From positions 41,066 to 105,065 of the IMG/VR virus record IMGVR_UViG_3300020122_000155: a DNA stretch of 64,000 nucleotides; one strand, given 5' to 3'. Under the pieces are notes generated by a model. It saw nothing but the letters and a program-made list of their open reading frames with translations. It was not told the DNA's origin and did not search any database. How positions within the stretch are numbered: the first letter of the stretch is position 1; every line of letters starts with the position of its first letter. The DNA comes from a virus. Positions 1 through 64,000 of the stretch are shown here, one piece after another. Position numbers and translations under genes: made by a program.

Positions 1-466
1 CCAGCAGTACATTTGCGCCCCCTGCCGTCCCCATATTCTGAAACGTCAGGTAGCTCATCGTCGGAGCGATTGCATGGAATACTCCCTCATCGCTGCCGGT
101 CATAATTAGAGTGCCGACCACCCCCAGCGTGTTTGATTGGCTCACTCTCCACTGCTCCCCGTCCGTGGTGGAGTTCATCTCGAACGAAAGCCCGTGCAGT
201 CCGCTGACAAGGATCTGAATGAATCCGAGCCCGCTGATCTCGTTGTCGGGGAAACCGTTCAGGCCGAGTCCCTGCTCATCGTTTCCGAGATCCTTGCCGT
301 ACAGCTTTTGCGGCGTGCTGACATTCGAGAATCCGTAGGCTGTTGTGAATCCGCCGTAGGACTGGCTTACGCCGAGCGTGCCGGTCGGGTTGTCGAAAAA
401 CAATGTAGTTGCGCTGGCCGTCATACTGATAGCCACCACTAAAAGTGCGAGTGTTATGTGCTTCAT
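1..466 (-). CDS. Secreted protein, N-terminal part (runs off the window)
   Basis: An open frame enters from the left edge and starts at 466. It begins MKHITLALLVVAISMTASA, a basic n-region, hydrophobic core and ASA-type cleavage site, so the product is predicted to be exported by Sec. The visible mature part is polar, with phrases such as NPTGTLGVSQSYGG and GLGFIQILVSGLHG. It resembles secreted bacterial proteins of the PEP-CTERM type, but the C-terminus that would decide this is missing. An in-frame ATG at 472 also exists; the GGAGA at 474-478 is spaced better for 466. It is the last visible gene of the leftward early operon, 14 bases after its neighbour. Confidence 0.75.
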   Translation of the reverse strand, partial: MKHITLALLVVAISMTASATTLFFDNPTGTLGVSQSYGGFTTAYGFSNVSTPQKLYGKDLGNDEQGLGLNGFPDNEISGLGFIQILVSGLHGLSFEMNSTTDGEQWRVSQSNTLGVVGTLIMTGSDEGVFHAIAPTMSYLTFQNMGTAGGANVLL

Positions 467-480
467 ATTCATTCTCCGAA

Positions 481-675
481 TCATTTCAATCTGTCAATAC
501 GTCTGAAAACTTCGTCTACCCCAAGAAAGAGCCATGCACGGTCATGGTAGGCGTGAACCGCGAACTCGGCCTTAGCGTCATCAATCGTCTGCGCCTGTTG
601 TTTGCAGGCTGGCCAGAGGACATTCAAATCGATCTTTCGCAATCGTGCGTACCATAAACCGTAAAGCCAATTCAC
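481..675 (-). CDS. Small hypothetical protein (64 aa)
   Basis: I do not recognise this protein. It starts at GTG 675, which overlaps the stop of the preceding gene as GTGA, so translation is probably coupled. The product has an aromatic, basic N-terminus (MNWLYGLWYARLRKIDLNVL) followed by a mixed-charge helical part; no cysteine pair or signal is evident. The overlap with its neighbour and its place between two better-supported genes are the main reasons to call it. Confidence 0.55.
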   Translation of the reverse strand: MNWLYGLWYARLRKIDLNVLWPACKQQAQTIDDAKAEFAVHAYHDRAWLFLGVDEVFRRIDRLK

Positions 676-914
676 GAGGCGCTCCTGTCTCGGTTTATGA
701 TTGTATCAGGACCGATGAACCCCTTTAGCGAGTCGGCCAATGCCTGTTCGGTTTCCCCGTACATGATCATCAGGTCGATTTTGTAGGGGAGATTCAACTC
801 CTCCAAATGGAGATGGATTGGCTTCCCTTGCTGTAATCGCTCAACATTCCCGGCGCTGAGCCCTAGCCCGATCATCGTTCTCCCGTTTTCGCCGCTCGCC
901 GTGAACTTGATCAC
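672..914 (-). CDS. Hypothetical phage protein (80 aa)
   Basis: No family was recognised. The start is GTG 914, preceded by TAGGAG, in which the TAG is the stop of the upstream gene, so the ribosome-binding site is built from the end of that gene. The sequence alternates hydrophobic and charged residues (MIKFTASGENGRTMIGLGLS, LPYKIDLMIMYGETEQAL) and looks like a small alpha/beta fold. It overlaps the next gene by GTGA. Confidence 0.7.
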   Translation of the reverse strand: MIKFTASGENGRTMIGLGLSAGNVERLQQGKPIHLHLEELNLPYKIDLMIMYGETEQALADSLKGFIGPDTIINRDRSAS

Positions 915-923
915 CCTACGCTC

Positions 924-1520
924 CTAATCCCAGTACTTGCTGGCGTCGCGCCACTCTGGATAGTGTTCATCCAGCCACGCCAAGGCTATTTTATCGTTAA
1001 CGTACTGCGCCGCCCAGCGCTCATTGTCGTTGGATACCGGCGTCTCTGGCGTCGAGAATATGACGGCCTTGCGGTCGCGGACATGAGCTACAGAGACTCC
1101 TCTCTTGCGAGCGTCTTCCCCATAGTCCGCCCCGTAGGAGTATCGGCGCGTTGCGTTAAGATGCGCGGAGCGATCATAAAACGCGGCCTTGTAGAACATT
1201 GCCGCCCGTTCACGCCCCTTGTCGTCCACTAGGTTAGACCACATCGAATGATCGGTTGGAATCTTCTTCCAGCCCTTCGGCAATTCGACGTAGGTGAACA
1301 TCGGATCGCCCTCGACGGCATCCATGAACTTAACGCCTGCCGCTTCTAGCTCCCGCTTGTCGTCATCGCCCATCCTAGATGGAAGAGTGTCGCTGCCAAC
1401 GAACGACCGCTGCCCTTGTGATTCTTGCCCCATGATTGCGCCGGATGCCCCGCGTGTCATCGCGTCCATAAGGAATCCGAGCGGATCATGTTCCGCCGCT
1501 GTGTTGATAGGTCGCTTCAT
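924..1520 (-). CDS. Hypothetical phage protein (198 aa)
   Basis: The frame is open further upstream, but ATG 1520 (MKRPINTAAEHDPLGF) is chosen because the preceding gene ends at 1523. The product is soluble and charged, with a Trp-rich C-terminal half (WAAQYVNDKIALAWLDEHYP, WRDASKYWD). No catalytic motif is recognisable. It belongs to the leftward early operon downstream of the recombination genes. Confidence 0.7.
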   Translation of the reverse strand: MKRPINTAAEHDPLGFLMDAMTRGASGAIMGQESQGQRSFVGSDTLPSRMGDDDKRELEAAGVKFMDAVEGDPMFTYVELPKGWKKIPTDHSMWSNLVDDKGRERAAMFYKAAFYDRSAHLNATRRYSYGADYGEDARKRGVSVAHVRDRKAVIFSTPETPVSNDNERWAAQYVNDKIALAWLDEHYPEWRDASKYWD

Positions 1521-1522
1521 GT

Positions 1523-1762
1523 TCACGCCGCTTTCTTGGCTTTCTTCGGTTGCGCTCCACGTAGCTTCGCCCAGCGTGCCTTCTGTGCCCGCGATTGAGC
1601 CAACTTCTGCGCCGCCGTCCACTGCCTGCGCCCTGCCTTCTTGACTGGCGCTGTCGGCGTGCTGCTGAACGGACCGAACTCGAACACAGGTCCGCGCAAT
1701 AGCACGATGGCCTTGTCCAGCTTGTCTCGTTCCGCAATCAATAACTGAATAACATTGTTCAT
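1523..1762 (-). CDS. Small basic protein with Lys/Arg-rich tail (79 aa)
   Basis: The N-terminal third is an amphipathic helix (MNNVIQLLIAERDKLDKAIV). The C-terminus is strongly basic and Ala-rich (RRQWTAAQKLAQSRAQKARW and ending KKAKKAA), resembling histone-H1-like or nucleic-acid-binding tails. Small proteins of this layout are frequent in Acidobacteriota genomes and their phages, so a DNA-binding role is a reasonable inference without a catalytic motif to test it. It starts right after a 182-base gene-free stretch. Confidence 0.7.
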   Translation of the reverse strand: MNNVIQLLIAERDKLDKAIVLLRGPVFEFGPFSSTPTAPVKKAGRRQWTAAQKLAQSRAQKARWAKLRGAQPKKAKKAA

Positions 1763-1944
1763 AAGTGTCCTTTCAAATCAAAATTCGAGAGCGCCGGTCG
1801 GAGGAGAACGACGCTCCCGCTCCGTCGTGGAAAATTCACCTGTGGGAGGCAAAACCACGACGGAGAAACTCTGCCCAGTTGCTTCCCCTGTACCGGGCTA
1901 ACAGGTCAACGTCGCTAAACGGATGCCCTACAAATCACTTTGGT
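1763..1944. other. Gene-free stretch with an 11-bp inverted repeat
   Basis: No convincing gene is seen here. The stretch contains a perfect 11-bp inverted repeat, CTCCGTCGTGG at 1820-1830 and CCACGACGGAG at 1855-1865, around a 24-base loop, plus a smaller CCTGT/ACAGG hairpin at 1887-1905. Neither is followed by a T-run on either strand, so they are not simple terminators. The position, inside the leftward operon upstream of the basic protein gene, would suit a structured leader, a processing site or a protein-binding site. Confidence 0.5.
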
Positions 1945-2115
1945 TCATCCGCCAGCCGGAACTTTCAGCGTATCCAGCATCATTTCGATCTCGTCCTTGA
2001 TTGATTTCAACGTAGCCTTCGTCGTTTCGCGGTCAACTGACGTGTCTGAAAACACATCATCGACAGCCGACTTCGCCGTCTCAAAGAGAATCTGGTGCTT
2101 GGACTTGCGGCCCAT
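1945..2115 (-). CDS. Small hypothetical protein (56 aa)
   Basis: It starts at ATG 2115 (MGRKSKHQILFETAKSAVDD), one base after the stop of the preceding gene; a longer frame upstream is only overlap. The product is a short, mostly helical acidic protein (KSIKDEIEMMLDTLKVPAGG). No family was recognised. Confidence 0.6.
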   Translation of the reverse strand: MGRKSKHQILFETAKSAVDDVFSDTSVDRETTKATLKSIKDEIEMMLDTLKVPAGG

Positions 2116-2116
2116 G

Positions 2117-2323
2117 TTACGCCGCCTGCTTCTTTTCGCGCGGTTTGCGCGGAGCCTTCCACCCAAGCTGGCGAAGCTCTGTGTTGATGGCCTCAATGCG
2201 CGTCTCGCAGTTCTGGCGCTCCGCAACCAATTCCACTTGCCGATTGACAAGAGCTTGCTCCGCCGCGTGCTTTTGCGCCAGCAATGCCGATGCCGTACTT
2301 CCTGCTTCGTTTTCTGTCTTCAT
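2117..2323 (-). CDS. Small coiled-coil protein with basic tail (68 aa)
   Basis: ATG 2323 overlaps the stop of the exonuclease gene as ATGA. Residues 15-50 form a heptad-like Ala/Glu-rich helix (EQALVNRQVELVAERQNCET) and the last 15 residues are basic (KAPRKPREKKQAA). It could accompany the exonuclease or ERF protein; that is only suggested by position. Confidence 0.6.
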   Translation of the reverse strand: MKTENEAGSTASALLAQKHAAEQALVNRQVELVAERQNCETRIEAINTELRQLGWKAPRKPREKKQAA

Positions 2324-3099
2324 AATCCGTTGCTCTCCATTTCTTTCAAAAATCTTGTGGCCTCTTCGCTGCGCTGATCGTCCACTCGACCCTCGCGCTG
2401 CGCGGCCAAAATCCTTTCTACATCCTCGTCAGTGATCGCGTCTTTATCGGCGACCACTTCGGGCTCTGGCGACAGCCGCGTGAATGGTCCGAACCGGCGC
2501 TCCAACTCTTCGCGCTTCGCCAGCATCACATCCACGAAGCTGCTTAACGCTGGACGCATCTTAGCGATCATCTCCTCGTCCCTGCGAACTCGGACTGCTG
2601 GCAGTGGCAACCGAGGATGGTAACTGAAAATGTCAATCCACTCTCGTTCATGGATCATCAGCCTGCCTTGAAGCTGTATCCGGTATTCGTCGTCAACCGT
2701 GTCGCCGAGCGCATAGGAAATTTGCGTGCTGAGTTTTGGAGCTTTCGCCTCCATGTCTCCGACCGTTCCAACAAGCCGATCAGGACTACATCCGAGCATC
2801 CCATCATCGGTCGTGAAAAATCCTCCGAGGGAAGTTTCCACATCGTTCAAGCATTCATACGCAGAAACGCACGCATCTTCCCACTCAATACCCCTCTCCA
2901 TCCACATAGACTGGTAATCATTTTCGTCGGGCTCTCCCGTTACCCATTCTCCGAGCAAGCGATACATCAACGCGGGAGCCTGCTTGGAAAGTTCGAGCTT
3001 TTTCGCGGTTATAATCCGGTGAAACTCCGAGCTACATGGTATTCCTAAACGGAGTTTTTTCCACTCTTCGCTTCGTGGCTCGACCGGATAGAAGATCAT
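2320..3099 (-). CDS. YqaJ/lambda-type exonuclease (PD-(D/E)XK recombinase nuclease)
   Basis: This is predicted to be the 5'-3' exonuclease of a phage two-component recombination system, resecting double-strand ends so that the annealing protein encoded nearby can load. The 259-residue product shows the family motifs: GIEWEDAC around residue 70, S-P-D107, then E117-A-K119 in DMEAKAPK and a Gln-rich motif near 142-144. The start ATG 3099 overlaps the upstream HNH gene as ATGA; a start 14 codons upstream is less likely. It lies downstream of the ERF gene in the same operon. Function is by family similarity; the nuclease motifs are visible. Confidence 0.85.
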   Translation of the reverse strand: MIFYPVEPRSEEWKKLRLGIPCSSEFHRIITAKKLELSKQAPALMYRLLGEWVTGEPDENDYQSMWMERGIEWEDACVSAYECLNDVETSLGGFFTTDDGMLGCSPDRLVGTVGDMEAKAPKLSTQISYALGDTVDDEYRIQLQGRLMIHEREWIDIFSYHPRLPLPAVRVRRDEEMIAKMRPALSSFVDVMLAKREELERRFGPFTRLSPEPEVVADKDAITDEDVERILAAQREGRVDDQRSEEATRFLKEMESNGL

Positions 3100-3698
3100 C
3101 TCGCCCTCTGCTGGAATCCCAGGACTTCTTCCAGCGGCCATCCGTAAGACAGCCTTGAAAAAATAGTTGCCCTTTTAACGCCCACCTTCCTCGACCATTG
3201 AGAAACTGTAAGCGTAGATCCCTCGAATGTAAGCCATCGATTAGCCCTAGTGTTATTGCTCTGCTCCTGCCGAGTCGCCCAACGAACATTCCCTGGCTGA
3301 TAGCCAAGGTTATTATCAATGCGATCCAGAGTCATTCCAGGGTTCGGCCTAACTCCTACGTCTGCTATGAAATTCTCATATTTCTTCCACCTATCGCATA
3401 CCTTTACGCCCCGCCCTCCATAGTAGGAGTAGCAAATATTTTTCGGGTTGGTGCATCGCTGCCACATCTCCCTCCATATGCCATTCTCCTTGTCCCTGTG
3501 TCCGCCATGCTTTATCCTGGATTCAATCTCCAGACACCCACACGATCTTGTTGACCCAGAACAAAGGTTTGACACCATGACAGAAGTGGTATTTCCGCAA
3601 TCGCACACGCATTCCCATTTGGTGTGCCCCTTTGCCCTACCAGCAAAGCGCACCAATACAAGCCGCCCGAATCTTTGTCCTGACCTATCCTTTATCAT
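3096..3698 (-). CDS. HNH homing endonuclease, YGGRG type
   Basis: The product (200 aa) has an N-terminal SGQRFGRLV segment and a zinc-binding CVCDCGN...SCGC module (about residues 30-55). The HNH core follows: CTNPKNICYSYYGGRGVKVC, LDRIDNNLGYQPGNVRWATR and an Asn-rich EQSNN. The C-terminal 45 residues look like a helix-turn-helix specificity element (LTVSQWSRKVGVKRATIFSR). Such free-standing enzymes nick or cut DNA and spread by homing. Unusually, it is joined to both neighbours by ATGA overlaps (3695-3698 and 3096-3099), so it is translated as a regular operon member between the ERF and exonuclease genes. Confidence 0.9.
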   Translation of the reverse strand: MIKDRSGQRFGRLVLVRFAGRAKGHTKWECVCDCGNTTSVMVSNLCSGSTRSCGCLEIESRIKHGGHRDKENGIWREMWQRCTNPKNICYSYYGGRGVKVCDRWKKYENFIADVGVRPNPGMTLDRIDNNLGYQPGNVRWATRQEQSNNTRANRWLTFEGSTLTVSQWSRKVGVKRATIFSRLSYGWPLEEVLGFQQRAR

Positions 3699-4441
3699 GA
3701 CGGCCTTTTTCTCATCGCCTGCAATAAATTAACCGCCGCAGGAAACGCCGCACGGGGAATTTCCGCAAAACTCTTTGCGCCCATAGTCTCCAAAAACTTT
3801 GTAACTCGTTCTGGGGTCAAACTAATTTCATGAATAAGATCCTGGAGAGAGTCCAGTTGTTGCTGGGTCACGAAACTAACAATACTGTTGCCGTCCCGGT
3901 CGTCCGTGAATACTAAATTCCAGATCATCGCCTCCAGGTAGCGCCGCAGATAGCTAACCGACGATCCGAGCCCCTGAATGCCCGTCTTAGTCGCGCCACC
4001 CTTCGGCCCAGCAGTATCCAGTTCGCCGGTTAACTCATAGTCTTTTGAGAACCCGCCGACATGGAGCACCGTACAGCAGACCGTGGCGTACCCCTTGTCC
4101 GCTGGTTTGGAATTGAAGCTCAGCGCAAAGCCGTGCTTCGTATAGATCGGGCGGGCGATGGCGTCCACCGCTTCGAGGTCCGCAAATGTACTGTTGGTGC
4201 TCGGATTCTTGCGGTTCTTCCAAATAGGGGCCATTTCGCTCTGAGCAACACGCATCGCTTCGGAGAAAACCTTTTCAGCCTCGCGACGCTCCGCGCGCTC
4301 CTGAAGCTGCATGAATTGCGCGATGCGATCCGGGTCTACTGATGGATCACGGATTAAGCGCTCGATCATACTCAGCATGTCCGGCTGCTGGCGCTCCAGT
4401 GCGGCAGATTCGGCCAGCGTAAGTTGTTTTTCGTCGCTCAT
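3695..4441 (-). CDS. erf: ERF-family single-strand annealing protein
   Basis: This is predicted to coat and anneal single-stranded DNA during phage recombination and repair. After an N-terminal charged helix (residues 1-60) the product carries the ERF core: NSTFADLEAVDAIARPIYTK, followed by GFALSFNS and a GIQGLGSSVSYLRRYLEAM segment, and LVFTDDRDGN. Length (248 aa) fits the family. The start ATG 4441 overlaps the preceding stop as ATGA; the frame is open for 27 more codons upstream but that part belongs to the neighbour. It pairs with the exonuclease at 2320-3099. Confidence 0.9.
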   Translation of the reverse strand: MSDEKQLTLAESAALERQQPDMLSMIERLIRDPSVDPDRIAQFMQLQERAERREAEKVFSEAMRVAQSEMAPIWKNRKNPSTNSTFADLEAVDAIARPIYTKHGFALSFNSKPADKGYATVCCTVLHVGGFSKDYELTGELDTAGPKGGATKTGIQGLGSSVSYLRRYLEAMIWNLVFTDDRDGNSIVSFVTQQQLDSLQDLIHEISLTPERVTKFLETMGAKSFAEIPRAAFPAAVNLLQAMRKRPS

Positions 4442-4605
4442 TTTCCGTCCAGTCGCGAAAGTACGATGTCTTTCCACGTATCGAGAATCTCCTCGCGTAC
4501 TACGGAGTCGATCTCCTCCCACACATTTCCCAATCCGCTGCGGCCTTCGATGTCTTTCACGATGGCCTCAACGATCAGAGTGGCCTTGATTGCTTCTGCT
4601 GTCAT
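4438..4605 (-). CDS. Small hypothetical protein (55 aa)
   Basis: The start ATG 4605 (MTAEAIKATLIVEAIVKDIE) overlaps the stop of the methyltransferase-like gene as ATGA, and its own stop overlaps the ERF start. The product is one acidic helical unit with a central Trp-Glu-Glu. No family was recognised; a helper of the recombination genes is possible but untested. Confidence 0.65.
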   Translation of the reverse strand: MTAEAIKATLIVEAIVKDIEGRSGLGNVWEEIDSVVREEILDTWKDIVLSRLDGK

Positions 4606-5162
4606 CGACGGCCCCTTGCGCGATTCGCAATCACGCACCACGACTTCATCCAGCCGTCCTCTACGAGATACTTCTTGAACTTGCGGCTCAGCTTCGCGGC
4701 GTCCTTTGACGTGTCCGCGTTGAAGTGCCCCCAGATGTCGAAATAGATCGTGTCGTATCGAGCATCCTTCGGCGGATTCCACTCATAGATGTCCGCGTGG
4801 ATCACCTTTACCTGCGGGAAGTAAGGCCCAACCAGATCGATCACGTCCTTGTTTTTCTCGATGACCGTAACCGATTCGCTCTGCTCCATGATCGGATCTA
4901 GGATCAGGCCGATTCCCAATCCGGCGATCAGAACATGGCCGCAAGCCTCGCGGACAAAATCGGCGTTGGTCGCCCGTTCAAATTCGGCGTCCGTCATCAT
5001 GATCGAGCCGTTTACCAACAATCGCGCATACTTTTCTCGGTGGAGCGGCATACCGTGCAGCGCGCCCATCATGCGCTCTATTTTGCTCGGCTCATCGTGA
5101 ACCAATTCCGCCGTTCCGACCTTCCCCGGCTTCACGCGCTCGATAACATCCGTGTATTTCAC
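4602..5162 (-). CDS. Spermidine-synthase-like / class I SAM methyltransferase fold protein
   Basis: The 186-residue product has a Rossmann fold: motif I HVLIAGLGIGLIL at residues 77-89, an acidic residue after beta-2 (VTVIEKN, E102), HADIYEW near 125 and YDTIYFDIWG near 140. This pattern is typical of spermidine synthase and class I methyltransferase folds. The substrate cannot be told. GTG 5162 is preferred because it overlaps the preceding stop as GTGA; the frame is open for 18 codons upstream, within the neighbour. It is an early-operon gene just before ERF, so DNA or a host metabolite are both possible targets. Confidence 0.75.
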   Translation of the reverse strand: MKYTDVIERVKPGKVGTAELVHDEPSKIERMMGALHGMPLHREKYARLLVNGSIMMTDAEFERATNADFVREACGHVLIAGLGIGLILDPIMEQSESVTVIEKNKDVIDLVGPYFPQVKVIHADIYEWNPPKDARYDTIYFDIWGHFNADTSKDAAKLSRKFKKYLVEDGWMKSWCVIANRARGRR

Positions 5163-5323
5163 GCCTGTTTCCCTCTCCTGAAATCCCTCACCGCCGCCAG
5201 CCACGCCTCGTAACAAGTCACTCTCAACTTATTCCACAAATCCCCCATCTCCGTCCCGGCGCACTCTACTACTCGCCTGTCGGCAAGCAGGAAGCGTTCG
5301 CGGGCCTCTTGGAGTACGGTCAT
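5159..5323 (-). CDS. Small hypothetical protein (54 aa)
   Basis: It starts at ATG 5323 (MTVLQEARERFLLADRRVVE) inside an ATGA overlap and ends in a GTGA overlap with the methyltransferase-like gene. The product is helical, with a Trp-rich centre and a basic end (FRRGKQA). No family was recognised; tight coupling on both sides supports it as a gene. Confidence 0.65.
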   Translation of the reverse strand: MTVLQEARERFLLADRRVVECAGTEMGDLWNKLRVTCYEAWLAAVRDFRRGKQA

Positions 5324-5544
5324 GCTGTTTTTCTCTGCGCCATCTCGCCCTCGATGAATTGCGCGATCTCCCGAAGACATCCGGCGTCAAAAACTGTTCC
5401 CTCTCCTGGCATAAAACAATAGCGACGCCACGAGTTGTACCACTTCACCCGACCGATTACGCAGCCATCGAGCGAGCAAACATCCCACAGGGAGGTTTTG
5501 CCGGTGATCGTCCCCTTGTTCTCGAACTTGAGGAAACTTTTCAT
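5320..5544 (-). CDS. Hypothetical phage protein (74 aa)
   Basis: The start ATG 5544 (MKSFLKFENKGTITGKTSLW) overlaps the preceding stop. The product looks like a small beta-rich domain (WDVCSLDGCVIGRVKWYNSW) followed by a helix (LREIAQFIEGEM). It resembles small phage proteins of unknown role with a G.V.WY..WRRY core. No function can be assigned. Confidence 0.65.
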   Translation of the reverse strand: MKSFLKFENKGTITGKTSLWDVCSLDGCVIGRVKWYNSWRRYCFMPGEGTVFDAGCLREIAQFIEGEMAQRKTA

Positions 5545-5882
5545 GCGGACCTCCGATCTCGCACGGGGAAGTAGTATACGTAATCGCGCCACGCCGATCT
5601 CTCTCGAAGTTGTGGCAAATTGGCAATGATCGCCTTCCGCGCGTCCTGGTACATGAACGGTGCGACTTCGAACGATACACGCTCTCCAAGAACCTCAGTC
5701 TGGAAGCTGATCCCGTTCACAGCCAAGCACTCCTTGATCGCCCGGTGCGCGTCCTGCGACTCGGTATGCACAACAACTACGGGCGCTTCGTCTTTCGCGC
5801 TGTGCGGATTGGCGCGGATTGCGGCTAGATCACGCTCGCAGCGCTCCTTGCTTTGATCTACAACAGTCAAAAATGGGCTCAT
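5541..5882 (-). CDS. Hypothetical phage protein (113 aa)
   Basis: No family was recognised. The product is probably alpha/beta: an N-terminal helix with acidic and basic residues, a beta strand APVVVVHTESQDA, then FQTEVLGERVSFEVAPFMY. Both ends sit in ATGA overlaps with neighbouring genes, supporting expression as part of the operon. Confidence 0.7.
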   Translation of the reverse strand: MSPFLTVVDQSKERCERDLAAIRANPHSAKDEAPVVVVHTESQDAHRAIKECLAVNGISFQTEVLGERVSFEVAPFMYQDARKAIIANLPQLRERSAWRDYVYYFPVRDRRSA

Positions 5883-6205
5883 GCGCCCTCCACTAGTTCG
5901 TGAAACTTGCGATCACCTTCGTCGGCTTCGCTGTACGCCTGCGGCTCCGGCATCAGGCCGAGCGTCATCAAAAGCTCGCACAACTCGTCGCGCGTTTCGC
6001 CTTTGCCCATCTCGACAAGGAACTCATAATCACATTCCCGCGTGCAGATCCACTTGCCCTTACTGAAAAAGACGGCGTAATAACCATCGGGCGTAAGGAA
6101 CACTTGATTGTCGTGCTCCTGCCACTTGAGAGAGAGCAGCGTTGAGCGAATGTTACCGTAGGATGCAGACGGCCAACCTTCGGGACAAATGGCAAGTGGG
6201 CTCAT
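5879..6205 (-). CDS. Hypothetical phage protein (108 aa)
   Basis: No family was recognised. The N-terminal half is beta-rich with many aromatic residues (DGYYAVFFSKGKWICTRECD) and the C-terminal half is acidic and helical (GETRDELCELLMTLGLMPEP). ATGA overlaps are present at both ends. It is the second gene of the leftward early operon. Confidence 0.7.
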   Translation of the reverse strand: MSPLAICPEGWPSASYGNIRSTLLSLKWQEHDNQVFLTPDGYYAVFFSKGKWICTRECDYEFLVEMGKGETRDELCELLMTLGLMPEPQAYSEADEGDRKFHELVEGA

Positions 6206-6390
6206 GACACCTTCCTAACTGCGTCTATAATCTTGCGCCGCCTAGAAACATATCCCCGAAGGAATTTTTCAAGCGCATCAGAAATGGACATACCGTCAAT
6301 CGCAGCGATGCGCTTGGCGTCTAGCCATAATTGCTTGTCACGCAGGATAAACGTTCGATTGCCAAGCTGTTCCGCTGTTTTTCTCTTCAC
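6202..6390 (-). CDS. Small ribbon-helix-helix-like regulator (first gene of leftward operon)
   Basis: The product (62 aa from GTG 6390) has a short strand-like segment RTFILRDKQLW followed by two helices DAKRIAAIDGMSISDALEKF and a basic tail RGYVSRRRK. This layout resembles Arc/CopG-type DNA-binding proteins. The frame is also open from GTG 6408; GTG 6390 is preferred because it falls about 9 bases after a TACATT -10 box, implying little or no leader. An 8-bp inverted repeat surrounds that -10 box, so autoregulation is plausible. The fold is inferred, not proven. Confidence 0.55.
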   Translation of the reverse strand: MKRKTAEQLGNRTFILRDKQLWLDAKRIAAIDGMSISDALEKFLRGYVSRRRKIIDAVRKVS

Positions 6391-6450
6391 GCATAAAAAA
6401 TGTACCACGTGAAGAAACTTATTGCAAGAGGAAAATTTTTATGTTTTACT
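6384..6450. promoter_or_regulatory. Divergent promoter/operator region
   Basis: The hexamer TTGCAA at 6422-6427 is its own reverse complement. Leftwards it is followed after 17 bases by TACATT (6404-6399) and a GTG start at 6390. Rightwards it is followed after 17 bases by TTTACT (6445-6450), ten bases before ATG 6460. A perfect 8-bp inverted repeat, TCTTCACG at 6384-6391 and CGTGAAGA at 6408-6415, brackets the leftward -10. The boxes are imperfect matches to consensus, so promoter assignment is moderate; the inverted repeat is certain. Confidence 0.5.
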
Positions 6451-6459
6451 GGTTCTTCC

Positions 6460-6684
6460 ATGAAGCGCTCACTCGGTCGCACGCTGCGAGAGATAAAAGA
6501 GCCCCGGCATAGTATGGTGCGCAATGAAGCATTTGAAATTCGCGTGGCACAAGCAATGCTTTTGCTCAAGGGTGGCGCAGATCCACGCGATTTGCGGGAT
6601 GAGCACGGTGGGGTTGTGGTGAATGATGCGCTGGAGCGCATAGCTGGGCGGAAAGAGGGTAGGTATGAGCGAGAACGGAAATAA
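6460..6684 (+). CDS. Hypothetical protein, first gene of rightward operon (74 aa)
   Basis: The start is taken at ATG 6460 (MKRSLGRTLREIKEPRHSMV); the frame is open from 6400, but that part overlaps the opposing promoter. No ribosome-binding site precedes 6460. The product is basic and helical (FEIRVAQAMLLLKGGADPRD). No family was recognised. A first-gene position next to the operator suggests a regulator, without direct evidence. Confidence 0.55.
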   Translation: MKRSLGRTLREIKEPRHSMVRNEAFEIRVAQAMLLLKGGADPRDLRDEHGGVVVNDALERIAGRKEGRYERERK

Positions 6685-7135
6685 TCACCTGACATTGCAG
6701 TTGACTGTACCGGCGCTGCTGAAGTTATTCGAAGGTGATCCCGATGTCGTCCTGCATATTCGCAAAGCGGCAGTCGCGGAGTTCACGCGGCGGAAAATCG
6801 GCACACTTCTGGATGCAGCATCCAAAGCGCTTGTGGAATCCGAAGTTGCAAAGCAGGTCGGTACCATCAAGGGCTATCCGGCAAAGATCACCTTGGCCGA
6901 GCCGATCTTGAATACGTTGAAGGAATCTTGTGCGACGGCGATGAAGGAGCACGAAAAGGCGATGTGGTCTTTGGTCCACAAGCAGATCGCCACGCAAATA
7001 GACGCGCACCTTGATTCTATCCAGGAGAAAGTTTCTGCCGAGGTTAAGCGCCGCATCGACTCTGAGATAACAGCGCGGATCAATACCGGGGTGCGTGAGC
7101 GTCTGGACGCAGTTATCAAGGCCGCGAAGGTATGA
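6665..7135 (+). CDS. Hypothetical helical protein (156 aa)
   Basis: GAGGG lies about five bases upstream of ATG 6665, and the start is inside the end of the previous gene. The product is almost entirely helical: a Leu-rich N-terminus (LQLTVPALLKLFEGDPDVVL), then long charged helices (DAHLDSIQEKVSAEVKRRID). It could form a coiled coil. No family was recognised. Confidence 0.7.
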   Translation: MSENGNNHLTLQLTVPALLKLFEGDPDVVLHIRKAAVAEFTRRKIGTLLDAASKALVESEVAKQVGTIKGYPAKITLAEPILNTLKESCATAMKEHEKAMWSLVHKQIATQIDAHLDSIQEKVSAEVKRRIDSEITARINTGVRERLDAVIKAAKV

Positions 7136-7320
7136 CGCCGACATCCCAATCTGAATCGCTCTACAACGTCGCAGAGCGCCTACGCGCCATCGCAGCCGAA
7201 GTGTGCGGATCGGTCCATATGCGGATTATTGATGAAGCGGCGACGGTCGAGAGGCTGGCAAAGGAACAGCGGCAGGCTCCTAGTCATGGGTTGCCGATGA
7301 AACCGAGGGGGAGAAAGTGA
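7132..7320 (+). CDS. Small hypothetical protein (62 aa)
   Basis: ATG 7132 overlaps the previous stop as ATGA. The product is a helical, mildly basic peptide (SLYNVAERLRAIAAEVCGSV) ending MKPRGRK. No family was recognised. Confidence 0.6.
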   Translation: MTPTSQSESLYNVAERLRAIAAEVCGSVHMRIIDEAATVERLAKEQRQAPSHGLPMKPRGRK

Positions 7321-7712
7321 TTCAGCTTATCCTGCACCTTTTCGGAGATTACGTCACACAGTCCGATTGGATGGCGCAGAACAAAACCAAGAGCACGTGG
7401 GCCGCATTATGCCATGCGACGGTGTATTCCGCGCCGTTTTTATTTATCGGTAGCTGGAAGGCTCTGCTTGTGATCTGGTCCACGCATCTATTGATTGATC
7501 GCTTTCGTCTGGCACGCTATGTCGTGTTCGCCAAGAACTTCCTGATATTCGACGACTTCCACGCGAAGGGCTGGCCGCGTCCGAAGTGGAGCGATTGTAG
7601 CGCGACGGGTTATCCGAGCGCATCCCCTCCATGGCTGGCGGTGTGGCTGCTAATCGCCGCTGACAACACGATGCACTTGGCGATAAATTACGCCCCTCTT
7701 GGGTGGTTATGA
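7317..7712 (+). CDS. DUF3307 membrane protein
   Basis: The 131-residue product begins with the family signature GDYVTQSDWMAQNK and contains HATVYSAPFLFIG and a THLLIDRFRLARYVV segment, as in DUF3307 proteins of phages and bacteria. At least three hydrophobic stretches are visible (residues 33-45, 48-63 and the C-terminus WLAVWLLIAAD). Start GTG 7317 overlaps the previous stop as GTGA. The biochemical role of the family is unknown; it sits in the cell membrane. Confidence 0.85.
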   Translation: MIQLILHLFGDYVTQSDWMAQNKTKSTWAALCHATVYSAPFLFIGSWKALLVIWSTHLLIDRFRLARYVVFAKNFLIFDDFHAKGWPRPKWSDCSATGYPSASPPWLAVWLLIAADNTMHLAINYAPLGWL

Positions 7713-8200
7713 GCATTTATCGCTACACTCTTCGCCGCGAATGGAACGCGCAGAAGCGCGGCGTACTCAACTGGGTAATGTTAAATCCGAGCATGGCGGA
7801 CGACATTTTCGATGATCCGACAATTCGAAAGTGCATTGGCTTCACGAAACGATGGGGATTTTCCGGCTTGGTTGTGACGAATCTCTTCGCCTATCGCGCT
7901 ACGGACCCAAGAGACATGATCCGGGTAGCCCGAAAATCTTGGATGCTCGCCGAGGGTGAGGGGAATCGCGAGACGCTTTTGCGCGAAGCTGACGCCGCAG
8001 AGATGATCTGCTGCGCTTGGGGTAATAACGGCGGCATTAATGGGCGCGATTTGGAAGTTGTGTCGCTCCTCCATGAAACGCACGATCTTTACTGCATTCG
8101 GCGCACGAAGGAAGGCAATCCGGTGCATCCGGTGCGGGAATCATACACGGACGCGCCGGTCTTGTTCTATTCGTGCGTAGGAGAGCGGAAACATGCCTGA
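7709..8200 (+). CDS. DUF1643 family protein
   Basis: The product (163 aa) shows the features of DUF1643: YRYTLRREW, VMLNPSMAD near residue 25, DPTIRKCIGFTKRWGFSG, LFAYRATDP and CAWGNNG. These proteins are widespread in phages and mobile DNA; their activity is not established. The start ATG 7709 overlaps the previous stop as ATGA; GTG 7703 in frame is less likely. Confidence 0.9.
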   Translation: MSIYRYTLRREWNAQKRGVLNWVMLNPSMADDIFDDPTIRKCIGFTKRWGFSGLVVTNLFAYRATDPRDMIRVARKSWMLAEGEGNRETLLREADAAEMICCAWGNNGGINGRDLEVVSLLHETHDLYCIRRTKEGNPVHPVRESYTDAPVLFYSCVGERKHA

Positions 8201-8531
8201 CCGCCACGCATGGATAAAGCGAATCCGCAAGGGAGATGTGCTGGAGTCTCGCTCCGGTCGCTTGCGAATCGTTCGCTCTGTTTCGCACAGCGTAATCCCC
8301 GGATACGACATTCGGACGACCGTCATTTTCACGATCATGCGGTGCTCGTGGACGACTCGCTGCTACACGGTTTACACCGGCAACGATCTTGTCCAGATGG
8401 GATACAGGCCGGTCAAAGCCCGCGTCCGACTCGTAAAGCCGTTTGACAAGAAGATTGAGGCGGAGTTTAACCGCAAAGGGAATGCCAGCGAATGCGTGCT
8501 CCGCTGTTGCGACGTTGAAGGTATCGCGTGA
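8193..8531 (+). CDS. Hypothetical protein (112 aa)
   Basis: The product is basic and probably beta-rich, starting with an IRKGDVLESRSGRLRIVRSV segment that looks like a small SH3-like barrel, followed by TVIFTIMRCSWTTRCYTVYT. It overlaps the end of the DUF1643 gene by eight bases and the next gene by GTGA. No family was recognised with certainty. Confidence 0.65.
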   Translation: MPDRHAWIKRIRKGDVLESRSGRLRIVRSVSHSVIPGYDIRTTVIFTIMRCSWTTRCYTVYTGNDLVQMGYRPVKARVRLVKPFDKKIEAEFNRKGNASECVLRCCDVEGIA

Positions 8532-8764
8532 AACGCGGCGAGAGAATCTGGACCTGCGAGGTTTGCGGCAAAGAGGCTCCGTGGGGTGATGGATGGCAGT
8601 CCTATGGGTCAATTCGCAATGACGAGGGCGGCTTGCCTCCAATTGTGGTTTGCTCGCTGGCTTGCCGCGACGATCAGAAAACCAAGCAGTTGATCGAGGA
8701 GTACTGCGTTGTCGAAGCCGCGATGAAGAAGGAAGGCTATTTCCGTCGAGGACCGTGCCGATGA
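8528..8764 (+). CDS. Small zinc-binding-like protein (78 aa)
   Basis: GTG 8528 overlaps the previous stop. The product has CEVCG at residues 10-14 and CSLAC at about 42-46, a pair of Cys-X2/3-Cys motifs expected to bind one zinc. The segment between is Trp/Gly-rich (PWGDGWQSYGS). One of several small Cys-pair proteins in this operon. Function unknown. Confidence 0.65.
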   Translation: MKRGERIWTCEVCGKEAPWGDGWQSYGSIRNDEGGLPPIVVCSLACRDDQKTKQLIEEYCVVEAAMKKEGYFRRGPCR

Positions 8765-8818
8765 ACTTTTCTCTTGCAAAGCTCAAGGAAGAGGGTTAGA
8801 CTTTGAGGTATGACGTAG

Positions 8819-9235
8819 GTGCAAGGTTCGCCAAACGAGCAGTACGTTTACATTTTTGTCCGCCAGGACATTTCCCTTCCTCAGCAGATCGTCCAATCCA
8901 ACCACGCAACGCTTTCCTTTTCTTCCCATCATGGCGTGGAGGGAATCCCAAACATTGTTCTTATCGGAGTCCCCAACGTTGCCGCACTGAAAGAGGCGTG
9001 CGCGTTGCTGTCGGCCAACCAGATTCCGCACTGGAGTTGGACTGAGCCGGATTTCAACCTGGGATTCACAGCCATTTGCACAGCCGCGATTAGCGGATCG
9101 GAGCGCCTATGTCTGGCGCACTACCGCACGTGGAAACCAGTTTTTCCCTCGTCAGCTAACTGCAAGCTGGCAGTCTCTAACACTGCTCATGCTGGGGCGG
9201 GTCCAGCCGAGGGAACCAATGCCGCTGTAGCTTAA
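8819..9235 (+). CDS. Peptidyl-tRNA hydrolase II-like protein
   Basis: The product resembles a bacterial/phage branch of the Pth2 fold: VYIFVRQDISLPQQIVQSNH (residues 10-29) corresponds to the family's strand-helix with Gln-X5-His, IPNIVLIGVPN is the next strand, and IPHWSWTEPDFNLGFTAI is the conserved edge. True Pth2 enzymes cleave peptidyl-tRNA; activity here is unproven. After about residue 112 the tail is low-complexity. Start GTG 8819 has GAGG 11 bases upstream. The last five codons overlap the 5' end of the first tRNA-like RNA at 9221, a notable link between a tRNA-hydrolase fold and tRNA mimics. Confidence 0.65.
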   Translation: MQGSPNEQYVYIFVRQDISLPQQIVQSNHATLSFSSHHGVEGIPNIVLIGVPNVAALKEACALLSANQIPHWSWTEPDFNLGFTAICTAAISGSERLCLAHYRTWKPVFPSSANCKLAVSNTAHAGAGPAEGTNAAVA

Positions 9236-9290
9236 AGCAGAGCGCTCGCGCAAGCGATAGATGGAGGGTCGCGTCCTTCCAGCGGCACCA
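9221..9290 (+). ncRNA. tRNA-like RNA 1 with encoded CCA and no anticodon arm
   Basis: Seventy bases fold as a cloverleaf: a perfect 7-bp acceptor stem (GCCGCTG 9221-9227 with CAGCGGC 9280-9286), TA linker, D-like stem GCTT/GAGC (9230-9243), T-like stem GGAGG/CCTTC with a 7-base loop (9263-9279), then A plus CCA. Between the D and T arms, where a 17-base anticodon arm belongs, is a short hairpin TCGC-GCAA-GCGA (9246-9257) closed by a GNRA tetraloop, so there is no anticodon loop. The D loop lacks GG and the T loop lacks TTCRA. It starts inside the end of the Pth2-like gene. Confidence 0.7.
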
Positions 9291-9294
9291 GAAT

Positions 9295-9378
9295 GCTTCG
9301 GTAGCTTAAATGCTAGAGCGACCGGCGATCCTCACGGGTTGTCGGTAGATGGTGGTGAAAGGCCATCCCGGAGCACCA
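9295..9378 (+). ncRNA. tRNA-like RNA 2 with encoded CCA and no anticodon loop
   Basis: This lies four bases after tRNA-like RNA 1 with the same plan: acceptor GCTTCGG 9295-9301 with CCGGAGC 9368-9374 (one G-U pair), TA linker, D-like stem GCTT/GAGC (9304-9319), T-like stem GGTGG/CCATC with a 7-base loop (9351-9367), then A plus CCA. The anticodon arm is replaced by an 11-bp hairpin, ACCGGCGATCC 9321-9331 with GGGTTGTCGGT 9336-9346, capped by TCAC. No 7-base anticodon loop can be drawn. It shares TAGCTTAAA and TAGATGG with RNA 1, so the two are related copies that diverged mainly in the central arm. Confidence 0.7.
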
Positions 9379-9388
9379 TCATTTTTTT
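9348..9388 (+). terminator. Possible intrinsic terminator overlapping tRNA-like RNA 2
   Basis: GATGGTG at 9348-9354 is the exact reverse complement of CACCATC at 9374-9380, and seven T residues follow at 9382-9388. The stem uses the T-arm and CCA end of tRNA-like RNA 2, so terminator and cloverleaf cannot form together. The loop is long (19 bases), which weakens it as a terminator. Confidence 0.4.
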
Positions 9389-9389
9389 C

Positions 9390-9417
9390 TTGCAAATATT
9401 CTGGATCTGGTTATACT
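9390..9417 (+). promoter_or_regulatory. Sigma70-like promoter for the Sm-like gene
   Basis: TTGCAA at 9390-9395 and TATACT at 9412-9417 are separated by 16 bases in an AT-rich stretch. The predicted start near 9424 gives a leader of about 77 bases that contains the hairpins at 9445-9493. The same TTGCAA hexamer is used in the divergent region at 6422. Confidence 0.55.
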
Positions 9418-9444
9418 TTTTACTATCCCGCAAGGATAATTTTA

Positions 9445-9496
9445 GCGATAGCCGCCAGCCTTGATCTGGCGGCATATCGCCAGCCTATCAAGGAGG
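9445..9496 (+). promoter_or_regulatory. Two mutually exclusive leader hairpins that cover or free the SD
   Basis: Structure A pairs 9445-9450 with 9475-9480 and GCCGCCAG 9451-9458 with CTGGCGGC 9466-9473, one bulged A, leaving the AAGGAGG at 9490-9496 open. Structure B pairs CTGGCG 9466-9471 with CGCCAG 9478-9483 and CCTTGAT 9459-9465 with ATCAAGG 9487-9493, hiding the first half of the SD. The switch is built on a direct repeat CGCCAGCCT at 9453-9461 and 9478-9486. In structure A the same CCTTGAT loop could still reach the SD as a pseudoknot. All pairings are exact in the sequence; regulation is inferred. Confidence 0.6.
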
Positions 9497-9500
9497 CTTT

Positions 9501-9770
9501 TTGAACCAGCCGCTAAGAGCGCCTTTAGCATCTCCACCGCAGGCGCAACAAAAACCACCTGTCCCAATAAAGCCAAAGCCCAACGATCCCTTTCGAGAGC
9601 AGCTATCTCGTTTCAAGAAAAAGTTTGTTAGGGTCGTTACCACAGAGGGCAAATTTGAGGGTAAATTGATCTGCTTTGATTACGGATCTAAGGCCCTCGT
9701 GATCGAATCCGGCGACAGCCCGATACTGCTTTCCCACTACCATTCCATCGTGATAATCGATGGCCAATAA
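9501..9770 (+). CDS. Sm/Hfq-like RNA-binding protein
   Basis: The N-terminal 35 residues are Pro-rich and probably disordered. Residues 43-88 fit an Sm fold: FVRVVTTEGKFEGKLICFDY (Sm1-like, with the G...G..FD pattern) and ILLSHYHSIVII in the place of the Hfq KH-A-IST motif. Hfq proteins bind small RNAs and mRNAs as hexameric rings. Length (89 aa) fits. The start is TTG 9501 behind a perfect AAGGAGG at 9490-9496. It has its own promoter and a switch-like leader, and follows two tRNA-like RNAs. Similarity to Hfq is moderate; another small beta-barrel is possible. Confidence 0.65.
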   Translation: MNQPLRAPLASPPQAQQKPPVPIKPKPNDPFREQLSRFKKKFVRVVTTEGKFEGKLICFDYGSKALVIESGDSPILLSHYHSIVIIDGQ

Positions 9771-10588
9771 TGAAGCGGCCCTGGATGCAATTGTACACTA
9801 GGGACTGGCTCGACAGCACGGAATTGAGGCGCTGTTCACCATTGGCTCGCTCCGTTTTAACGGACCTAATGTGCATCGCCCATGAGGGCGTCCCTTATGG
9901 GCATTTGACCGACAAAATCGGTCCATTAACGGACGAGTTTATGTCTTCGCGGTGCGTCGTACCGCTTCCGACATTCAGAAAAGCAATTCTGGAACTGCAA
10001 CAAGCAGAAAGACTTCACAAAGACGATAGCGGCGTCATGTTCATCAAGAGGATGGTCTTGGACGAGGACGTAAGGGTACGTAGGGCGGCTGGCGGCAAAG
10101 AAAGCATAGGCCACCCAAATACACACCCTCCAAAGACAAAAGAAGGGTACCCTTCTTTTGGAAATGACTCACGCGGGCGCGCGCCCGCTGACTCTGAATC
10201 TGTAAGTGAAGGTTTTATAAAATCAGAAAATCAGGAAGCGAAAACGGAACTCGTTTTGGCGAACGAGATCGATATGGTTTTGTTCGAGGAGTTGCTCGGT
10301 CTTTTTGTGGCGCTCGGTCGCGGGTTGACCATCGGCGACAAGATGCGATGCCAGAACGAGTGGTTCGCGCTGCAATCCGCCGAGCGGAAATTGGCACACA
10401 AATTCGCGATGCAGAACCTCGCCGACTGGCAAAGCCGGGAAACCAGCAAAATTGCCCAACCGTGGAACTATTTGCGCGAGCGCCATTGGGAGCGGGCGGC
10501 TCCGAGGATACTTGAGCGCACCCGACCGCCGACAAAAGCGCAGGAAGCGCACGAGCGGGCAGCTAGGGCATTCAGGGAGGGCACGTGA
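9770..10588 (+). CDS. Phage replication-initiator-like protein (DUF1376-like N-terminus)
   Basis: The product (272 aa) begins KRPWMQLYTRDWLDSTELRR, the opening seen in DUF1376 and phage replisome-organiser proteins, followed by a winged-helix-like region (LARSVLTDLMCIAHEG, LPTFRKAILELQQAERLHK). A polar linker with PPKTKEGYPS follows, then a helical C-terminal domain (KFAMQNLADWQSRE). Such proteins bind the origin and recruit helicase. The stop of the Sm-like gene overlaps its start as TAATG, so the two are coupled. No origin repeats were identified inside the gene. Confidence 0.65.
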   Translation: MKRPWMQLYTRDWLDSTELRRCSPLARSVLTDLMCIAHEGVPYGHLTDKIGPLTDEFMSSRCVVPLPTFRKAILELQQAERLHKDDSGVMFIKRMVLDEDVRVRRAAGGKESIGHPNTHPPKTKEGYPSFGNDSRGRAPADSESVSEGFIKSENQEAKTELVLANEIDMVLFEELLGLFVALGRGLTIGDKMRCQNEWFALQSAERKLAHKFAMQNLADWQSRETSKIAQPWNYLRERHWERAAPRILERTRPPTKAQEAHERAARAFREGT

Positions 10589-11103
10589 GAGACAAAATTA
10601 TCGATGGCGTCCGGGCGATGAGTTGTATCCCGTACTTCCCGCGCGATGAACATGCGCAGAGATCGATCATGGAGCAAGTTGCCCGGTTCGTGGATCGTCC
10701 AGAACGGATGGAATGGCTGACGGCGGCGGCGATTAGCGCTATGCGCGAGTGGAGCGGGGTCGCGGATTTGCGCGGCCTGTACTGTACGCGGTTCAAGCCA
10801 GCGGACGGGCATGAGGCTGACTGCCGATTGCCGGGATTCACCGCCGACGACAACGAAGCTGCGTACATCGAAGCGAAAAGCCGAGAAACCGAGCGGAAGA
10901 TGGTCGAATTTGGCGGCTTCGCGCACAGGCAAATCGAGGGGACCGTGATCGACGTTAGCGTGGCGATCAAGCCGATTGACCCTCCGCCGCGACCACGGAA
11001 AACCGTGAACCCGGTTACGATTCCGGCAACGCCAAAGCGCACGCCGGAGGAACATGAGGCCGAAGTGAAGCGGCTGGCGCAGGCGATAGGGATGGCGCTG
11101 TGA
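10585..11103 (+). CDS. Hypothetical protein, possible replication partner (172 aa)
   Basis: GTG 10585 overlaps the previous stop as GTGA. The N-terminal 75 residues are helical with an Arg/Trp-rich pattern (RFVDRPERMEWLTAAAISAM, CTRFKPADG), similar in style to helicase-loader-like proteins that follow initiators in phages. The C-terminal half is Pro-rich and polar. Role inferred only from position. Confidence 0.6.
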   Translation: MRDKIIDGVRAMSCIPYFPRDEHAQRSIMEQVARFVDRPERMEWLTAAAISAMREWSGVADLRGLYCTRFKPADGHEADCRLPGFTADDNEAAYIEAKSRETERKMVEFGGFAHRQIEGTVIDVSVAIKPIDPPPRPRKTVNPVTIPATPKRTPEEHEAEVKRLAQAIGMAL

Positions 11104-11324
11104 AAAAGCTGGCGTGTTTGCTCGGATTCCACGACCACGAGATAACCAGAAAGTTCTTTTGGGGCAACGTTCATCGTGCGGAATTGCATTGCAAAAACTG
11201 TGGGAAACGGTTCGAGGGTATGGCCTGCGACGGGATCAACGTTGGCTATGTCGTTGCGGCTCCTTGCCCGTCCGATATTTGGCTGGCGTATGATCAGGGG
11301 CATTTTCGGGACGGTGGCGCATGA
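11100..11324 (+). CDS. DUF1660-like small zinc protein
   Basis: The product begins MKKLACLLGFHDHEI and has HCKNCGKRF at about residue 30, the layout of DUF1660 prophage proteins (C..G.H then C..CG). One zinc-binding site is likely. GTG 11100 overlaps the preceding stop as GTGA. The role of the family is unknown. Confidence 0.7.
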   Translation: MKKLACLLGFHDHEITRKFFWGNVHRAELHCKNCGKRFEGMACDGINVGYVVAAPCPSDIWLAYDQGHFRDGGA

Positions 11325-11626
11325 CGTTCACTGAAACCGCAGCCGCCATGCGCCGATTGGCAGACGGCATCGACAAAATCGTGAAGCAACAAGGACACGA
11401 CGCGGAAACAGGCAAGCCGAAGCCGATGCTCGACGGTGAAGCTGGAGTTGGCGGAGCGGCGCTGCTTTGCTACCTGCGGGATTGTGTGACGACGGCGGGA
11501 CGTGATTCGTGGGACCGGCCAACGTTGCTGGTTTTGCTGGAGACGATCAGCCGGGATGCGGAGATTTTTCCTTGTGGCGTTGGTGCAACGATGTGGGCGG
11601 CGGAGGACGAAGATGCCGAAGTTTAA
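11321..11626 (+). CDS. Hypothetical protein (101 aa)
   Basis: ATG 11321 overlaps the previous stop. The product has an N-terminal helix (ETAAAMRRLADGIDKIVKQQ), a Gly-rich middle and a helical C-terminus. No family was recognised. The last 14 bases overlap the start of the zinc-ribbon gene in another frame. Confidence 0.6.
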   Translation: MTFTETAAAMRRLADGIDKIVKQQGHDAETGKPKPMLDGEAGVGGAALLCYLRDCVTTAGRDSWDRPTLLVLLETISRDAEIFPCGVGATMWAAEDEDAEV

Positions 11627-11798
11627 GACTTGCAAAAACTGTGGATCGGCTGAGGATGTCGGAATCTTCGTTCGCAACTGTCCAGGATGCGGCGCGAAGT
11701 ATGAGCCGGATGAATGCACCTGTGGCCTTCACCTTGGAGAAAAACTAAAGCCGTATGTGGTGCCGACGATGGAAGAGATTCTGCGGGAGAAAAAGTGA
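11613..11798 (+). CDS. Small zinc-ribbon protein (61 aa)
   Basis: From ATG 11613 the product is MPKFKTCKNCGSAEDVGIFV, then CPGCGAKY and a CTCG motif: two Cys-X2-Cys pairs plus extra cysteines, as in a short rubredoxin-like zinc ribbon. It precedes the AAA+ ATPase gene, overlapping it by GTGA, and may work with it; that is inferred from position only. Confidence 0.7.
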   Translation: MPKFKTCKNCGSAEDVGIFVRNCPGCGAKYEPDECTCGLHLGEKLKPYVVPTMEEILREKK

Positions 11799-12772
11799 AC
11801 GAAGAACAAGAACTAGCCGGACTACTTGAGCAGCACAATAATCAGCCGCCGCGACCGAGCAACGTCGAGCTAGCGTCATCGCCGCCGATGCGAACCGGAA
11901 CCGATGTCGATTTCGCCCAGTGGCAGATTCTTTCGAACGGGAAGTATCGGCCAGGAGCAAAGACGCGAGAGAAGCTGCCTGCCGCCGTCTACCGCGCCGG
12001 TCAGGACGATTTCGGCCCGTTCCTGGAGCTAATCAGCCTTGTCTCTGACGACTTCGTAGAGCTTCCAGAACCGGCGCATATTCGCGTACTCGACGGCATT
12101 CGAAAGTTCTGGCGGTCGCGTGAGCGTTACGAAAAACATGGCCTGTTGTATAAGCGCGGCGTGCTTTTGTGGGGACCTCCAGGAGCCGGGAAAACGGTGT
12201 GCATTCACCTGCTGATGGCGGAGATCGTCAACAAGCATGACGGCATTGTTCTGCTGGCTGACAATCCCGATTTGACGGTGGCCGTCCTGCGATTCTTCCG
12301 CCGCATCGAGCCGACGCGCCCGTTGATTGTTGTGTTCGAGGACGTGGACGAAACCGTGAACCGATTCGGCGAACACTCCCTGCTTGCGGTACTCGATGGA
12401 GAACACCAAACGTCGAACATCGTCTATCTGGCGTCAACCAATTACCCGGAGCGCCTTGGTGCGCGGATCGTCAACCGTCCTTCGCGCTTCGATGAACGAA
12501 TCAAGATCGGTATGCCGTCGAGCGCAGCGCGGATGGGGTATCTCAAAAAAGCGATAGGGACCGGCGATGTGAATGTCGAAAAATGGTGCTTAGAGACGGA
12601 CGGAATGAGTATCGCGCATCTTCGCGAGCTTGTGGTTGCGGTGCTCTGCTTGGAGCAGGATTATGAGACTGTTCTTGCTCGGCTGAAGGCGATGGAAATC
12701 ATGCCAAAACCGGAGGATGGATTCAAACACGCGAAGTTTGGACTCGAAAACGCAATGCGTGGTTTACGATGA
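11795..12772 (+). CDS. AAA+ ATPase
   Basis: The 325-residue product (from GTG 11795, GTGA overlap) has a Walker A GPPGAGKT at about residues 126-133, Walker B IVVFEDVDE at about 177-185, a sensor-1 Asn in ASTNYPERL near 212 and an arginine-finger-like NRPSRFDERI near 230, followed by a helical lid. This is a classic AAA+ core, closest in style to FtsH/proteasome/BCS1-type ATPases, with an N-terminal domain of unknown function. In a phage early operon it could act on DNA or as a remodelling factor; there is no fused protease. Confidence 0.9.
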   Translation: MNEEQELAGLLEQHNNQPPRPSNVELASSPPMRTGTDVDFAQWQILSNGKYRPGAKTREKLPAAVYRAGQDDFGPFLELISLVSDDFVELPEPAHIRVLDGIRKFWRSRERYEKHGLLYKRGVLLWGPPGAGKTVCIHLLMAEIVNKHDGIVLLADNPDLTVAVLRFFRRIEPTRPLIVVFEDVDETVNRFGEHSLLAVLDGEHQTSNIVYLASTNYPERLGARIVNRPSRFDERIKIGMPSSAARMGYLKKAIGTGDVNVEKWCLETDGMSIAHLRELVVAVLCLEQDYETVLARLKAMEIMPKPEDGFKHAKFGLENAMRGLR

Positions 12773-13935
12773 ACGAAGCCGACTTGAAGATAATCGCCGA
12801 GCGCGAGGAGCGCGAAAAGACGCCGTGGATGTGGTGGCACTGGCAGAACCTCAACGACAAAAAGGGCGGCGGTCAAGGCTCTGGTTTGCGCCACGGTCGA
12901 TGCTGGTGGCACTTCCGCACGAAGAGTCGCAGGCCAGGGCCAACAATCCAGTTCTCTTGGAATCTGTGGTCGCATTTTTGCGGCATCGGAGTTGACTGGG
13001 ACGACGAGGATTTGACGTTCAGCGCCGCGTTCCCGCCGTTCGCGTTCTGGCTGTCGCTAAGCACAAATTTCGCGTGGATAGACAAGATCCTGCCGCACAA
13101 GGTTCTGTCGCCAAACTACCCGGACACCATCGTTGTCGATAAGCGCGAGATCGCGATAAAGATCCACAACGGCTGCGTCTGGATTCATCCATATTCGAAG
13201 TCGATGGAGTGGGTGAAGGCCGATCCGTGGTGGGTGCGTGGGGTCAGCTTCAGCATCAATCCGTTCGAAGCAAAACATCAGCGCCATGAAGTCCGGCGCG
13301 CCGATGGTTCTTGGGTGCCTTACGTCGGATCGTGGGAAGTTGGGCCGAGTCGCGGAGAGGGAATCGGCGGGCAGTTAGGTGGGAAGGAACCGGACGGACG
13401 CGAAGAGTTCAAGTATCCGTACACCTACGTTCGCAAAAACGGGGAGGTTCAGCAGCGAACGGCTACGGTGTTTGTTGACCGGCGTGCATGGCGTCCACGG
13501 TGCCTTCAGTGGACTTCGCTATTCGAGGATCAGCGCCAGTGCATCGACGTTTCCTTTGACGACGAAGTGGGCGAGCGCAGCGGATCGTGGAAGGGTGGCG
13601 CGGTCGGGTGCGGCTACGAGATGCTTCGCGGCGAGACGGCGGAAGAGTGCTTACGGCGCATGGAGCGCGAGAGGAAATTCTTGATGCGGTACATCGTAAT
13701 CTTTCAGCAGGTAGTCGGGAATTGGGAAATCTGCTACTCGTGGGACGGCGAGAAGTTCACGAACTACATCGATGCGAGGAGCCACGGATTTGAAACGCGC
13801 GGTTCGGATGATTTCAATATCGGAGTTTTGAAAAACGGACGCCTGATTTCATTTCGGTGGATGGATGAGGTTCTCGACTTTCCACTTTGCGAGATCGCGT
13901 TGCACATCGGACTGAAAGCGAACAAGGCAGCGTGA
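12769..13935 (+). CDS. Large Trp-rich hypothetical phage protein (388 aa)
   Basis: ATG 12769 overlaps the ATPase stop as ATGA. The product is rich in Trp (PWMWWHWQNL, RCWWHF, WDDEDL) and contains FSAAFPPFAFWLSLSTNF and GSWKGGAVGCGYEM. I recall similar large Trp-rich proteins from uncultured tailed phages, always without assigned function. No catalytic motif is clear. It may be a partner of the AAA+ ATPase encoded just before it. Confidence 0.75.
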   Translation: MNEADLKIIAEREEREKTPWMWWHWQNLNDKKGGGQGSGLRHGRCWWHFRTKSRRPGPTIQFSWNLWSHFCGIGVDWDDEDLTFSAAFPPFAFWLSLSTNFAWIDKILPHKVLSPNYPDTIVVDKREIAIKIHNGCVWIHPYSKSMEWVKADPWWVRGVSFSINPFEAKHQRHEVRRADGSWVPYVGSWEVGPSRGEGIGGQLGGKEPDGREEFKYPYTYVRKNGEVQQRTATVFVDRRAWRPRCLQWTSLFEDQRQCIDVSFDDEVGERSGSWKGGAVGCGYEMLRGETAEECLRRMERERKFLMRYIVIFQQVVGNWEICYSWDGEKFTNYIDARSHGFETRGSDDFNIGVLKNGRLISFRWMDEVLDFPLCEIALHIGLKANKAA

Positions 13936-13976
13936 GATTCTTCGCCGACAACGCGGACTACAGGAGGGCCTTAGCT

Positions 13977-14174
13977 ATGGTCGATAGATCGCACTCATTC
14001 CCGCCAAAAGACGCTCCGACCTGCATTTTGTGCGGAGACATTGGGCTCAACGACCACGCGGGAACATGGAAGTTTTGTCTCTGTGAAGCCGGTCAGGAAC
14101 TACTCAAGGGCGATCCTGAAGCGGCGGCGCGCGCACAAGAGAAGTTAGACAGACTGGAGGGTTTGGTGAGATGA
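13977..14174 (+). CDS. Small Cys-rich protein (65 aa)
   Basis: ATG 13977 has AGGAGG at 13962-13967 with good spacing; an alternative GTG at 13932 would overlap the previous stop as GTGA. The product contains APTCILCGDIG and WKFCLCEAG, two Cys-X2/1-Cys motifs likely to bind zinc, then an acidic helix (AARAQEKLDRLEGLVR). Function unknown. Confidence 0.6.
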   Translation: MVDRSHSFPPKDAPTCILCGDIGLNDHAGTWKFCLCEAGQELLKGDPEAAARAQEKLDRLEGLVR

Positions 14175-14353
14175 CACAAGAAGCAGAAGTGGTTTTGATG
14201 ATTCGTGGATCGATTTCGACGCTCGACCCGGAGATGCAATCGCGCGTTCAGGACGCCTACAGCGCGATCATGCAATTGTCCGTGACGTATGGGCCTGAAG
14301 CGGCTGGCTTCGCAATCGCGCTGCGTGGCGCAGAAATGGCGGCAGCGGAATGA
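14171..14353 (+). CDS. Small hypothetical helical protein (60 aa)
   Basis: ATGA overlaps are present at both ends. The product is a simple helical protein (EAEVVLMIRGSISTLDPEMQ) with an Ala-rich end. No family was recognised. Confidence 0.6.
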   Translation: MTQEAEVVLMIRGSISTLDPEMQSRVQDAYSAIMQLSVTYGPEAAGFAIALRGAEMAAAE

Positions 14354-14814
14354 AGTGTCAGGTTGCTTGGAAGTTCACGCGAGATGCCAATTGGGACGCA
14401 AAAATTCCCGTTGAGGGATGCGGACAAACCGCCACGCATCGGGCAATTTCAACGAACGGATCGGTGTTGAATATCGTGCAAGTCTGCGAGGAATGCGCGA
14501 TGCTGGCTGCGCCACTGAAGTATAAAACTGACCATTTTCAAGGCATGAAGGCCGGAGATCCGCTGTGGGCGATATTCCCGCCAATCCCTGATCCGACACG
14601 ATATAGCTGGCGACCAATCGCCGAAATGCATGAAGACTACGGGCCGTGCGTGGTGATCGACATTCGAGATCCCGGACGCCTAGCCATAGGCCACGTCTGC
14701 GACGTAGAGCGCGACTGGGAGGAGTGGGCGACCCATTTCACGCGAATAACGCCGCTCAGCAATGAAGAGGGCGAAGCGATGCTGGCCGAGCTAGAGAAGG
14801 AAACTCCGGCATGA
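14350..14814 (+). CDS. Hypothetical protein with Cys pairs and DUF551-like C-terminus
   Basis: The N-terminal part has VEGCGQTATH and VCEECAML, a probable zinc site (residues 20-50). From about residue 85 the sequence WRPIAEMHEDYGPCVVIDIR and the closing WATHFTRITPL resemble the DUF551 layout found in many phage proteins (an opening W.P, a closing WATHW.P). Start and end overlap neighbours by ATGA. Function unknown. Confidence 0.65.
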   Translation: MKCQVAWKFTRDANWDAKIPVEGCGQTATHRAISTNGSVLNIVQVCEECAMLAAPLKYKTDHFQGMKAGDPLWAIFPPIPDPTRYSWRPIAEMHEDYGPCVVIDIRDPGRLAIGHVCDVERDWEEWATHFTRITPLSNEEGEAMLAELEKETPA

Positions 14815-15176
14815 ACGCCTTGCACGAATACACCACCACCGAAGTCTCCGCCGCGATTGGCCTTACTCCGCGCCAACTCCAATGGCTCGACGAAAGATCC
14901 ATCATCCAGCCGCGCCACATCGGGCACAAGCGCTACTACTCGACGCAGGAGGTCCGCGAAGCACGGTTAGTCGCAGAGCTTCGGAAGAAGGGCCTTTCGC
15001 TGCAAAAGTGTCGTGGCATCGTCAAACAGGTGCGGAATCGGTTGACGCACCCGGACATGTACGTCGTGACGGACGGCAAAAACGCCTTCGTTGACACGGA
15101 TTCAAAGCGCATTGTGAACATTTTCAAGGGCTCGAAGATCCCAATGCTGCTGGTTTTCTTGCCGGGGACCAAATGA
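14811..15176 (+). CDS. MerR-type transcriptional regulator
   Basis: Residues 6-70 form a MerR winged helix: YTTTEVSAAIGLTPRQLQWL for the helix-turn-helix, then the wing with RHIGHKRYYSTQEVREARLV and the KKGLSLQKCRGIVKQV helix. The C-terminal part (VVTDGKNAFVDTDSKRIVNI) is a short unknown domain rather than a long MerR effector helix. The ATGA overlap places it mid-operon. It could control a phage promoter; no target site was identified. Confidence 0.8.
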   Translation: MNALHEYTTTEVSAAIGLTPRQLQWLDERSIIQPRHIGHKRYYSTQEVREARLVAELRKKGLSLQKCRGIVKQVRNRLTHPDMYVVTDGKNAFVDTDSKRIVNIFKGSKIPMLLVFLPGTK

Positions 15177-15541
15177 CGCCAGAACAGAAGGAAATTCAAC
15201 GGCTGAGGAAGGGATGCCTAGCGGCCTATGTGCGCTCCGGGCATTTGGTGGGCACCGATGCAGAGTGGATGCTGGACAACTGGCTGGCGCTCGCGGAAGG
15301 GCGTATGCCGCCGCGTCCAGGTTGGCCCTTGGTAAGCCCCAAGGGTAGCATCCAGGCGCAAAATAACCTTTTGGACCGTCCGCGCCGAATCCCGAGCCGG
15401 GATGCTCGCGCGCGCCGCCGCCGCGAAATGCTGGAGAATAGCAGGTCAATCGTAAACAGAGACAATATGCGATCTTTTTGGGCGAGCTTATCGCCAGAGG
15501 ATCGGGCGAGGGAAGTAAATCGGAGAGTGGGCAGGGCATGA
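15173..15541 (+). CDS. Hypothetical basic protein (122 aa)
   Basis: The product has an N-terminal helix pair (EWMLDNWLALAEGRMPPRPG) and a long Arg-rich C-terminal region (RIPSRDARARRRREMLENSR). Nucleic-acid binding is likely from charge alone. ATGA overlaps both neighbours. No family was recognised. Confidence 0.6.
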   Translation: MTPEQKEIQRLRKGCLAAYVRSGHLVGTDAEWMLDNWLALAEGRMPPRPGWPLVSPKGSIQAQNNLLDRPRRIPSRDARARRRREMLENSRSIVNRDNMRSFWASLSPEDRAREVNRRVGRA

Positions 15542-16251
15542 GCGAACCGCGCGAAAGGCCGATCCTTTTTTCTTCGCCGATGGTCCGCGCTATTCTATCC
15601 GGCGCTAAAGTTCAGACACGCCGGATCGTCAAGCCGCAGCCGGTGCGAGACCACGAATACCTTGGTGGGTGGGCGATCAAGACGAAGCGCAATGACGTGT
15701 CAGTCGCTAGTATCAACCAGGGCATCTATCCCGAAGCGTGCCCATACGGAAAAGTGGGAGATAAACTTTGGGTCCGAGAGGGGCTTCACCGGCCAGATGG
15801 AGATCCTTGGCTGTATCGCGCCGACGACTTGCCCGTGATGGTTGACAAGGCGGAAGAAACCGCGATGCTCGTTTGGGCGCACCACAAAGAGCAAGACTAT
15901 TGTCCCGGTATTCACGCGCCGCGTTGGGCCTCGCGCATCACGCTTGAAATAAGCGGCGTCCGCATCGAGCAATTGAATTGCATCACCGAAGCTGACGCAC
16001 TCGCCGAAGGCATCCATCGATTCAAATTGCCGAACGGAAATGTGTATGGATACGATCCGAATGGGACGCCAGGAAAGATGGTCATGGATTCGGCTACCGA
16101 CGCCTACGCCGCGCTCTGGGAGAAGATCAACGGAGCCGGTTCATGGAAGAACAACCCCTTTGTCTGGGTGGTTTCATTCAAACGAATTAAATGCTACGTC
16201 GAACCCGCGTTAAGCGCAAACGCACAAAGCCGCGCCGAGGGAGAATCGTAG
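15538..16251 (+). CDS. ASCH/PUA-type phage protein
   Basis: The product (237 aa) is a familiar phage type: MVRAILSGAKVQTRRIVKPQ, CPYGKVGDKLWVREG, PRWASRITLEISGVRIEQL, DALAEGI, LWEKINGAGSW and WVVSFKRI. These features match ASCH-like domains, related to the RNA-binding PUA fold; some relatives in modified-base phages take part in nucleoside metabolism. Function here is unproven. The start ATG 15538 overlaps the previous stop; its C-terminal 20 residues overlap the next gene. Confidence 0.8.
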   Translation: MSEPRERPILFSSPMVRAILSGAKVQTRRIVKPQPVRDHEYLGGWAIKTKRNDVSVASINQGIYPEACPYGKVGDKLWVREGLHRPDGDPWLYRADDLPVMVDKAEETAMLVWAHHKEQDYCPGIHAPRWASRITLEISGVRIEQLNCITEADALAEGIHRFKLPNGNVYGYDPNGTPGKMVMDSATDAYAALWEKINGAGSWKNNPFVWVVSFKRIKCYVEPALSANAQSRAEGES

Positions 16252-16526
16252 ACCGCGAACGCTTGGCGTGGACGGCGCTTCAGCCATGCTGGATAACCGG
16301 CGAGATTCCGGCGACTGTGCATCATGTACGTTTCTTCGGATCACCCAAAGACGATACGCGCACCATCCCCCTAGTCGCGCGGCTGCACATGCTCACGCAT
16401 GAAATCTCCGGTCAGTTTTGCATTGAACGAGGGAAACGAGTGTTCGAGGAATTTTGGGGCGTAAACATCGAGGACGGCGTTGCTAAGTATCAGCGGCTCT
16501 ACGCGGAGTTTTGCGGCAAAAATTAA
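16191..16526 (+). CDS. HNH/Ref-like small nuclease protein
   Basis: The N-terminus is very basic (MLRRTRVKRKRTKPRRGRIV). The core reads CWITGEIPATVHHVRFFGSP and continues KDDTRTIPLVARLHMLTH with a final FEEFWGVNIED, matching the His-His core of DUF968/Ref/NinB-neighbour HNH proteins of phages (HHV...GS.KDD...PL...H...H). Only one Cys remains of the usual zinc pairs, so the fold may be reduced. It overlaps the ASCH gene by 61 bases in another frame. A role in recombination intermediates is likely by family. Confidence 0.65.
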   Translation: MLRRTRVKRKRTKPRRGRIVDRERLAWTALQPCWITGEIPATVHHVRFFGSPKDDTRTIPLVARLHMLTHEISGQFCIERGKRVFEEFWGVNIEDGVAKYQRLYAEFCGKN

Positions 16527-16530
16527 ATTA

Positions 16531-16565
16531 TTGACGAAGTGCAAAAATGGTGCATAATGAGTGCA
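16531..16565 (+). promoter_or_regulatory. Promoter with phased GTGCA repeats
   Basis: TTGACG at 16531-16536 and CATAAT at 16553-16558 with a 16-base spacer form a strong sigma70-like promoter. The predicted start is at about 16565, the A of the ATG, so the message would be leaderless. GTGCA occurs at 16539, 16550 and 16561, exactly 11 bases apart and on one face of the helix, which would suit tandem operator sites for the ribbon-helix-helix protein encoded next. Confidence 0.65.
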
Positions 16566-16756
16566 TGGCAAAGCGCATCCCGGTATGGAGGAAAGATCAA
16601 AAGCTAGAGCGCTTGCATCCAAAGCCATTACGATCCCGCCTCAATCTTCACATTCCAGAATCGTTAAAAGATCGCCTGAGAATGCGAGCAGAGCGCGAAG
16701 GGGAGACCTTAACGGCGTGTGCTATTCGCCTACTCAAGGATGGCGTGCAAAGATGA
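16565..16756 (+). CDS. Ribbon-helix-helix regulator (CopG-like)
   Basis: The product (63 aa) has a basic N-terminus and a RHH domain at residues 24-62: strand RLNLHIPESL, helix 1 KDRLRMRAEREGETL, helix 2 ACAIRLLKDGV. Such proteins bind DNA as dimers, often repressing their own promoter. ATG 16565 is preferred over 16547 because the promoter -10 box lies between them. It is one of the few genes in this operon with an evident private promoter. Confidence 0.75.
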   Translation: MAKRIPVWRKDQKLERLHPKPLRSRLNLHIPESLKDRLRMRAEREGETLTACAIRLLKDGVQR

Positions 16757-16765
16757 GGAGATTTT

Positions 16766-17056
16766 ATGAGCGAACAATGCGGGTGCCGGATCGAGACGAA
16801 CGGGGACAAAGAACGTGTATTCGGCAAGGAGTTAAAGATCGCCTACTGCCCCCTTCACCGAGCGGCAGATAAGCTGCTGGAAGCGTTGCGGAATTGTTTA
16901 TGCCAAACATGCGGTCATCGCTTTGGCTGGACGGAGCCGCATGGTCCAAGAGACTCGCAAAATATGAGAAGTGACTGGGCTAAGTGCTCGACTTGTAAAT
17001 TGCCACGCGCCGCCATCGCGCTTGCTGAAGGTGAGTCAGTGAAGGCGGGGAAATGA
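16766..17056 (+). CDS. Cys-rich small protein (96 aa)
   Basis: GAGGAGA precedes ATG 16766. The product has CGCRIE near the N-terminus, CPLH, a CLCQTCGHRF motif at about residues 44-53 and CSTCKLP near 75; two zinc sites are plausible. Similar Cys-pattern proteins are common in phage accessory operons. Function unknown. Confidence 0.65.
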   Translation: MSEQCGCRIETNGDKERVFGKELKIAYCPLHRAADKLLEALRNCLCQTCGHRFGWTEPHGPRDSQNMRSDWAKCSTCKLPRAAIALAEGESVKAGK

Positions 17057-17655
17057 AATGGCGCATCGCAGGAATTGTGCTGGCGTGGCCTATTTCTACC
17101 GTCATTGTGTGGGGATTGCTTGCGATCACGGCACATTGTCAGGTCATGGCTACGATGGAGTTCATGTCGAGCGCGGGGACTGCGCCATTGATCGGGAGAG
17201 GTGTAGCGGCTGCGACGGTTAACATTCATGTCTGCCCCGTAGGGCCGCTTCCAGTGTCTTTCGACTGGCTGCGCTTCGAGTTCCCTGAGATTCGCTTGTA
17301 CAGCTTGGAGCAGCAATCAGCAATTCTTTCGCAGCGTGTGGCGGAATCTCTGCCTGCTAGAATCGCGAAGTGGGGCGGGCGCGCGGTCGAAGTAGGCGGC
17401 GTGGCGGTGCAAGCTGAGTCGGCACTGAAGAAATCTCCCTCGCAGGTGGGAACGGTGGCGACGGTTAGCGGGCTGGCGATCCAGCTTGCAGTGGCATGGG
17501 CGTCGAAGGATGTGCCGAAGTATGTGATTTCTAACCCAGTTCCGCAAACCCTGACGCTCAAGGATTGCGCGGATTACACCGCCTTAGCAGTTTATGGGAA
17601 AGCGCCTGCGGTGGTCGGCCCTAGGCGCGTGGACCCGATAGGAGTGAAGCCGTGA
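17053..17655 (+). CDS. Membrane-anchored hypothetical protein (200 aa)
   Basis: Residues 5-27 are a transmembrane or signal-anchor helix (IAGIVLAWPISTVIVWGLLA). The rest contains a second hydrophobic stretch (VGTVATVSGLAIQLAVAWAS) and a polar end. ATG 17053 overlaps the previous stop as ATGA. No family was recognised; a cell-envelope role is likely. Confidence 0.6.
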   Translation: MKWRIAGIVLAWPISTVIVWGLLAITAHCQVMATMEFMSSAGTAPLIGRGVAAATVNIHVCPVGPLPVSFDWLRFEFPEIRLYSLEQQSAILSQRVAESLPARIAKWGGRAVEVGGVAVQAESALKKSPSQVGTVATVSGLAIQLAVAWASKDVPKYVISNPVPQTLTLKDCADYTALAVYGKAPAVVGPRRVDPIGVKP

Positions 17656-18188
17656 AATTCGCTTACGCAGACCCACCATATATCGGGCAGGCCAAACAGC
17701 ATTACTCACACGACCCGCTCTGTGCGGAAGTGGATCACCGTTTGTTGATAGACCGCTTGATGACGGACTTCCCTGATGGGTGGGCGCTGTCGGCCAGCAC
17801 GCCTTCTCTGTCTGTGATCCTGCCGATGTGTCCTCCAGGTTGGAGAATGGGCGCTTGGTGCAAATCGTTCTGCGCTTTCAAGCGCAACGTGCGGCCTGCC
17901 TATGCTTGGGAGCCTGTAATCTTCTACGGAGGCCGCAACCCGATGAATGGCCATCGGGCGGCTATTCCAGAGAAGAATGGCAAGCAGACGACCCCGAAAG
18001 ACTTCATTGTTGCGCCCATCACGCTTCAGAAGGGGTTAGTGGGAGCGAAGCCGATAACGGTTTGTCACTGGATTTTGGATCTCCTTAATTTCCAACAAGG
18101 CGACACGATGGAGGATCTTTATCCAGGAACGGGAGTGATGAGCATGGCTCTCGCCCAAAGAACAATAGTGGCCCTAGGATTAGCATGA
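17652..18188 (+). CDS. DNA methyltransferase with DPPY motif
   Basis: The product (178 aa) opens MKFAYADPPYIGQA, with the catalytic motif IV DPPY at residues 7-10, and ends with the SAM-binding motif I DLYPGTGVMSMAL at about 154-166. Motif IV before motif I is the beta-class order, as in several N6-adenine or N4-cytosine methyltransferases, but the protein is short and lacks an evident target-recognition domain. Phages use such enzymes to protect DNA from restriction. GTG 17652 overlaps the previous stop. The recognition site is unknown. Confidence 0.8.
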   Translation: MKFAYADPPYIGQAKQHYSHDPLCAEVDHRLLIDRLMTDFPDGWALSASTPSLSVILPMCPPGWRMGAWCKSFCAFKRNVRPAYAWEPVIFYGGRNPMNGHRAAIPEKNGKQTTPKDFIVAPITLQKGLVGAKPITVCHWILDLLNFQQGDTMEDLYPGTGVMSMALAQRTIVALGLA

Positions 18189-18379
18189 CAGCCAAGCGAA
18201 TTGCGGAGAGGGCGCTGGAACAAGGGCAAACGCAAGCCCTGCTTGGTAGAGAGGTGGGTAGCCTTTGTGTTCTGTTGGAGGCTTTTAATTTGATTGCGAA
18301 ATACGGAAATAATATTCCGCAGCGTTCATCCACCGAGCCCGCGAAGCCCGAAGCCACAAGGAACGAGGCCGGGAAATGA
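18185..18379 (+). CDS. Small hypothetical protein (64 aa)
   Basis: ATGA overlap at both ends. The product is helical at the start (RIAERALEQGQTQALLGREV) with a polar, Glu/Pro-rich end. No family was recognised. Confidence 0.55.
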   Translation: MTAKRIAERALEQGQTQALLGREVGSLCVLLEAFNLIAKYGNNIPQRSSTEPAKPEATRNEAGK

Positions 18380-18627
18380 GCTGGAGCGCAGAATGCCTGC
18401 ATAGAATGTGTTCTGCCTGCAATTTTGAGGATTGTGAATGCAGGCATCATTTATTAGAGGCGATGGATGATGATGTGTCCACTGCGGATTATGTTGTAAC
18501 GGAGGTAAGTCAGGAAAGGGTTGTCTATGGCTACTGCATCTTGTGTGAAGCATTTGATGGATATAAGGCAGGCGTGATGCTGTGCGATGAATGTCAATCC
18601 GGCACATCCAGCGGCAAAGGGGAGTGA
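18376..18627 (+). CDS. Cys/His-rich small protein (83 aa)
   Basis: The product contains CLHRMCSACNFEDCECRHH at residues 7-25 and a second site CILCEAF and CDECQSG, ten cysteines in all. Two zinc sites are likely. ATGA overlap with the preceding gene. Function unknown; one of the most Cys-rich of the small proteins in this operon. Confidence 0.6.
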   Translation: MSWSAECLHRMCSACNFEDCECRHHLLEAMDDDVSTADYVVTEVSQERVVYGYCILCEAFDGYKAGVMLCDECQSGTSSGKGE

Positions 18628-18628
18628 G

Positions 18629-18850
18629 ATGGCGGAAAATAGCAAGGTGCTGACGCGGGCGCAGTTGGATGTGATTAAGGACGAAGTTTGCTGCAACGAT
18701 GTTGTCATGTTACTTGCCTTCATCGAGGACCATCTCCTGCCAATATGCAAATTAGCAGGAAGCGATACAACGCATTATGCAGAAGGGGCTGGAGGGCTTG
18801 AGGATTTGCGTCGTAAAGCCAATCGCATTGTTCGCGAAGGGGGCTACTGA
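18629..18850 (+). CDS. Hypothetical helical protein (73 aa)
   Basis: ATG 18629 has GGGGAG close upstream and follows the previous stop directly. The product is helical with a Cys-Cys pair (VIKDEVCCNDVVMLLAFIED). No family was recognised. The open frame reaches further upstream but overlaps the previous gene. Confidence 0.6.
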   Translation: MAENSKVLTRAQLDVIKDEVCCNDVVMLLAFIEDHLLPICKLAGSDTTHYAEGAGGLEDLRRKANRIVREGGY

Positions 18851-18851
18851 G

Positions 18852-19730
18852 ATGGCGGAACAAGCGGGAATGACGGAAGGGATGTCGGAGCGCGAGAAGT
18901 TTATTCGAGGGGCACAGTTCTGCATTCACGACGAAGATGCGGGAAATTATCTCATTGGTGTCATAGACGTAATCCGCGAGGATAGAAATCGCCTACGCTC
19001 CGAGAACGCGGCAAAGGACGAAGAGATTGCGCGGCTAGGATTCGCAGTACGGAACGTGATGGAAGCGACTGGCATCACATTGGATAATCCATCTGGAGAT
19101 CTGGCTGACGAACTAGCTAATGTCATGCAGGCGTTCATCATGGACAAATCGAACGACGTGAAAGCAGTCCAGGCGCAACTGGCCCAGGCCCGTAGGATTC
19201 CAGGATGCCCTGAAGGGATGCGGGTGGTAAAAATTGGTCCCTTGGTATTTTCAGATCGTGGGGATATTAGGCAGGCATGGCTGGAGCCCTCCGAAGAGGG
19301 CGCGGCCTCGCAATTTCACTACGACGTTTCGCGTGATGCGAGCGGCTCGATAAAGTTCCAAATCAACGAGTCGGATATTCCGCGAGCGTTTCATCCGCTG
19401 AATGCCGCTGAGAACAAGGGCTCCACTTCGCCCGTATCTGCTGAGGCCCCGGCCTGTACGGAATCCGAATCGGCCATCAAGTACAAACATCCCGGACCAG
19501 TGGGAACGAACTTCCTAGATGCAGAGCAAGCAGAGGCGATGGTTCGGCACATGATAGAAGGCCTACCATCCGTGCCAGCGGAGACGCCAAAGGTGAGCAT
19601 TGAATATCTCGGAGAAGTGTTCATGGAGACAGGGGGGTCTATTTATGGGAGCGATCAAGATCTTGATAATGGCATCCGTGCCGTAGCCCGCGCCTTGGGG
19701 TGCGAGGATCGAATCGAGGAGGAGAAATAA
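18852..19730 (+). CDS. Hypothetical phage protein with coiled-coil start (292 aa)
   Basis: From ATG 18852 the product has a charged helical part (DVIREDRNRLRSENAAKDEE, residues 38-60), a central beta-like segment with IPGCPEGMRVVKIGPLVFSD, and a polar C-terminal half with SIEYLGEVFMETGGSIY. No family was recognised. It lies in the accessory part of the rightward operon, behind a gene that ends one base earlier. Confidence 0.6.
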   Translation: MAEQAGMTEGMSEREKFIRGAQFCIHDEDAGNYLIGVIDVIREDRNRLRSENAAKDEEIARLGFAVRNVMEATGITLDNPSGDLADELANVMQAFIMDKSNDVKAVQAQLAQARRIPGCPEGMRVVKIGPLVFSDRGDIRQAWLEPSEEGAASQFHYDVSRDASGSIKFQINESDIPRAFHPLNAAENKGSTSPVSAEAPACTESESAIKYKHPGPVGTNFLDAEQAEAMVRHMIEGLPSVPAETPKVSIEYLGEVFMETGGSIYGSDQDLDNGIRAVARALGCEDRIEEEK

Positions 19731-19731
19731 G

Positions 19732-19914
19732 ATGCTCGGATTTCCGAACGCAGAACAGTTGAAGGCCATGGAGGTCGAAGGGATTCAGCAATTCCTAGAC
19801 GGCATCAGGGCGCAGATACCGCAGTTAGTCGCAGCGCTTGCGAAGCTGGGGGAGACGCATCGAGCACGGATTACCATGCCAGCGGACGGCAAGGGCGGGG
19901 TGATCGTGGAATAG
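19732..19914 (+). CDS. Small hypothetical protein (60 aa)
   Basis: GAGGAG precedes ATG 19732 closely. The product is an amphipathic helix pair (LKAMEVEGIQQFLDGIRAQI) with a Gly-rich end. No family was recognised. Confidence 0.55.
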   Translation: MLGFPNAEQLKAMEVEGIQQFLDGIRAQIPQLVAALAKLGETHRARITMPADGKGGVIVE

Positions 19915-19925
19915 GAGGAGAAGGC

Positions 19926-20231
19926 ATGAAATTCTTCGAGAACACTCAGAGGTTCGATCTAGCTGGCCGCTTTTCTGTGGAACAACGTCGCTTTGGATGG
20001 ATGCTAAGAAAGCACCCGAAGGCGAAGGGTATTTGTAGTAAGCGCGGGGCGCATTGGCAACTAATAGTTCATCATGACGGGTTATCTGATTTATCCGATG
20101 CTGACTTGGATGCCGTTCACGACGATGCCCTAGCGCGAGTGTGGTCGGTGATGCGGGCCATCGGAGAAGAGAAAAAGAGACGAGCAGAGCCCGTCCAAGA
20201 CGCAACGCTGACGGAGGCCGAAACGAAATGA
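19926..20231 (+). CDS. Hypothetical protein (101 aa)
   Basis: TAGGAGGAG precedes the start by a few bases. The product is basic in the first half (FSVEQRRFGWMLRKHPKAKG) with a WQLIVHHDGLSDLSDADLDA segment and a charged helical end. No family was recognised. Confidence 0.55.
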   Translation: MKFFENTQRFDLAGRFSVEQRRFGWMLRKHPKAKGICSKRGAHWQLIVHHDGLSDLSDADLDAVHDDALARVWSVMRAIGEEKKRRAEPVQDATLTEAETK

Positions 20232-20557
20232 ACAACGCCGATAAATTGGCCTCAGGCAGCATCCCGGCTTCGCTCGAATCGGAGCAAGTTCGACAGCCGA
20301 CCAAGGTTGGCATCGCGGTTGAATGCGTGGTGTGCGGCCTTCGCAAGGTTCCGCGTGGAAGGTCAGCCCCGCTGGAAATGGCGAACTCGATGTGCGACTA
20401 CGAATGCCACGGCTATTATCAGAAGCCTTTCGTGGGCTGCTTATGGCCGGGAGAAACCGACGCGGATTTTGGTTATCCGTGCGGTGATGACGGAATAGTA
20501 GCTTTTGTGCCCTCCTCCTCAGTCAGCACCGAAGCGCAGAACGAGGCCATCAAATGA
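20228..20557 (+). CDS. Phage zinc-binding protein of the C..C..K.PRGRS type
   Basis: The product has VECVVCGLRKVPRGRSAPLE, then CDYECHGYYQKPFVGCLWPG at about residues 64-83. This pattern (CxxC, K-PRGRS, CxxxCxGY, P..G.LWPGE) recurs in many phage proteins of unknown function and suggests one zinc site. ATGA overlaps at both ends. Confidence 0.65.
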   Translation: MNNADKLASGSIPASLESEQVRQPTKVGIAVECVVCGLRKVPRGRSAPLEMANSMCDYECHGYYQKPFVGCLWPGETDADFGYPCGDDGIVAFVPSSSVSTEAQNEAIK

Positions 20558-20808
20558 GCGAATCGGCGTTAGGCGGTTGGGCAAATCATGGAGGCAAGGT
20601 AGCCGGATTATCGCAAGCCCTGGCGTGTCCGTTCTGCGGCGAACAGCCACTCATCGTTCCGTGGCATGGCGGCGGTCCGCGAAAGCGAAATGTGTTTTGC
20701 GCAAACGACACCTGCTTAGTGCAGCCGGGGGTTTGTGGGACTACTGAGAATCGTGCCCTTGAGAATTGGAACTATCGACCACCTAGGAAAAGGAGCGTAG
20801 CGGCATGA
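20554..20808 (+). CDS. Lar-like restriction-alleviation protein
   Basis: The product has the Lar layout: CPFCGEQPLIV (residues 25-35), then CANDTCLVQPGVCGTTENRA and ALENWNYRP at the end, matching CPFCG...C...C.....G.....A...WN.R. Lar of Rac and related phage proteins weaken type I restriction, or carry this zinc fold for another purpose. Its closeness to a DNA methyltransferase and a Tad1-like gene suggests an anti-defence neighbourhood. Confidence 0.7.
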   Translation: MSESALGGWANHGGKVAGLSQALACPFCGEQPLIVPWHGGGPRKRNVFCANDTCLVQPGVCGTTENRALENWNYRPPRKRSVAA

Positions 20809-21008
20809 ATGACGAACAGCAATACGACTATGCCTTCTCCGTACCAATGGGAGAACCATCCGCAACACCCGGCGAAGAACGCATCGATGTAGATTACCGC
20901 ACTGCAGCATACGCAGAAGCGGGGCAGATAAACCCTGATCCAGAGGAGTGGTCTCTAGCCACTTCGGAACAGATCGCAGCCGTAAAAAAGGAGCATACTG
21001 AAGCATGA
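20805..21008 (+). CDS. Small acidic hypothetical protein (67 aa)
   Basis: ATGA overlaps at both ends. The product is acidic and Tyr-rich (MNDEQQYDYAFSVPMGEPSA) with no predicted helix bundle or zinc site. Acidic small phage proteins can be DNA mimics, but nothing specific supports that here. Confidence 0.55.
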   Translation: MNDEQQYDYAFSVPMGEPSATPGEERIDVDYRTAAYAEAGQINPDPEEWSLATSEQIAAVKKEHTEA

Positions 21009-21352
21009 CAACATTCGCAGAGGCCGCAAAAGTGGCAAAGGAATGCGATGGCACGGCCAGTCCGCTGCCAGAGTATAGAAGCCACAAGCACGTTTACGCA
21101 CTTAAGATCAAGGAAGTTATTTCAGCGCCTAAGCCCACCATCGAAGAACTCGATGCAATTTTGAATGGCAACGGCCGCGAGGACATCGGGGGATTCATAG
21201 TCCCAGAAGATCGCTTTGCACCGATTGCAGTCAGTCGCGATTGGTTGTCGAAACATGAACCACAAGTTGGAGGCTATCTCGTATTTTACAAGGACGGCTA
21301 CCGCTCTTTTTCACCTGCTCAAGCATTCGAGGAAGGATACACACGAGTATGA
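21005..21352 (+). CDS. Phage protein with GGY.V.Y.DGY.S.SP..AFE.GYTR ending
   Basis: The product contains YRSHKHVYALKIKEVI, DRFAPIAVSRDWLSKHEPQ and the C-terminal VGGYLVFYKDGYRSFSPAQA followed by FEEGYTRV. Many phages encode proteins with this ending; their function is not known. ATGA overlap with its neighbours. Confidence 0.7.
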   Translation: MTTFAEAAKVAKECDGTASPLPEYRSHKHVYALKIKEVISAPKPTIEELDAILNGNGREDIGGFIVPEDRFAPIAVSRDWLSKHEPQVGGYLVFYKDGYRSFSPAQAFEEGYTRV

Positions 21353-22155
21353 GCACCATCCCCGGCACTTTTGCCCAACGACCGCCGACGCCCGCGACCT
21401 CGCCCTACGGCATGAGCGAGCTTTACCTATACGGCATCTTCACCCGAGCATCGGCCAAGGCTGCGGGACTGCCAGAGAGTTGCACGCCGCCGTTCAACCC
21501 GGCACTGCCCGTCAAGAACTGGGTGGCCCTCGATGTGGACGACACGGATGTGAACTCGTTCCTGACGCTCAAGACGGTCAAGATGGGCGATGTCAGCCAA
21601 GTTGTGCTCCCGGCCAAGTTCGTCCCGTTCCTGACGCAGGCGGGGCAGGCGAGCACGCTGAACCTGCCTGATGAAGCGGCGAGTTACCCGCCGTATGTGG
21701 TTGAGCCCACCGGAGCTTATGTGAACAACGGAGGGCCTATTAATCCTGAGTATTTGGCGACTCTGGAGCAGGCGCAGGAAATGCGTAAAGCGCTTGGCGC
21801 GGAGGGTGCGGCGATTGTGGCATGGCAACCGACCGGAGGGCCGGGAGGATTCCAGATCATCTATCCAGCAGATGAGCATCGCCGCTGGCTGCAATTCACG
21901 GACGGATTCGGCCAAGTCCAGACGGTGGGCGTGATGCTCCGCGCCATGAACCAGAACGGCGTAGGCGCTCCCGGTCAGTGGGTGAACGATGGCAAGACGT
22001 GGCAGTGGCTCCCGACGCACTCAGCGCCGTCTGACCCGCCGCACGGCCCGATCTTCCCGATGCCGATGGGCAGACTGCTGCCGGAAGAGAGCATTATCAC
22101 GGAGTTCTCAATCGGCCCGATGATTTCAAACTCGAAGTTGCCGCAAGGCGTGTAA
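21349..22155 (+). CDS. Hypothetical phage protein (268 aa)
   Basis: The product is a soluble protein with no recognised family. It has a Pro-rich N-terminus, a LKTVKMGDVSQVVLPAKFVP segment, a GPGGFQIIYPADEHRRWLQF segment and a Pro-rich end (SDPPHGPIFPMPMGRLL). It might be a structural or envelope-associated protein, but it lacks a signal peptide. It is followed by the longest gene-free stretch of the rightward operon after the tRNA-like locus. Confidence 0.6.
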   Translation: MSTIPGTFAQRPPTPATSPYGMSELYLYGIFTRASAKAAGLPESCTPPFNPALPVKNWVALDVDDTDVNSFLTLKTVKMGDVSQVVLPAKFVPFLTQAGQASTLNLPDEAASYPPYVVEPTGAYVNNGGPINPEYLATLEQAQEMRKALGAEGAAIVAWQPTGGPGGFQIIYPADEHRRWLQFTDGFGQVQTVGVMLRAMNQNGVGAPGQWVNDGKTWQWLPTHSAPSDPPHGPIFPMPMGRLLPEESIITEFSIGPMISNSKLPQGV

Positions 22156-22166
22156 GAATATTTTAT

Positions 22167-22315
22167 GCTGGCGTCAATCTTGATGATGAAGGATACGGGG
22201 CGTAGCGGTGAGGTTCCTTCGAAGTCCGACGCACGCCACAGGTAAGCAGCGTCAAAGAGACTGCAAGCACCTGATGGTGGAAACCTCAGCCGGGTTAGAA
22301 CCGGCACGCCAGCCA
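22167..22315 (+). ncRNA. Structured RNA candidate with tRNA-like closing domain
   Basis: The gene-free stretch 22156-22341 folds around an 8-bp closing stem, GCTGGCGT 22167-22174 with ACGCCAGC 22306-22313, followed by CA. Two bases after the 5' strand is a hairpin ATCTT/AGGAT with an 8-base loop (22177-22194). Directly before the 3' strand is a 5-bp hairpin GCCGG/CCGGC with the 7-base loop GTTAGAA (22289-22305), like a T arm stacked on an acceptor. Between them is a 9-bp stem, 22209-22217 with 22279-22288, enclosing CAGGT/ACCTG (22239-22243 and 22268-22272). All pairs are exact apart from one bulge and one G-U. Confidence 0.5.
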
Positions 22316-22341
22316 ACCAATTTTAGTAAAGAGGAGACCAA

Positions 22342-22578
22342 ATGTTAAAAACTGACCTGATCAAAGCAAAGCAGGACGTGGAGGCGGGGAATAGCGCCAT
22401 CCAAAACGCGATCAACCGCTACGGATCACTTCTCGCGGAAGATAAGCGGCAGCAGTTCTTTGATTTCCTGCGGCTATTACAGCCGGAGTCAATGGGTGGA
22501 ACGCACGGAAACGGTGTGCTAAACGAGTTCACGGCGGCGTTGCAGACGCTGATCGACTCGACGCCGGATGGGGAGTAG
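22342..22578 (+). CDS. Small hypothetical helical protein (78 aa)
   Basis: GAGGAG at 22331-22336 precedes ATG 22342. The product is all helical (DLIKAKQDVEAGNSAIQNAI, KRQQFFDFLRLLQPES). No family was recognised. It follows the structured RNA candidate and precedes the Tad1-like gene by two bases. Confidence 0.6.
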   Translation: MLKTDLIKAKQDVEAGNSAIQNAINRYGSLLAEDKRQQFFDFLRLLQPESMGGTHGNGVLNEFTAALQTLIDSTPDGE

Positions 22579-22580
22579 CC

Positions 22581-22988
22581 ATGCGAGAACTTACAGACCA
22601 TATCGTGAGCGGCGATCAAGCTGTGCAGTTGAAGATCGAAGTTACTGACGAGCCGGGGGCTGGGGGCGCAAACCATCGATACGAAATAACGGGCTTCGAC
22701 ACCAAGCCTAATCCCTCCGCGAAGGATCGCGCTGGCTATATGTCCAGCTATTCGCGGGAGTTGGTGCTGTTTCAGAATGGCCCAATCAAAGAGGCTGGCG
22801 TAAACGGCATAACGCAAGAAGCGCTACTGGCTATTGTGATTGACCGCCTGCGGAGTTTCCAGGCTGGCCCGTTCGCTTGCCGCGAGAATGCAATCTCGTT
22901 GACCCATTGCGAGGAAGCGCTGATGTGGCTCCAGCGACGCACGGTCGCACGCATCAAGCGCGGCGTCGAAGGAACGAACGTAAAGTAG
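22581..22988 (+). CDS. Tad1-like anti-defence nucleotide sponge
   Basis: The 135-residue product matches my recollection of the Acb2/Tad1-hairpin family: DEPGAGGANHRYEITGFD in the N-terminal beta part, then LVFQNGPIKEAGVNGITQEA, LLAIVIDRLRSFQAGPFACR and EEALMWLQRRTVARIKRGVE ending GTNVK. Tad1 proteins bind and sequester gcADPR signals of Thoeris defence (and related signals of CBASS), protecting the phage. The characteristic Arg residues and FQNGPIKE loop are present. Family assignment is from memory of motifs; ligand range is unknown. Confidence 0.7.
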   Translation: MRELTDHIVSGDQAVQLKIEVTDEPGAGGANHRYEITGFDTKPNPSAKDRAGYMSSYSRELVLFQNGPIKEAGVNGITQEALLAIVIDRLRSFQAGPFACRENAISLTHCEEALMWLQRRTVARIKRGVEGTNVK

Positions 22989-23003
22989 GAGTAGAATAAC
23001 CCC

Positions 23004-23135
23004 ATGCGAACCATTCTCTTAACCCTTCTCGCGGCCTTGCTGTTGAGCGCCGCGCCGATCCACTCCCAGCGGGACATCAACCCCTGCGGTAATAACTGGC
23101 CTCCGGTTTCGCCGTGTCCGGGGAGCGGGCAGTAG
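23004..23135 (+). CDS. Tiny secreted Pro/Cys peptide (43 aa)
   Basis: The product is MRTILLTLLAALLLSAAPIH followed by a short mature part ending CGNNWPPVSPCPGSGQ. It is a clear signal peptide with a mature region of about 20 residues holding two cysteines and four prolines. There is no lipobox cysteine, so it is not a typical Rz1, although size and Pro content recall one. An AGGAG-like sequence (22986-22990) lies upstream. Confidence 0.6.
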   Translation: MRTILLTLLAALLLSAAPIHSQRDINPCGNNWPPVSPCPGSGQ

Positions 23136-23141
23136 TCACCA

Positions 23142-23279
23142 ATGATTATAAAGGGAAAACACAAGGACTATCCAAAACTGTGGATTCTGCCACGTATTGA
23201 GTCAAACCCTTTTAGTATTGGTGTTGTGTGGCTTTGGTGGGGCATAATGCTGCTTAAGGATAGCAAGGAACACAAATGA
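23142..23279 (+). CDS. Tiny membrane-associated protein (45 aa)
   Basis: The frame encodes a basic N-terminus (MIIKGKHKDYPKLWILPR) and a hydrophobic Trp-rich segment (FSIGVVWLWWGIMLL) that would insert in the membrane. Its stop overlaps the next start as ATGA. No family was recognised. It is short, so the coupling to the next gene is the main support. Confidence 0.5.
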   Translation: MIIKGKHKDYPKLWILPRIESNPFSIGVVWLWWGIMLLKDSKEHK

Positions 23280-23431
23280 AATTCCATCCCTCATCCTCAA
23301 TAGGATGTGGTTGCGATCATCCGAAGACTGACCGCGATTCGGCTGAATGGATGGTATGTGCGGTCTGGCTTGCGCTCGCCTCTTTTGGGTGGGCGCAGGT
23401 CACCACAGTTCCACCCACTAGCGCAAAATGA
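23276..23431 (+). CDS. Tiny protein with one hydrophobic segment (51 aa)
   Basis: The product has CGCDHPKTD near the N-terminus and MVCAVWLALASFGWAQV as a probable membrane segment. ATGA overlaps join it to both the preceding and following genes, which supports it despite its size. No family was recognised. Confidence 0.5.
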   Translation: MKFHPSSSIGCGCDHPKTDRDSAEWMVCAVWLALASFGWAQVTTVPPTSAK

Positions 23432-23691
23432 GACTGCATCGAGACAGCTATCACAGAGAGTTCGGCCAGCATTCCGGCATCCCGGAGTGCTGCATCGAGC
23501 ACTTCATCTCAGGAAACTACCTGGAGGGTTTCACCGAACACCTTGGCTACCGCCGATGCGATTCCTGTCGAGCCAGCGGGAGGATCGCGGAGATTCACAC
23601 TTGCTCGGAAGAATGCGCTCCGTTTTTGCGGAGCATCGGCATGAGCGAGGATGCGATTGAGGGGCACGTGTCGCGCTTGGTGTCCAAATGA
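23428..23691 (+). CDS. Cys-rich hypothetical protein (87 aa)
   Basis: The product reads IPECCIEHFISGNY, then RRCDSCRASGRI and HTCSEECAPFL: seven cysteines and several histidines, enough for two zinc sites. Similar small proteins with an ECCIEHF segment occur in phages and Actinobacteria without known function. ATGA overlaps at both ends. Confidence 0.6.
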   Translation: MRLHRDSYHREFGQHSGIPECCIEHFISGNYLEGFTEHLGYRRCDSCRASGRIAEIHTCSEECAPFLRSIGMSEDAIEGHVSRLVSK

Positions 23692-23963
23692 GACTCGCCC
23701 TGCTCGGCCTCTGGACCTCGGCGGCAATTTACGCTTGGTGGTTAATCTATCTTGAGGATGCTGACTCTGTACCTTCCTGGATTCAGCCAGTGATCGTGAT
23801 GTTAGCCGTGTCGGGAGTCGCAGCGCTCCCCTTGGTTTGGTTCTGTTTTCTTATGGACTCACTGGGAACTTCGCTTGATCCCCGCTCGCCAGCACCGCGT
23901 TCCCGCTCGTCAAGTACTGCGTCTGGAGGAGATAATCCCCTTGCCGCACATCCAGGCCGCTGA
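23688..23963 (+). CDS. Small membrane protein at the end of the rightward operon (91 aa)
   Basis: Two transmembrane helices are evident: MRLALLGLWTSAAIYAWWLI and a second around residues 31-54 (PVIVMLAVSGVAALPLVWFC). The C-terminal 35 residues are Ser/Arg/Pro-rich and lie over the 3' end of the opposing giant gene, so the real end of functional sequence may be earlier. A holin-like or envelope role is possible. No terminator separates it from the opposing operon. Confidence 0.5.
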   Translation: MRLALLGLWTSAAIYAWWLIYLEDADSVPSWIQPVIVMLAVSGVAALPLVWFCFLMDSLGTSLDPRSPAPRSRSSSTASGGDNPLAAHPGR

Positions 23964-26900
23964 GCGAACAAGGACTGCTGGTGCAGGTGATCGTCGTCTG
24001 TGCCCCGTTGGGAGCCGTGAGGATCGCCCGGAACTTCGCCGCCCCGCTCACGCCCGATAACGAGAAGCTGATCGGATAGGTCTTCAGGTTCGCGGGCTGC
24101 ACCGGGCTCAAGCACGGGAAGCTCGCGCAAGTCCTAACCGCCTGATACGCGGGCTGCGTCGAGATTCCATCCATGAGCCCGTAATACTTTGGGCTGGCGA
24201 CGTTACCAGGAACGGTCGCGTAGGACCCCGTGGGCGGATTGTAATCCGGTAATCCTCCTGAGTTCGTCCATGCCGCCCCGAATAGCGCATCCCCGAGAGT
24301 CTTGAAGCCAGTCGTACCCGACAGTCTATACGCCCACGAGACGCCCCCGGCAGCTTCCTGCGCCGTCACACGTTCGCCGTAGGGCAAATTGCCGGAGTTA
24401 CAGGGATACGGATTGGCGGATGGCGGCGAGCAGTTCACAAACCCCGCGCCCTGCCACACCCCCTGAGTCGCCGGGTTGTAGCCCACATTCGCGATCCAGT
24501 TGGCATTGTCCGAAGCGTACCCGGCCAGCAATCCCGACACCGTGTTGCTGCAATTCGTGGGCACCCCCGGCGAGGTACAAGCGGTCGCCAAGGACGCGAT
24601 GGCAAAGCCTTCGGCCTCCAGCCCGCACATAAACGGCTGGCAGCCCCAACCGATATAGGGCACATCCGCGCCGCTGTTGAAGATCGCATATCCCTTGGCT
24701 CCTCCAGTCGTGCCTGAATAGTTCGCCGCGAGGTACAGATTCGAATTCCCGGCCTTGTTGGATGCGAACGTTGCGGTGAACGTGGAGCCGGTTACCCCGG
24801 ATGCTGTGACCAACTCGGTGTTGCTCCCATCCGCGTTCTGGCTGATGAGCGACACGCCGTTGGTGATCCCGGCCATGCTCGCGGGAGTGACTGTGCGAAT
24901 GCCAGCTGTGATCGAAGCTGAAATGGTCGTTGGCGTTCCCGTTCCGAGGATCAGGTGCGTCGCGTCCTTGAACACTGGGATGTAGAACGCGGAATCCCCG
25001 ACAGCATTGTTTGCCGGTCGCGTTCCGGGAGTTGGGAACATCCAAATCGTAGAAGTTGGTCCAAAGTTTCCGAAAGTTGTGCTTGTTCCCGTCACGTTAG
25101 GCGATCCGTTCACCACGCTCACCGAGGAGCCCGAGCCCCAGGAATTGCTGGTCCAGTAGAGAATCGGGAAATATGGGAATGCCCCATCCGCAGTATCTCT
25201 GGAGTTGGTAATGGCGTTATTCGTCACGTCCACCAACGCTTGTCGGCATGTATTCGCGTAGGAGTTCGGATCAAACAAGGCACACTGCGCGACCCGGATC
25301 ATGGCATAACCGAACTCTCTTTGATCGGTGTATAGATCGGCGATCTGAGTCAATCCCGCCTGGGTCAGCTTCGCGATGTCCGTTCCGAACACGTACTCCA
25401 ACCCGGTCCAATAGGAAGGCTGTCCATCGAGCGCGCGAAGAATCACGCCGGAGAGACCCAAAAGCCGCGAGGAGACCTGTCGCCCGGTCCCGTTTATCCC
25501 CGATGGATCGATTGTGGTTGTATACTCATCTCCGAGGTTGATAGCTGGTTGCCGGAACCATCGATCAGCGCGCGCTCTTGCTTGAGTAAGATCCGCCGCA
25601 AGACCGCTCTTAAAAGCCTTGTAATAGTCACCCAAAATGTTATCGTAGTAGTTCCCGTTGTTCTGAAAACTGTTGTAAGTGGGCCATGCTTGATTGTCGA
25701 GAGCGTACTGGACCCCGGACGAGGTTGGGTATCTCCATGCGAGTCCATTGGCCTGCTCGATCACCATGGAAGTATCCGAGTTGCAGCCCAGGATATTCAG
25801 TTGGTTCCGAATCGTCGGAAATGCCGTATTGGGCGCAGGCGTTGCGCTCCACGGCATGATGGTCATGTTGTTCTGAGCGATGTTCGCCGTCGTATAAGTT
25901 CCGATCACAAACCCAAGGAGCGCGTAGGCATTGTTCGCCACGGTTTGAATGGCGAGCGATCCGCTACCTCCGGTCGTAGCAGTCCTGATCTGAACCAATA
26001 AGCCGTTATAGGTTGGTGCGGCAATCCCAGTGCCGCCAATTGCGGTTTGAATATCTGCCCCTATCTGTGCCGGATTACGTGATCCGGTCGTTAGATTTAC
26101 AGTGATCGGAGAGCCACCGTCAAAGACCAATTTGAGAACGTTGTTACTGCCCGTCACGGTGTACGTGTCGGCTGTGTGGATTCCGGCAGATATAGATGCC
26201 ACGGCTCCTGCTTGCGCTGTCGGTTCTGTTGTTCCGCAAGCGCTTGTGAGGAATGTCGTTCCGCTCCCGACAAGGACGTATGAATTTTGAGTTGCCGTAA
26301 CCGTTCCGGCTTGTGCGTAATCAAAAAATGCGATTCCGTTCTGGAAGACCGATCCGCCATTTATCGAGGAAGTCTGAAAGTCCTGTGCCCGAAGACTCTG
26401 CTGGAGTCCGTGGAGCGTGTCGAATAACGGCCAATTAGCAACGGGACTCATCCACTTCTGGAGCGGCCCAAGCATGATGTCCGTGGCGGAGTTTGCGGGC
26501 AACGCCGCGCTGTTAATGGCGATATCGTTGGCATCGGTAGCCACCGTACCCATGTGCTGAGCAAGAACTCCAGTAGTTGGCGTCGCATCCGTAACGCTGA
26601 GTTGGAGGGTATAGTCCCCGGCAGTGAGCCCGTTCACCGTCGCACTTGCGGAGGTCCGCCCGGTTACAATCGGTGGCGCGATTGGATAAGAGAGAAATTG
26701 CCAGAACTGATTGGGTATCGACGAGCTAGCATCCGCCTGAGTGAACGAGGAGGATGAAGATACGGTCTGAGGGTTTCCTGCCCTCCATGTAGTCTGGGAA
26801 AGCGTAATTACCGGAATCGGATTTTGATAAAGCGTGGTGCAATAGCTCGTAGCGGTAGACCCACACGTCCCGGACGGCGTTGATGCGTCCGACATAACCG

Positions 26901-27531
26901 CTGTCCAACCGTTCCCCGAGGCATCAGTAAACGATCCATCGAATTTCCAGTGAACAAACCATGAGCCGGAGTTCAGCGGTCCAACATCTGCCGTTGCGGG
27001 CATCCTGGAATGCGGAGGAATCAGCGTGGTCCCGAAGCGGAAAAAATGGAACCGCTGAGTGGAAGTGTTTCCATTCTGAGCTAAGTAAATTCCGGCACTG
27101 TTCGATCCGGTAAAGCTAGTATATGCCTGTGCTTCAAAAAACTGCTCGACATTGTTTATGTCCCACGCCTCGCAGTAATCGGTCTTCGCCGTGCCAACCG
27201 AACCAGTATCATCGTGCATCAGGCGGACGTAGGCATACCCGTTCACAAAGGATGCTATCGGGATGTCGCACACTCCCGGCCCCACGTCGCGAAGAAACGC
27301 GATGCGAATGTACGCGCCGCTGGAATAGTCTAGTTCTATTCCTATAGCGTTCAATTCCGCAAGCGCACCGCTTCCTGGGCTAGTGATGTCCGATAGTTCA
27401 AACTCGGCGATGATCGCCTGGGAAGTCGTCTGCGCGGTGATGGAGCCGTTTTCCACGCGCACATTGGATAGCTTAATGCCCTGTCCGGCGAAGGCTAAGG
27501 CGGAAGCCAGTAGGCCGAGTATAGTCTTCAT
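23851..27531 (-). CDS. Giant secreted fibre-like protein (1226 aa) with Sec signal
   Basis: The product starts MKTILGLLASALAFAGQG, a standard Sec signal. The mature protein is rich in Ser/Thr/Gly/Ala with a LamG-like segment (WFVHWKFDGSFTDASGNGW), a middle region with helical, aromatic sequences (YYDNILGDYYKAFKSGLAAD, RADRWFRQPAINLGDEYT) that looks like an alpha/alpha-toroid of a carbohydrate-active enzyme, and a C-terminal Ig-like domain (YPISFSLSGVSGAAKFRAIL). It is the last gene of the leftward late operon and starts in an ATGA overlap. Function unknown; secreted or virion-surface carbohydrate binding is the leading idea. Confidence 0.7.
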   Translation of the reverse strand: MKTILGLLASALAFAGQGIKLSNVRVENGSITAQTTSQAIIAEFELSDITSPGSGALAELNAIGIELDYSSGAYIRIAFLRDVGPGVCDIPIASFVNGYAYVRLMHDDTGSVGTAKTDYCEAWDINNVEQFFEAQAYTSFTGSNSAGIYLAQNGNTSTQRFHFFRFGTTLIPPHSRMPATADVGPLNSGSWFVHWKFDGSFTDASGNGWTAVMSDASTPSGTCGSTATSYCTTLYQNPIPVITLSQTTWRAGNPQTVSSSSSFTQADASSSIPNQFWQFLSYPIAPPIVTGRTSASATVNGLTAGDYTLQLSVTDATPTTGVLAQHMGTVATDANDIAINSAALPANSATDIMLGPLQKWMSPVANWPLFDTLHGLQQSLRAQDFQTSSINGGSVFQNGIAFFDYAQAGTVTATQNSYVLVGSGTTFLTSACGTTEPTAQAGAVASISAGIHTADTYTVTGSNNVLKLVFDGGSPITVNLTTGSRNPAQIGADIQTAIGGTGIAAPTYNGLLVQIRTATTGGSGSLAIQTVANNAYALLGFVIGTYTTANIAQNNMTIMPWSATPAPNTAFPTIRNQLNILGCNSDTSMVIEQANGLAWRYPTSSGVQYALDNQAWPTYNSFQNNGNYYDNILGDYYKAFKSGLAADLTQARARADRWFRQPAINLGDEYTTTIDPSGINGTGRQVSSRLLGLSGVILRALDGQPSYWTGLEYVFGTDIAKLTQAGLTQIADLYTDQREFGYAMIRVAQCALFDPNSYANTCRQALVDVTNNAITNSRDTADGAFPYFPILYWTSNSWGSGSSVSVVNGSPNVTGTSTTFGNFGPTSTIWMFPTPGTRPANNAVGDSAFYIPVFKDATHLILGTGTPTTISASITAGIRTVTPASMAGITNGVSLISQNADGSNTELVTASGVTGSTFTATFASNKAGNSNLYLAANYSGTTGGAKGYAIFNSGADVPYIGWGCQPFMCGLEAEGFAIASLATACTSPGVPTNCSNTVSGLLAGYASDNANWIANVGYNPATQGVWQGAGFVNCSPPSANPYPCNSGNLPYGERVTAQEAAGGVSWAYRLSGTTGFKTLGDALFGAAWTNSGGLPDYNPPTGSYATVPGNVASPKYYGLMDGISTQPAYQAVRTCASFPCLSPVQPANLKTYPISFSLSGVSGAAKFRAILTAPNGAQTTITCTSSPCSLSGLDVRQGDYLLQTQYLTSGNAVLASGDQAKFPVSP

Positions 27532-28643
27532 AGTTGGGTCATCCTAAGATGACTGATGGGATTGTTCCCCGTCGATGAGTTGAAATCAATGCGAAATATC
27601 GTGGTAGCAAAATTGAAAGTTTGTGTCTGGTGCGATAGCGGCCAAAAGTTAACCCCGGCATTCGCAGACCATACCGAGCCCCAAGCATCTGCGAGACTAG
27701 CCGAGCCTATGGTTACTGAAATTGTGAAGAGCGCAGTGGTTGTGTCCTTTAGCGTGATGTTTGGAACTGACGGATTTGCAGGATCTCCAAAGGCTCCATC
27801 GATTTTCCAATATCCAGCGGCGGGTAAATCACAACGCCACGTTGCGGTAGTGCTGGCTGCAAGGTAACTCATACCTTGCAGCCGGTTGTCGCCACTGAGG
27901 TTATTGGCTCGATTTACAGAGGCTACCGATGCTCCGCCCGTTTCCCATCCGCATACCATCGACTGATTATTGGCATTTGTGAATATGTGAGGATAGGCCA
28001 TTGTTCCCAGGGTAGTTTGGTCTGTAGCATAGACCGCAAAGCCCTCTTCTCTAACAGTTCCTCCGGGTCCTCCTCCGAGGGTCGCGCTGGAACGGAAGTC
28101 GAACCCAAAGTCCAACTTTGTTCCACCCACGCTTCCATTGGAAGCCGCCGTGATCCGGCCTTTGGCGTCCACTGTCAGGTTGGTGCTGGTATAACTCCCT
28201 GGAGTAACAGCAGTGTTCGCCAGCGTAATCGCCTGCGATCCACTGCCGGGTCCTGCCGTAGCGTCTCCAGTAAGCTGAGTGATCCCGCTGCCACTCGTCT
28301 GCGGGTTTTGAAGCTGGAATTGAGTGCCATCTGGGATGACGCACATCCATGTACTCGCCTTGATATCATTAGCGACTAGCGCGACCGTTCCATTTTTAGT
28401 GATAGCAGTAGCCGTCAACGTCCCGTTTGGGGTCGTAATGGCCAAAGTTGGAGCCGCTCCCGTATTCGCTGCGCTTGCCTTCCAGCACACTTGCGGTTGG
28501 CCGGATGACAGCGAATAAGGCTGCGTGATGGTTACAGTCTGCGCTTGAGCGGTGCCGCCACCTGTGCCATAGAAAGAAATTAGGCCGGGAGTGGATTGTG
28601 CTAACGCCAACGACGAAGCGATCAAAAAGAGTATGGTCTTCAT
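27528..28643 (-). CDS. Secreted tail-fibre-like protein (371 aa) with Sec signal
   Basis: The signal is MKTILFLIASSLALAQ, nearly the same as that of the next protein. The mature part contains GITQLTGDATAGPGSGSQAI and NLTVDAKGRITAASNG, phrases typical of phage tail-fibre stalk repeats, followed by a C-terminal beta-rich domain ending NPISHLRMTQL. The combination of a fibre stalk and an export signal is unusual. ATGA overlap to the following gene. Confidence 0.75.
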   Translation of the reverse strand: MKTILFLIASSLALAQSTPGLISFYGTGGGTAQAQTVTITQPYSLSSGQPQVCWKASAANTGAAPTLAITTPNGTLTATAITKNGTVALVANDIKASTWMCVIPDGTQFQLQNPQTSGSGITQLTGDATAGPGSGSQAITLANTAVTPGSYTSTNLTVDAKGRITAASNGSVGGTKLDFGFDFRSSATLGGGPGGTVREEGFAVYATDQTTLGTMAYPHIFTNANNQSMVCGWETGGASVASVNRANNLSGDNRLQGMSYLAASTTATWRCDLPAAGYWKIDGAFGDPANPSVPNITLKDTTTALFTISVTIGSASLADAWGSVWSANAGVNFWPLSHQTQTFNFATTIFRIDFNSSTGNNPISHLRMTQL

Positions 28644-28646
28644 AAA

Positions 28647-31600
28647 TTATTTAGCGACGGCAGAACCTAGAACCTTTCCGCTTCCAAGGCGCACGCTTCC
28701 GCCGCCTGTCACCGAGCCAGATAATGGTGTAAACGCCGAACCATTCCATGCCCTTGCATAGAGTTGCTGAGTGCTGGAACCCCAGTCCTGTTCGTTAAAT
28801 GCAACCACTGGCTGAGAATTGTAGTAGGCAAGAGAAGCCCGCTGAACGGACCCGTAAAGAGCATCAGCGTTAAATGCAGTCCCCAGAAGCGCCCAGGAGG
28901 AAGTGAATTTCGCCACATATCCCTGAGCCCGTTCTTCTGAGGGCTCCCCGCTTACATAAGCATGAGGAGGTTGATATTCCACCCAAGCAACATATAGATT
29001 CGTACCGTCGCTTGCAATAGACGGATGAAAGGCCCAACCATTGCCGTTCGGGTCCTGGTTAATCGATCCGCTCCCGACCGTCGCCCACGCCCCGGCTGAT
29101 ACTTTTCGCACCCAAAGTTGGGCATTCCCGGCGAGCGTTCGTTCGGTAAAGGCTACATATGGCGTCCCGGAGACATAGATCAGCGACGGGTCGATGGCGT
29201 AGTTGTTTGCGTTTACATTTGCGATTCCTCCGCCCTGCACTGTCCATGCCGAACTGATATAGCAGGAAAGATGAACCTTGGCTTGCCCTGAGGTGATCAG
29301 ATCGCCATTATCGACCGTATAGTCGGCCCAAGTCACGCATGGGTGTGTTCCGTCGCTTGCAATTGCGTAATTCGGAGAGGCGGCGGTTCCGGTTGCATTT
29401 AGCGCTCCGCTGCCGACAAGCGTCCAGGCGCTTCCACTCCAGGAGTATACAAAAATTTGGTTGTGCGACGGCGGGGAGTTAGCTGTCGGAGTTTCAAACG
29501 TGGCCGCATAGGCCGTTCCACCAACGTCGGTAAATTGAATCCCTCCAGCACCTCCTGTCGAACTGGATTCGATCGCGAATGGTGCCGCGCAGTTCACACT
29601 AAAAGACGTACCGCTCGCTTGTGTCGCGAAGAGTAATCGGTTATTGCCCTGCGTTCCGTAGGTTCCCAGCCACCACACACCGCCAGCATAGGCAATTGTG
29701 GAATTATGCCACAGTCCGCCAGTCCCGCAGGAGCCGCTGAATGTAACCGTCCATGTTGTCCATGAAGATCCATTCCAAGAGTCAACATATGATGTGGGAA
29801 ACGGGGTTTGCGCGCCGACGTTAAATGGATCAGATAATTCGGAGCGGGATATATTGAGCAAGCTGTTGCCCGTCGAGGTCATAGGCTTCTGAGCCCAACC
29901 GTTCGTTGTAGTGGTTCGCGATCCCGTCTGCACTTCACTAACGAACGGATTGACGGCACTGACGATATTTCCTCCAACCGCTCCAGGAGAAGCGCCGAGG
30001 GTGATGCCAGGAGACGGTCCGGTGCCTCCGTAACGATAGAAATAGGTTGCTGCAAAATTCTGGCTGGCGGTAAAGGACGGCGAGTCGGCGTAGAACGCAC
30101 ACGACCCCGTGTTGCATGGAGGACTCACCAGGATGTGTATGTTGTGAACCGGATCATACGTCATGCCTTCCCACGGTGCGGCTGTATATACACTGGGCGT
30201 TGTCCCGCTGGGACTAAGCTGCGTCCACGCTGGAGAGGCGAGATTCATTGCCCAAAGATCCGTTACTATGCCGGTGCCACTGGATTCTCCGCAACTGCTT
30301 GCCTGACCTGCGCAGGCCCCACCGAATAAAAGCAGCACGTTATTGGTCGTGTCAATATCAATAGCTGCCCAACCGCGCCCGCTTGGAGGCGTGCCTGTTG
30401 GTTGAAGTTGTGTCCACGTCCAAGTGCTTGCCGAGTAGCACAGCTTGTATAACCCGTTTAAAAAATTCCCAGCGCCGGTAGTTCCGCCAAACAGATATCC
30501 ACATCCGTCGCCGGAATTGTAAGCGGTGGCCGTTGAGAATAGCAATCCAGGATCGGCATCGCAAGCACCGCCCCCAGCTTTGGTGCAGGCTGGAGATTGA
30601 GAAGTCCATGTATTTGACGTGATATTCCAGTTCCACACGCCACGACCGCCAGTCATCATCGTATAGGCTCCGTAACTGGGAATGAATTGAGACGATGGTT
30701 CAGCCGGGCGATCCGGGGATACGGTCGCTCCACTGGTCGAAAATGTTTGCTTCTCCAGACCTATTTGTGATCCGAGATCGTAAAGCCAAGTGCGGTAAAT
30801 CCCCTCAAATCCACTTGACCCGGAACCACAACACCAGCCCTCATGTGTATGGTTTGCGGTGTCGTAAGTTAACCAGAATCCGTCCTGGTGTCCGCTCTCC
30901 GGGAAGTGCTCATCGTGGTATGGCTCTGTACGTGCCATAAGCATCCAGTTGTTTAGTTCGTAATCATAGGCGAACACCGCATTGTTTGCTTCGCTATTCG
31001 CATCGTGATAGTTGCCCCAAAAGATGAGCTTGCTTAGATCTGGATTCCATGTTTGCTTGGTCCAGCCAGGATTTCCGATGGGGACGCCATGGGTTTGCAT
31101 CGTGTACCAAGTATTATTGGCGAGAGACGCCCACGCCTTGACCATGAAGTTCGCTGCGGTAAGATTTGTCTGTCCTCCGCAAGCGCTCGATGCTACGGTG
31201 ATGGTCTGCGTGGTGCCGCTGGGGGCCGGGAGGCCGGTTACTTCCGTAGCCGCCCACCAGTTCTGCTGTGTCGCGGGGTTTCCAATCCAGGTATTAGTGC
31301 CGGGGTCGAACCCGATGTTCTCGACCAAGGAAAGAGCGCTGGATGTAGCGCATTTCAGACGGTAAGCCGTGGCACCAGGGGGGACGTTAATGTTCACACT
31401 ATAGGTCGTGGTCCCGGTAACGCTTGTGATTTTGGCCAGCACGAGAGACTGTCCCGATGTGGCTGGTGCTGCCGTCCCGACGTTCGCGATCACATTTAGC
31501 ACCTGTGCGAACTGGTAATTGTTGAAGTCGTCAACGTTTCCGTCCGCCAAGACCCGTTGATAGGCCGTGAGAAACTTGTCCTTCCAGATCGAGACGGACC

Positions 31601-34316
31601 CATTGTAGAGGTTCTGGAAATAGTATCGATTCACGGTCGTTTCAATCCCGTTGTTCGGGGTCGGAGTGTAATAATCGAAGGTATTCCCGGTTGCAGCACA
31701 TCCGCGAGGGACATTGTTCGCAGCGTCAATTGCGAGATAGTAGCGGGCTCCTTGAGTAGCCCAGGACCCGGTTCCATCCTGATAATAGTCTTCGGTCAGT
31801 TCAAACTGGCTGGTCCCATAGATCAAGTCGAATGCCTCTGTGTAATATGTCCAACCGGACCCGAGTTCGTTTCTCAGTTCCCAAAGCCCCCCCTCAAGAA
31901 TGTCCTGCTGAAACGCACCCGCTATCCGGTACGGAGAGGCATTTGCGCAGATCGCCGAGCCTTCCGCTGTGGTGACGTTCTGATAAGTCCCTTGCTGCAT
32001 TCCACGGAGGCGGCTCACTCCCGCTTGATAGTTGTCCGCCGATCCGACGATGCAACCAGGAGGGTTCGTCCCTCCAGGAACAGCTACACAAAGATCCGGG
32101 TGGACTTGTTTCGTATAAACATTCTGGCCTTGCGTGGATACACCCGCCGCATCGGTAGAGTCACCCACTGAAGTCAGGAAGTTATGCGCTCGCGCTGCCC
32201 AGGAGGAGGCCACCCCGACTGAGCGCGGGTTGATATACCCGCCCTTATTCCCGTAGAGACCGGACCATGAACTGCTATAGAGATCAAGCGCCCCGGCTGA
32301 TGCCCCGACCGTGGACGTACCCACCGGAGAAATAGCATCATGAACATTCTCATCGCCAGTCAGGTAGTAGTAATCGAAGATCCCGTAAGCGTGGCAGTGC
32401 TCCTGCCCGCAGAAGTCCCACCGTCCCGACCAACCACCAGGATAGACTTGGGCTGCATTGGTCGGGGTGAACAGATTCGGATAGCCCCGCTGGTCAATAT
32501 CGCCAGTGTGCGATGACCATTGATCTCCGAGAAGGTAAGGGAAGCTAGTACACGCCACGAATCGATACCACTGCGCGGCGTTGATATAAGATCCGCCCCA
32601 TCCTCTACGGATGAAATTAAGCAGTTCAGACCAGTGAAACTCGATTTGATTCCCGCCTCCGCCGCCTTCCCATGAATAGTAAAGATACGCCAGAATCGGA
32701 TAGTTCGAGTTTCCGTCCGTGCCGAGATCGCGCCCAGTGAAGGATGCGCTAAAAGAGGGCTTCTGAGGGGCGAATGTAGCGAAGAAATTATCCTCCACGG
32801 ACGGCGCAACTAGCGCCCAATCGTTCTGGGTGGTGAGCGCGGCAGTTGTGTTGTACCACGTATACGCCGCGTGCCCGATCAAGGGAAGCTCGAAGGATAG
32901 GAAGTCATTAGCTGCAGACGATGGAAGAGAGGTGAAAAACTCCAGAAACGTATCGGACATTTTGCGTTCCTGCCATGCCTGATAGTAAAAACTCGTTCCT
33001 GTCCCTGGCCCTCCTGTTGGGTTTCCATTCTCACTGGCAAAAATACCAATCCGCACATCCGCCCCGCCGTTGTCGAACTCCAGAGAGCGAGGGCCATATG
33101 CCGCCATCTGATTCGAGCCGACAACCATGCCGACATTACTGGAGTTGTAAATCTCGCCCCATCCGGCAGGATAGGCAGACGTGCCGCCTGATGCTGTTGT
33201 ACTTCCTCCATTACGGACCAGATAGCCGGTGTCGGGGGTGTAGGCGGCGGGCAGCGCTACGGTGCCATTGGTCATGAAGTTGGACTGACCTTGGTACATG
33301 TACACGTTTGTCGTGCTGCTGACCGTCCCCGAGCACACGCCGGAAGTGCAAGCCGTGGGATCGGCTCCGAATTTCCAGTTCAACGTACCACTGATATTTG
33401 GGGTGATCTTCAGTTCATATGCGGCCATGCCCTTGAACGCGCTGGTGAGATTAGCGGTCGCGGAATACCCTCCATTTAGAATCGTGTTTGTAACCCGGAC
33501 CCACTGCTTGCCATAGTAGAAATAGAGTCGCACGACGAAAGTAGTATATGGATTCCCGCTCCCATCCTTCATCGTTCCGGTGATTCTGATAACCGCTTTC
33601 GCTGGACCGTTCTCCTCGATAGTTGCGGTGGAGGATGTGTCATTAGTCGAGGCGTAGACCGTCGTGCAGGTGCCACAGGCGCTGTTTCCCGCCGAGGGGC
33701 CGTGGAGCACGAGGCCTGCCGACGCGCCGGATGAAACAACCGTGGTGGAACCTATTTGCACCTGATGGATGATGTCAGTAGAGGCTTTGAGAATCGTGAA
33801 ACAGATCGCCGAGCCCGCGCCGCATGTCCCACCATTGGTTGAGACTGTAATCGTGGTTCCATTGTCAGTCGCTATCGTTCCCGATCCGCCAAAGTTTCCT
33901 GAGCCAGTATTGACGAGGGTATAGGACGTGTTGACCGCACCAGCGCTTACGCTTGCCTGAGTGTCTACCTCAACCCACTTGATATTGGTAGAGGCAGAAC
34001 ATGAAGTCGCAGGAGTGCCGGTCGGCGTTCCGCCGCCCCAGCAGGAAAGCACGCGGAACTGGCCAATCGATGCCCCGGTGATCCCGAGGCCAGAAGTAGA
34101 GTTGATGCCGTCTGCACCATTCGTAAGCGGAACGCCAAATGTCACCGGGTCATTTGTGCGAGCAATTCCCCCTCTCGTGGTGAAGGAGGGAGCGGTCGTG
34201 TTGGTAACCGTGCCGGTCGGATCTCCAGGATAGAGCGCTTCCTGGATGGTCAACTGTTGGCTGATCGTAGCAGCAAATAGAGGAAGTGCGAGCAGGAAGG
34301 AAAGTATTTTCTTCAT
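28647..34316 (-). CDS. Giant secreted protein (1889 aa) with beta-propeller repeats
   Basis: The signal is MKKILSFLLALPLFAATIS. The N-terminal third is a Gly/Thr-rich beta region. The middle has an aromatic, helical part (GIFDYYYLTGDENVHDAISP, WEYN-poor but Tyr/Trp-rich) similar in feel to the toroid region of the neighbouring 1226-aa protein. The C-terminal third carries Kelch-like blades (YLFGGTTGAGNFLNGLYKL, LFGGACAGQASSC) and then W-type blades with YVAFTERTL and YVAWVEYQPP, so at least two beta-propellers. Such propellers bind proteins or glycans. At 5.7 kb it is the largest gene here. Confidence 0.7.
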   Translation of the reverse strand: MKKILSFLLALPLFAATISQQLTIQEALYPGDPTGTVTNTTAPSFTTRGGIARTNDPVTFGVPLTNGADGINSTSGLGITGASIGQFRVLSCWGGGTPTGTPATSCSASTNIKWVEVDTQASVSAGAVNTSYTLVNTGSGNFGGSGTIATDNGTTITVSTNGGTCGAGSAICFTILKASTDIIHQVQIGSTTVVSSGASAGLVLHGPSAGNSACGTCTTVYASTNDTSSTATIEENGPAKAVIRITGTMKDGSGNPYTTFVVRLYFYYGKQWVRVTNTILNGGYSATANLTSAFKGMAAYELKITPNISGTLNWKFGADPTACTSGVCSGTVSSTTNVYMYQGQSNFMTNGTVALPAAYTPDTGYLVRNGGSTTASGGTSAYPAGWGEIYNSSNVGMVVGSNQMAAYGPRSLEFDNGGADVRIGIFASENGNPTGGPGTGTSFYYQAWQERKMSDTFLEFFTSLPSSAANDFLSFELPLIGHAAYTWYNTTAALTTQNDWALVAPSVEDNFFATFAPQKPSFSASFTGRDLGTDGNSNYPILAYLYYSWEGGGGGNQIEFHWSELLNFIRRGWGGSYINAAQWYRFVACTSFPYLLGDQWSSHTGDIDQRGYPNLFTPTNAAQVYPGGWSGRWDFCGQEHCHAYGIFDYYYLTGDENVHDAISPVGTSTVGASAGALDLYSSSWSGLYGNKGGYINPRSVGVASSWAARAHNFLTSVGDSTDAAGVSTQGQNVYTKQVHPDLCVAVPGGTNPPGCIVGSADNYQAGVSRLRGMQQGTYQNVTTAEGSAICANASPYRIAGAFQQDILEGGLWELRNELGSGWTYYTEAFDLIYGTSQFELTEDYYQDGTGSWATQGARYYLAIDAANNVPRGCAATGNTFDYYTPTPNNGIETTVNRYYFQNLYNGSVSIWKDKFLTAYQRVLADGNVDDFNNYQFAQVLNVIANVGTAAPATSGQSLVLAKITSVTGTTTYSVNINVPPGATAYRLKCATSSALSLVENIGFDPGTNTWIGNPATQQNWWAATEVTGLPAPSGTTQTITVASSACGGQTNLTAANFMVKAWASLANNTWYTMQTHGVPIGNPGWTKQTWNPDLSKLIFWGNYHDANSEANNAVFAYDYELNNWMLMARTEPYHDEHFPESGHQDGFWLTYDTANHTHEGWCCGSGSSGFEGIYRTWLYDLGSQIGLEKQTFSTSGATVSPDRPAEPSSQFIPSYGAYTMMTGGRGVWNWNITSNTWTSQSPACTKAGGGACDADPGLLFSTATAYNSGDGCGYLFGGTTGAGNFLNGLYKLCYSASTWTWTQLQPTGTPPSGRGWAAIDIDTTNNVLLLFGGACAGQASSCGESSGTGIVTDLWAMNLASPAWTQLSPSGTTPSVYTAAPWEGMTYDPVHNIHILVSPPCNTGSCAFYADSPSFTASQNFAATYFYRYGGTGPSPGITLGASPGAVGGNIVSAVNPFVSEVQTGSRTTTTNGWAQKPMTSTGNSLLNISRSELSDPFNVGAQTPFPTSYVDSWNGSSWTTWTVTFSGSCGTGGLWHNSTIAYAGGVWWLGTYGTQGNNRLLFATQASGTSFSVNCAAPFAIESSSTGGAGGIQFTDVGGTAYAATFETPTANSPPSHNQIFVYSWSGSAWTLVGSGALNATGTAASPNYAIASDGTHPCVTWADYTVDNGDLITSGQAKVHLSCYISSAWTVQGGGIANVNANNYAIDPSLIYVSGTPYVAFTERTLAGNAQLWVRKVSAGAWATVGSGSINQDPNGNGWAFHPSIASDGTNLYVAWVEYQPPHAYVSGEPSEERAQGYVAKFTSSWALLGTAFNADALYGSVQRASLAYYNSQPVVAFNEQDWGSSTQQLYARAWNGSAFTPLSGSVTGGGSVRLGSGKVLGSAVAK

Positions 34317-35092
34317 GGCTTGTAAGCGGCGATGACGCCATAGACAGAGGTATTACCTGTCGTCGTTCCGGCAGCGGTAAATGTTCCAGAACTGGTAGCA
34401 ATCTGGTGCCAAGTCACCATCTCATGAGCGCCACCATCAGTGACGGTATTATCTAGACCAAAAGGAGCTGTGACAGTGTAGGTATTAGAGAAGGCAAGCT
34501 GGTGTGAGAATCCAAGAACTAGATCATTAGAAACAGCAGCGGAATTGCTAGGGCCAATTGACCAGCCGAACGGACTACTACCGCTGACGGCCACGCCGAA
34601 GTCAAGTGCGGCCCCATCTGGTGCACAGTGATTGGTGCCGCAGGTATATTCGCCAACTTCAGCAACAGTATAGGTGGTGCCACCCGTAAACGTTATCGTG
34701 ATCGCATGGCTTGTTCCACCGCTGATATTGGAAGCTCGATAAATTGCTCCTGTTCCCTGTGCTCCTGCATTGCTGGCAGGGCCATAATCCGTTACCCAGG
34801 TATTACAGGGAGAAGCACACCCAGTATGCGTATCCGCAATCGACCAAGGGAGTTTCGCGCTTGGATCTGACGAGTTGTAGTAATCCACGATCTTAATGAT
34901 GATCGTATTCCCGGAGGTCGTAGAACTGCCGAATGTCAAAGTGATTGACGCTGCGGGGAAGGTGTTGCCAGTCTGAAGTTGCACCTGAGTAATGGACCCG
35001 CCGCCTCCACCCAATACATTCCCGCCCGGACCGGGAATGCGAACCTGTGCAAATACAGATAAACAGATGATCAATCCTAGGATAATCCTCAT
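34313..35092 (-). CDS. Secreted beta-sandwich protein (259 aa) with Sec signal
   Basis: The signal is MRIILGLIICLSVFAQ. The mature part has a Gly-rich linker (GPGGNVLGGGG) and one Ig-like domain with SITLTFGSSTTSGNTIIIKI, then SIADTHTGC and TYTVAEVGEYTC. This fold type is common in secreted Acidobacteriota and phage proteins. ATGA overlap to the next gene. Function unknown. Confidence 0.65.
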   Translation of the reverse strand: MRIILGLIICLSVFAQVRIPGPGGNVLGGGGGSITQVQLQTGNTFPAASITLTFGSSTTSGNTIIIKIVDYYNSSDPSAKLPWSIADTHTGCASPCNTWVTDYGPASNAGAQGTGAIYRASNISGGTSHAITITFTGGTTYTVAEVGEYTCGTNHCAPDGAALDFGVAVSGSSPFGWSIGPSNSAAVSNDLVLGFSHQLAFSNTYTVTAPFGLDNTVTDGGAHEMVTWHQIATSSGTFTAAGTTTGNTSVYGVIAAYKP

Positions 35093-35094
35093 AG

Positions 35095-38000
35095 CTAGTT
35101 CACCGTGTAGACGACATGAACAACGAAAAACTTTGCCGTCCCGCCTGGAGTTCCGCTTACGAGTTCAAGATAGTCGCCTGCGTTAAGACCTGTATTTTGT
35201 AGTGTAGCGGAGCAGGTCGTCGCACCATTTATGCCTGTTGTTCCACCCGTATTGGAGCAGGCAATCCCGCCACTAGCCGCCGTTGCAAGGGCCGAGGAGA
35301 CGATGTTTACTATCGTACCGGCACGGTTTCTACCCACAATCACGTTGGGCGTCCCCGCGTCTGCGTTCACGTCCATCTCAACGATGGTCGCTGCGGCGGG
35401 GATAAAGCATACACGGGACTGGGGTCCCATCTGGCCGGAAGTGATTGCACTTCCCGATGTGTCATTGATTGGGATGTCGCAAACCCGGCGCGTATTGACC
35501 ACGGCCATTTTTGAAGAGGAGACGGCATTGGCCGCAATCGTTGTCGCAACGCTTCCGCTAGTCGTAACATCTCCTGTGAGATTTCCAACAGCTCCGGTTT
35601 GGGTGAAGACGCTCGTAACTGGCGCGCCTGGAATCCACGCCGCCACATTGGTACTCGTGATCGTCGGAGCGCCCGTCGTTGTACTCCATGTCGCTACCAC
35701 ATCGAGTGCCTGCGTTGCCGTCGTGTCGATGGTCCAGGTTGAACTGGTCTGCATCGCCGCTTCTCCCGGCGTCAGTGTGGAACCAGTCCCTTCAAAGATA
35801 CAGTTAGCAATCTGTGTTCCGCTTGCACCAGAGGTGCGTGTGGTTACCGCACAGCGAAGCCTCCAAACTCCGTTGGTGACAGAAGCGATCTGAACCACTG
35901 CGCCCGTCGTAATTCGCGGCGTTCCCCCGATGCTGAGGGCAATCGTCAGACTGGCCGGGGTCGCAGGAGTCGAGGAGAAGCCCTGCGCCACAAATTCAAG
36001 CACCTGCCCCGCCGTGAAGGTGTTCGCGGGAACCGTGGTCGAACCTGTTACGGTGCCGATCAGCGTGGTAGGGCTTGTGGCCGTTACGGTCGTGGAGTTC
36101 GTAGTCGAAAACAGGGTTGCGCCTGCCGTACCGCTTCCGCCCGATCCGCAAGCTGCTCCCGCTGTATCCAACTTGTAGTTTGACCCGCTCACAGTCCATT
36201 TCGCGCAATCGCCATTCCCAGGGGTGACTGTGAACTGGGGGATTTTTGCATCCGCGCTCGATTGTGCCGCGTGGAGCATGTTATTGGTCGAATCGTAACC
36301 GATCCCGCCGTTAACGGCAGTTGTCAATCCAGCACCTACTGGAATCTTGAGAGCGCTCGCTGCCGTGGACGCGCTCATGTCTAGAGTCATCGCAGCCGCG
36401 CCCGAGTTCGTGGTGTCTTTACGAACTACGTTCGATGCTAAGAATCCAGCATCAGCGGGAACGTTGGACGCCCCAAACGAGACGAGATCACCGTTTGTCC
36501 CGGAGAATGTTCCGCCGTTTAGCTTAGTGCAAGTCAACGTGAAGGAACTGCTTGCGCAATCACCACTGAGTTCTGCGGGGGTGGATTGCGTCTCTACGTT
36601 CGAGGAATTGGTAACACGGAAGAAACCCGTGCCTGCAACACCAGCTAGATCTAGCCTATAGGCCGTAACTGAGGTGGGGGCCTCGATAACAATGCTGTTC
36701 GCTCCCGGAGTGCTCGCAGTGCCCTGGTTGAATTGGGTTCCGCCAGCTACGCCAGAACCAGAACCCGTGGTCAAGGTTCCCGGAGTGGAGATGTTCCCGC
36801 TGCCGTCCATTGTGGCCGTCGCGGAGGGGGTCTGGATGGTCGTAGTTCCCCCGCCCGTCACAAGGGCCGTGCTGGTGAGTGAACCTGCGCCGACTACGGT
36901 GACAGTGCCAGAGCCAGTCGGAGTCGCGCACGCACCGTCTCCACGTAGGAAAGTGCTACTGGAGCAGGTCCCCGACCACAGCCCATAAACGTCTGACGCC
37001 GCCGCGTCCGAGATCGCTCCAGTGGTAGTAGTGTTCTTGACGATGCCGGTTCCGAGGGTGGCCCAATTTTGATTCGAACTCCCCAAAGTGAGCGTGGCGG
37101 TATTTGCAACTCCGGTGCCCCCTTGTCCGGGGGTGACAGCGGCATTCGTCGTCAATACCGTTGTCGATGCGTTGGGAAACGTATACGTCTTGGCCGAGGT
37201 AGCAGGTCCAGACACGGTGAAGAACGCATTTGCCGTTCCCCCATTGGCTGTCGGTAGGATGCCGGTCACCTTGGTCGTCAGATCAATAGTGGACGCGGCG
37301 ATGTCGGCGTTCACTACCGAACCAAAAGCGGGATTACCGGCTGCATTCCCATGCAGCAATGTAGTCGTAGTCCCCTGATTGGCGAATTGCGCTCCCGCAA
37401 GGGTGAGGGCAGTCCACGCAGCAGTTGTGGCGTTGCTCAGGAGCACGGTGTTGGCTGCGCCGATACCGAGCCGAGCGAGCGCCGGAGTTGCGTTGACCAG
37501 GAGGATGTCTCCTTGGGTAGTGAGAGGCGTATTAGCCAATGCCAGAGCGCCTGTGATTGTCGCTGCCGTGCCGGATGTGTTACCCGTCACATTGCCAGTC
37601 AGGTTTCCGCTGAAAGTGCCCGTGGTCGTTCCGGGGAGCGTGGGGCTGGTAGGAATTGATAGGGTGATTGCCCCGGTAGAAGCCGATGCTGTAATTTGAT
37701 TCGCTGTGCCAGTGATAGTAGTTGGAAGTGCCGTACAGGTTTCCGAGTTACCGGAAGCATCCACACCTAGGGGGAATTGACCAGCCGAACAATTCGTTCC
37801 ATTCGCCGCCAAAGCCGTCGCTGTCGTCGCCGCGATAGTACCGCTGCCCGACACTGCGAGGGATGCACCTGTACCTACGACCATTGCGGCTGTTGTATTA
37901 GTGGAGCCTGTAATGGCTGAGAAAGCATTTGATCCGCCGCCCGCACACGCAGATCCAGTGGCTAGACAGATTGCTCCCGAACCTGATACAGCCGTTCCTA

Positions 38001-39165
38001 GCGCCGTTGCTACGCCCGTCCCTAGCCCCGAGACTCCAGTGCTGATTGGCAATCCAGTGCCATTTGCCAGAGTAATCGTAGGTGCCGTTCCGAAGACCAA
38101 GGCCCCGGTTCCTGTTTCGTCCGTAACTGCCGCTGCTAGATTTGCGCTTGTCGGTGTCGCAAGGAAGGTACCTATCCCGGTTCCCATCCCTGATATGCCA
38201 CTAACCGGCACAGCCGTAGCCGTGATTGCTCCGCTGCCAGTAGCGGCAAGGGACGCCCCGGTTCCGACCACCATTGCCGCCGTGGTGTTCGTAGAACTGG
38301 TAAGCGCGGAAAACGCACCCCCCGAATACTGGGGGATATTCAGCGTGTTGGTGGCCTGGGTCCAGGTAGCTGCCCCACTAGAACCCGTTGTCGTCAGCGT
38401 AATTGGCAATTTTGTAAGATTAGAAGCATCTCCGCTTACTGGAGTTCCGAGCGCCGGAGCGATGAGGGTAGGCCCATTTGCAAAGACGAGTGCCCCCGTA
38501 CCAGTCTCACCGGTTACGCAGGCGGCAAGATTTGCGCTCGATGGGGTTATCAGCCACGTCACGCAGCCAGTTCCTATCCCGGACACTCCGGTACTGATCG
38601 GAAGCCCAGTAAGGAGTGCCGCATCTACGGCTGGTAGTTGCGCCGATCCATTTAGCTGAACCAGATTGTTCGCGCCTGTTCCGACCGTATACGAGGTTCC
38701 CCACGCGGCCCCGGTTGAATTGGCGATGCCAGAGCCAGGATAAACCGTGGGACCCGCTGGGCCGGTAGCTCCGGCTGGGCCAGTTGCGCCCGCCCCACCG
38801 TTGCTATTCACGTTGCAGTAGGCGTTCGAAACGCTGGATGCGAGCGTGACAGTCAGAGTCGCGATTGGTGTTGCCGCCGTGTAGGTATAGGAAGACACGC
38901 CCACCGATGTTTTGGTAGCGCCCGTCCCTGTGTAGCAGAGTATCTGCGCCGATGTGATCGTGGAAGCGGTAAGATTCAGCGTCGATAATGCTGGAGTCGC
39001 TGTTGCATCCACGACTACCGATGTGCCTGGACCGGCAACTGTGGCAGAAACCACATTGAGCGCCCCGACGCCGACTCCGCCGCCAGACGGAGGCGTAATT
39101 GTCTGCGCCCTTAGCGCGAAGGAAAAGGGGATAATCAATAGTAAGCGTTTTAGCATAATTGTCAT
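35095..39165 (-). CDS. Giant repeat tail-fibre-like protein (1356 aa) with Sec signal
   Basis: The signal is MLKRLLLIIPFSFALRAQ (start ATG 39165 or 39156). The mature part opens with a collagen-like stretch (GGAGATGPAGATGPAGPT), then several copies of a phage fibre repeat (ETGTGALVFANGPTL, SGLGTGVATALGTAVSGSG, TNTTAAMVVGTGASLA) and a C-terminal beta-rich head. The repeats are typical of side tail fibres in phages and prophages. Codon-level repeats inside the gene could promote recombination. The ATG overlaps the preceding stop as ATGA. Confidence 0.75.
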   Translation of the reverse strand: MTIMLKRLLLIIPFSFALRAQTITPPSGGGVGVGALNVVSATVAGPGTSVVVDATATPALSTLNLTASTITSAQILCYTGTGATKTSVGVSSYTYTAATPIATLTVTLASSVSNAYCNVNSNGGAGATGPAGATGPAGPTVYPGSGIANSTGAAWGTSYTVGTGANNLVQLNGSAQLPAVDAALLTGLPISTGVSGIGTGCVTWLITPSSANLAACVTGETGTGALVFANGPTLIAPALGTPVSGDASNLTKLPITLTTTGSSGAATWTQATNTLNIPQYSGGAFSALTSSTNTTAAMVVGTGASLAATGSGAITATAVPVSGISGMGTGIGTFLATPTSANLAAAVTDETGTGALVFGTAPTITLANGTGLPISTGVSGLGTGVATALGTAVSGSGAICLATGSACAGGGSNAFSAITGSTNTTAAMVVGTGASLAVSGSGTIAATTATALAANGTNCSAGQFPLGVDASGNSETCTALPTTITGTANQITASASTGAITLSIPTSPTLPGTTTGTFSGNLTGNVTGNTSGTAATITGALALANTPLTTQGDILLVNATPALARLGIGAANTVLLSNATTAAWTALTLAGAQFANQGTTTTLLHGNAAGNPAFGSVVNADIAASTIDLTTKVTGILPTANGGTANAFFTVSGPATSAKTYTFPNASTTVLTTNAAVTPGQGGTGVANTATLTLGSSNQNWATLGTGIVKNTTTTGAISDAAASDVYGLWSGTCSSSTFLRGDGACATPTGSGTVTVVGAGSLTSTALVTGGGTTTIQTPSATATMDGSGNISTPGTLTTGSGSGVAGGTQFNQGTASTPGANSIVIEAPTSVTAYRLDLAGVAGTGFFRVTNSSNVETQSTPAELSGDCASSSFTLTCTKLNGGTFSGTNGDLVSFGASNVPADAGFLASNVVRKDTTNSGAAAMTLDMSASTAASALKIPVGAGLTTAVNGGIGYDSTNNMLHAAQSSADAKIPQFTVTPGNGDCAKWTVSGSNYKLDTAGAACGSGGSGTAGATLFSTTNSTTVTATSPTTLIGTVTGSTTVPANTFTAGQVLEFVAQGFSSTPATPASLTIALSIGGTPRITTGAVVQIASVTNGVWRLRCAVTTRTSGASGTQIANCIFEGTGSTLTPGEAAMQTSSTWTIDTTATQALDVVATWSTTTGAPTITSTNVAAWIPGAPVTSVFTQTGAVGNLTGDVTTSGSVATTIAANAVSSSKMAVVNTRRVCDIPINDTSGSAITSGQMGPQSRVCFIPAAATIVEMDVNADAGTPNVIVGRNRAGTIVNIVSSALATAASGGIACSNTGGTTGINGATTCSATLQNTGLNAGDYLELVSGTPGGTAKFFVVHVVYTVN

Positions 39166-40712
39166 CGGGTTACACTCTTGCCACGAATTGTCACCTTCCC
39201 TCTAAGTTGTAGGTTTGCAGATGGAGGTAACGTCCACCCCGCGCCCCCATTCCAAAGCGTATCGCGATCAGCCGACGTAGCAGCAACGCTGGCAATCCCG
39301 TTTTCGTCGATAATACACAGGCATTGTTGCGCAGCGCCAACGCCATTCCCGCTGTGTTTGTTGGAACCTACCCAAAAAGGCAACGTAGAGGCGGCTGGGG
39401 TCAAGCCACTTAATACATGAGAACAAGATGCCGCTCCATGATCCAGATCGAGATGCAGAGTTTGGGCTGGCTGATCGAACCACACTATAACGAGATGGAA
39501 GCCTGTCGTATCAGTGAAAGGCACCGAGCAGTCTTGAAAACTGCCCGCATTGTTACCCATCAGGAAAAATAGATTACCTCCGGCGAGTTGCACCAGCCAA
39601 TCTATATTGGTATTGTTCTGATCGTAGAACCCCTCTATTGTCTGAGTGGGGCTCGTGTTCTGACTCTTTAACCAGAACCACGCAGTCTTAGAGTTGTTGC
39701 CAAACGTAAGATCTGAGGAATTGGGAGCCTGCACGCTCGAAACCGGCTGATTGTCCCAGGCTGCTACCCCATTATTGGCATATGGTCCCGGAGCCGCGAC
39801 GAACTGCGCCCCGTTCGCGATTTTAGCCGCGACCGCCCCCGGTTGCACATTTCGCGCGAAAGTAAAGCTAGTCCCATTGTTCACGGATGCGCTCATGATG
39901 GAGGTCGTCGCGTTGAACTGAGAGGCGATAAAGTACCACGTCCCCGTGCCGGGGGCCGTTCCAGCACCAATAGGCAATACGCCGTTTGCGTATAGCCCAT
40001 TGTCATTCCCGAGATCAATATTGAAGTTGTCGCTTGTCCCTTGGTAGTACAGAATTTCGCCCGTTCGAGGAGTGCCGGAAAGAGTAATCTGACCCCAGAT
40101 GATCGATTGCCCCCCGGATGGCTTCGTGTGCAAGTTGACCCAGCATCCGACGCTAAACGTGAAGTTCCCGCTCTGTAAATCAGCCGTGGGCGGATTGGCT
40201 TCAAGAAATGCGCCGGGTGTTAGCTGAGTGCCATTGCCGACCCCGAGCGGCCCAGTTACCTGCGTCGTAGTGCCGGATCGCGTGAGTGTGTTTCCCCGGC
40301 CCGTTGCATCGGCATACGTTGCAGAGTTGCTGGATTCGTTAAGCAGAAAATAAGCTACGGCATCCTGCAAACTGGTAGTGGTAGAGAATGGCCACTTTTC
40401 ACCCCCGGCGAGCGCTGCGAGTTCGGTTGGTGTGAACGCCCGATTCCACTTGCCACAATTGGCCAAGCTACCGTCGAGGTTTTGGGAGACGCCGCCCGAG
40501 TTGGCTCCAAGCCGGAAGGGAAGAGTGGAAGCAACCGCCCGCTGATCTGGATTCACCGTCAGCGTATGCCCGCGTCCCGTAGAGTCGGCATACGTATTCA
40601 GGACAGCTAGGCTTGCCGGAGCGGATTCATCATACTTCCAATAGGCGGTGATATTCGATGTAATTTGTGCAAACATCGGCACAGCCAATAGGAAGGTTAT
40701 TAGACGTTTCAT
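39162..40712 (-). CDS. Secreted LamG-like protein (516 aa) with Sec signal
   Basis: The signal is MKRLITFLLAVPMFAQ. The mature part has two concanavalin-like openings, YWKYDESAPASLAVLNTYAD and YFLLNESSNSATYADATGRG, each followed by the (S/T)GRG.TL motif, and a further lamin-G-like region with TWYFIASQFN and FHLVIVWFDQPAQTLHLDLD. LamG domains bind sugars or proteins at cell surfaces. It overlaps the 1356-aa gene as ATGA. Confidence 0.75.
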   Translation of the reverse strand: MKRLITFLLAVPMFAQITSNITAYWKYDESAPASLAVLNTYADSTGRGHTLTVNPDQRAVASTLPFRLGANSGGVSQNLDGSLANCGKWNRAFTPTELAALAGGEKWPFSTTTSLQDAVAYFLLNESSNSATYADATGRGNTLTRSGTTTQVTGPLGVGNGTQLTPGAFLEANPPTADLQSGNFTFSVGCWVNLHTKPSGGQSIIWGQITLSGTPRTGEILYYQGTSDNFNIDLGNDNGLYANGVLPIGAGTAPGTGTWYFIASQFNATTSIMSASVNNGTSFTFARNVQPGAVAAKIANGAQFVAAPGPYANNGVAAWDNQPVSSVQAPNSSDLTFGNNSKTAWFWLKSQNTSPTQTIEGFYDQNNTNIDWLVQLAGGNLFFLMGNNAGSFQDCSVPFTDTTGFHLVIVWFDQPAQTLHLDLDHGAASCSHVLSGLTPAASTLPFWVGSNKHSGNGVGAAQQCLCIIDENGIASVAATSADRDTLWNGGAGWTLPPSANLQLRGKVTIRGKSVTR

Positions 40713-40716
40713 TTGT

Positions 40717-42252
40717 TTATGGAGTTGAAGTTACTAGCAACATCCGATTTGAGACCGTTTCGGTGCCCGATGCGAACAAGCAATGTTGCACCTTGATGGT
40801 ATGGCTACCAGAGGCTAGGCTAGCCGCATACGTAGACTGACAAGCGGTAATGAAGTTGGCGTTGTTTTGGTCGCACTTTGTCAAAGTAGCCGAAACCAGG
40901 GAGCCATCCACGTTGAACTGGTTTTGCACTTCCGCGCCATTCTGATTTACCGAGAAAGAATAAAGGAATTGCGCCGCGATATTGGTAGTAGCTGAAAGCG
41001 TAAAGGTAACGCTATCTGGTGTGGTCAGGTCCACAAATGCCGTGCCACATAATGACGTGGTGGTCTGAGCCGTGGACACCCGTGAGACGCCGACCGGACC
41101 AAAGCCGCCGCCGCCGCCGCCCGTACCGGGATTGTTCACACTTGCAAAATAGTTTGTACCATCTGAAACCACGTAGGAATCCGAGGGAGCCGTAGCCGAC
41201 GCCGCGTTTAGGGTCAGGCTTGCGGTTCCCCCATTGATATTCTGCCCGCTTCGCGCGATGGTGACGACGCCGCTACCGTAATTAACAACTTTAATGCACT
41301 GCCCTGAAGCCGGTTGAGAACCGGACGCCACCAACGTAACCGTGAACGTCCCCGATGCTATGGTGATCGTTTTGCAACCAACAAAATCCGCCGCGAGTAC
41401 CTGATAAGTGCCCGTTTGGGCATTAGGGGCAAATAATACTACGGCACCGGTAGCCGTGTTCACGCTAGTAACAGGAGTTGCACCGCCAGAGACGGGCGTA
41501 CATGTAAGCACATGAGAAACGTAGGTTAGGGCATGAGCGCCATCACCCGCACATGCTGGAACCGCCTGCGTACCCGGAACCGCCGTTCCCGCCGTGAAGT
41601 TGCCAAAGATATTATCCGCCGAAATACTGGCCAAGCCACCAGCGGGCAACCCAGTGCCCAATGACAAATCAATCGTCGGAGCCGTGGCCCTCACCACATT
41701 TCCGGTACCCGTAAATCCCACTTGTGTAAGCGCCACGGTATTCCCCGTGGCTGTGCCCAATACGAATCCAGTAGCCGCCACGGATGGCCCTACCCACTGA
41801 AACGAAGTAGCAATGGAAGCATTCGCATAGATCGACCAAGCGTTTGCTGGGAACGTCCCCGGACCGGTGCCCTGAACCATATCTATTGCACCAGCCGCGC
41901 TACTTCCGACACCGCTACTAAGCGAACTAGGGCACGCGAATGCACCAGCCGTAAAAGTGCATCCCGTAAAGAAATTGGTCGTCGCCACACTCGAAGAGGC
42001 GTCACCGGGAGAAGGCGTAGGGGCCTTCAGCGTGGTCAACCCGGAAAGATCGATCAAGTTGAGACCTAAATTTACCACTGTATTAGCCACGCTTCCAATG
42101 GTGGTGCTCCCCGTATAGACGGCCAACTGTGTTACCGTTCCTGGCGAAACCGTACCACTCCCGCTTCCGCTCCCGCCAGATGGCGGCGTAATCCTCTGCG
42201 CGCGCAAGGCGACAACAAACACGAGCAGCGGTAAAAGTTTTAAGATTTTCAT
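40717..42252 (-). CDS. Secreted fibre-like protein (511 aa) with Sec signal
   Basis: The signal is MKILKLLPLLVFVVALRAQ, then a Gly/Ser linker (PPSGGSGSGSGTVSPG). The body has fibre-type repeats (GTGLPAGGLASISADNIFGN, ATGAVVLFAPNAQTGTYQVL) and a C-terminal receptor-domain-like region with SGSHTIKVQHCLFASGTETV. It opens like the 1356-aa protein (RAQ..TPPSGG), so the two are probably related. A tail-fibre or secreted decoy role is possible. Confidence 0.7.
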   Translation of the reverse strand: MKILKLLPLLVFVVALRAQRITPPSGGSGSGSGTVSPGTVTQLAVYTGSTTIGSVANTVVNLGLNLIDLSGLTTLKAPTPSPGDASSSVATTNFFTGCTFTAGAFACPSSLSSGVGSSAAGAIDMVQGTGPGTFPANAWSIYANASIATSFQWVGPSVAATGFVLGTATGNTVALTQVGFTGTGNVVRATAPTIDLSLGTGLPAGGLASISADNIFGNFTAGTAVPGTQAVPACAGDGAHALTYVSHVLTCTPVSGGATPVTSVNTATGAVVLFAPNAQTGTYQVLAADFVGCKTITIASGTFTVTLVASGSQPASGQCIKVVNYGSGVVTIARSGQNINGGTASLTLNAASATAPSDSYVVSDGTNYFASVNNPGTGGGGGGFGPVGVSRVSTAQTTTSLCGTAFVDLTTPDSVTFTLSATTNIAAQFLYSFSVNQNGAEVQNQFNVDGSLVSATLTKCDQNNANFITACQSTYAASLASGSHTIKVQHCLFASGTETVSNRMLLVTSTP

Positions 42253-42254
42253 TA

Positions 42255-42731
42255 TTACTTGTCTTCGATCTTGACGGCCTCTGTTTTCGCCACGGCATCC
42301 GTTGGATGCTTGGGGGTCGCCGGTAGAATTTCCGTCGAAGTTGATGCGGATGCGGTCTTGCGCAACACAGCACCAGTTACTAGCGTTAAGAACGCTCCCT
42401 CCAGGTTGTTGATTAGACCATTCACAAACTGCAACTGCGTGGTATCGCCGCCGTGATGAAGGATATGCAGGTTATAGGACAGCAGCAACGCCCACACGAA
42501 GACCACCAAGTATTTGTCGGAACTATCGCGGAACCACATTCCCCAGAGCGGTTCACTCGGCTTGCTCACTATGACCGTGGAACTCGTTGGCGCTGCCGAT
42601 AAGGGCGATGCTGGCAGAGCCGGTGGAGTTTTTCGTCGAAAACAGATGATCCACCACGCCAAAAAAGCGACCAACAAAACCGCCTGTAGCCACTTAGCTA
42701 CCCATTCGTACTCTTTAAAAAAGTTCATCAT
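42255..42731 (-). CDS. Three-helix membrane protein, possible holin (158 aa)
   Basis: Three hydrophobic segments: about residues 13-31 (WLQAVLLVAFLAWWIICF), 74-92 (YLVVFVWALLLSYNLHIL) and 105-122 (GLINNLEGAFLTLVTGAV). The C-terminus is polar and ends in Lys. It lies downstream of the lysin and spanin-like genes, so a holin is a reasonable guess. No known holin family was recognised. Confidence 0.6.
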   Translation of the reverse strand: MMNFFKEYEWVAKWLQAVLLVAFLAWWIICFRRKTPPALPASPLSAAPTSSTVIVSKPSEPLWGMWFRDSSDKYLVVFVWALLLSYNLHILHHGGDTTQLQFVNGLINNLEGAFLTLVTGAVLRKTASASTSTEILPATPKHPTDAVAKTEAVKIEDK

Positions 42732-42775
42732 AGAGTAATTAGCTCGCGCTCTCGGACGGTGCCATTGTTTTCATT

Positions 42776-42804
42776 TTGATTTTGGTCCCTTTCGTGCTTA
42801 CAAT
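42776..42804 (+). promoter_or_regulatory. Promoter for the plus-strand membrane gene
   Basis: TTGATT at 42776-42781 and TACAAT at 42799-42804 with a 17-base spacer. The ATG of the gene is at 42814, so the leader would be about three bases: nearly leaderless, like the promoters at 16531 and 6422. Confidence 0.5.
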
Positions 42805-42813
42805 CCTAGACAG

Positions 42814-43491
42814 ATGCCAACGCTTAGCCTGTCTGTTCTGCCGCTGATTTTTTCGCAGTTGACGATAGCGCTCCTGTTCCGCGCAATTCGTTGGAACATA
42901 CCAATAATCGGCTATCCCGCCTTTTTTGTTATGATTGCGTTCTTGGCGCTGCGATCCGTGGCATGGTTTGTCGCCCCATATTCGATCATCACCGATTTGT
43001 GGACGTGGTTCCCGATGGTGCAACTATTGGTAGTTCAGGAATCACTTTGGCAGACGGCTCCGTGGATTCTGGAGCTTGAAGCGCGCCCCTACATCTATAC
43101 TTTTTGCTGGGCGGTCGGTGCTTTTTTCTCGTTCCTTGTCGCGGACTATGGCTGGCACTGCCGGATCGAAATGGCGATGACCATGGCTCTCGTGGCGAGC
43201 TTGCTCTTGCTGCTTGTCACGGGAGGGCACCACCTTACGAGCGACCGTTTCATCTGGCACCAGACGTTTTTGATCATGTACACCGCCGCGTGCATGATGC
43301 CGAACCTCATTCCAAACTGGTTCGACAGCACGGCGCTAACGCAGATGATCCAGATCGTTAGCCTTGTCGGTTTCCACTGGAATCTCGAAGTTTTTGAACG
43401 ATCCGATCTTCGATGTCCTCTAACTCGTTTCGATGCTCCAGCCCGGAAATCCGTTGTCTTACCTGTTCGAGTTGCGACCCAACACGATTGA
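42814..43491 (+). CDS. Polytopic membrane protein on the opposite strand of the late operon
   Basis: The product (225 aa) has about six hydrophobic stretches (LSVLPLIFSQLTIALLFR, YPAFFVMIAFLALRSVAWFV, MTMALVASLLLLLVTGG and others) and few charged residues. No family was recognised. It is the only plus-strand gene between 24 and 60 kb, has its own promoter and its 3' end overlaps 134 bases of the spanin-like gene on the other strand. This is the pattern of a moron gene, such as a superinfection-exclusion protein; that role is inferred. Confidence 0.65.
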   Translation: MPTLSLSVLPLIFSQLTIALLFRAIRWNIPIIGYPAFFVMIAFLALRSVAWFVAPYSIITDLWTWFPMVQLLVVQESLWQTAPWILELEARPYIYTFCWAVGAFFSFLVADYGWHCRIEMAMTMALVASLLLLLVTGGHHLTSDRFIWHQTFLIMYTAACMMPNLIPNWFDSTALTQMIQIVSLVGFHWNLEVFERSDLRCPLTRFDAPARKSVVLPVRVATQHD

Positions 43492-43693
43492 ATCCAGCTT
43501 TCGTTTCCTGAGAGTGCTTCTCTAGCGACTCCTGAATCTGCCGGAGTCGGCTCTTGCGGTAAAAGTTGAGTTTCAGGAAGCTGAGAATCGCAATGACGGC
43601 AGCGGATATCGCCCCAACTTTGTCAATATCCGGTGTCGTGTGGTTTGGATCTGGTGTCACCATTAGCGCATCAACTTCCTGTGGAGTCATCAA
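43358..43693 (-). CDS. Small membrane protein with coiled coil, spanin- or XhlA-like
   Basis: The product (111 aa) has a transmembrane helix at about residues 26-44 (VGAISAAVIAILSFLKLNFY) followed by a long charged coiled coil (SLEKHSQETKAGFNRVGSQL, QVRQRISGLEHRNELEDIED). The layout is that of an inner-membrane spanin or a phage XhlA-like protein. It sits two genes after the peptidoglycan-active protein, so a lysis role is likely. Confidence 0.6.
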   Translation of the reverse strand: MMTPQEVDALMVTPDPNHTTPDIDKVGAISAAVIAILSFLKLNFYRKSRLRQIQESLEKHSQETKAGFNRVGSQLEQVRQRISGLEHRNELEDIEDRIVQKLRDSSGNRQG

Positions 43694-43700
43694 TCTCCTT

Positions 43701-43871
43701 TCACTTCGCGAACAGCTTGTGACTGAGGACCGTCGCCACCAGCGTCTTGATGTCCGCTGGCGTCAATTGCATATTCGCCTCGTCAAGAAGTGCGAGGATG
43801 CCTTTCGTGATTCTTGCGGATGCTCCGTCTCCGCCTGGACCTCCAGGGGGGATCGGTGGGGGTGATGCCAT
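43701..43871 (-). CDS. Small hypothetical protein (56 aa) in the lysis cassette
   Basis: ATG 43871 overlaps the preceding stop by one base (TAATG) and GGAG lies eight bases upstream. The product has a Pro/Gly-rich start (MASPPPIPPGGPGGDGASAR) and a helical end (GILALLDEANMQLTPADIKT). No family was recognised. It is too short to appear in simple gene lists but fits the operon. Confidence 0.6.
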   Translation of the reverse strand: MASPPPIPPGGPGGDGASARITKGILALLDEANMQLTPADIKTLVATVLSHKLFAK

Positions 43872-44314
43872 TATGTATCTCCTTTTTTGTTGAAATCGGG
43901 CAGTACTGCGACTACGGTCATCTTCGTTTCGCCATCGGCGACGCGGCGACCGATGGCCGCGAGGTCAGCGTAAGACTTGAACGTTATGCAGCCATCCGAA
44001 CTTGCATTCGTGCCATCCGGTGCAACGTGATTTAGATTGCGAAGATGGAGAAAAAATCCGCCTCGTGGCGGCTCGCCCATATTGTTCGCAGGATCGGGTG
44101 TGAGCACGCATCCCAGGCTATGCACGGCGGGTTGCAGCTTGAGCGGACCAATTGTATAGACTCCTTGCGGCAAAGGCCCACGGTCGTGGATGAACTGGGA
44201 CGCCGGATTGTTCATATCCTCGCCGATAAGATTGTTCCCGGCGAGGCATCCAGTCACGAGAATAACCCCATTATCGTCCGTCCAGACGCCGGTTGGCTGT
44301 TCGTAAAACATCAT
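43871..44314 (-). CDS. L,D-transpeptidase/Tlde1-like peptidoglycan enzyme (DUF2778-like)
   Basis: The product (147 aa) shows a YkuD/DUF2778 pattern: PLPQGVYTIGPLKLQP, GFFLHLRNLNHVAPDG and the catalytic-type S-S-D-G-C-I (NASSDGCITF) near residue 110. The Cys with the upstream His would cut or exchange peptide crosslinks of the cell wall; phage members probably act as lysins. There is no signal peptide, so a holin or signal-less export route would be needed. It overlaps the zinc-finger-like gene by ATGA. Confidence 0.75.
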   Translation of the reverse strand: MMFYEQPTGVWTDDNGVILVTGCLAGNNLIGEDMNNPASQFIHDRGPLPQGVYTIGPLKLQPAVHSLGCVLTPDPANNMGEPPRGGFFLHLRNLNHVAPDGTNASSDGCITFKSYADLAAIGRRVADGETKMTVVAVLPDFNKKGDT

Positions 44315-44517
44315 AGCTGCTTTTCTGTTTCTGCCCGCGCTAGCGCCGCAGCGACTTTCTCGCGATGCGTCTTCGACCGTAAATGCGAGAGCACCGACTG
44401 ATGACCAAGCGTTATGAATTTCGGCCCACCGCAGTCCTTACAGCGTAGAATGTCAGGGGCGACTCGTGTGAAGTGTGCGGCGACTAGCTCCGCGAAGTTG
44501 CGAACTAAGATTGCCAT
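44311..44517 (-). CDS. U1/matrin-like zinc finger small protein (68 aa)
   Basis: The product has CKDCGGPKFITLGHQSVLSH followed by LRSKTHREKV: Cys-X2-Cys, a 15-residue stretch, His-X5-His. The HX5H spacing is that of U1/matrin-type C2H2 fingers, which are rare in bacteria but found in some phages. It lies between the lysin and the phosphatase-like gene. Nucleic acid binding is likely. Confidence 0.65.
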   Translation of the reverse strand: MAILVRNFAELVAAHFTRVAPDILRCKDCGGPKFITLGHQSVLSHLRSKTHREKVAAALARAETEKQL

Positions 44518-44531
44518 TCAAGGCATTATAG

Positions 44532-45680
44532 TCATACTTCTGTGTTCTGTGGAGAAGAAAATCCGAGACTTTTCAAATGCGTCGCTAATTCTGGTGGTAA
44601 ATTGTCATGATTCCCGAAATTCCGAGCGATAAGAGGAGCGTAATTAGCCCGTTTTGCTGGACTTGCCGCCGATGCCACCGCGAGAAGCTGGTCATTCGGC
44701 AGATCCTCAGCATCCTCCGGCTCTGGTAAAGATTTGTCTATGGCAGAACTTACCTCGTCGTGCGTTAAATGTCCGGCGTCCACTGCTTTTTGCGCAACAG
44801 CCTTAATTCTCCCGAAATTTCCGGGGTGGATCGTCTGAGCGTACTGGGCAATCTTGCCGAGCGCGTCTTGTGCCTGAGATCCTTTATCTGGGATATTGAA
44901 CGGCGTCGAGCCATGGCGGATTAGATAAACACCGGGAGCGAGTGGAGCTTTGTCGTCCAAATCGACATCAGAAATTTCCCATTCCCCTTGCTCATCGGGG
45001 AAAAGACGAGACACTGTTCCGGGAGCCTCGGATTTCTTGTCCATTTCTCCCGGCTTGATCGAAAAATCGTCCGGTGCCCCGTTAGCGAGCCACCCTTTCG
45101 TCAACTTAATTACTGAGGAGTGAATCGGAACACCAATTTTCGCGGTTGGATTTTCCGCTAGGCTCTGCATGACCCCGCGAATCGCCGGGAGCGCGCGCAT
45201 CCTATACTGATCGAATGATTCTCCTGGCCGCGTCGTGATTGCGCCCTGCCCTGGAATCACAGCACGGGGATTCTTTCGGATGAGGTCACGGATTTGCGCC
45301 TTTACCGCCTTCTCGGGTTGCCCCTCCAGGTTCCCCTGCGCCCAGGACTCTAGGCCCTGATCCGTGCTCACTGGCGGCGTTTTGGGATCGGCAGCAGCCA
45401 CTTCCTGCGCGGTTTGTGCAGTTCGAACGGACGGACTCGCTACGATCTTGTCTAAGCCGCCCTTCGCGGCGAGCTTTTGCCCGGTTTCCTGGACTTGCTC
45501 AACGCCTTCGGGAGAAAGGGCGTCTTCCGTGCTTGACCCCCGGTTTATGTCAATCCCCGATGCCGCCATCGCCGCCGTTTCTTGCGGTGTCGGCGGCGGA
45601 GCGTTGGGATCTACCTTGGGCGCAGTTTTCCTTGCGGCGCGCGCATTCTTGCGTTCAAATTTCGACCGTTTGATTGCCAT
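44532..45680 (-). CDS. Histidine-phosphatase-like virion protein, apparently permuted
   Basis: The product (382 aa) starts with a basic Ala/Arg/Lys-rich tail. At about residues 54-95 it has the second half of a histidine phosphatase: ALSPEGVEQVQETGQKLAAK and ASPSVRTAQTAQEVAAADPK. The RHG motif expected before this block appears instead at about residue 250 (GVYLIRHGSTPFN). Either the domain is circularly permuted or the N-terminal part is degenerate (INRG at the usual place). In the late operon next to a giant internal-protein gene, it is probably packaged in the head. Phosphatase activity is unproven. Confidence 0.6.
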   Translation of the reverse strand: MAIKRSKFERKNARAARKTAPKVDPNAPPPTPQETAAMAASGIDINRGSSTEDALSPEGVEQVQETGQKLAAKGGLDKIVASPSVRTAQTAQEVAAADPKTPPVSTDQGLESWAQGNLEGQPEKAVKAQIRDLIRKNPRAVIPGQGAITTRPGESFDQYRMRALPAIRGVMQSLAENPTAKIGVPIHSSVIKLTKGWLANGAPDDFSIKPGEMDKKSEAPGTVSRLFPDEQGEWEISDVDLDDKAPLAPGVYLIRHGSTPFNIPDKGSQAQDALGKIAQYAQTIHPGNFGRIKAVAQKAVDAGHLTHDEVSSAIDKSLPEPEDAEDLPNDQLLAVASAASPAKRANYAPLIARNFGNHDNLPPELATHLKSLGFSSPQNTEV

Positions 45681-48600
45681 TATGGAGGCGGCATCCTTCC
45701 GCTGATTGGTTGTCCGAACACCGGCCTAGCTGGGGCAGGTGGTGCTGATTCTGCCGCCAACTTCGCAGCGTCACGCGCAGCCTTTTGCGTTTTTGCGTAC
45801 TCAAAAGCCTGCTCTAACGCCTCAGCGGGCGTCGGCGGTTCCGTTGGCCGAGCGAAAAGAGATGGTGGAGCGCTGTATTCGCGCGCGTCCTCAGCATATC
45901 GGGCTAGCGCCTCTGTCAATTCGCGTGTCGGGATCTGCTGGAAGCGCTTGGCCATCGTCACAACGTCGGGCGGGAACTCTTGCCCGAGCAATCCACCCTG
46001 CTTGAGATAGTTATCAATGCCCTTGTAGCCCTGTGCGCGCGTTTCCTCGATCAAATCCATTGCTTGATGGATTTTGGGCGTGATATTCCACTCTCCCGTT
46101 TCTGGATTGTCGATGCTGGCGAGATTTGCCGCTGATCGCTCGATTTTGTTCGTAATCTTGGGCGAAATCGTGTCGAGTTGCGCTGGATCGCGGAAGAACC
46201 GGCCCAATAGAAGCTTCGAAATGCGAGTCTGCCCATCTTTCGTGAGCACGTCATCCTTGGCATACGCCGCACGCTGCTGTGGCGTGATAACGCCGTCATC
46301 GATCAGCTTGTCCAGTACCTCTGTGCCGTTCTTCCCTTGGAGAAGTTGCGCCAGAGTCGTTCCCTCGCCAGCTTCATCGAGTCGCGCAGAGAGATCGTTG
46401 AGCGTACCGAGCGAAACCCGGCGCGAATCGGAGATTGCTTGCTCCGATGGCTTCAGCGCCGCCGTTCCGGTCTTGTTGAAATCCGTAATCGCGTGCCCCT
46501 TATTGACGATATCCTGATCGGAAATCTCGCGCACGAGCACCGGTTGCTTCATTTGCGCGATGGCTTGGGGGTCCTGTCCGTACTGCGCCGCCTTTTTCAT
46601 CAAAAGCGAGCGATATCCGAACGCATCCTTTGGGTCAGCGGCGTACACGCGATGGAGTTGCATCGTGCGCCCGTTTCCGCCGAGAGCGTTCCCTTGGCTG
46701 TCGATCAGGATTGGGCCATTGGCGGCATCCGGGTTGTCCGTGATGTGCAGGGACGGCTTGAAAAGCCCCTTGGTCGATTGAGAAGCGACTTTATTGCGGT
46801 CGCTGGAACTCGTATATGTGCGGTCGTTCTTGAGCGAGTACTTCGGATTCGGCTGGAACGTGTTCCCGTTGTGCGAAGCCTGGATGTCAACTAGTTCACG
46901 GACTTTGTACTGCGCTGGGAAGCTACGGCCTTCGCCGGGGATGAGGACTTCCGTAGTCGCTGGAGAGCTTGCGTCGAAGCTTGCTGGATTCGCGCCATTA
47001 TTCGCTTGCCCTTGTCCTCCGCCTTCAACTCCGGCAGCGGGTTGAGCGGCTTGGGCTCCGGCGCTTTCACCGGGGACTTGACCGATGGCGCTAGGGGTGC
47101 TCCCGGTGGCGGCATGTTCTGGCGAAACATTTGACGGATTCAGTATATCACCAGCGGCGGCTGGCGCAACCGGCTCCGCGTAAGCCAACGGCGCGTTGTC
47201 TTCTTGACGGACAATCGGACGAGCTTCTGGCTGTCGCACTTGCTGACCAGGAGCCTCGTCTAGATACATCGCCGGATTACCGTCTTCTTGTAGGGCAACG
47301 CGGCGACCGTTTAAAACCCCTTCGCGCATCGCTGGCGCTTCGGCTGGACGATTCGCCTTTGCGATTACCTGCCCAAAGTTTCTCGCCGCGCTTGGCGCAT
47401 CGGTCGTCCTGAAACGAGTTTGCGGCGTCTGCGACTCGCTCGAATAACTTACAATCTCGCCGGTCTCCGGGTCCACAATCGGCATCGCGTTCGTGACGCG
47501 CATTTGAGGCGCAGCGAGCGGATCGCCACCGACCGGCTGCATTTGTTGCGGGGGTGGAGGGAGGCTGCGGGCAGGCGGGAGTGTCCCAGGGCTTTGGCCC
47601 GGAGGGGCCGACTCGGTAGTGTAATATCCACCGCTGGGGGCAGTTGGATCAGTTACCCAGCGCGCCGTCGAAACATTGATCCCGCTGGGTTCTTCCATCG
47701 GCGAGACGGGCGGCGGCGGGGCTTCACCCGGCATCTTGATTGTGGGCGCTGGCAGTTGGCGCTCAGGCGGGATTCCCTCATTGCGAACACGCAGTCCTTG
47801 CGGAACAGTTGGCGGAATTGGACCGCTCGAATCGGGCGCGGCAGGCATTCTGACCGATCCTGGACCGAGCAAGCCAGCGGGAGGCGCGGCGGTCGGCATT
47901 GAAACCGGAGCGGGAGTAGGACCGCTGTAGTTATCAAACCCTTTCTTGATGAGCGCGTTGGTGGTTTGCTGTTCTTTGACGTATTTCGCCGCCGCGCGCG
48001 CGGCGAGGGCTCCGCCAATATCAACAGCAGCGCCAACTGGATTATGGGTTAAGCCTTTTATTAACCCTCTGCCCATTTGCAGACCAGCGCCGACCTTTCC
48101 GGCCTGTTCCATCAGGTTGTCGGGCTGCTGCCGTGCCGCGACGTTGCTTCTGCGTTGAAGCTGATCTTCGATGTTCATTAAAGCGCCGTAGCGACGCTTC
48201 AGTTCTGCCGGAGCCGCACCTTCCCCTTCGGGATCAATGGATTTGTAGATTGCATCGCGATATGCGCGAGCTTCTCCCTCTAATCCCGCGACGTATGGGT
48301 CTGAGGCGAGTGCAGCGCGTTGCGCAAGCGGGAACTTCGCATAGTAGGCGCGGAGTTCGGCATTTGTGGTCGCCAAGTAACTCTCAGCGGTTTCGAGCGG
48401 AACCTGCGTTCGGTACTTCGCCGCCGAATCGCGAATCGCCTGTGCCCCTTCGGGATTCTCAAACTCAAACTTGGGAGAAATCCCGGCAATGCGCGCTTCG
48501 GCAATCGGGCTTAGATCGACCTGAGTATTCCGCGCCTTCGCCGGACCCGCCGCCTGCTCGTACTGCTGCCAAATGTTGCGCTTTGCCTGTTGCGCCGCCG

Positions 48601-49471
48601 CAAGCGCGCTATCGACATCCTCGATTGGCCCCGTCTGCATCTCCGCAGCGACCTTCATCTCGGGGACTGCTAGGTGTAGATCGTCGGCGAAACGAAGGTT
48701 TGAGTTCCCCGGCTTAATGCCGCGCATCAGACTGTCGTGCCAATCAACCGGAAAGACCTTCTTGCTCGCCGCTGTTGCCATATCTCCGACAGCACTCTTG
48801 GCTTTGCCGACAACCTTCCCGACCGCCGTACCTTCCCCGGCACCAAGCGCAGCCCCAGCAGCGCCTACGACTGCTTTCCCGAGCGCACCAGCAACGTTCG
48901 GTGCGCGAGTTGGTCCGACTTGCCGAGGAGAAGCCGGTTCACCAACGGCAGTCTCAGCAATGTCCGCCGCCATTGGCCCAACTCCAGGAGTGAGTGCCGC
49001 AAGCCCATGCCCAGCAGCTTCGGAATAACGCCCCTGCTTCGCATAATCGACGGCCTGATTGAACTCATTGACATGTGATCCGATAACAGCATCGGCGACG
49101 CGCCCCTGCGGTCCCTTAACGGCATAGTTGGCCGCTCCGAGCGCAGCTTTCCCAAGGTTCCCCTGCATAACATCCGTTCCGATGTTCCCAAGTTCTTCCG
49201 TTCCAAGAGCACGCTTTGCTACCCCCGAGGCGGCATCCCAAACGCCGCCAAGAAAGCGACCGGCTGCGCTCCCCTGATCTTGCATGTATTGCGGATATTT
49301 TTGCTCAAGGGTAGACTTTGTGTCGGAAGCGGTCCCTGAAGGTGGCTGAAAGTGAGTAGATCGAACCTGATCCGCGAGAGCGGCATAGTCCACTGGAGAA
49401 GACGCAGAAGTAGCGGACTTCTGGCGAACTTGGTCCGCGATGGCGCTGTAATCAATAGCAGGGCTACTCAT
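45680..49471 (-). CDS. Giant internal virion protein with ParB-like polyvalent domain (1263 aa)
   Basis: The N-terminal half is Ala/Gly-rich and helical, with a repeat DYSAIADQVRQ/DYAALADQVRS and membrane-like Gly/Ala stretches. A long Pro/Gln-rich linker follows. At about residues 870-1040 a DdrB/ParB-type domain is seen: KVRELVDIQASHNGN, ILIDSQGNALGGNGRTMQLH and QPVLVREISDQDI. Domains of this kind occur in polyvalent proteins injected with phage DNA. Size and place recall T7 gp16 (1318 aa). No transglycosylase Glu motif was recognised. Confidence 0.7.
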   Translation of the reverse strand: MSSPAIDYSAIADQVRQKSATSASSPVDYAALADQVRSTHFQPPSGTASDTKSTLEQKYPQYMQDQGSAAGRFLGGVWDAASGVAKRALGTEELGNIGTDVMQGNLGKAALGAANYAVKGPQGRVADAVIGSHVNEFNQAVDYAKQGRYSEAAGHGLAALTPGVGPMAADIAETAVGEPASPRQVGPTRAPNVAGALGKAVVGAAGAALGAGEGTAVGKVVGKAKSAVGDMATAASKKVFPVDWHDSLMRGIKPGNSNLRFADDLHLAVPEMKVAAEMQTGPIEDVDSALAAAQQAKRNIWQQYEQAAGPAKARNTQVDLSPIAEARIAGISPKFEFENPEGAQAIRDSAAKYRTQVPLETAESYLATTNAELRAYYAKFPLAQRAALASDPYVAGLEGEARAYRDAIYKSIDPEGEGAAPAELKRRYGALMNIEDQLQRRSNVAARQQPDNLMEQAGKVGAGLQMGRGLIKGLTHNPVGAAVDIGGALAARAAAKYVKEQQTTNALIKKGFDNYSGPTPAPVSMPTAAPPAGLLGPGSVRMPAAPDSSGPIPPTVPQGLRVRNEGIPPERQLPAPTIKMPGEAPPPPVSPMEEPSGINVSTARWVTDPTAPSGGYYTTESAPPGQSPGTLPPARSLPPPPQQMQPVGGDPLAAPQMRVTNAMPIVDPETGEIVSYSSESQTPQTRFRTTDAPSAARNFGQVIAKANRPAEAPAMREGVLNGRRVALQEDGNPAMYLDEAPGQQVRQPEARPIVRQEDNAPLAYAEPVAPAAAGDILNPSNVSPEHAATGSTPSAIGQVPGESAGAQAAQPAAGVEGGGQGQANNGANPASFDASSPATTEVLIPGEGRSFPAQYKVRELVDIQASHNGNTFQPNPKYSLKNDRTYTSSSDRNKVASQSTKGLFKPSLHITDNPDAANGPILIDSQGNALGGNGRTMQLHRVYAADPKDAFGYRSLLMKKAAQYGQDPQAIAQMKQPVLVREISDQDIVNKGHAITDFNKTGTAALKPSEQAISDSRRVSLGTLNDLSARLDEAGEGTTLAQLLQGKNGTEVLDKLIDDGVITPQQRAAYAKDDVLTKDGQTRISKLLLGRFFRDPAQLDTISPKITNKIERSAANLASIDNPETGEWNITPKIHQAMDLIEETRAQGYKGIDNYLKQGGLLGQEFPPDVVTMAKRFQQIPTRELTEALARYAEDAREYSAPPSLFARPTEPPTPAEALEQAFEYAKTQKAARDAAKLAAESAPPAPARPVFGQPISGRMPPP

Positions 49472-51543
49472 TTATGTTGTAGGGCGTTAATCTGGCGCTG
49501 AAATTCGTCGGCTTGAGCCTTAGTATCGAACGGATGTGTCGATCCATCGGGCGCTACTACCGTAAATTTTGATTTTGAAAGATCCGTCTTCCCCTGTGGA
49601 GCGTTCATCCCAGGAACGCCCTTCTCTAATCGACTGACCACCTGCTCGAATTTATTAAGCTGTTCCTGCATGTACTGCGTTGACGGACTCTTGCCGCTCG
49701 GGATCGTGTGGCGAATCGCATCGCGCATATCCATCGCGCCTTGGCCCATCCCGGCGAGACTTCTGATCGCCATCGCATTTTCGGACAATTGCGCAATCGC
49801 CTGGACCGCCTCTTGCTGTTGCGGCGTCATCGCTTGCGCTACTTCGCCCCTTAACCAAGTTTGAAGCGCGCTGTGGGGATCTGTGTCGCCCAGCGCGAGC
49901 GCCAACTGCGCGCGGGTGGTAGCATCCATTGTTCCGAGCCCCTGAATGGCCTTGCGCGCCGTCCCGATGTTGTAGTGCAAGTCTTGGAAGATCGCATTTT
50001 TGCTCATCGCGCGACTGCCAGCCCCAGCCGGAGCATAAAGGCCAGGATTGCGATTGATTTCCTCTGGATTCCTAAATTCTAATTCGCCAGTCTCTTTGTT
50101 AATGACCTGCTGTTCGCGACCACCGACAGAAACCTGCATCCGCTGAACTCCAGCCGTAGTTGTCGATGCCGGAGTCGGATTTGTAGCGAGATACCCGAGT
50201 GCCGCAGACTTTTCATCTGGGTCGAGATGTGTTGATCCTTGGATTGCGTGGTGCAGCGCGGTAATGTCGGTGTTCGCCTGTGCTGGGAGTTCTCCCGCCG
50301 CCGCTAGTTTGGATAGCGTCGATTGGAACGCCAATTTGGGACCTTCTGCTTTATTCTGTCCCTTTGCCCCTTCCTTTTGAATCTCTGTCAACGCCTTCGT
50401 CGCATTCTGGAACTCGCTGTGAGAGATCGGATCGCCCTCTTTCGCTCCGGGCAGGAACGGCAGAAGCGCAGCCGGTGCCGGACGCCATGCCGGAGGAACA
50501 ACAAAAACAAATCCTGGACGCTCAGGGTCGGGGATCGCTTCATATCCTGGTGGCCTTGGCTCGAAGGACTGCTGGTATGTGGCGTCAGCCTCACGACCCT
50601 TTAACCGGTCGGCAATAAACTTACGATTACGCTCGGACGTTTGAGCCTTGAGCCGATCCTCGATGGTAAGGCGCTGATTCTCACGCTTGTCCGCGTAGTC
50701 GGCAGCGAGCCCGCGTTTCTGCTCCGCCGTAGCCTCTTTTGCTTCGATGTTAGCAGCGGTGCTCGCAGCGGTATCCTCTTCCTTCTGCCGTTTCTCAAGA
50801 TCGGCTTGCTCCGCCAGATATGCAGCGTTCTGTGATGCCCACTTCGGATGAATAAGCTGATTCGCAATAGGACCAAACTTCGTCATCGACAATACGGCCA
50901 ATCCAAGACGCTGTGCCCAGTTGTTCGGTGCAGCGTCGGGACGTTTTAGCGCGGCCAATTTGTCGGCGGCGGACTGAGCTTCTGGCTTTGCAGCGGCGGG
51001 CGAGGTTGCTCCAGGAACTAGCGCCCCGGCTGGGAGAGTCTGCGTATTCGCTGAGGTCGCGGGACTCGCGGCAAACGCGCCCTGCGGAATTGCCTGACTT
51101 TCTGGCTGCACCGCTTCGGGATGATCGCGGAATGCTTCAGCCGCTCCAAGCGCGCCTGGGATTACGGTTGGGCTTCCATTCAGCGGCGGCAGCGCTACAT
51201 TGCTTGCGCCAACTTCGGCGTTCGTTGATCCACCGGGCGGCGGCATTCGGGCAGACTTGTCCTCTTTTGCGAGCGCACGCAGTCCGCGATAGCCTGTCTT
51301 CTCGGTGGGTAGGTCTACTCTTTGATTGTCGATTTGTCGTTGCTGCGAAGTGTCGTCAAGCGATAGCGGACGAATGTCATCGGGCTCCGGGGAAACTGGG
51401 TTTGGAGACTGTGCGGATGACTCCAAGGCATTAGGATTAAAAGCGTCGTCCTCGTTTAATTCTGGACTCAGTACGCCAGGAGACACGACCGGTTGCCGAC
51501 CGAATTGACTTCGATATCTTGACGGAAACGCCAATAATGCCAT
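49468..51543 (-). CDS. Internal virion protein, gp15-like by size and position (691 aa)
   Basis: The product has a polar, Pro/Ser-rich N-terminal third and a long helical centre (ADLEKRQKEEDTAASTAANI, EKRGLAADYADKRENQRLTI), then a helical C-terminal domain and a DUF-like ending with FTVVAPDGSTHPFDTKAQAD. Size resembles T7 gp15 (747 aa). No SD precedes ATG 51543; a hairpin plus T-run ends 18 bases upstream. It overlaps the ParB-containing protein gene as ATGA. Confidence 0.6.
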   Translation of the reverse strand: MALLAFPSRYRSQFGRQPVVSPGVLSPELNEDDAFNPNALESSAQSPNPVSPEPDDIRPLSLDDTSQQRQIDNQRVDLPTEKTGYRGLRALAKEDKSARMPPPGGSTNAEVGASNVALPPLNGSPTVIPGALGAAEAFRDHPEAVQPESQAIPQGAFAASPATSANTQTLPAGALVPGATSPAAAKPEAQSAADKLAALKRPDAAPNNWAQRLGLAVLSMTKFGPIANQLIHPKWASQNAAYLAEQADLEKRQKEEDTAASTAANIEAKEATAEQKRGLAADYADKRENQRLTIEDRLKAQTSERNRKFIADRLKGREADATYQQSFEPRPPGYEAIPDPERPGFVFVVPPAWRPAPAALLPFLPGAKEGDPISHSEFQNATKALTEIQKEGAKGQNKAEGPKLAFQSTLSKLAAAGELPAQANTDITALHHAIQGSTHLDPDEKSAALGYLATNPTPASTTTAGVQRMQVSVGGREQQVINKETGELEFRNPEEINRNPGLYAPAGAGSRAMSKNAIFQDLHYNIGTARKAIQGLGTMDATTRAQLALALGDTDPHSALQTWLRGEVAQAMTPQQQEAVQAIAQLSENAMAIRSLAGMGQGAMDMRDAIRHTIPSGKSPSTQYMQEQLNKFEQVVSRLEKGVPGMNAPQGKTDLSKSKFTVVAPDGSTHPFDTKAQADEFQRQINALQHK

Positions 51544-51560
51544 TTATTTTGTTTTCCCCA

Positions 51561-51593
51561 ATAAAAATGGCCGCGATATTACTCGCGACCATT
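51561..51593 (-). terminator. Intrinsic terminator-like hairpin in the late operon
   Basis: AATGGCCGCGA 51566-51576 pairs with TCGCGACCATT 51583-51593 (11 bp, one G-U), and on the minus strand TTTTTAT follows. It stands in the gene-free stretch 51544-51697, where I see no gene, only this hairpin and a short GGCTAACC direct repeat near 51606-51620. It would limit transcription into the gp15-like gene or mark a processing site. Confidence 0.65.
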
Positions 51594-51697
51594 ACCATGC
51601 CTATGGCTAACCACGGCTAACCCAAACTCACCAAGGCATCAACTCGCCTCAGCTTGGCTTGCCGCCAACGTTAGCATGCCACACTTTGATCCAAAAG

Positions 51698-52282
51698 TTA
51701 CCGATTTACGCCGCTCGGTCTTAAAGGCACGTCGGCTCTTTCCGGCTTATATCTCGCTGAGGCATTCGGGCCGCTTGGCCTTCTCCATCTAGTTTTCATG
51801 CCGAGTCCTTGACCAAGCATCTCGCTACTAACTTTTTGTCCCGGCTGTGACAACAAAGGAAGCACCATCTCGGGCTGATGTTCTCCTACTAATGCGATTG
51901 TTGGCCGCGTCACGACGGCTCCGCTGCCCATCGCCTGAATTCCGTCCATGGACCCGCTGAATTGATCGCCCGCATCGAACGCAGCAGCACCCTGACCGCC
52001 GTAAGTATTGCTCTGCTGTTGCGGATCGCCGCCGACCTCATCCGCATAGCCGATTGGCTGTTGCATTCCTTCATCTTGTCCGGGCGGAGTTAGGGCCGGG
52101 TTCGCTTCCGCGACGGGGCTTCGGTCCATGTGAGTCGCAGGACTTGGATTCGCTGCTTGCTGTTGGGCCTGTCTGTAGCGATTTACGCCGCCTTGAATCG
52201 CCCTGCCGATTCCGCTGCGTTCGAGGCGATGCTGCGCGTAATTCTGCGCCGCCGCTCCGAGCCCTGAAAAGAATGCTCCCAT
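51698..52282 (-). CDS. Virion-associated protein with TRP.IALVGE.QPE ending (194 aa)
   Basis: The product starts MGAFFSGLGAAAQNYAQHRL, is Gln/Gly-rich in the middle, and ends with VVTRPTIALVGEHQPEMVLP. The end motif recalls the ALVGE.GPE.V segment at the end of many tail-tip or internal proteins. Length equals that of T7 gp14 (196 aa), and its place between long internal-protein genes agrees. It is adjacent to the 611-aa gene without a gap. Confidence 0.6.
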   Translation of the reverse strand: MGAFFSGLGAAAQNYAQHRLERSGIGRAIQGGVNRYRQAQQQAANPSPATHMDRSPVAEANPALTPPGQDEGMQQPIGYADEVGGDPQQQSNTYGGQGAAAFDAGDQFSGSMDGIQAMGSGAVVTRPTIALVGEHQPEMVLPLLSQPGQKVSSEMLGQGLGMKTRWRRPSGPNASARYKPERADVPLRPSGVNR

Positions 52283-54118
52283 TTATGCGGCCTCCGAGTA
52301 TTGGAATGCTGGATCACCATCTTGCGGCTGCTGTTTTCTCTTATTGTAAGGAGTCCCAACAGGGCCGACCCACTCCGGTCCCTTTTCCGCAATTAAATGG
52401 ACTTCCGGTTCCGTCACCACGTCGCCTTTGGCTGACAAGAACGCGCCAGCCATGCTCGTGATGTCCTTGATCACGCTAGGCTGATTGGTCTTCATATTAC
52501 CGGCTGCGGCAGTCGAGGCATTCAGCCCACCCGTCTGCGTTCCGTAAGCAGATTGCTGTGCGCCCATCGCCTGTTGTCCGCCTTGCTGATTGTACTGCTG
52601 CTGACCGGCGACGCCTGCACGATAAGCATTCTGCCCAGCGATCTGCTGATTGCCAACCGCCTGCGCGCCGCCTGAAGTGAGTTGAGCGCTTCCGGTTCCC
52701 TGATTGTACTGAGTCTGGTTGACATTCGCCTGCGTCGCCTGACGATTTCCAGCGAGTTGCGCCGCGCGCGCCGCCGCCAACTGTTCGGCGGTTGCCTGCG
52801 CTCCGTACTGCTGATTCGTCATCGTGTCTTGCTGATTGATCGCGGTCTGTCCATACTGATTCGCGGCGTTGATTCCCGCTTGCCCGTAGGTGTTCGCCGC
52901 ATTGATCCCAGCCTGCCCTACGTTCTCCGCAGCACCAATGCCCTGAACGCCTGCGAGTTCGGCGGCACTCAAACCCTGCGTACCGGCCAAAGCCGCCGCC
53001 GCCTGCGCCTGCGATTGTTCGGTCGTCGCCGCGCCAGCCCGAAGTCCGGTTGCCGTCTGAACTGCGCCCTCGCGCTGAGCCTCGATCTGCGCTGCGCGGG
53101 TCTGCTGCGCCTGTTTCGCGGCGATCTCCGCGTTCGTTTCCGCTTCCCCTTGCTGAGAGGCTTCCTGCGTCTGCAATCGCGCATTGGCCGCTGCAATCGC
53201 TAGCGGAGACGTATTCCCAGCAGCAGCCGCATTCCGCTGAAGCTGATCCTCTGCCGTCCGGTAAGAATTTCCGACAGTCGTCCCGGCTGCGGTCTCCATC
53301 TCCTGAACGTCGGCATCGGTCAACTGCCGTTCGGTGTTGTTCGGATCGAAGGCCAATCCTGGATTGTTGACAGCCGTGTCGAGCTTCGAAAAGCCGGACT
53401 GCGCACCCTGCAAACCAGAGGCAAGTTTCCCGACCGCCGCACCGGTCCCCGTATTCAGAGTGTCGAGCGCTCCCTTGGTGTAGTTGGAATAATTCCCGAC
53501 TTGCCCAGACAGATTCTCTCCGTAAGCGCCGACTTGCGCACCGAGATTGGCTCCGTAGGAATTAAGCTGATCACCCTCGTTCTGAGTGCCTGTGTACGCC
53601 GCCTGAAGCGGCCTGTTAGGATCTCCCGCGATGCCTCCCTGCTCGCCTTGCGTCAGGAATTGCGAATTGAGCGCCCCCGGCGTCGTGTTGTACTGACTGT
53701 AATCGACGTTGATTTGGCCAGCCTGTCCAGGCGTGTAACCAGGATTCTGCTGTAGCTGTTTGAGAGCTTGAGCTTGCGCCTGATCGTATGTCGCCTGTTG
53801 AGGTCCATAGTAAGCGAGTTCTCCCTGCGCTTCCTGATTCAGTTGTTGGCCCTGTTGATTGATGTACTGCTGGTTGTTGTATGCCTGTTGAAGAATGTCG
53901 TTCTCGTCGTTGCCGGTGCCGCCCTGCCCGACATTGCTCCAAGTAGGATTCGCAACGGATGTAGGATTTGGCGCATTGCCGTAAACGCCGCCATAGGGCG
54001 AATTCGGCGGATTCAGAATCGAGTTCGGCGGAGTCAGAGCGGAGTCCTGCATCGCCTGCGGATTCTGCGATGCCAAGAATTGAAGATAGCTCGAATACGG
54101 GGTTGCGGCTGCGGCCAT
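52283..54118 (-). CDS. Gln/Ala-rich internal virion protein (611 aa)
   Basis: The product is dominated by Gln, Ala, Gly, Asn and Thr with short tandem phrases (NAANTYGQAGINAANQYGQT and related), a long-helix or fibre-like body (LQTQEASQQGEAETNAEIAA), and a C-terminal VVTEPEVHLIAEKGPEWVGP. The C-terminal motif is the same as in the neighbouring 194-aa protein. Such composition is seen in ejected internal proteins and long tail proteins. The codon repeats are not perfect DNA repeats. Confidence 0.65.
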   Translation of the reverse strand: MAAAATPYSSYLQFLASQNPQAMQDSALTPPNSILNPPNSPYGGVYGNAPNPTSVANPTWSNVGQGGTGNDENDILQQAYNNQQYINQQGQQLNQEAQGELAYYGPQQATYDQAQAQALKQLQQNPGYTPGQAGQINVDYSQYNTTPGALNSQFLTQGEQGGIAGDPNRPLQAAYTGTQNEGDQLNSYGANLGAQVGAYGENLSGQVGNYSNYTKGALDTLNTGTGAAVGKLASGLQGAQSGFSKLDTAVNNPGLAFDPNNTERQLTDADVQEMETAAGTTVGNSYRTAEDQLQRNAAAAGNTSPLAIAAANARLQTQEASQQGEAETNAEIAAKQAQQTRAAQIEAQREGAVQTATGLRAGAATTEQSQAQAAAALAGTQGLSAAELAGVQGIGAAENVGQAGINAANTYGQAGINAANQYGQTAINQQDTMTNQQYGAQATAEQLAAARAAQLAGNRQATQANVNQTQYNQGTGSAQLTSGGAQAVGNQQIAGQNAYRAGVAGQQQYNQQGGQQAMGAQQSAYGTQTGGLNASTAAAGNMKTNQPSVIKDITSMAGAFLSAKGDVVTEPEVHLIAEKGPEWVGPVGTPYNKRKQQPQDGDPAFQYSEAA

Positions 54119-54146
54119 TTTTGGAAGACTCCTTTTTAACGAACGC

Positions 54147-54731
54147 TTACACGAGTGGATTAGATTTCTTAGCGGGGACCTCGGGCCTGCCCGGAGCTTG
54201 CTGATCGTTCATCGGCGAACCCGGAGGGGTCATTCGAGGCCGAGCCTGCTCATTCTGCGGACCTTGAGGGGATTTTGGAGGTTCAGGAGCGCCCCATCGC
54301 TGTTCCCCGGATGGCCCACCCGGTTTGTAATTGTTGAAGCCGAGATTTGCTTGGCCGATTTGTTGATCGCCACCCTGTTGCAGCGGCGGGCGATCTGGCA
54401 TAACCTGATTCCCGCCCATCGGCGGTCCCATTTGCGGTCGCGGCGGCGGCATCATGTTCGGCCTGCCCATTGCGGCACCCTGAGCTATCCCTGGAGTTGC
54501 CGGAGCGCCCGGTTGACTCATCGCCATAACCGGGCGCGGCGGCAAGGATGGCATCCCTGTCATCGGCGGAGCGCTCGACGGCATCCCCGGTGTATCCGGC
54601 ATGGCAGGTTGCGCCGTAGTGATCGGAGGTTGCCCGACTTGATTCGGCATACCCATTTGCGGCGTCGGCGCGGGCATACGGCTATCGCGGCGCGGCGGGA
54701 TCTGTCCTTGAGGCGGCATTGCTGGATTCAC
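54147..54731 (-). CDS. Pro/Met/Gln-rich hypothetical protein (194 aa)
   Basis: GTG 54731 overlaps the preceding stop as GTGA; the frame is open further upstream within the neighbour. The product is almost entirely Pro, Met, Gly, Gln and Ala (PRPQMGPPMGGNQVMPDRPP) and probably disordered. A scaffold, glue or internal-linker role in the virion is possible. No family was recognised. Confidence 0.6.
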   Translation of the reverse strand: MNPAMPPQGQIPPRRDSRMPAPTPQMGMPNQVGQPPITTAQPAMPDTPGMPSSAPPMTGMPSLPPRPVMAMSQPGAPATPGIAQGAAMGRPNMMPPPRPQMGPPMGGNQVMPDRPPLQQGGDQQIGQANLGFNNYKPGGPSGEQRWGAPEPPKSPQGPQNEQARPRMTPPGSPMNDQQAPGRPEVPAKKSNPLV

Positions 54732-55036
54732 TGTGGGCCTGCTTTCTTTTTGTCGGTCGGTTGAGTTGGCGGATCGGGGATACGAGATACCGTCATTGTG
54801 TCCGGGTTGATCTTGCACTTTTCCAGAGCAAGTTTTTGCGCGTCGCAGATTGTCTTGACGAGAGCGTGTTCCTCGACGCCGAGCGCGTTAAGTTTCAACT
54901 GATTAATCTCCGATTGAAGGGCGAACACCTGCTTCTTTAGGATGAGAATTTGAATGTCCTTCTCCTGATCCGGTGCGATCTTCGTGTCTTGTGCCGATGC
55001 GATGGCGATACCGAGTAATAGAAAAAGGTTTTTCAT
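54728..55036 (-). CDS. Secreted coiled-coil protein (102 aa) with Sec signal
   Basis: The signal is MKNLFLLLGIAIASAQ. The mature part is one long heptad helix (IQILILKKQVFALQSEINQL, KTICDAQKLALEKCKI) with a Pro/Lys-rich end. It could be a periplasmic outer spanin-like or adhesion protein. It overlaps its downstream neighbour as GTGA and the 114-aa gene by four bases. Confidence 0.65.
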   Translation of the reverse strand: MKNLFLLLGIAIASAQDTKIAPDQEKDIQILILKKQVFALQSEINQLKLNALGVEEHALVKTICDAQKLALEKCKINPDTMTVSRIPDPPTQPTDKKKAGPQ

Positions 55037-55377
55037 GGGGTTTTAAATTCTGCTCCTGTGAACTTCATGGGCATCACCTTAGCTCCGTCAATGCTTGTCG
55101 CGTCTACCAAAAACACCGAGACAGTGTTAGTGCCGCTGGACGTAGAGAACTGCGTTGCACTATGTTGCAGCCCGTCCGCCGTGCGGTAAGAGAGCGTTAT
55201 AGAGTAGGCGTCGCTGCCAGATTGATCGTAAATCCACACCTGCACCATCGGAGGCGTATTGCCAAAGGGCATAATCTGCCGGATTGGAGACTGCGACCCC
55301 AGATTGAAAGTTGAAACGTTGCCGGGTTGCGCGAAGGCAAGGCCAGCAAAAAGGAAAAGAGCGCTAAGTTGTTTCAT
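55033..55377 (-). CDS. Small secreted beta protein (114 aa) with Sec signal
   Basis: From ATG 55377 the signal is MKQLSALFLFAGLAFAQ. The mature part is beta-rich (SPIRQIMPFGNTPPMVQVWI, SGSDAYSITLSYRTADGLQH) and ends KVMPMKFTGAEFKTP. It overlaps the tailspike gene end by 14 bases. A longer frame upstream has no signal and lies inside the tailspike. Function unknown. Confidence 0.65.
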   Translation of the reverse strand: MKQLSALFLFAGLAFAQPGNVSTFNLGSQSPIRQIMPFGNTPPMVQVWIYDQSGSDAYSITLSYRTADGLQHSATQFSTSSGTNTVSVFLVDATSIDGAKVMPMKFTGAEFKTP

Positions 55378-58015
55378 ATCTAAATTGCCCTTCAAAGGTA
55401 TAGGCATGTCCGCTAAGAGCGTTGGTATAGCTGGTACAAGTTGATCCGCTGATGGTAAAATACCAAATACCGTTAAAACTTCCGCCATCCAAAGCTACAA
55501 GGGTGATAACTTGATCCGTGCTTACCGTTGCAGCCGGGAGCGTAAACGTAGCAGGTGCAGCCGCCCCGGTTCCGGTGAACTTGATGCGTACATCGACCCA
55601 TTTCCCGGCCTGCTGTTGAAATGCAGAGGAAACAGAAGTTGAGGTTAACCCGCCAATCGTGGGGCTGTAGGAAGATGATGCCCCCGGTTCTGTCAGGGTA
55701 AGCGTCACTGCTCCCGTTGAAGGACCAGCGGGGCTCAATTGCGGGCCACCTGTTCCGCTGTTGGTTACCGAAAGACTGCTAACCCCGCTGGTCGAAAGAT
55801 TCGTCCATCCAGTGTTTCCGCTGCCGGTAGCCTTGTACCAGAGATTTCCCGCAATATCCAAATAAATCGACCCCGGTTGCGCTGAAACGACGGTGTTGGG
55901 AGAACCATTCCCCGAGTAGATCCCCGACCCGACTACGGTTCCGCTGGCGAAGTTGGAGAAGTTGGAAAATATAATGTTCCCGGTATCGAGACGCACCGTG
56001 AACACGTCGTTCCACGCACCGCCGCTATTGGTGCTGAATTGCAAGGTAAGCGCGTCCTGACCGGTCAGTCCATGTTGCCAGCGAGCGCGATTAACACCAA
56101 GATTGTTCCCGAATCCCAGCGCCCCAAGATTGCTAGTGGTATCGAAATATAACCGTGGAGTCAAAATGCCCGCGATGTCATCCCGCACCAGCAGGTAAGA
56201 GGTCGCTGGATTTGTTCCATTCGCATTGGTCGCAGCGCCGATCATCACTTCCAACGCTGCTGCCGCCAGCCTCAGAAACATCGCCTTCGTTGAAGCCGCC
56301 GTGCTCGTCTTTATCCAGTTTGGGAATGTCGCGCTTCGACTGTTGACGGCTAAGAATCCACCTTGGGTATCTGCGCCGAAATTGATCGGGTCTAAGGTTA
56401 TGATGTTCGGGCCACCACTCGGGAAGCTCTGATTGATCTGGAGCGCCCCCGCCATCACTTCAACGGCATTTCCAGGAACGCATACATACCGACTAATGAG
56501 TGACTGCGTAAGAGTGTTGAATTGAATGTTGTCTAGGATGGCGGTCTGCCCCTGAGAGAACACATTCCCGATGACAACGGGATTACCCGCGTCGATTTGT
56601 ACTGCCTTCTGAACAGTAACTTGAGTATCTACGCTTTGTAGATCCCCCGAACTTCCGGTATTGAAGTGAACCCCTATGCCAGCCGACTCAATGTGAATTT
56701 GCCCGACGCAATGGAGCGCCCCGTTGCTGAAATCGATTGCAGCCCCATACCCACAAATGAATCCTCCCTGGCCGTAGACCGTGCCGCGAATAATAGTTGT
56801 CGCCAATGCATCGAATCCGACGATCCCGCGCACTGTGTTATCGATGAACGCGGAGTTGGACGGGAAGATCCAGGGATTCTCGACAATCCAATTGACGCAA
56901 CCAAATGGATCTCCTGCGCTCGATGCCTGCACTCCGTATTTCAGCCAGTTCACTACAGTAACGCGAGTGAGTCCACTGTTTTCCTGAAGAGCATCGCAGA
57001 AAATACCAATGGAACCAGCGACGTGACAGCAGTCAATCCGCACATCCTCCAATCGCGTGAAGAATGCAATCGCAGAGTCGGACGCGAAGGTTCCCGTCAT
57101 TCGCCAAGCCGCAGTGCTCGATGGAAACGCAACCGCATCGAGATAGAAAATTGTTCCTCCACCGTGCATTCCCTTCAACGTGACACACTTCTTATGGTTG
57201 ATAGCCGCGCTGATGAGATAGCGCCCACTCGGAGCCCACAGATTATACCCACCATCAGAGCTTGCAGATGGCACCACCATCGCACTCGCAGTATCGATAG
57301 CCGCCTGCACCGCCGCCGTGTCATCGGTACCAAAATACCCCGGCGCGGCGACCGTGGTTGCGCCAGCATTCACATTTAACGTAACTTGGCCGCTATTTAC
57401 ATAGGTGGCAATCGTTGCCCCGAGAGGGTATGCCCACACCGTAGCCGTCCCAAAAAACACTCCCACCGGAGCGCCGGTATTGACTATTTTGATGCGATAG
57501 TAGCGATAAGTAGGTGGCGTCTCAATATAGGAATCGGATGCCGCCAAAGGCGTAAGCCCAACGGGTCCATGAACGCTTACCTCGCCCGCGAAAACCGCTG
57601 AGTTTGACCCAAATACCTGCCACGTGATGCCATTTGCGGAGCAGTTCCCGGCAAATCCTACCTTGGTTCCAACTCCCTGAGTGTCAATGGTGAGCGCCAC
57701 CGCCGCCGATCCGGTTCCGGCGAAAGATCCAACGGTTTCACTAACGAAATGAATCGCAGTACCGCTTGACGCAGCCCCGTAAATGATAATCCGCTTCCCG
57801 ATGTCGCCATTAGTGGCAGGAATAGCTGGCGTCGTTGGGGTTCCGGGAACCGCAGCCTGCGGAGGAGTAAAGGGCGGACCGGAAACAAGGTTGACAATCG
57901 GCGATCCAGCAGTTGTGGAAAGGATCGTCGCCTGCGTATCCCCCATTGCCCCGAACATTCTAAGGGAAAGATGATCGCCACGTAGATTGTCTAGTGATTG
58001 CTGAGAATACGCCAT
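55364..58015 (-). CDS. Tailspike with pectate-lyase-like beta-helix (883 aa)
   Basis: The product has an N-terminal virion-attachment-like segment (MAYSQQSLDNLRGDHLSLRM), a YFGTDDTAAVQAAIDTASAM and APSGRYLIS motif typical of the start of pectate-lyase-like right-handed beta-helices, a long series of T/V/N-rich rungs (KCVTLKGMHGGGTIFYLDAV), and a C-terminal trimeric-fibre-like part. Phage tailspikes of this type cut or bind host surface polysaccharide. There is no signal peptide, in contrast to the fibre-like proteins further down. It starts right behind the 93-aa gene. Confidence 0.8.
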   Translation of the reverse strand: MAYSQQSLDNLRGDHLSLRMFGAMGDTQATILSTTAGSPIVNLVSGPPFTPPQAAVPGTPTTPAIPATNGDIGKRIIIYGAASSGTAIHFVSETVGSFAGTGSAAVALTIDTQGVGTKVGFAGNCSANGITWQVFGSNSAVFAGEVSVHGPVGLTPLAASDSYIETPPTYRYYRIKIVNTGAPVGVFFGTATVWAYPLGATIATYVNSGQVTLNVNAGATTVAAPGYFGTDDTAAVQAAIDTASAMVVPSASSDGGYNLWAPSGRYLISAAINHKKCVTLKGMHGGGTIFYLDAVAFPSSTAAWRMTGTFASDSAIAFFTRLEDVRIDCCHVAGSIGIFCDALQENSGLTRVTVVNWLKYGVQASSAGDPFGCVNWIVENPWIFPSNSAFIDNTVRGIVGFDALATTIIRGTVYGQGGFICGYGAAIDFSNGALHCVGQIHIESAGIGVHFNTGSSGDLQSVDTQVTVQKAVQIDAGNPVVIGNVFSQGQTAILDNIQFNTLTQSLISRYVCVPGNAVEVMAGALQINQSFPSGGPNIITLDPINFGADTQGGFLAVNSRSATFPNWIKTSTAASTKAMFLRLAAAALEVMIGAATNANGTNPATSYLLVRDDIAGILTPRLYFDTTSNLGALGFGNNLGVNRARWQHGLTGQDALTLQFSTNSGGAWNDVFTVRLDTGNIIFSNFSNFASGTVVGSGIYSGNGSPNTVVSAQPGSIYLDIAGNLWYKATGSGNTGWTNLSTSGVSSLSVTNSGTGGPQLSPAGPSTGAVTLTLTEPGASSSYSPTIGGLTSTSVSSAFQQQAGKWVDVRIKFTGTGAAAPATFTLPAATVSTDQVITLVALDGGSFNGIWYFTISGSTCTSYTNALSGHAYTFEGQFRYETT

Positions 58016-58297
58016 TTAATAAGTAACTGGAACGCCGTTAATCGTCACGAAGTTGTCGGTGGAACTGCCGGTATTGATCACTAGGCTTGCATTGTTATTG
58101 ACCGCTGTTGCAAGTTCGTTAATTGATCGCTGCAATGCATTAAGCTGATTCTGTACATTGTTGAGCGCCTCAGCCACCATGTTGAGCGCTTGCTCCGAAT
58201 CTAAGCCCTTCGAAAAGGCGGCAATCTGCGCAACCTTGTTTTTGATCGCGCCAGCCGACGATTGTGAGATATTTACTGTGACCGGTGAGGTTCCCAT
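58016..58297 (-). CDS. Small helical structural protein (93 aa)
   Basis: The product has a long helix (EQALNMVAEALNNVQNQLNA, LQRSINELATAVNNNASLVI) and a beta end. It is joined without a gap to the nozzle-like gene and the tailspike. A trimerising or tail-assembly role is likely. No family was recognised. Confidence 0.6.
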   Translation of the reverse strand: MGTSPVTVNISQSSAGAIKNKVAQIAAFSKGLDSEQALNMVAEALNNVQNQLNALQRSINELATAVNNNASLVINTGSSTDNFVTINGVPVTY

Positions 58298-60484
58298 TTA
58301 GCGCATCGCGAATGTTTCTGTGTAGTACGCTCGGATCAGGCTCATCTCAGCCCACTGATCGACGGCGTTGGTAGAAAAGCGAATAGACTGTTGCTCGCTC
58401 ATCAAAAACCACTGGACTAAAAATTCTTGACCTGGAGTCTGCGAGACCGTGAGTGGTGACTGCGCTGGAACAATTGAAGGCGAACCATCGAGCCCATTTG
58501 CAAGGAAAGATAATCCGCCTACCCCAAACGCTCTGAAGTGCATCCCATGGAAAAAATGCATCGTCTGCGTCTGGTCTGCCAGACCGGGCGTCAGATTAGT
58601 TTCGTAAATTAAGTTGATGGCAGTGGGTGTCACTCCATCCATGGTCACGTCGCGATAAGGAAGCAGTTCCGTACCATCATTCTGCCGAATGAAGGCTCCG
58701 CCAAAGGACTCGTTGTAGGGCGCATACCAGACTTCCTGCAATGCCTTAGGAAGATTTTGAACAACCGCAACCGCGCCCGGAGAATATCCGAACCCAGTCG
58801 CCTGAGAACTGCCCATGGAATTGAGCGAGTACTTGATCGTTTCCGGCGTGTCCCCTTCCGTGTAGTCCCATGTCAACTGATGCGTCGAACTCTGCGGACG
58901 GATAGTCGCTCCGACCACCGGCTGCGATACGGAAGCGAAGAGAAAGGTGTTTGGACCGGTGACGGCAATCACTCCTGGACCCAACTCATTTATCATTACG
59001 GCTATCGACTGCGGATACAGGTGAGGCTTGTCAGTCGTGGTGATCGTCCAGATATTCACCCCCGCAGAAACGGCTGAGGCAACTTGGGTATTCAGCGGAG
59101 CAATTACGATGAACCGCTTATTCAGTTGATCATCGACCACCTGAACCTGCGTTGGAATCATCCAATTGATGCGGCCCCAATCCGGTTGCTGATAATAACT
59201 CAGCGGCAGCGCCGGGAAAATCCCGCCTTGGAAAATGTAGAACCCACGATCAGCCGCGATTGCTGCATACCCGAGAGAGGGATTGACCGTGATACAGGTC
59301 GGAGAAAGAACGCCAATCGATCCATCGACCTTCTGTGCGGGAGTCCACTTTACCGGGACATCTCCGCTGTCCTCTATGCTGTAAAATGCGGTCTGCGTTC
59401 CGAGATAACAAACGCCGCGAAGGGAAAATCCAACAATCGCCTGCGCGTTCCCTTCCAGGTAAATGCCGTGCTGATCCGCCGTGATGTACTGAAACGCATT
59501 CTGCTCACTGAAGTACGTTACCGGGAACCCGGCCCCGTCAATCGTCACATAAGCCATGCGGCTTGAATACGTGAAGATGTTGCTCGGAAAGAACGGTGGC
59601 GTCCCGCCAACAGATGAAGCCAGCAAGTTTTGATTCTGAGAAAGATCAGTGCCGGTCGCGGCAAGATCAAAGTCGCTGATCGAGATCGTAATGACCGTTG
59701 GATTCGCGCAATTCCCAACTGCTCCGGGAACCGCATAATACGTGTTCGGATTGGCGACCGTCGCCATCACGATCTGAAACGTCGCTGGAGATCCGAGATA
59801 GCCCGCTCCCGGTAGCGCCCCCGAGATCGTCAGTTGGATGTTTTTACCGCCCGTCGAAGTAAACGTGATCGGAGTAAACTTGCCGCCGCTATCGACCGGG
59901 CAAAGCTTTCCTGTGTATCCGTTTCTCGTGGTGAAGATGTATCCGATCCGATGCGCGCCAGCCGTGCAAAGCCCCGCTCCAGTCTCAGCCGCAGCGATAG
60001 TGTTCTGGATCGGAGCCGCGAAAAGATTGTCGAGCCCAACGTTGTATCCATACACCTGCCCGCTGTGCGAACTCAGTTTCCCGCCCGCGTCGTAAAACGC
60101 TGCGTAGAGGCGTAGTCCTGTACCGACGCAACTTGCACCAGCCGCTCCTGTCGTCGGAAGCGAGAACGAAGTGAAGCCCGGAGTCGGATATTGTTCCCAG
60201 CCAAGTAGCCCCGTTGACGGAGCATAGTACATCAAGAGTGAAAGTTGCTGCGCCGGAGATCCCGCCAGTACAAATGCCCAGTTATAAAGTGACGTTACTG
60301 CGCCGTGCGATGAGTCCGTGAAAACTACCGAGTGGCCCAGCCGAGTTCCCACGCTACCGTGAATGAATGTGGCATTGCATGAAAGCAGCGCATTCCCATC
60401 GGGAACGGCGTAGTCATCCAACCTCAAGTTACTACCGTTCCATACGTTAATTATTTTTTGGGCGACCCCAGGGAATAGTGCCAT
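58298..60484 (-). CDS. Tail tube / nozzle-like structural protein (728 aa)
   Basis: The product is a beta-rich protein with repeated aromatic blades (WKGG-free but FIHGSVGTRLGHSVVF, YNWAFVLAGSPAQQLSLLMY, FYSIEDSGDVPVKWTPAQKV), compatible with a beta-propeller nozzle. Size is close to T7 gp12 (794 aa) and it lies downstream of an adaptor-like gene, as in podoviruses. No SD precedes ATG 60484; a terminator-like hairpin ends ten bases before it. Assignment is by synteny and size, not by a specific motif. Confidence 0.6.
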   Translation of the reverse strand: MALFPGVAQKIINVWNGSNLRLDDYAVPDGNALLSCNATFIHGSVGTRLGHSVVFTDSSHGAVTSLYNWAFVLAGSPAQQLSLLMYYAPSTGLLGWEQYPTPGFTSFSLPTTGAAGASCVGTGLRLYAAFYDAGGKLSSHSGQVYGYNVGLDNLFAAPIQNTIAAAETGAGLCTAGAHRIGYIFTTRNGYTGKLCPVDSGGKFTPITFTSTGGKNIQLTISGALPGAGYLGSPATFQIVMATVANPNTYYAVPGAVGNCANPTVITISISDFDLAATGTDLSQNQNLLASSVGGTPPFFPSNIFTYSSRMAYVTIDGAGFPVTYFSEQNAFQYITADQHGIYLEGNAQAIVGFSLRGVCYLGTQTAFYSIEDSGDVPVKWTPAQKVDGSIGVLSPTCITVNPSLGYAAIAADRGFYIFQGGIFPALPLSYYQQPDWGRINWMIPTQVQVVDDQLNKRFIVIAPLNTQVASAVSAGVNIWTITTTDKPHLYPQSIAVMINELGPGVIAVTGPNTFLFASVSQPVVGATIRPQSSTHQLTWDYTEGDTPETIKYSLNSMGSSQATGFGYSPGAVAVVQNLPKALQEVWYAPYNESFGGAFIRQNDGTELLPYRDVTMDGVTPTAINLIYETNLTPGLADQTQTMHFFHGMHFRAFGVGGLSFLANGLDGSPSIVPAQSPLTVSQTPGQEFLVQWFLMSEQQSIRFSTNAVDQWAEMSLIRAYYTETFAMR

Positions 60485-60486
60485 GT

Positions 60487-60492
60487 TATAAT
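60487..60492 (+). promoter_or_regulatory. Extended -10 promoter for the plus-strand HNH gene
   Basis: TATAAT at 60487-60492 preceded by TG at 60484-60485 forms an extended -10 on the plus strand, 70 bases before the HNH gene at 60562. No good -35 is present at the usual distance, as is typical of extended -10 promoters. Confidence 0.5.
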
Positions 60493-60493
60493 T

Positions 60494-60531
60494 AAAAAAG
60501 GTCGCGCAGCGCTTGGAACGCCGCAGCGACC
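60494..60531 (-). terminator. Terminator-like hairpin ahead of the nozzle-like gene
   Basis: GGTCGC 60500-60505 pairs with GCGACC 60526-60531, with an inner GCG/CGC, and on the minus strand six T residues (60499-60494) follow. It would stop leftward transcription just before the 728-aa gene, or mark an RNA end there. Confidence 0.6.
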
Positions 60532-60561
60532 GACCAAAAAGACCCGTTAGGAGGGGTCGAA

Positions 60562-61182
60562 ATGGCTACTCTAATATTACTCCATAAGCGAAAGCTTCAG
60601 AAACTTTTGACGGAGATAAAGCGTCGCTGCAACAATCCTCGTCACCCCGCCTTCGCCGATTACGGCGGGCGCGGAATAAAAGTGTGCCAGGAGTGGAGTC
60701 GTGGAAGTGCTGCATTTGTTAAATGGGCCAACGGCAATGGATATATCCCCGGCCTGTCGATAGACAGATACCCGGACAAAAACGGGGATTATTCTCCATC
60801 GAATTGCCGATTCGCTACAAGCGTTGAGCAAAACAGAAATACGAGATCCAACTTATCAATTTCGGCTTTTGGGGAAACGAAGTTGGCCTGCGAGTGGGGC
60901 GAAGATAGACGATGCGTTGTTACATACCGCACTTTTTTGAAACGTTTCCATGCTGGGTGGGCACCGGAGCCCGCCATGATTACACCATCTCATCATGTGC
61001 CCCAAAATGTGGCCCTTGAGATTTACAAAATGCTGAAGAGGGGAAGCGACAGCGGCATTGAAGTAGCTGATAAATTCGGGGTGTCAAAAACCGTGGTATA
61101 CCGAATTGCGGCTGGCGTCTACCACAAAGCTATCGGAATGAAGCCGCTGGCATTTGATGGATACCGATGGAGAAAGCGTTAA
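60562..61182 (+). CDS. HNH homing endonuclence-like protein, YGGRG type, on the plus strand
   Basis: The product (206 aa) has the YGGRGIKVCQEW core at about residues 33-44, SIDRYPDKNGDYSPSNCRFA and SVEQNRN, as in the HNH family to which the gene at 3096-3698 also belongs. The C-terminus has a helix-turn-helix (SGIEVADKFGVSKTVVYRIA). The N-terminal zinc module is absent. AGGAGGGG at 60552-60559 is its ribosome-binding site. It is a homing-type insertion between the 442-aa gene and the nozzle-like gene, with its own promoter and opposite direction. Confidence 0.85.
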   Translation: MATLILLHKRKLQKLLTEIKRRCNNPRHPAFADYGGRGIKVCQEWSRGSAAFVKWANGNGYIPGLSIDRYPDKNGDYSPSNCRFATSVEQNRNTRSNLSISAFGETKLACEWGEDRRCVVTYRTFLKRFHAGWAPEPAMITPSHHVPQNVALEIYKMLKRGSDSGIEVADKFGVSKTVVYRIAAGVYHKAIGMKPLAFDGYRWRKR

Positions 61183-61227
61183 GGCGGAGGATGGCAAGGA
61201 CGACCACCCTCCGCTGCGGCGGGAGAA

Positions 61228-62556
61228 CTACTCAGAGAGACATTGGAACACGGTGCCATCATAGATCAAACTCATGATGGAACCGGAGGCGTGAACGACA
61301 GCGAGATCATTTGCAGGGTTGCTGGACTTCTTGATACTCTTTACGCCAGCGGCATTCAAGTTGAGCGTGTTCGCTCCGGCTTGAGTCGTGTGAGCGATCT
61401 TGAGGTAGATCAGCAGTCCAGCGGCCAACGGTACAGCCGCTCCGGTCGAATCGAGCAAAGCGGCCACCAACGCGTTGTTCGCACCGGTTTCCGTGCCGAT
61501 ATAGTTCGATGCGATGTAGTTAGTGGTAGGCCCGGTCGTCGTGCTTGCGCCGGTCGTGTTGACCGTTGGAGCGGTGGAGGAATCGCCAGCGAGCCCTGTG
61601 TCTGTGAAGGTCTGCGTACCAGACGTTGCCGCCAAGGTACCAATGAGTCCCGTGGTGGATGGCGTTCCTCCTGCGGCAGTTCTGTAGATTTTATAGCTGG
61701 CCGCTCCAACAACTGAGTTCCACGTAACCTTAACGCTGTTGACGCTCGTGAGAGTGGCATTGGCGGTGGTCGTGGTTCCAGCGGATGACGCAGCGGTTAC
61801 GCCACCTGCCGAGTTTACGGCTACTATCTTGTAAGAAATAGTTGTGGCCCCAGCGGTTCCCTGTGGCGTGGCAACGACATTCACTGGAGTCAATAGCGGC
61901 GTAGAAAAATTTCCCGTCGCGATAAGTCCGCTCGTATTTACGGTCGGCGCGGTCGTCCCGTCACCGGCCAGTGCCGTGTCATTGAGGCTGTAGGTAGCAG
62001 GCTGAAGTCCGGTCGTTACAACGGTCGTCGATGCTACCGTCCCGATTAGACCTGTCGTGCTCGGCGTGGTTCCGGCTACCGTTCGATACACGTCATAGAA
62101 TGCAGCGCCGCTCACGCTCGCCCAAGTGATGACGTTGTAATTCGCAGAGGTCAGCGTCGCGTTGCCGGTAGTGGTCGATCCAGCCGCCGATGCAGGACTG
62201 GTTCCAAGCGTCGCGCCAACTCCGTTTCGCGCCACAACAACATATGTCCACGTTACTGCGCCAGCCGTCCCGACATTGGTGATCGTCGGAGCCGCAGGAG
62301 TCGCCAGTTGGACCAGTTGCAGATCAAATGCCAAAACCCCGTTCGGGTTGCGCAAATATGTCTGGTTGTTAGTGTCAACACCGATCAGATAGTGAATCTT
62401 CCCAGTTCCGGCTGCGTTGTCTTCGAACTCAAGCCAGTTGTTCGGCTTCGAGTCATCGATCATGTAACGGTCGGTGGGTGCGATAACGCCGCCCTTTACG
62501 AGCCAAGGCAGGCGGGCCGCAGAGTTTGCGTTCGGTATTCCGTTGTTGTATCCCAT
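61228..62556 (-). CDS. Virion protein with two fibronectin-III-like repeats (442 aa)
   Basis: The N-terminal 90 residues are a mixed domain with an ATP/DNA-binding-free character. Two related units follow, each with a TAPT.N.. or TPVN start, W(T/N)S..GA..Y.(V/I)YRT, TTPSTTGLIGT or GTPSTTGLIGT and a D..LAGD end: FN3/Ig-like decoration repeats. The C-terminal region has LLIYLKIAHTTQAGANTLNL. Such proteins decorate capsids or tails. The gene is opposite to the HNH gene; only 45 bases separate their ends. Confidence 0.7.
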   Translation of the reverse strand: MGYNNGIPNANSAARLPWLVKGGVIAPTDRYMIDDSKPNNWLEFEDNAAGTGKIHYLIGVDTNNQTYLRNPNGVLAFDLQLVQLATPAAPTITNVGTAGAVTWTYVVVARNGVGATLGTSPASAAGSTTTGNATLTSANYNVITWASVSGAAFYDVYRTVAGTTPSTTGLIGTVASTTVVTTGLQPATYSLNDTALAGDGTTAPTVNTSGLIATGNFSTPLLTPVNVVATPQGTAGATTISYKIVAVNSAGGVTAASSAGTTTTANATLTSVNSVKVTWNSVVGAASYKIYRTAAGGTPSTTGLIGTLAATSGTQTFTDTGLAGDSSTAPTVNTTGASTTTGPTTNYIASNYIGTETGANNALVAALLDSTGAAVPLAAGLLIYLKIAHTTQAGANTLNLNAAGVKSIKKSSNPANDLAVVHASGSIMSLIYDGTVFQCLSE

Positions 62557-62624
62557 TGTGACTTATCAATCCTTTGTGTCCAAAATGTTATTGATCGGAG
62601 CTTCGAGATCGCTCGAAACTATTT

Positions 62625-62942
62625 CTACTTCATTACGCCCTGAGTTATAAACCCGTGCCAGCCACAGCCTCCCGTGGCTTTGCCGTCCTTTTCGGAGATG
62701 CAGTTGATGGATGGCGTGATCGTTGGCCGCTCCATGTTGCCATCCCATTGCCAGACACAAAGAGCATCTGGGTTTGGTCGATCAATAAACTTTGGCCCGA
62801 GAAGAACGGCGCATCGCTTCCCGTTTGGGCAGACGAACAAAATGTGAGCCGTGTTTTGGTATCCCTCCGTCGTGCCGAGGTCGATATCAAACGAACCGAT
62901 AGGTTCGTCATCCGGCCATTCGTCCCGGCTGTCGCGCTGCAT
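62625..62942 (-). CDS. DUF6527-like small protein (105 aa)
   Basis: From ATG 62942 the product has HILFVCPNGKRCAVLLGP, then WQWDGNMERPTITPSINC and GCGWHGFITQGVMK. This is the DUF6527 pattern (Cys near the start, P.. PSI, C..H.F...G), a small zinc-like phage family of unknown role. It follows the adaptor-like gene by 16 bases. Confidence 0.75.
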   Translation of the reverse strand: MQRDSRDEWPDDEPIGSFDIDLGTTEGYQNTAHILFVCPNGKRCAVLLGPKFIDRPNPDALCVWQWDGNMERPTITPSINCISEKDGKATGGCGWHGFITQGVMK

Positions 62943-62958
62943 CTGTCCGGGCTCTGGA

Positions 62959-63909
62959 TTAGCCAAGAATTGCGTCTCCAAACCTTGTCCGCTTGTCGCG
63001 GAAGGGAAGTCTGCGCCGCTGTGGTCCGCGCTGCATCGTTGCGACTTGAATGCGGATGAAGTCCCCGAGCAGTCCACCGGTACACGATTCCCCACCGGTT
63101 CCATAAGCCTTCGCGTAAAGTTCATCCCCGCGCGCAGGCCACGCATTCGAATAGGCTGCGTTTGCCGCCGTCGCTACGGAAAGGAAGTCGATGCAGTTGT
63201 CTATGTTAATGTTTTGGTTGGTTATCGTCGGTGGAGTTCCTGAAGCCCAGTATGTGATCCGAAGTTGCTGAATCCCGGTCGTCCCGCGAAACTGCATTGT
63301 CTCGTCGATCCAAAGATATTGCTCAAGGTACTGCGTTGGGATTCCATCAAGTCCTTGAGCGGTGAGGTCAATCGGAACTACCTCGGTAAACCTCGATGTG
63401 CTCTGGATCGTTGCAATGCCGCCCGTCCCGACCACGCCGTCGTTCATCGACCCGTTCAAGGAGAAGTGATCTGCATCGATAATCGTGAAAAACCAGTTTC
63501 CCCATGGCTGCGTTGTTCCCAAAACGCCGCTGATTTGACCGCCAACGGTCTGCCCTGCTGTTCCGAATCCATGCCCAACGGCGTGAACCACAATAGGCGT
63601 CGCGGCACTCGTGTCCGTGATCGTAACCGCAGCCTGCGCCGGACGCTCCTCAACCATCTCCGGCTCCGCCATATCGGTGATTCCGAAATTGGCCGGATTG
63701 AGCACGGTCGTCCTCGCCGGAAGGTTCACGTAAACAACGCGCTGGACCCTCTTGCTAGATCCCATCAAACAGTTGAACAATTTCCTGTAACTCTCTGCAA
63801 ACAATGGCTGTAACGCCGTATTCGTCCAAACTGCGCCGCCCGTGACTTGCGTATCATGCAGCCAGAACCGCGAAGCGTCGAACACTTGTTGTAGGGTGTT
63901 TACAGCCAT
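62959..63909 (-). CDS. Head-tail adaptor-like structural protein with FCCH-like insert (316 aa)
   Basis: The product starts with helices (QQVFDASRFWLHDTQVTGGA, ESYRKLFNCLMGSSK) and a VYVNLPARTTVL strand as in podoviral adaptor proteins. At about residues 100-170 it has an inserted beta domain with VVHAVGHGFGTAG, GGQISGVLGT and TIIDADHFSLNGS, matching the phage FCCH-like domain. The C-terminal part is helical and basic. Position, before a nozzle-like gene, fits T7 gp11. Function by synteny. Confidence 0.65.
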   Translation of the reverse strand: MAVNTLQQVFDASRFWLHDTQVTGGAVWTNTALQPLFAESYRKLFNCLMGSSKRVQRVVYVNLPARTTVLNPANFGITDMAEPEMVEERPAQAAVTITDTSAATPIVVHAVGHGFGTAGQTVGGQISGVLGTTQPWGNWFFTIIDADHFSLNGSMNDGVVGTGGIATIQSTSRFTEVVPIDLTAQGLDGIPTQYLEQYLWIDETMQFRGTTGIQQLRITYWASGTPPTITNQNINIDNCIDFLSVATAANAAYSNAWPARGDELYAKAYGTGGESCTGGLLGDFIRIQVATMQRGPQRRRLPFRDKRTRFGDAILG

Positions 63910-63925
63910 TGCTTAGATCGTCCTT

Positions 63926-64000
63926 TTAGCCAGCGACCGGCTGAGGCTTGTGCGGCTGTTGCGCCGCCGCGAGCACCGCCGCTGGATTTACGCGGTTGCC
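63926..64000 (-). CDS. C-terminal end of a structural gene (partial)
   Basis: A frame from the right edge ends at TAA 63928-63926 and codes for 24 residues, GNRVNPAAVLAAAQQPHKPQ and so on. It is directly upstream of the adaptor-like gene, where a capsid protein would be expected in a podovirus, but the fragment is too short for identification. Confidence 0.4.
   Translation of the reverse strand, partial: GNRVNPAAVLAAAQQPHKPQPVAG

What the first reader, a model, noticed from the sequence alone, without database searches (positions are those of the whole stretch)
23851..42252. Seven consecutive late phage proteins, including 1226-, 1356- and 1889-residue giants, all with Sec signals
Genes at 23851, 27528, 28647, 34313, 35095, 39162 and 40717 each begin with a clean signal peptide, most ending AQ. 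Several carry tail-fibre repeats (GTGALVF, NLTVDAKGRITAASNG), LamG or propeller domains. Virion proteins are normally assembled in the cytoplasm and have no export signals, and the tailspike at 55364 has none. Three more small proteins (54728, 55033, 23004) and the protein at 1-466 are also exported. Inference: the phage builds a secreted or surface coat from its own fibre-like proteins, for example to mask receptors, block rival phages, bind polysaccharide, or to attach to virions after lysis.
Basis: partly seen in the sequence, partly recalled or inferred. Interest (0 to 1): 0.82.

Follow-up and report, generated by a model that had tools for sequence, protein, structure and literature searches.

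The report
Phage tail fibres carrying export signals
This soil phage, and dozens of unrelated-looking relatives, put secretion signals on their tail-fibre and tailspike proteins and add matching pairs of cysteines to them, so these parts are very probably sent out of the cytoplasm, locked by disulfide bonds and, most likely, added to the virus after the cell bursts, which tailed phages are not known to do.

Summary
All seven consecutive genes at 23851-42252 (minus strand, late region of a 105-kb tailed-phage contig) begin with typical Sec signal peptides (SPs), mostly cleaved A|Q. Core virion proteins and the tailspike at 55364 have none. It is not a one-off: more than 30 distinct IMG/VR phage contigs carry SPs on fibre or tailspike proteins, often in clusters.

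The SPs appear to work, because the exported versions gain paired cysteines. The fibre motif FLRGDG(T/A)(W/C): 22 of 24 Cys versions have an SP against 11 of 87 Trp versions. In the tailspike head-binding domain (profile match to PDB 7eeq, E=1.8e-15), 9 of 10 SP versions have two Cys; of 118 non-SP versions, one does, and by eye it too has an SP. Mature SP proteins have an even Cys number in 80 of 91 cases; non-SP fibre-like proteins are at chance.

In relatives the SP sits directly before that virion-docking domain, at tailspike loci. In one P22-like contig every fibre-like protein has an SP.

Best explanation: fibres and tailspikes are Sec-exported, disulfide-bonded in the periplasm and released at lysis. 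Docking on virions afterwards is favoured over free action, but is inferred; the window's own seven lack a recognisable docking domain. The surface-coat idea is unsupported.

The parts
40717..42252 (-). SP fibre-like protein, 511 aa; SP 42199-42252; C-terminal domain with 4 Cys, weakly homologous to the C-terminus of a non-SP fibre (L132) that lacks the matching Cys
39162..40712 (-).
35095..39165 (-). SP fibre-repeat protein, 1356 aa; SP 39106-39165; GTGALVF repeats, A1 module with Cys pair GTCSSSTFLRGDGAC, C-terminal domain 80-86% identical to SP proteins of L005 and L006; mature Cys 20
34313..35092 (-). SP protein, 259 aa; SP 35048-35092; mature N-terminus QVRIPGPGG, resembling L005 QSRIPGPGG; mature Cys 4
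28647..34316 (-). SP protein, 1889 aa; SP 34272-34316; PcRGLX-like beta-sandwich (rhamnogalacturonan exolyase family) plus Kelch; mature Cys 31 (odd)
27528..28643 (-). SP fibre-like protein, 371 aa; SP 28599-28643; NLTVDAKGRITAASNG motif; module with Cys pair VCW...WMC; mature Cys 4
23851..27531 (-). SP protein, 1226 aa; SP about 27484-27531; weak PKD-like match, possible helical enzyme domain (low-confidence model); mature Cys 18
55033..55377 (-). small SP protein (start at internal ATG) overlapping the tailspike stop codon
54728..55036 (-). small SP protein, 102 aa
55364..58015 (-). conventional tailspike without SP (weak pectate-lyase-like match); control inside the same operon
58298..60484 (-). 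likely head-closure/tail-hub (gp10-like) protein by position, no SP; no family match
   Evidence: assignment by gene order (inference)
45680..51543 (-). large Cys-free, SP-free proteins (1263 and 691 aa), probably ejection/internal virion proteins by position and composition
   Evidence: function inferred
42255..44314 (-). likely lysis region (membrane protein 42255-42731, putative lysis enzyme 43871-44314) directly upstream of the SP cluster
   Evidence: function inferred

Best explanation
The seven proteins are late, fibre- and tailspike-derived proteins that the phage sends through the host Sec pathway. The signal peptide is removed and the mature chain folds with disulfide bonds in the periplasm. 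The pool is set free at lysis. Its most likely use, judged from relatives, is as outer virion parts (tailspikes, fibres, head decorations) that dock on finished particles during or after lysis, while core particles are built SP-free in the cytoplasm. Some, such as the PcRGLX/Kelch protein, may act as free polysaccharide-degrading enzymes. Shown by sequence: the SPs, their recurrence, their link to Cys pairs, and the SP placed before a known head-binding domain in relatives. Inferred: cleavage, periplasmic location, release at lysis, and docking. Confidence is about 0.93 for export with disulfides, about 0.55 for the full statement, and lower for virion docking of each of the window's own seven.
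For: (1) 7/7 SPs. (2) Recurrence: of 16 IMG/VR contigs found by homology to 35095, those with a visible N-terminus have an SP-like start on the matching ORF (two only by eye), often with SP neighbours; more. (3) Exported versions gain Cys pairs: FLRGDG motif, dereplicated, Cys form 22 SP/2 no SP, Trp form 11/76, p=4e-13; GKL(Y/C)TY motif, Cys 6/7 SP by rule (7/7 by eye), Tyr 0/106; head-binding domain, two Cys in 9/10 SP versions against 1/118 non-SP, that one having an SP by eye; the protein encoded just after the coat gene, Cys pair in three SP versions and absent from two non-SP versions. (4) Even Cys number in 51/62 and 29/29 mature SP fibre-like proteins against 28/55, 25/53 and 123/288 in non-SP ones. 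(5) The domain behind the SP matches the solved 'Tailspike head-binding domain' 7eeq (E=1.8e-15) and tail spike chains 9vyg/9vyh. (6) Eight of eight SP-tailspike records hold exactly one head-binding domain, the SP one. (7) P22-like contig G666 (P22 coat E=1.8e-14, head closure E=2e-75) has SPs on all its fibre-like proteins and none on coat, portal, terminase or head closure. (8) Cultured or complete phages carry the same modules without SP: 8/8 tailspikes, plus PfAn1 and a Manatee Spring podovirus.
Against: None of the window's seven has a recognised head-binding domain, and the window phage has its own SP-free tailspike, so docking of these seven is extrapolated. 28647 has an odd Cys count, as do 11 of 62 SP proteins in that set. 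SPs come from a home-made rule, and some supporting calls were made by eye. G666 is not a closed contig, so an SP-free fibre could be missing. No proteomics exist. A retained head-binding domain could be a relic used for trimerisation.
Confidence: 0.55

Rival explanations
1. Exported but never part of the virion: released at lysis (or secreted) as soluble binding proteins and polysaccharide-degrading enzymes that clear exopolysaccharide and stop progeny from sticking to debris.
For: 28647 has PcRGLX-like and Kelch regions; relatives encode SP beta-helix/pectate-lyase proteins; the window's seven lack a recognised head-binding domain and sit beside the likely lysis genes.
Against: In relatives the SP precedes an intact tailspike head-binding domain at tailspike loci, and one contig has no SP-free fibre.
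Confidence: 0.28
2. Surface coat or receptor mask: proteins stay on the infected cell and block superinfection or rival phages.
For: SPs, fibre-type binding modules and several different proteins per genome. Exported phage morons such as Lom and Bor exist (own knowledge).
Against: No lipobox or C-terminal membrane anchor seen in the translations; a Sec signal alone leads only to the periplasm in diderms; late-operon position and head-binding domains in relatives point to the virion.
Confidence: 0.1
3. The N-terminal hydrophobic stretches are not export signals but uncleaved virion-anchoring or assembly peptides.
For: Virion proteins of tailed phages are normally built in the cytoplasm (own knowledge).
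Against: Canonical -3/-1 and A|Q sites in unrelated sequences; even Cys counts and Cys pairs occur only with them.
Confidence: 0.05
4. The genes are host secreted proteins picked up by the phage or mis-assembled host DNA.
For: Three cellular contigs encode SP proteins with a distant form of the A1 module (L024-L026).
Against: A1 module in only 1 of 299 genomes of the class of the Acidobacteriaceae MAG, and the FLRGDGAC pattern in 0 of 396 genomes of its phylum; modules shared with cultured phage fibres; genes lie inside structural operons.
Confidence: 0.02

Closest known systems
Podoviral tailspikes with an N-terminal head-binding domain (PDB 7eeq, 9vyg/9vyh; cultured examples Xanthomonas phage PBR31, Shewanella phage X14, Rhodoferax phage P26218)
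   Same: Same domain family, same neighbourhood of ejection, adaptor and head-closure genes, beta-helix enzyme domains behind it.
   Different: Known ones start with the domain at about residue 7 and have no SP or Cys pair. The window's seven lack the domain.
Repeat-bearing tail fibres (GTGALVF, FLRGDGTW, NLTVDAKGRITAASNG), e.g. Pseudomonas phage PfAn1
   Same: Same repeat modules.
   Different: No SP; Trp rather than a Cys pair in the FLRGDG motif.
Sec-exported phage endolysins (fOg44 Lys44, SAR endolysins, Ms6 LysA) and the T4 antiholin RI
   Same: Phage proteins that use the host Sec pathway late in infection (PMC6116005; PMC13274417 reference list).
   Different: Lysis enzymes and regulators, not fibre or tailspike proteins.
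Exported phage morons (Lom, Bor, superinfection-exclusion lipoproteins; from own knowledge)
   Same: Phage-encoded exported proteins near tail genes.
   Different: Small outer-membrane proteins or lipoproteins, not multi-kilobase fibre clusters.

Membership tests
Sec-exported (type I signal peptide) proteins | n-region, h-region and -3/-1 cleavage site at the true start | tested here: met
   7/7 by rule; SignalP not available
Sec-exported (type I signal peptide) proteins | actual translocation and cleavage | not testable with these tools
   Indirect support only: even Cys counts and Cys pairs
Tailspikes with head-binding domain | head-binding domain at the N-terminus | tested here: not met
   No ORF of the window contig is among the SP hits; met by relatives (L232, L370-L375, L192, L041, L042)
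Tailspikes with head-binding domain | present in virions | not testable with these tools
   needs proteomics or cryo-EM
Phage tail-fibre proteins (repeat modules) | modules shared with known fibre proteins | tested here: met
   35095 with PfAn1 and others; 27528 with phrog_38058 and cyanophage fibres
Phage tail-fibre proteins (repeat modules) | cytoplasmic, SP-free N-terminus | tested here: not met
   SPs on all seven
Sec-exported endolysins | peptidoglycan-degrading domain | tested here: not met
   No such domain in the seven
Surface lipoproteins (superinfection exclusion type) | lipobox cysteine at +1 | tested here: not met
   Residues at +1 are Q or A

The most novel reading that the evidence does not exclude
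A large group of soil tailed phages builds its outermost virion parts (tailspikes, fibres, a protein encoded beside the coat gene) outside the cytoplasm: exported by Sec, disulfide-locked in the periplasm and docked on finished particles after lysis. Virions could then also pick up fibres made by neighbouring infected cells, partly uncoupling particle host range from genome.
Probability: 0.42. Interest if true: 0.93.

Novelty: new variant of a known kind. Interest (0 to 1): 0.82.

Why it matters
Tailed phages are understood to assemble their virions in the reducing cytoplasm. Fibres and tailspikes with Sec signals and selected disulfides would be a second assembly route for the part that decides host range. 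It would explain giant exported phage proteins in soil viromes, supply disulfide-stabilised tailspikes, and raise the possibility of fibres shared between virions. It also gives annotators a rule: an SP on a viral fibre gene is not automatically an error or a host gene.

Tried and rejected
Single-sequence AlphaFold models of 34313 and most of 23851 failed (pLDDT 39 and 33) and were not used for fold searches. The 1889-aa protein and the 728-aa 58298 protein had no relatives in viral contigs or the phage collection. No PDB relatives for 23851 or 55364. Host: one Acidobacteriaceae MAG contig carries the module, but only 1 of 299 genomes of its class does, so the host stays unproven. A 'split fibre' reading (short SP-free anchor ORF overlapping an SP shaft gene, L208 and L218) holds in a few loci and was not generalised. 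Mature N-terminal motif QxxIPxPG noted, not tested. Literature searches found Sec-exported endolysins and an antiholin but no SP-bearing tail fibres; the library holds open-access papers only. The idea that each SP phage keeps one SP-free fibre was rejected for G666 only.

Full report
CONTEXT. The window is bases 41066-105065 of a 105,065-bp IMG/VR-type virus record. A terminase large subunit (phrog_38, E=1e-101) lies at contig 12698-15076. The late genes run on the minus strand: adaptor- and hub-like proteins, a tailspike (55364-58015), large Cys-free probable ejection proteins, a likely lysis region (42255-44314), then the seven-gene cluster 40717 down to 23851. Several of these role assignments rest on gene order.

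OBSERVATION. All seven genes start with a Sec-type signal peptide: 7/7 in the cluster against 7 of the other 144 called ORFs (p=1e-8), and several of those 7 look like false calls. Shuffled N-termini pass in 9% of trials. Two small proteins after the tailspike (55033 with the internal start at 55377, and 54728) and one near the terminase (contig 11164) also have SPs. Core virion proteins do not.

NOT A ONE-OFF. Relatives of 35095 were found in 16 IMG/VR contigs. Every matching ORF with a visible N-terminus starts with an SP-like sequence (two only by eye: L018, L019), commonly with two to five SP neighbours. A module-based scan found more and gave a natural control: weak matches in other phages (L056, L058-L062, L064) have ordinary SP-free fibre N-termini. 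Cultured or complete phages with the same repeats (PfAn1, L022; a Manatee Spring podovirus, L021) also lack SPs.

THE SIGNALS APPEAR TO WORK. If proteins reach an oxidising compartment, their cysteines should pair. Several modules exist in SP and SP-free forms. Dereplicated, the Cys form has an upstream partner Cys and an SP in 22 of 24 (the two exceptions are L191, an SP missed by the rule, and L204, a wrong-frame match), against 11 of 87 for the Trp form (p=4e-13). (b) GKL(Y/C)TY: Tyr 0/106 SP, Cys 6/7 by rule and the seventh (L368) by eye. (c) The complete head-binding domain that contains this motif: two Cys in 9/10 SP forms; among 118 SP-free forms by rule only L368. Rows (b) and (c) overlap in sequences and are one module. 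(d) The protein encoded directly after the coat gene: a Cys pair around PW(x)N in three SP forms, absent from two SP-free homologues. The NTGA-type module of 27528 and L017 shows the same trend with few cases. Independently of motif choice, mature SP fibre-like proteins have an even number of Cys in 51/62 and 29/29 cases, SP-free ones in 28/55, 25/53 and 123/288 (combined 80/91, p=2e-14). In the window six of seven are even (18, 4, 31, 4, 20, 6, 10). Sequences are related to each other, so p-values are optimistic, but the contrast is large and replicated.

WHAT THEY ARE. The GKL(Y/C)TY module is a tailspike head-binding domain: profile match to 7eeq (E=1.8e-15) and to tail spike chains 9vyg/9vyh. 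In 8/8 cultured or complete-genome tailspikes it starts near residue 7 without SP. In the soil forms the SP simply precedes it. In eight of eight such records it is the only head-binding domain found. G663 (123-bp end overlap, probably complete) has an SP tailspike between adaptor-like and hub-like genes plus an SP cluster after the ejection genes. G666, a P22-like podovirus by coat and head-closure matches, has SPs on every fibre-like protein and none on coat, portal, terminase or head closure; one ejection protein was flagged by the rule, probably falsely.

MECHANISM. Step 1, Sec export with disulfide formation: strongly supported. Step 2, periplasmic storage until lysis: inferred from the absence of outer-membrane signals in the sequences read and the late, lysis-proximal position. 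Step 3, docking on virions during or after lysis: favoured because SP forms keep the docking domain and sit at virion loci, but unproven, and the window's seven lack that domain. Free action of some members (28647 with PcRGLX-like and Kelch regions) remains a serious rival.

LIMITS. No SignalP, proteomics, cultured host or good structure models. The host is unproven. Completeness of most contigs is unknown.

VERDICT. The finding is real and more general than reported. The surface-coat interpretation is replaced by exported, disulfide-bonded fibre and tailspike proteins, most likely outer virion parts added late.

Noticed in passing
window 9145-9218 +: tRNA gene with CTA anticodon (called tRNA-Pyl by ARAGORN), a possible amber suppressor; TAG is still used as a stop by 14 called genes.
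   Followed up: partly
window 1-484 - (contig 40941-41549): 202-aa exported protein with a C-terminal hydrophobic stretch followed by basic residues, reminiscent of sorted surface proteins; outside the late operon.
   Followed up: no
contig 11164-12348 - (L002): SP protein of 394 aa with 10 Cys just downstream of the terminase, ending in a fibre-type domain also present in SP-free window gene 61228.
   Followed up: partly
L376:18294-19169, L384:2755-3576, L382:15460-16482: Protein encoded directly after the coat gene in P22-like relatives carries an SP in three contigs and none in two (L232:554-1234, L380:18402-19091).
   Followed up: partly
window 3096-3698 - and 60562-61182 +; contig 2641-3588 and 24802-25392: Several probable HNH-type homing endonuclease genes, two pairs of them paralogous.
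   Followed up: no
contig 22781-23734 -: Transposase-like gene (IS1595-like by eye) within the phage contig.
   Followed up: no
L208:2142-2597 and L218:5167-5613: Short SP-free ORFs with a tail-fibre anchor-like N-terminus overlap the start of an SP fibre gene, as if the fibre were split in two.
   Followed up: partly
L024-L026: Cellular contigs (Bacteroidota, Spartobacteria) encode SP proteins with a distant form of the phage fibre module.
   Followed up: no
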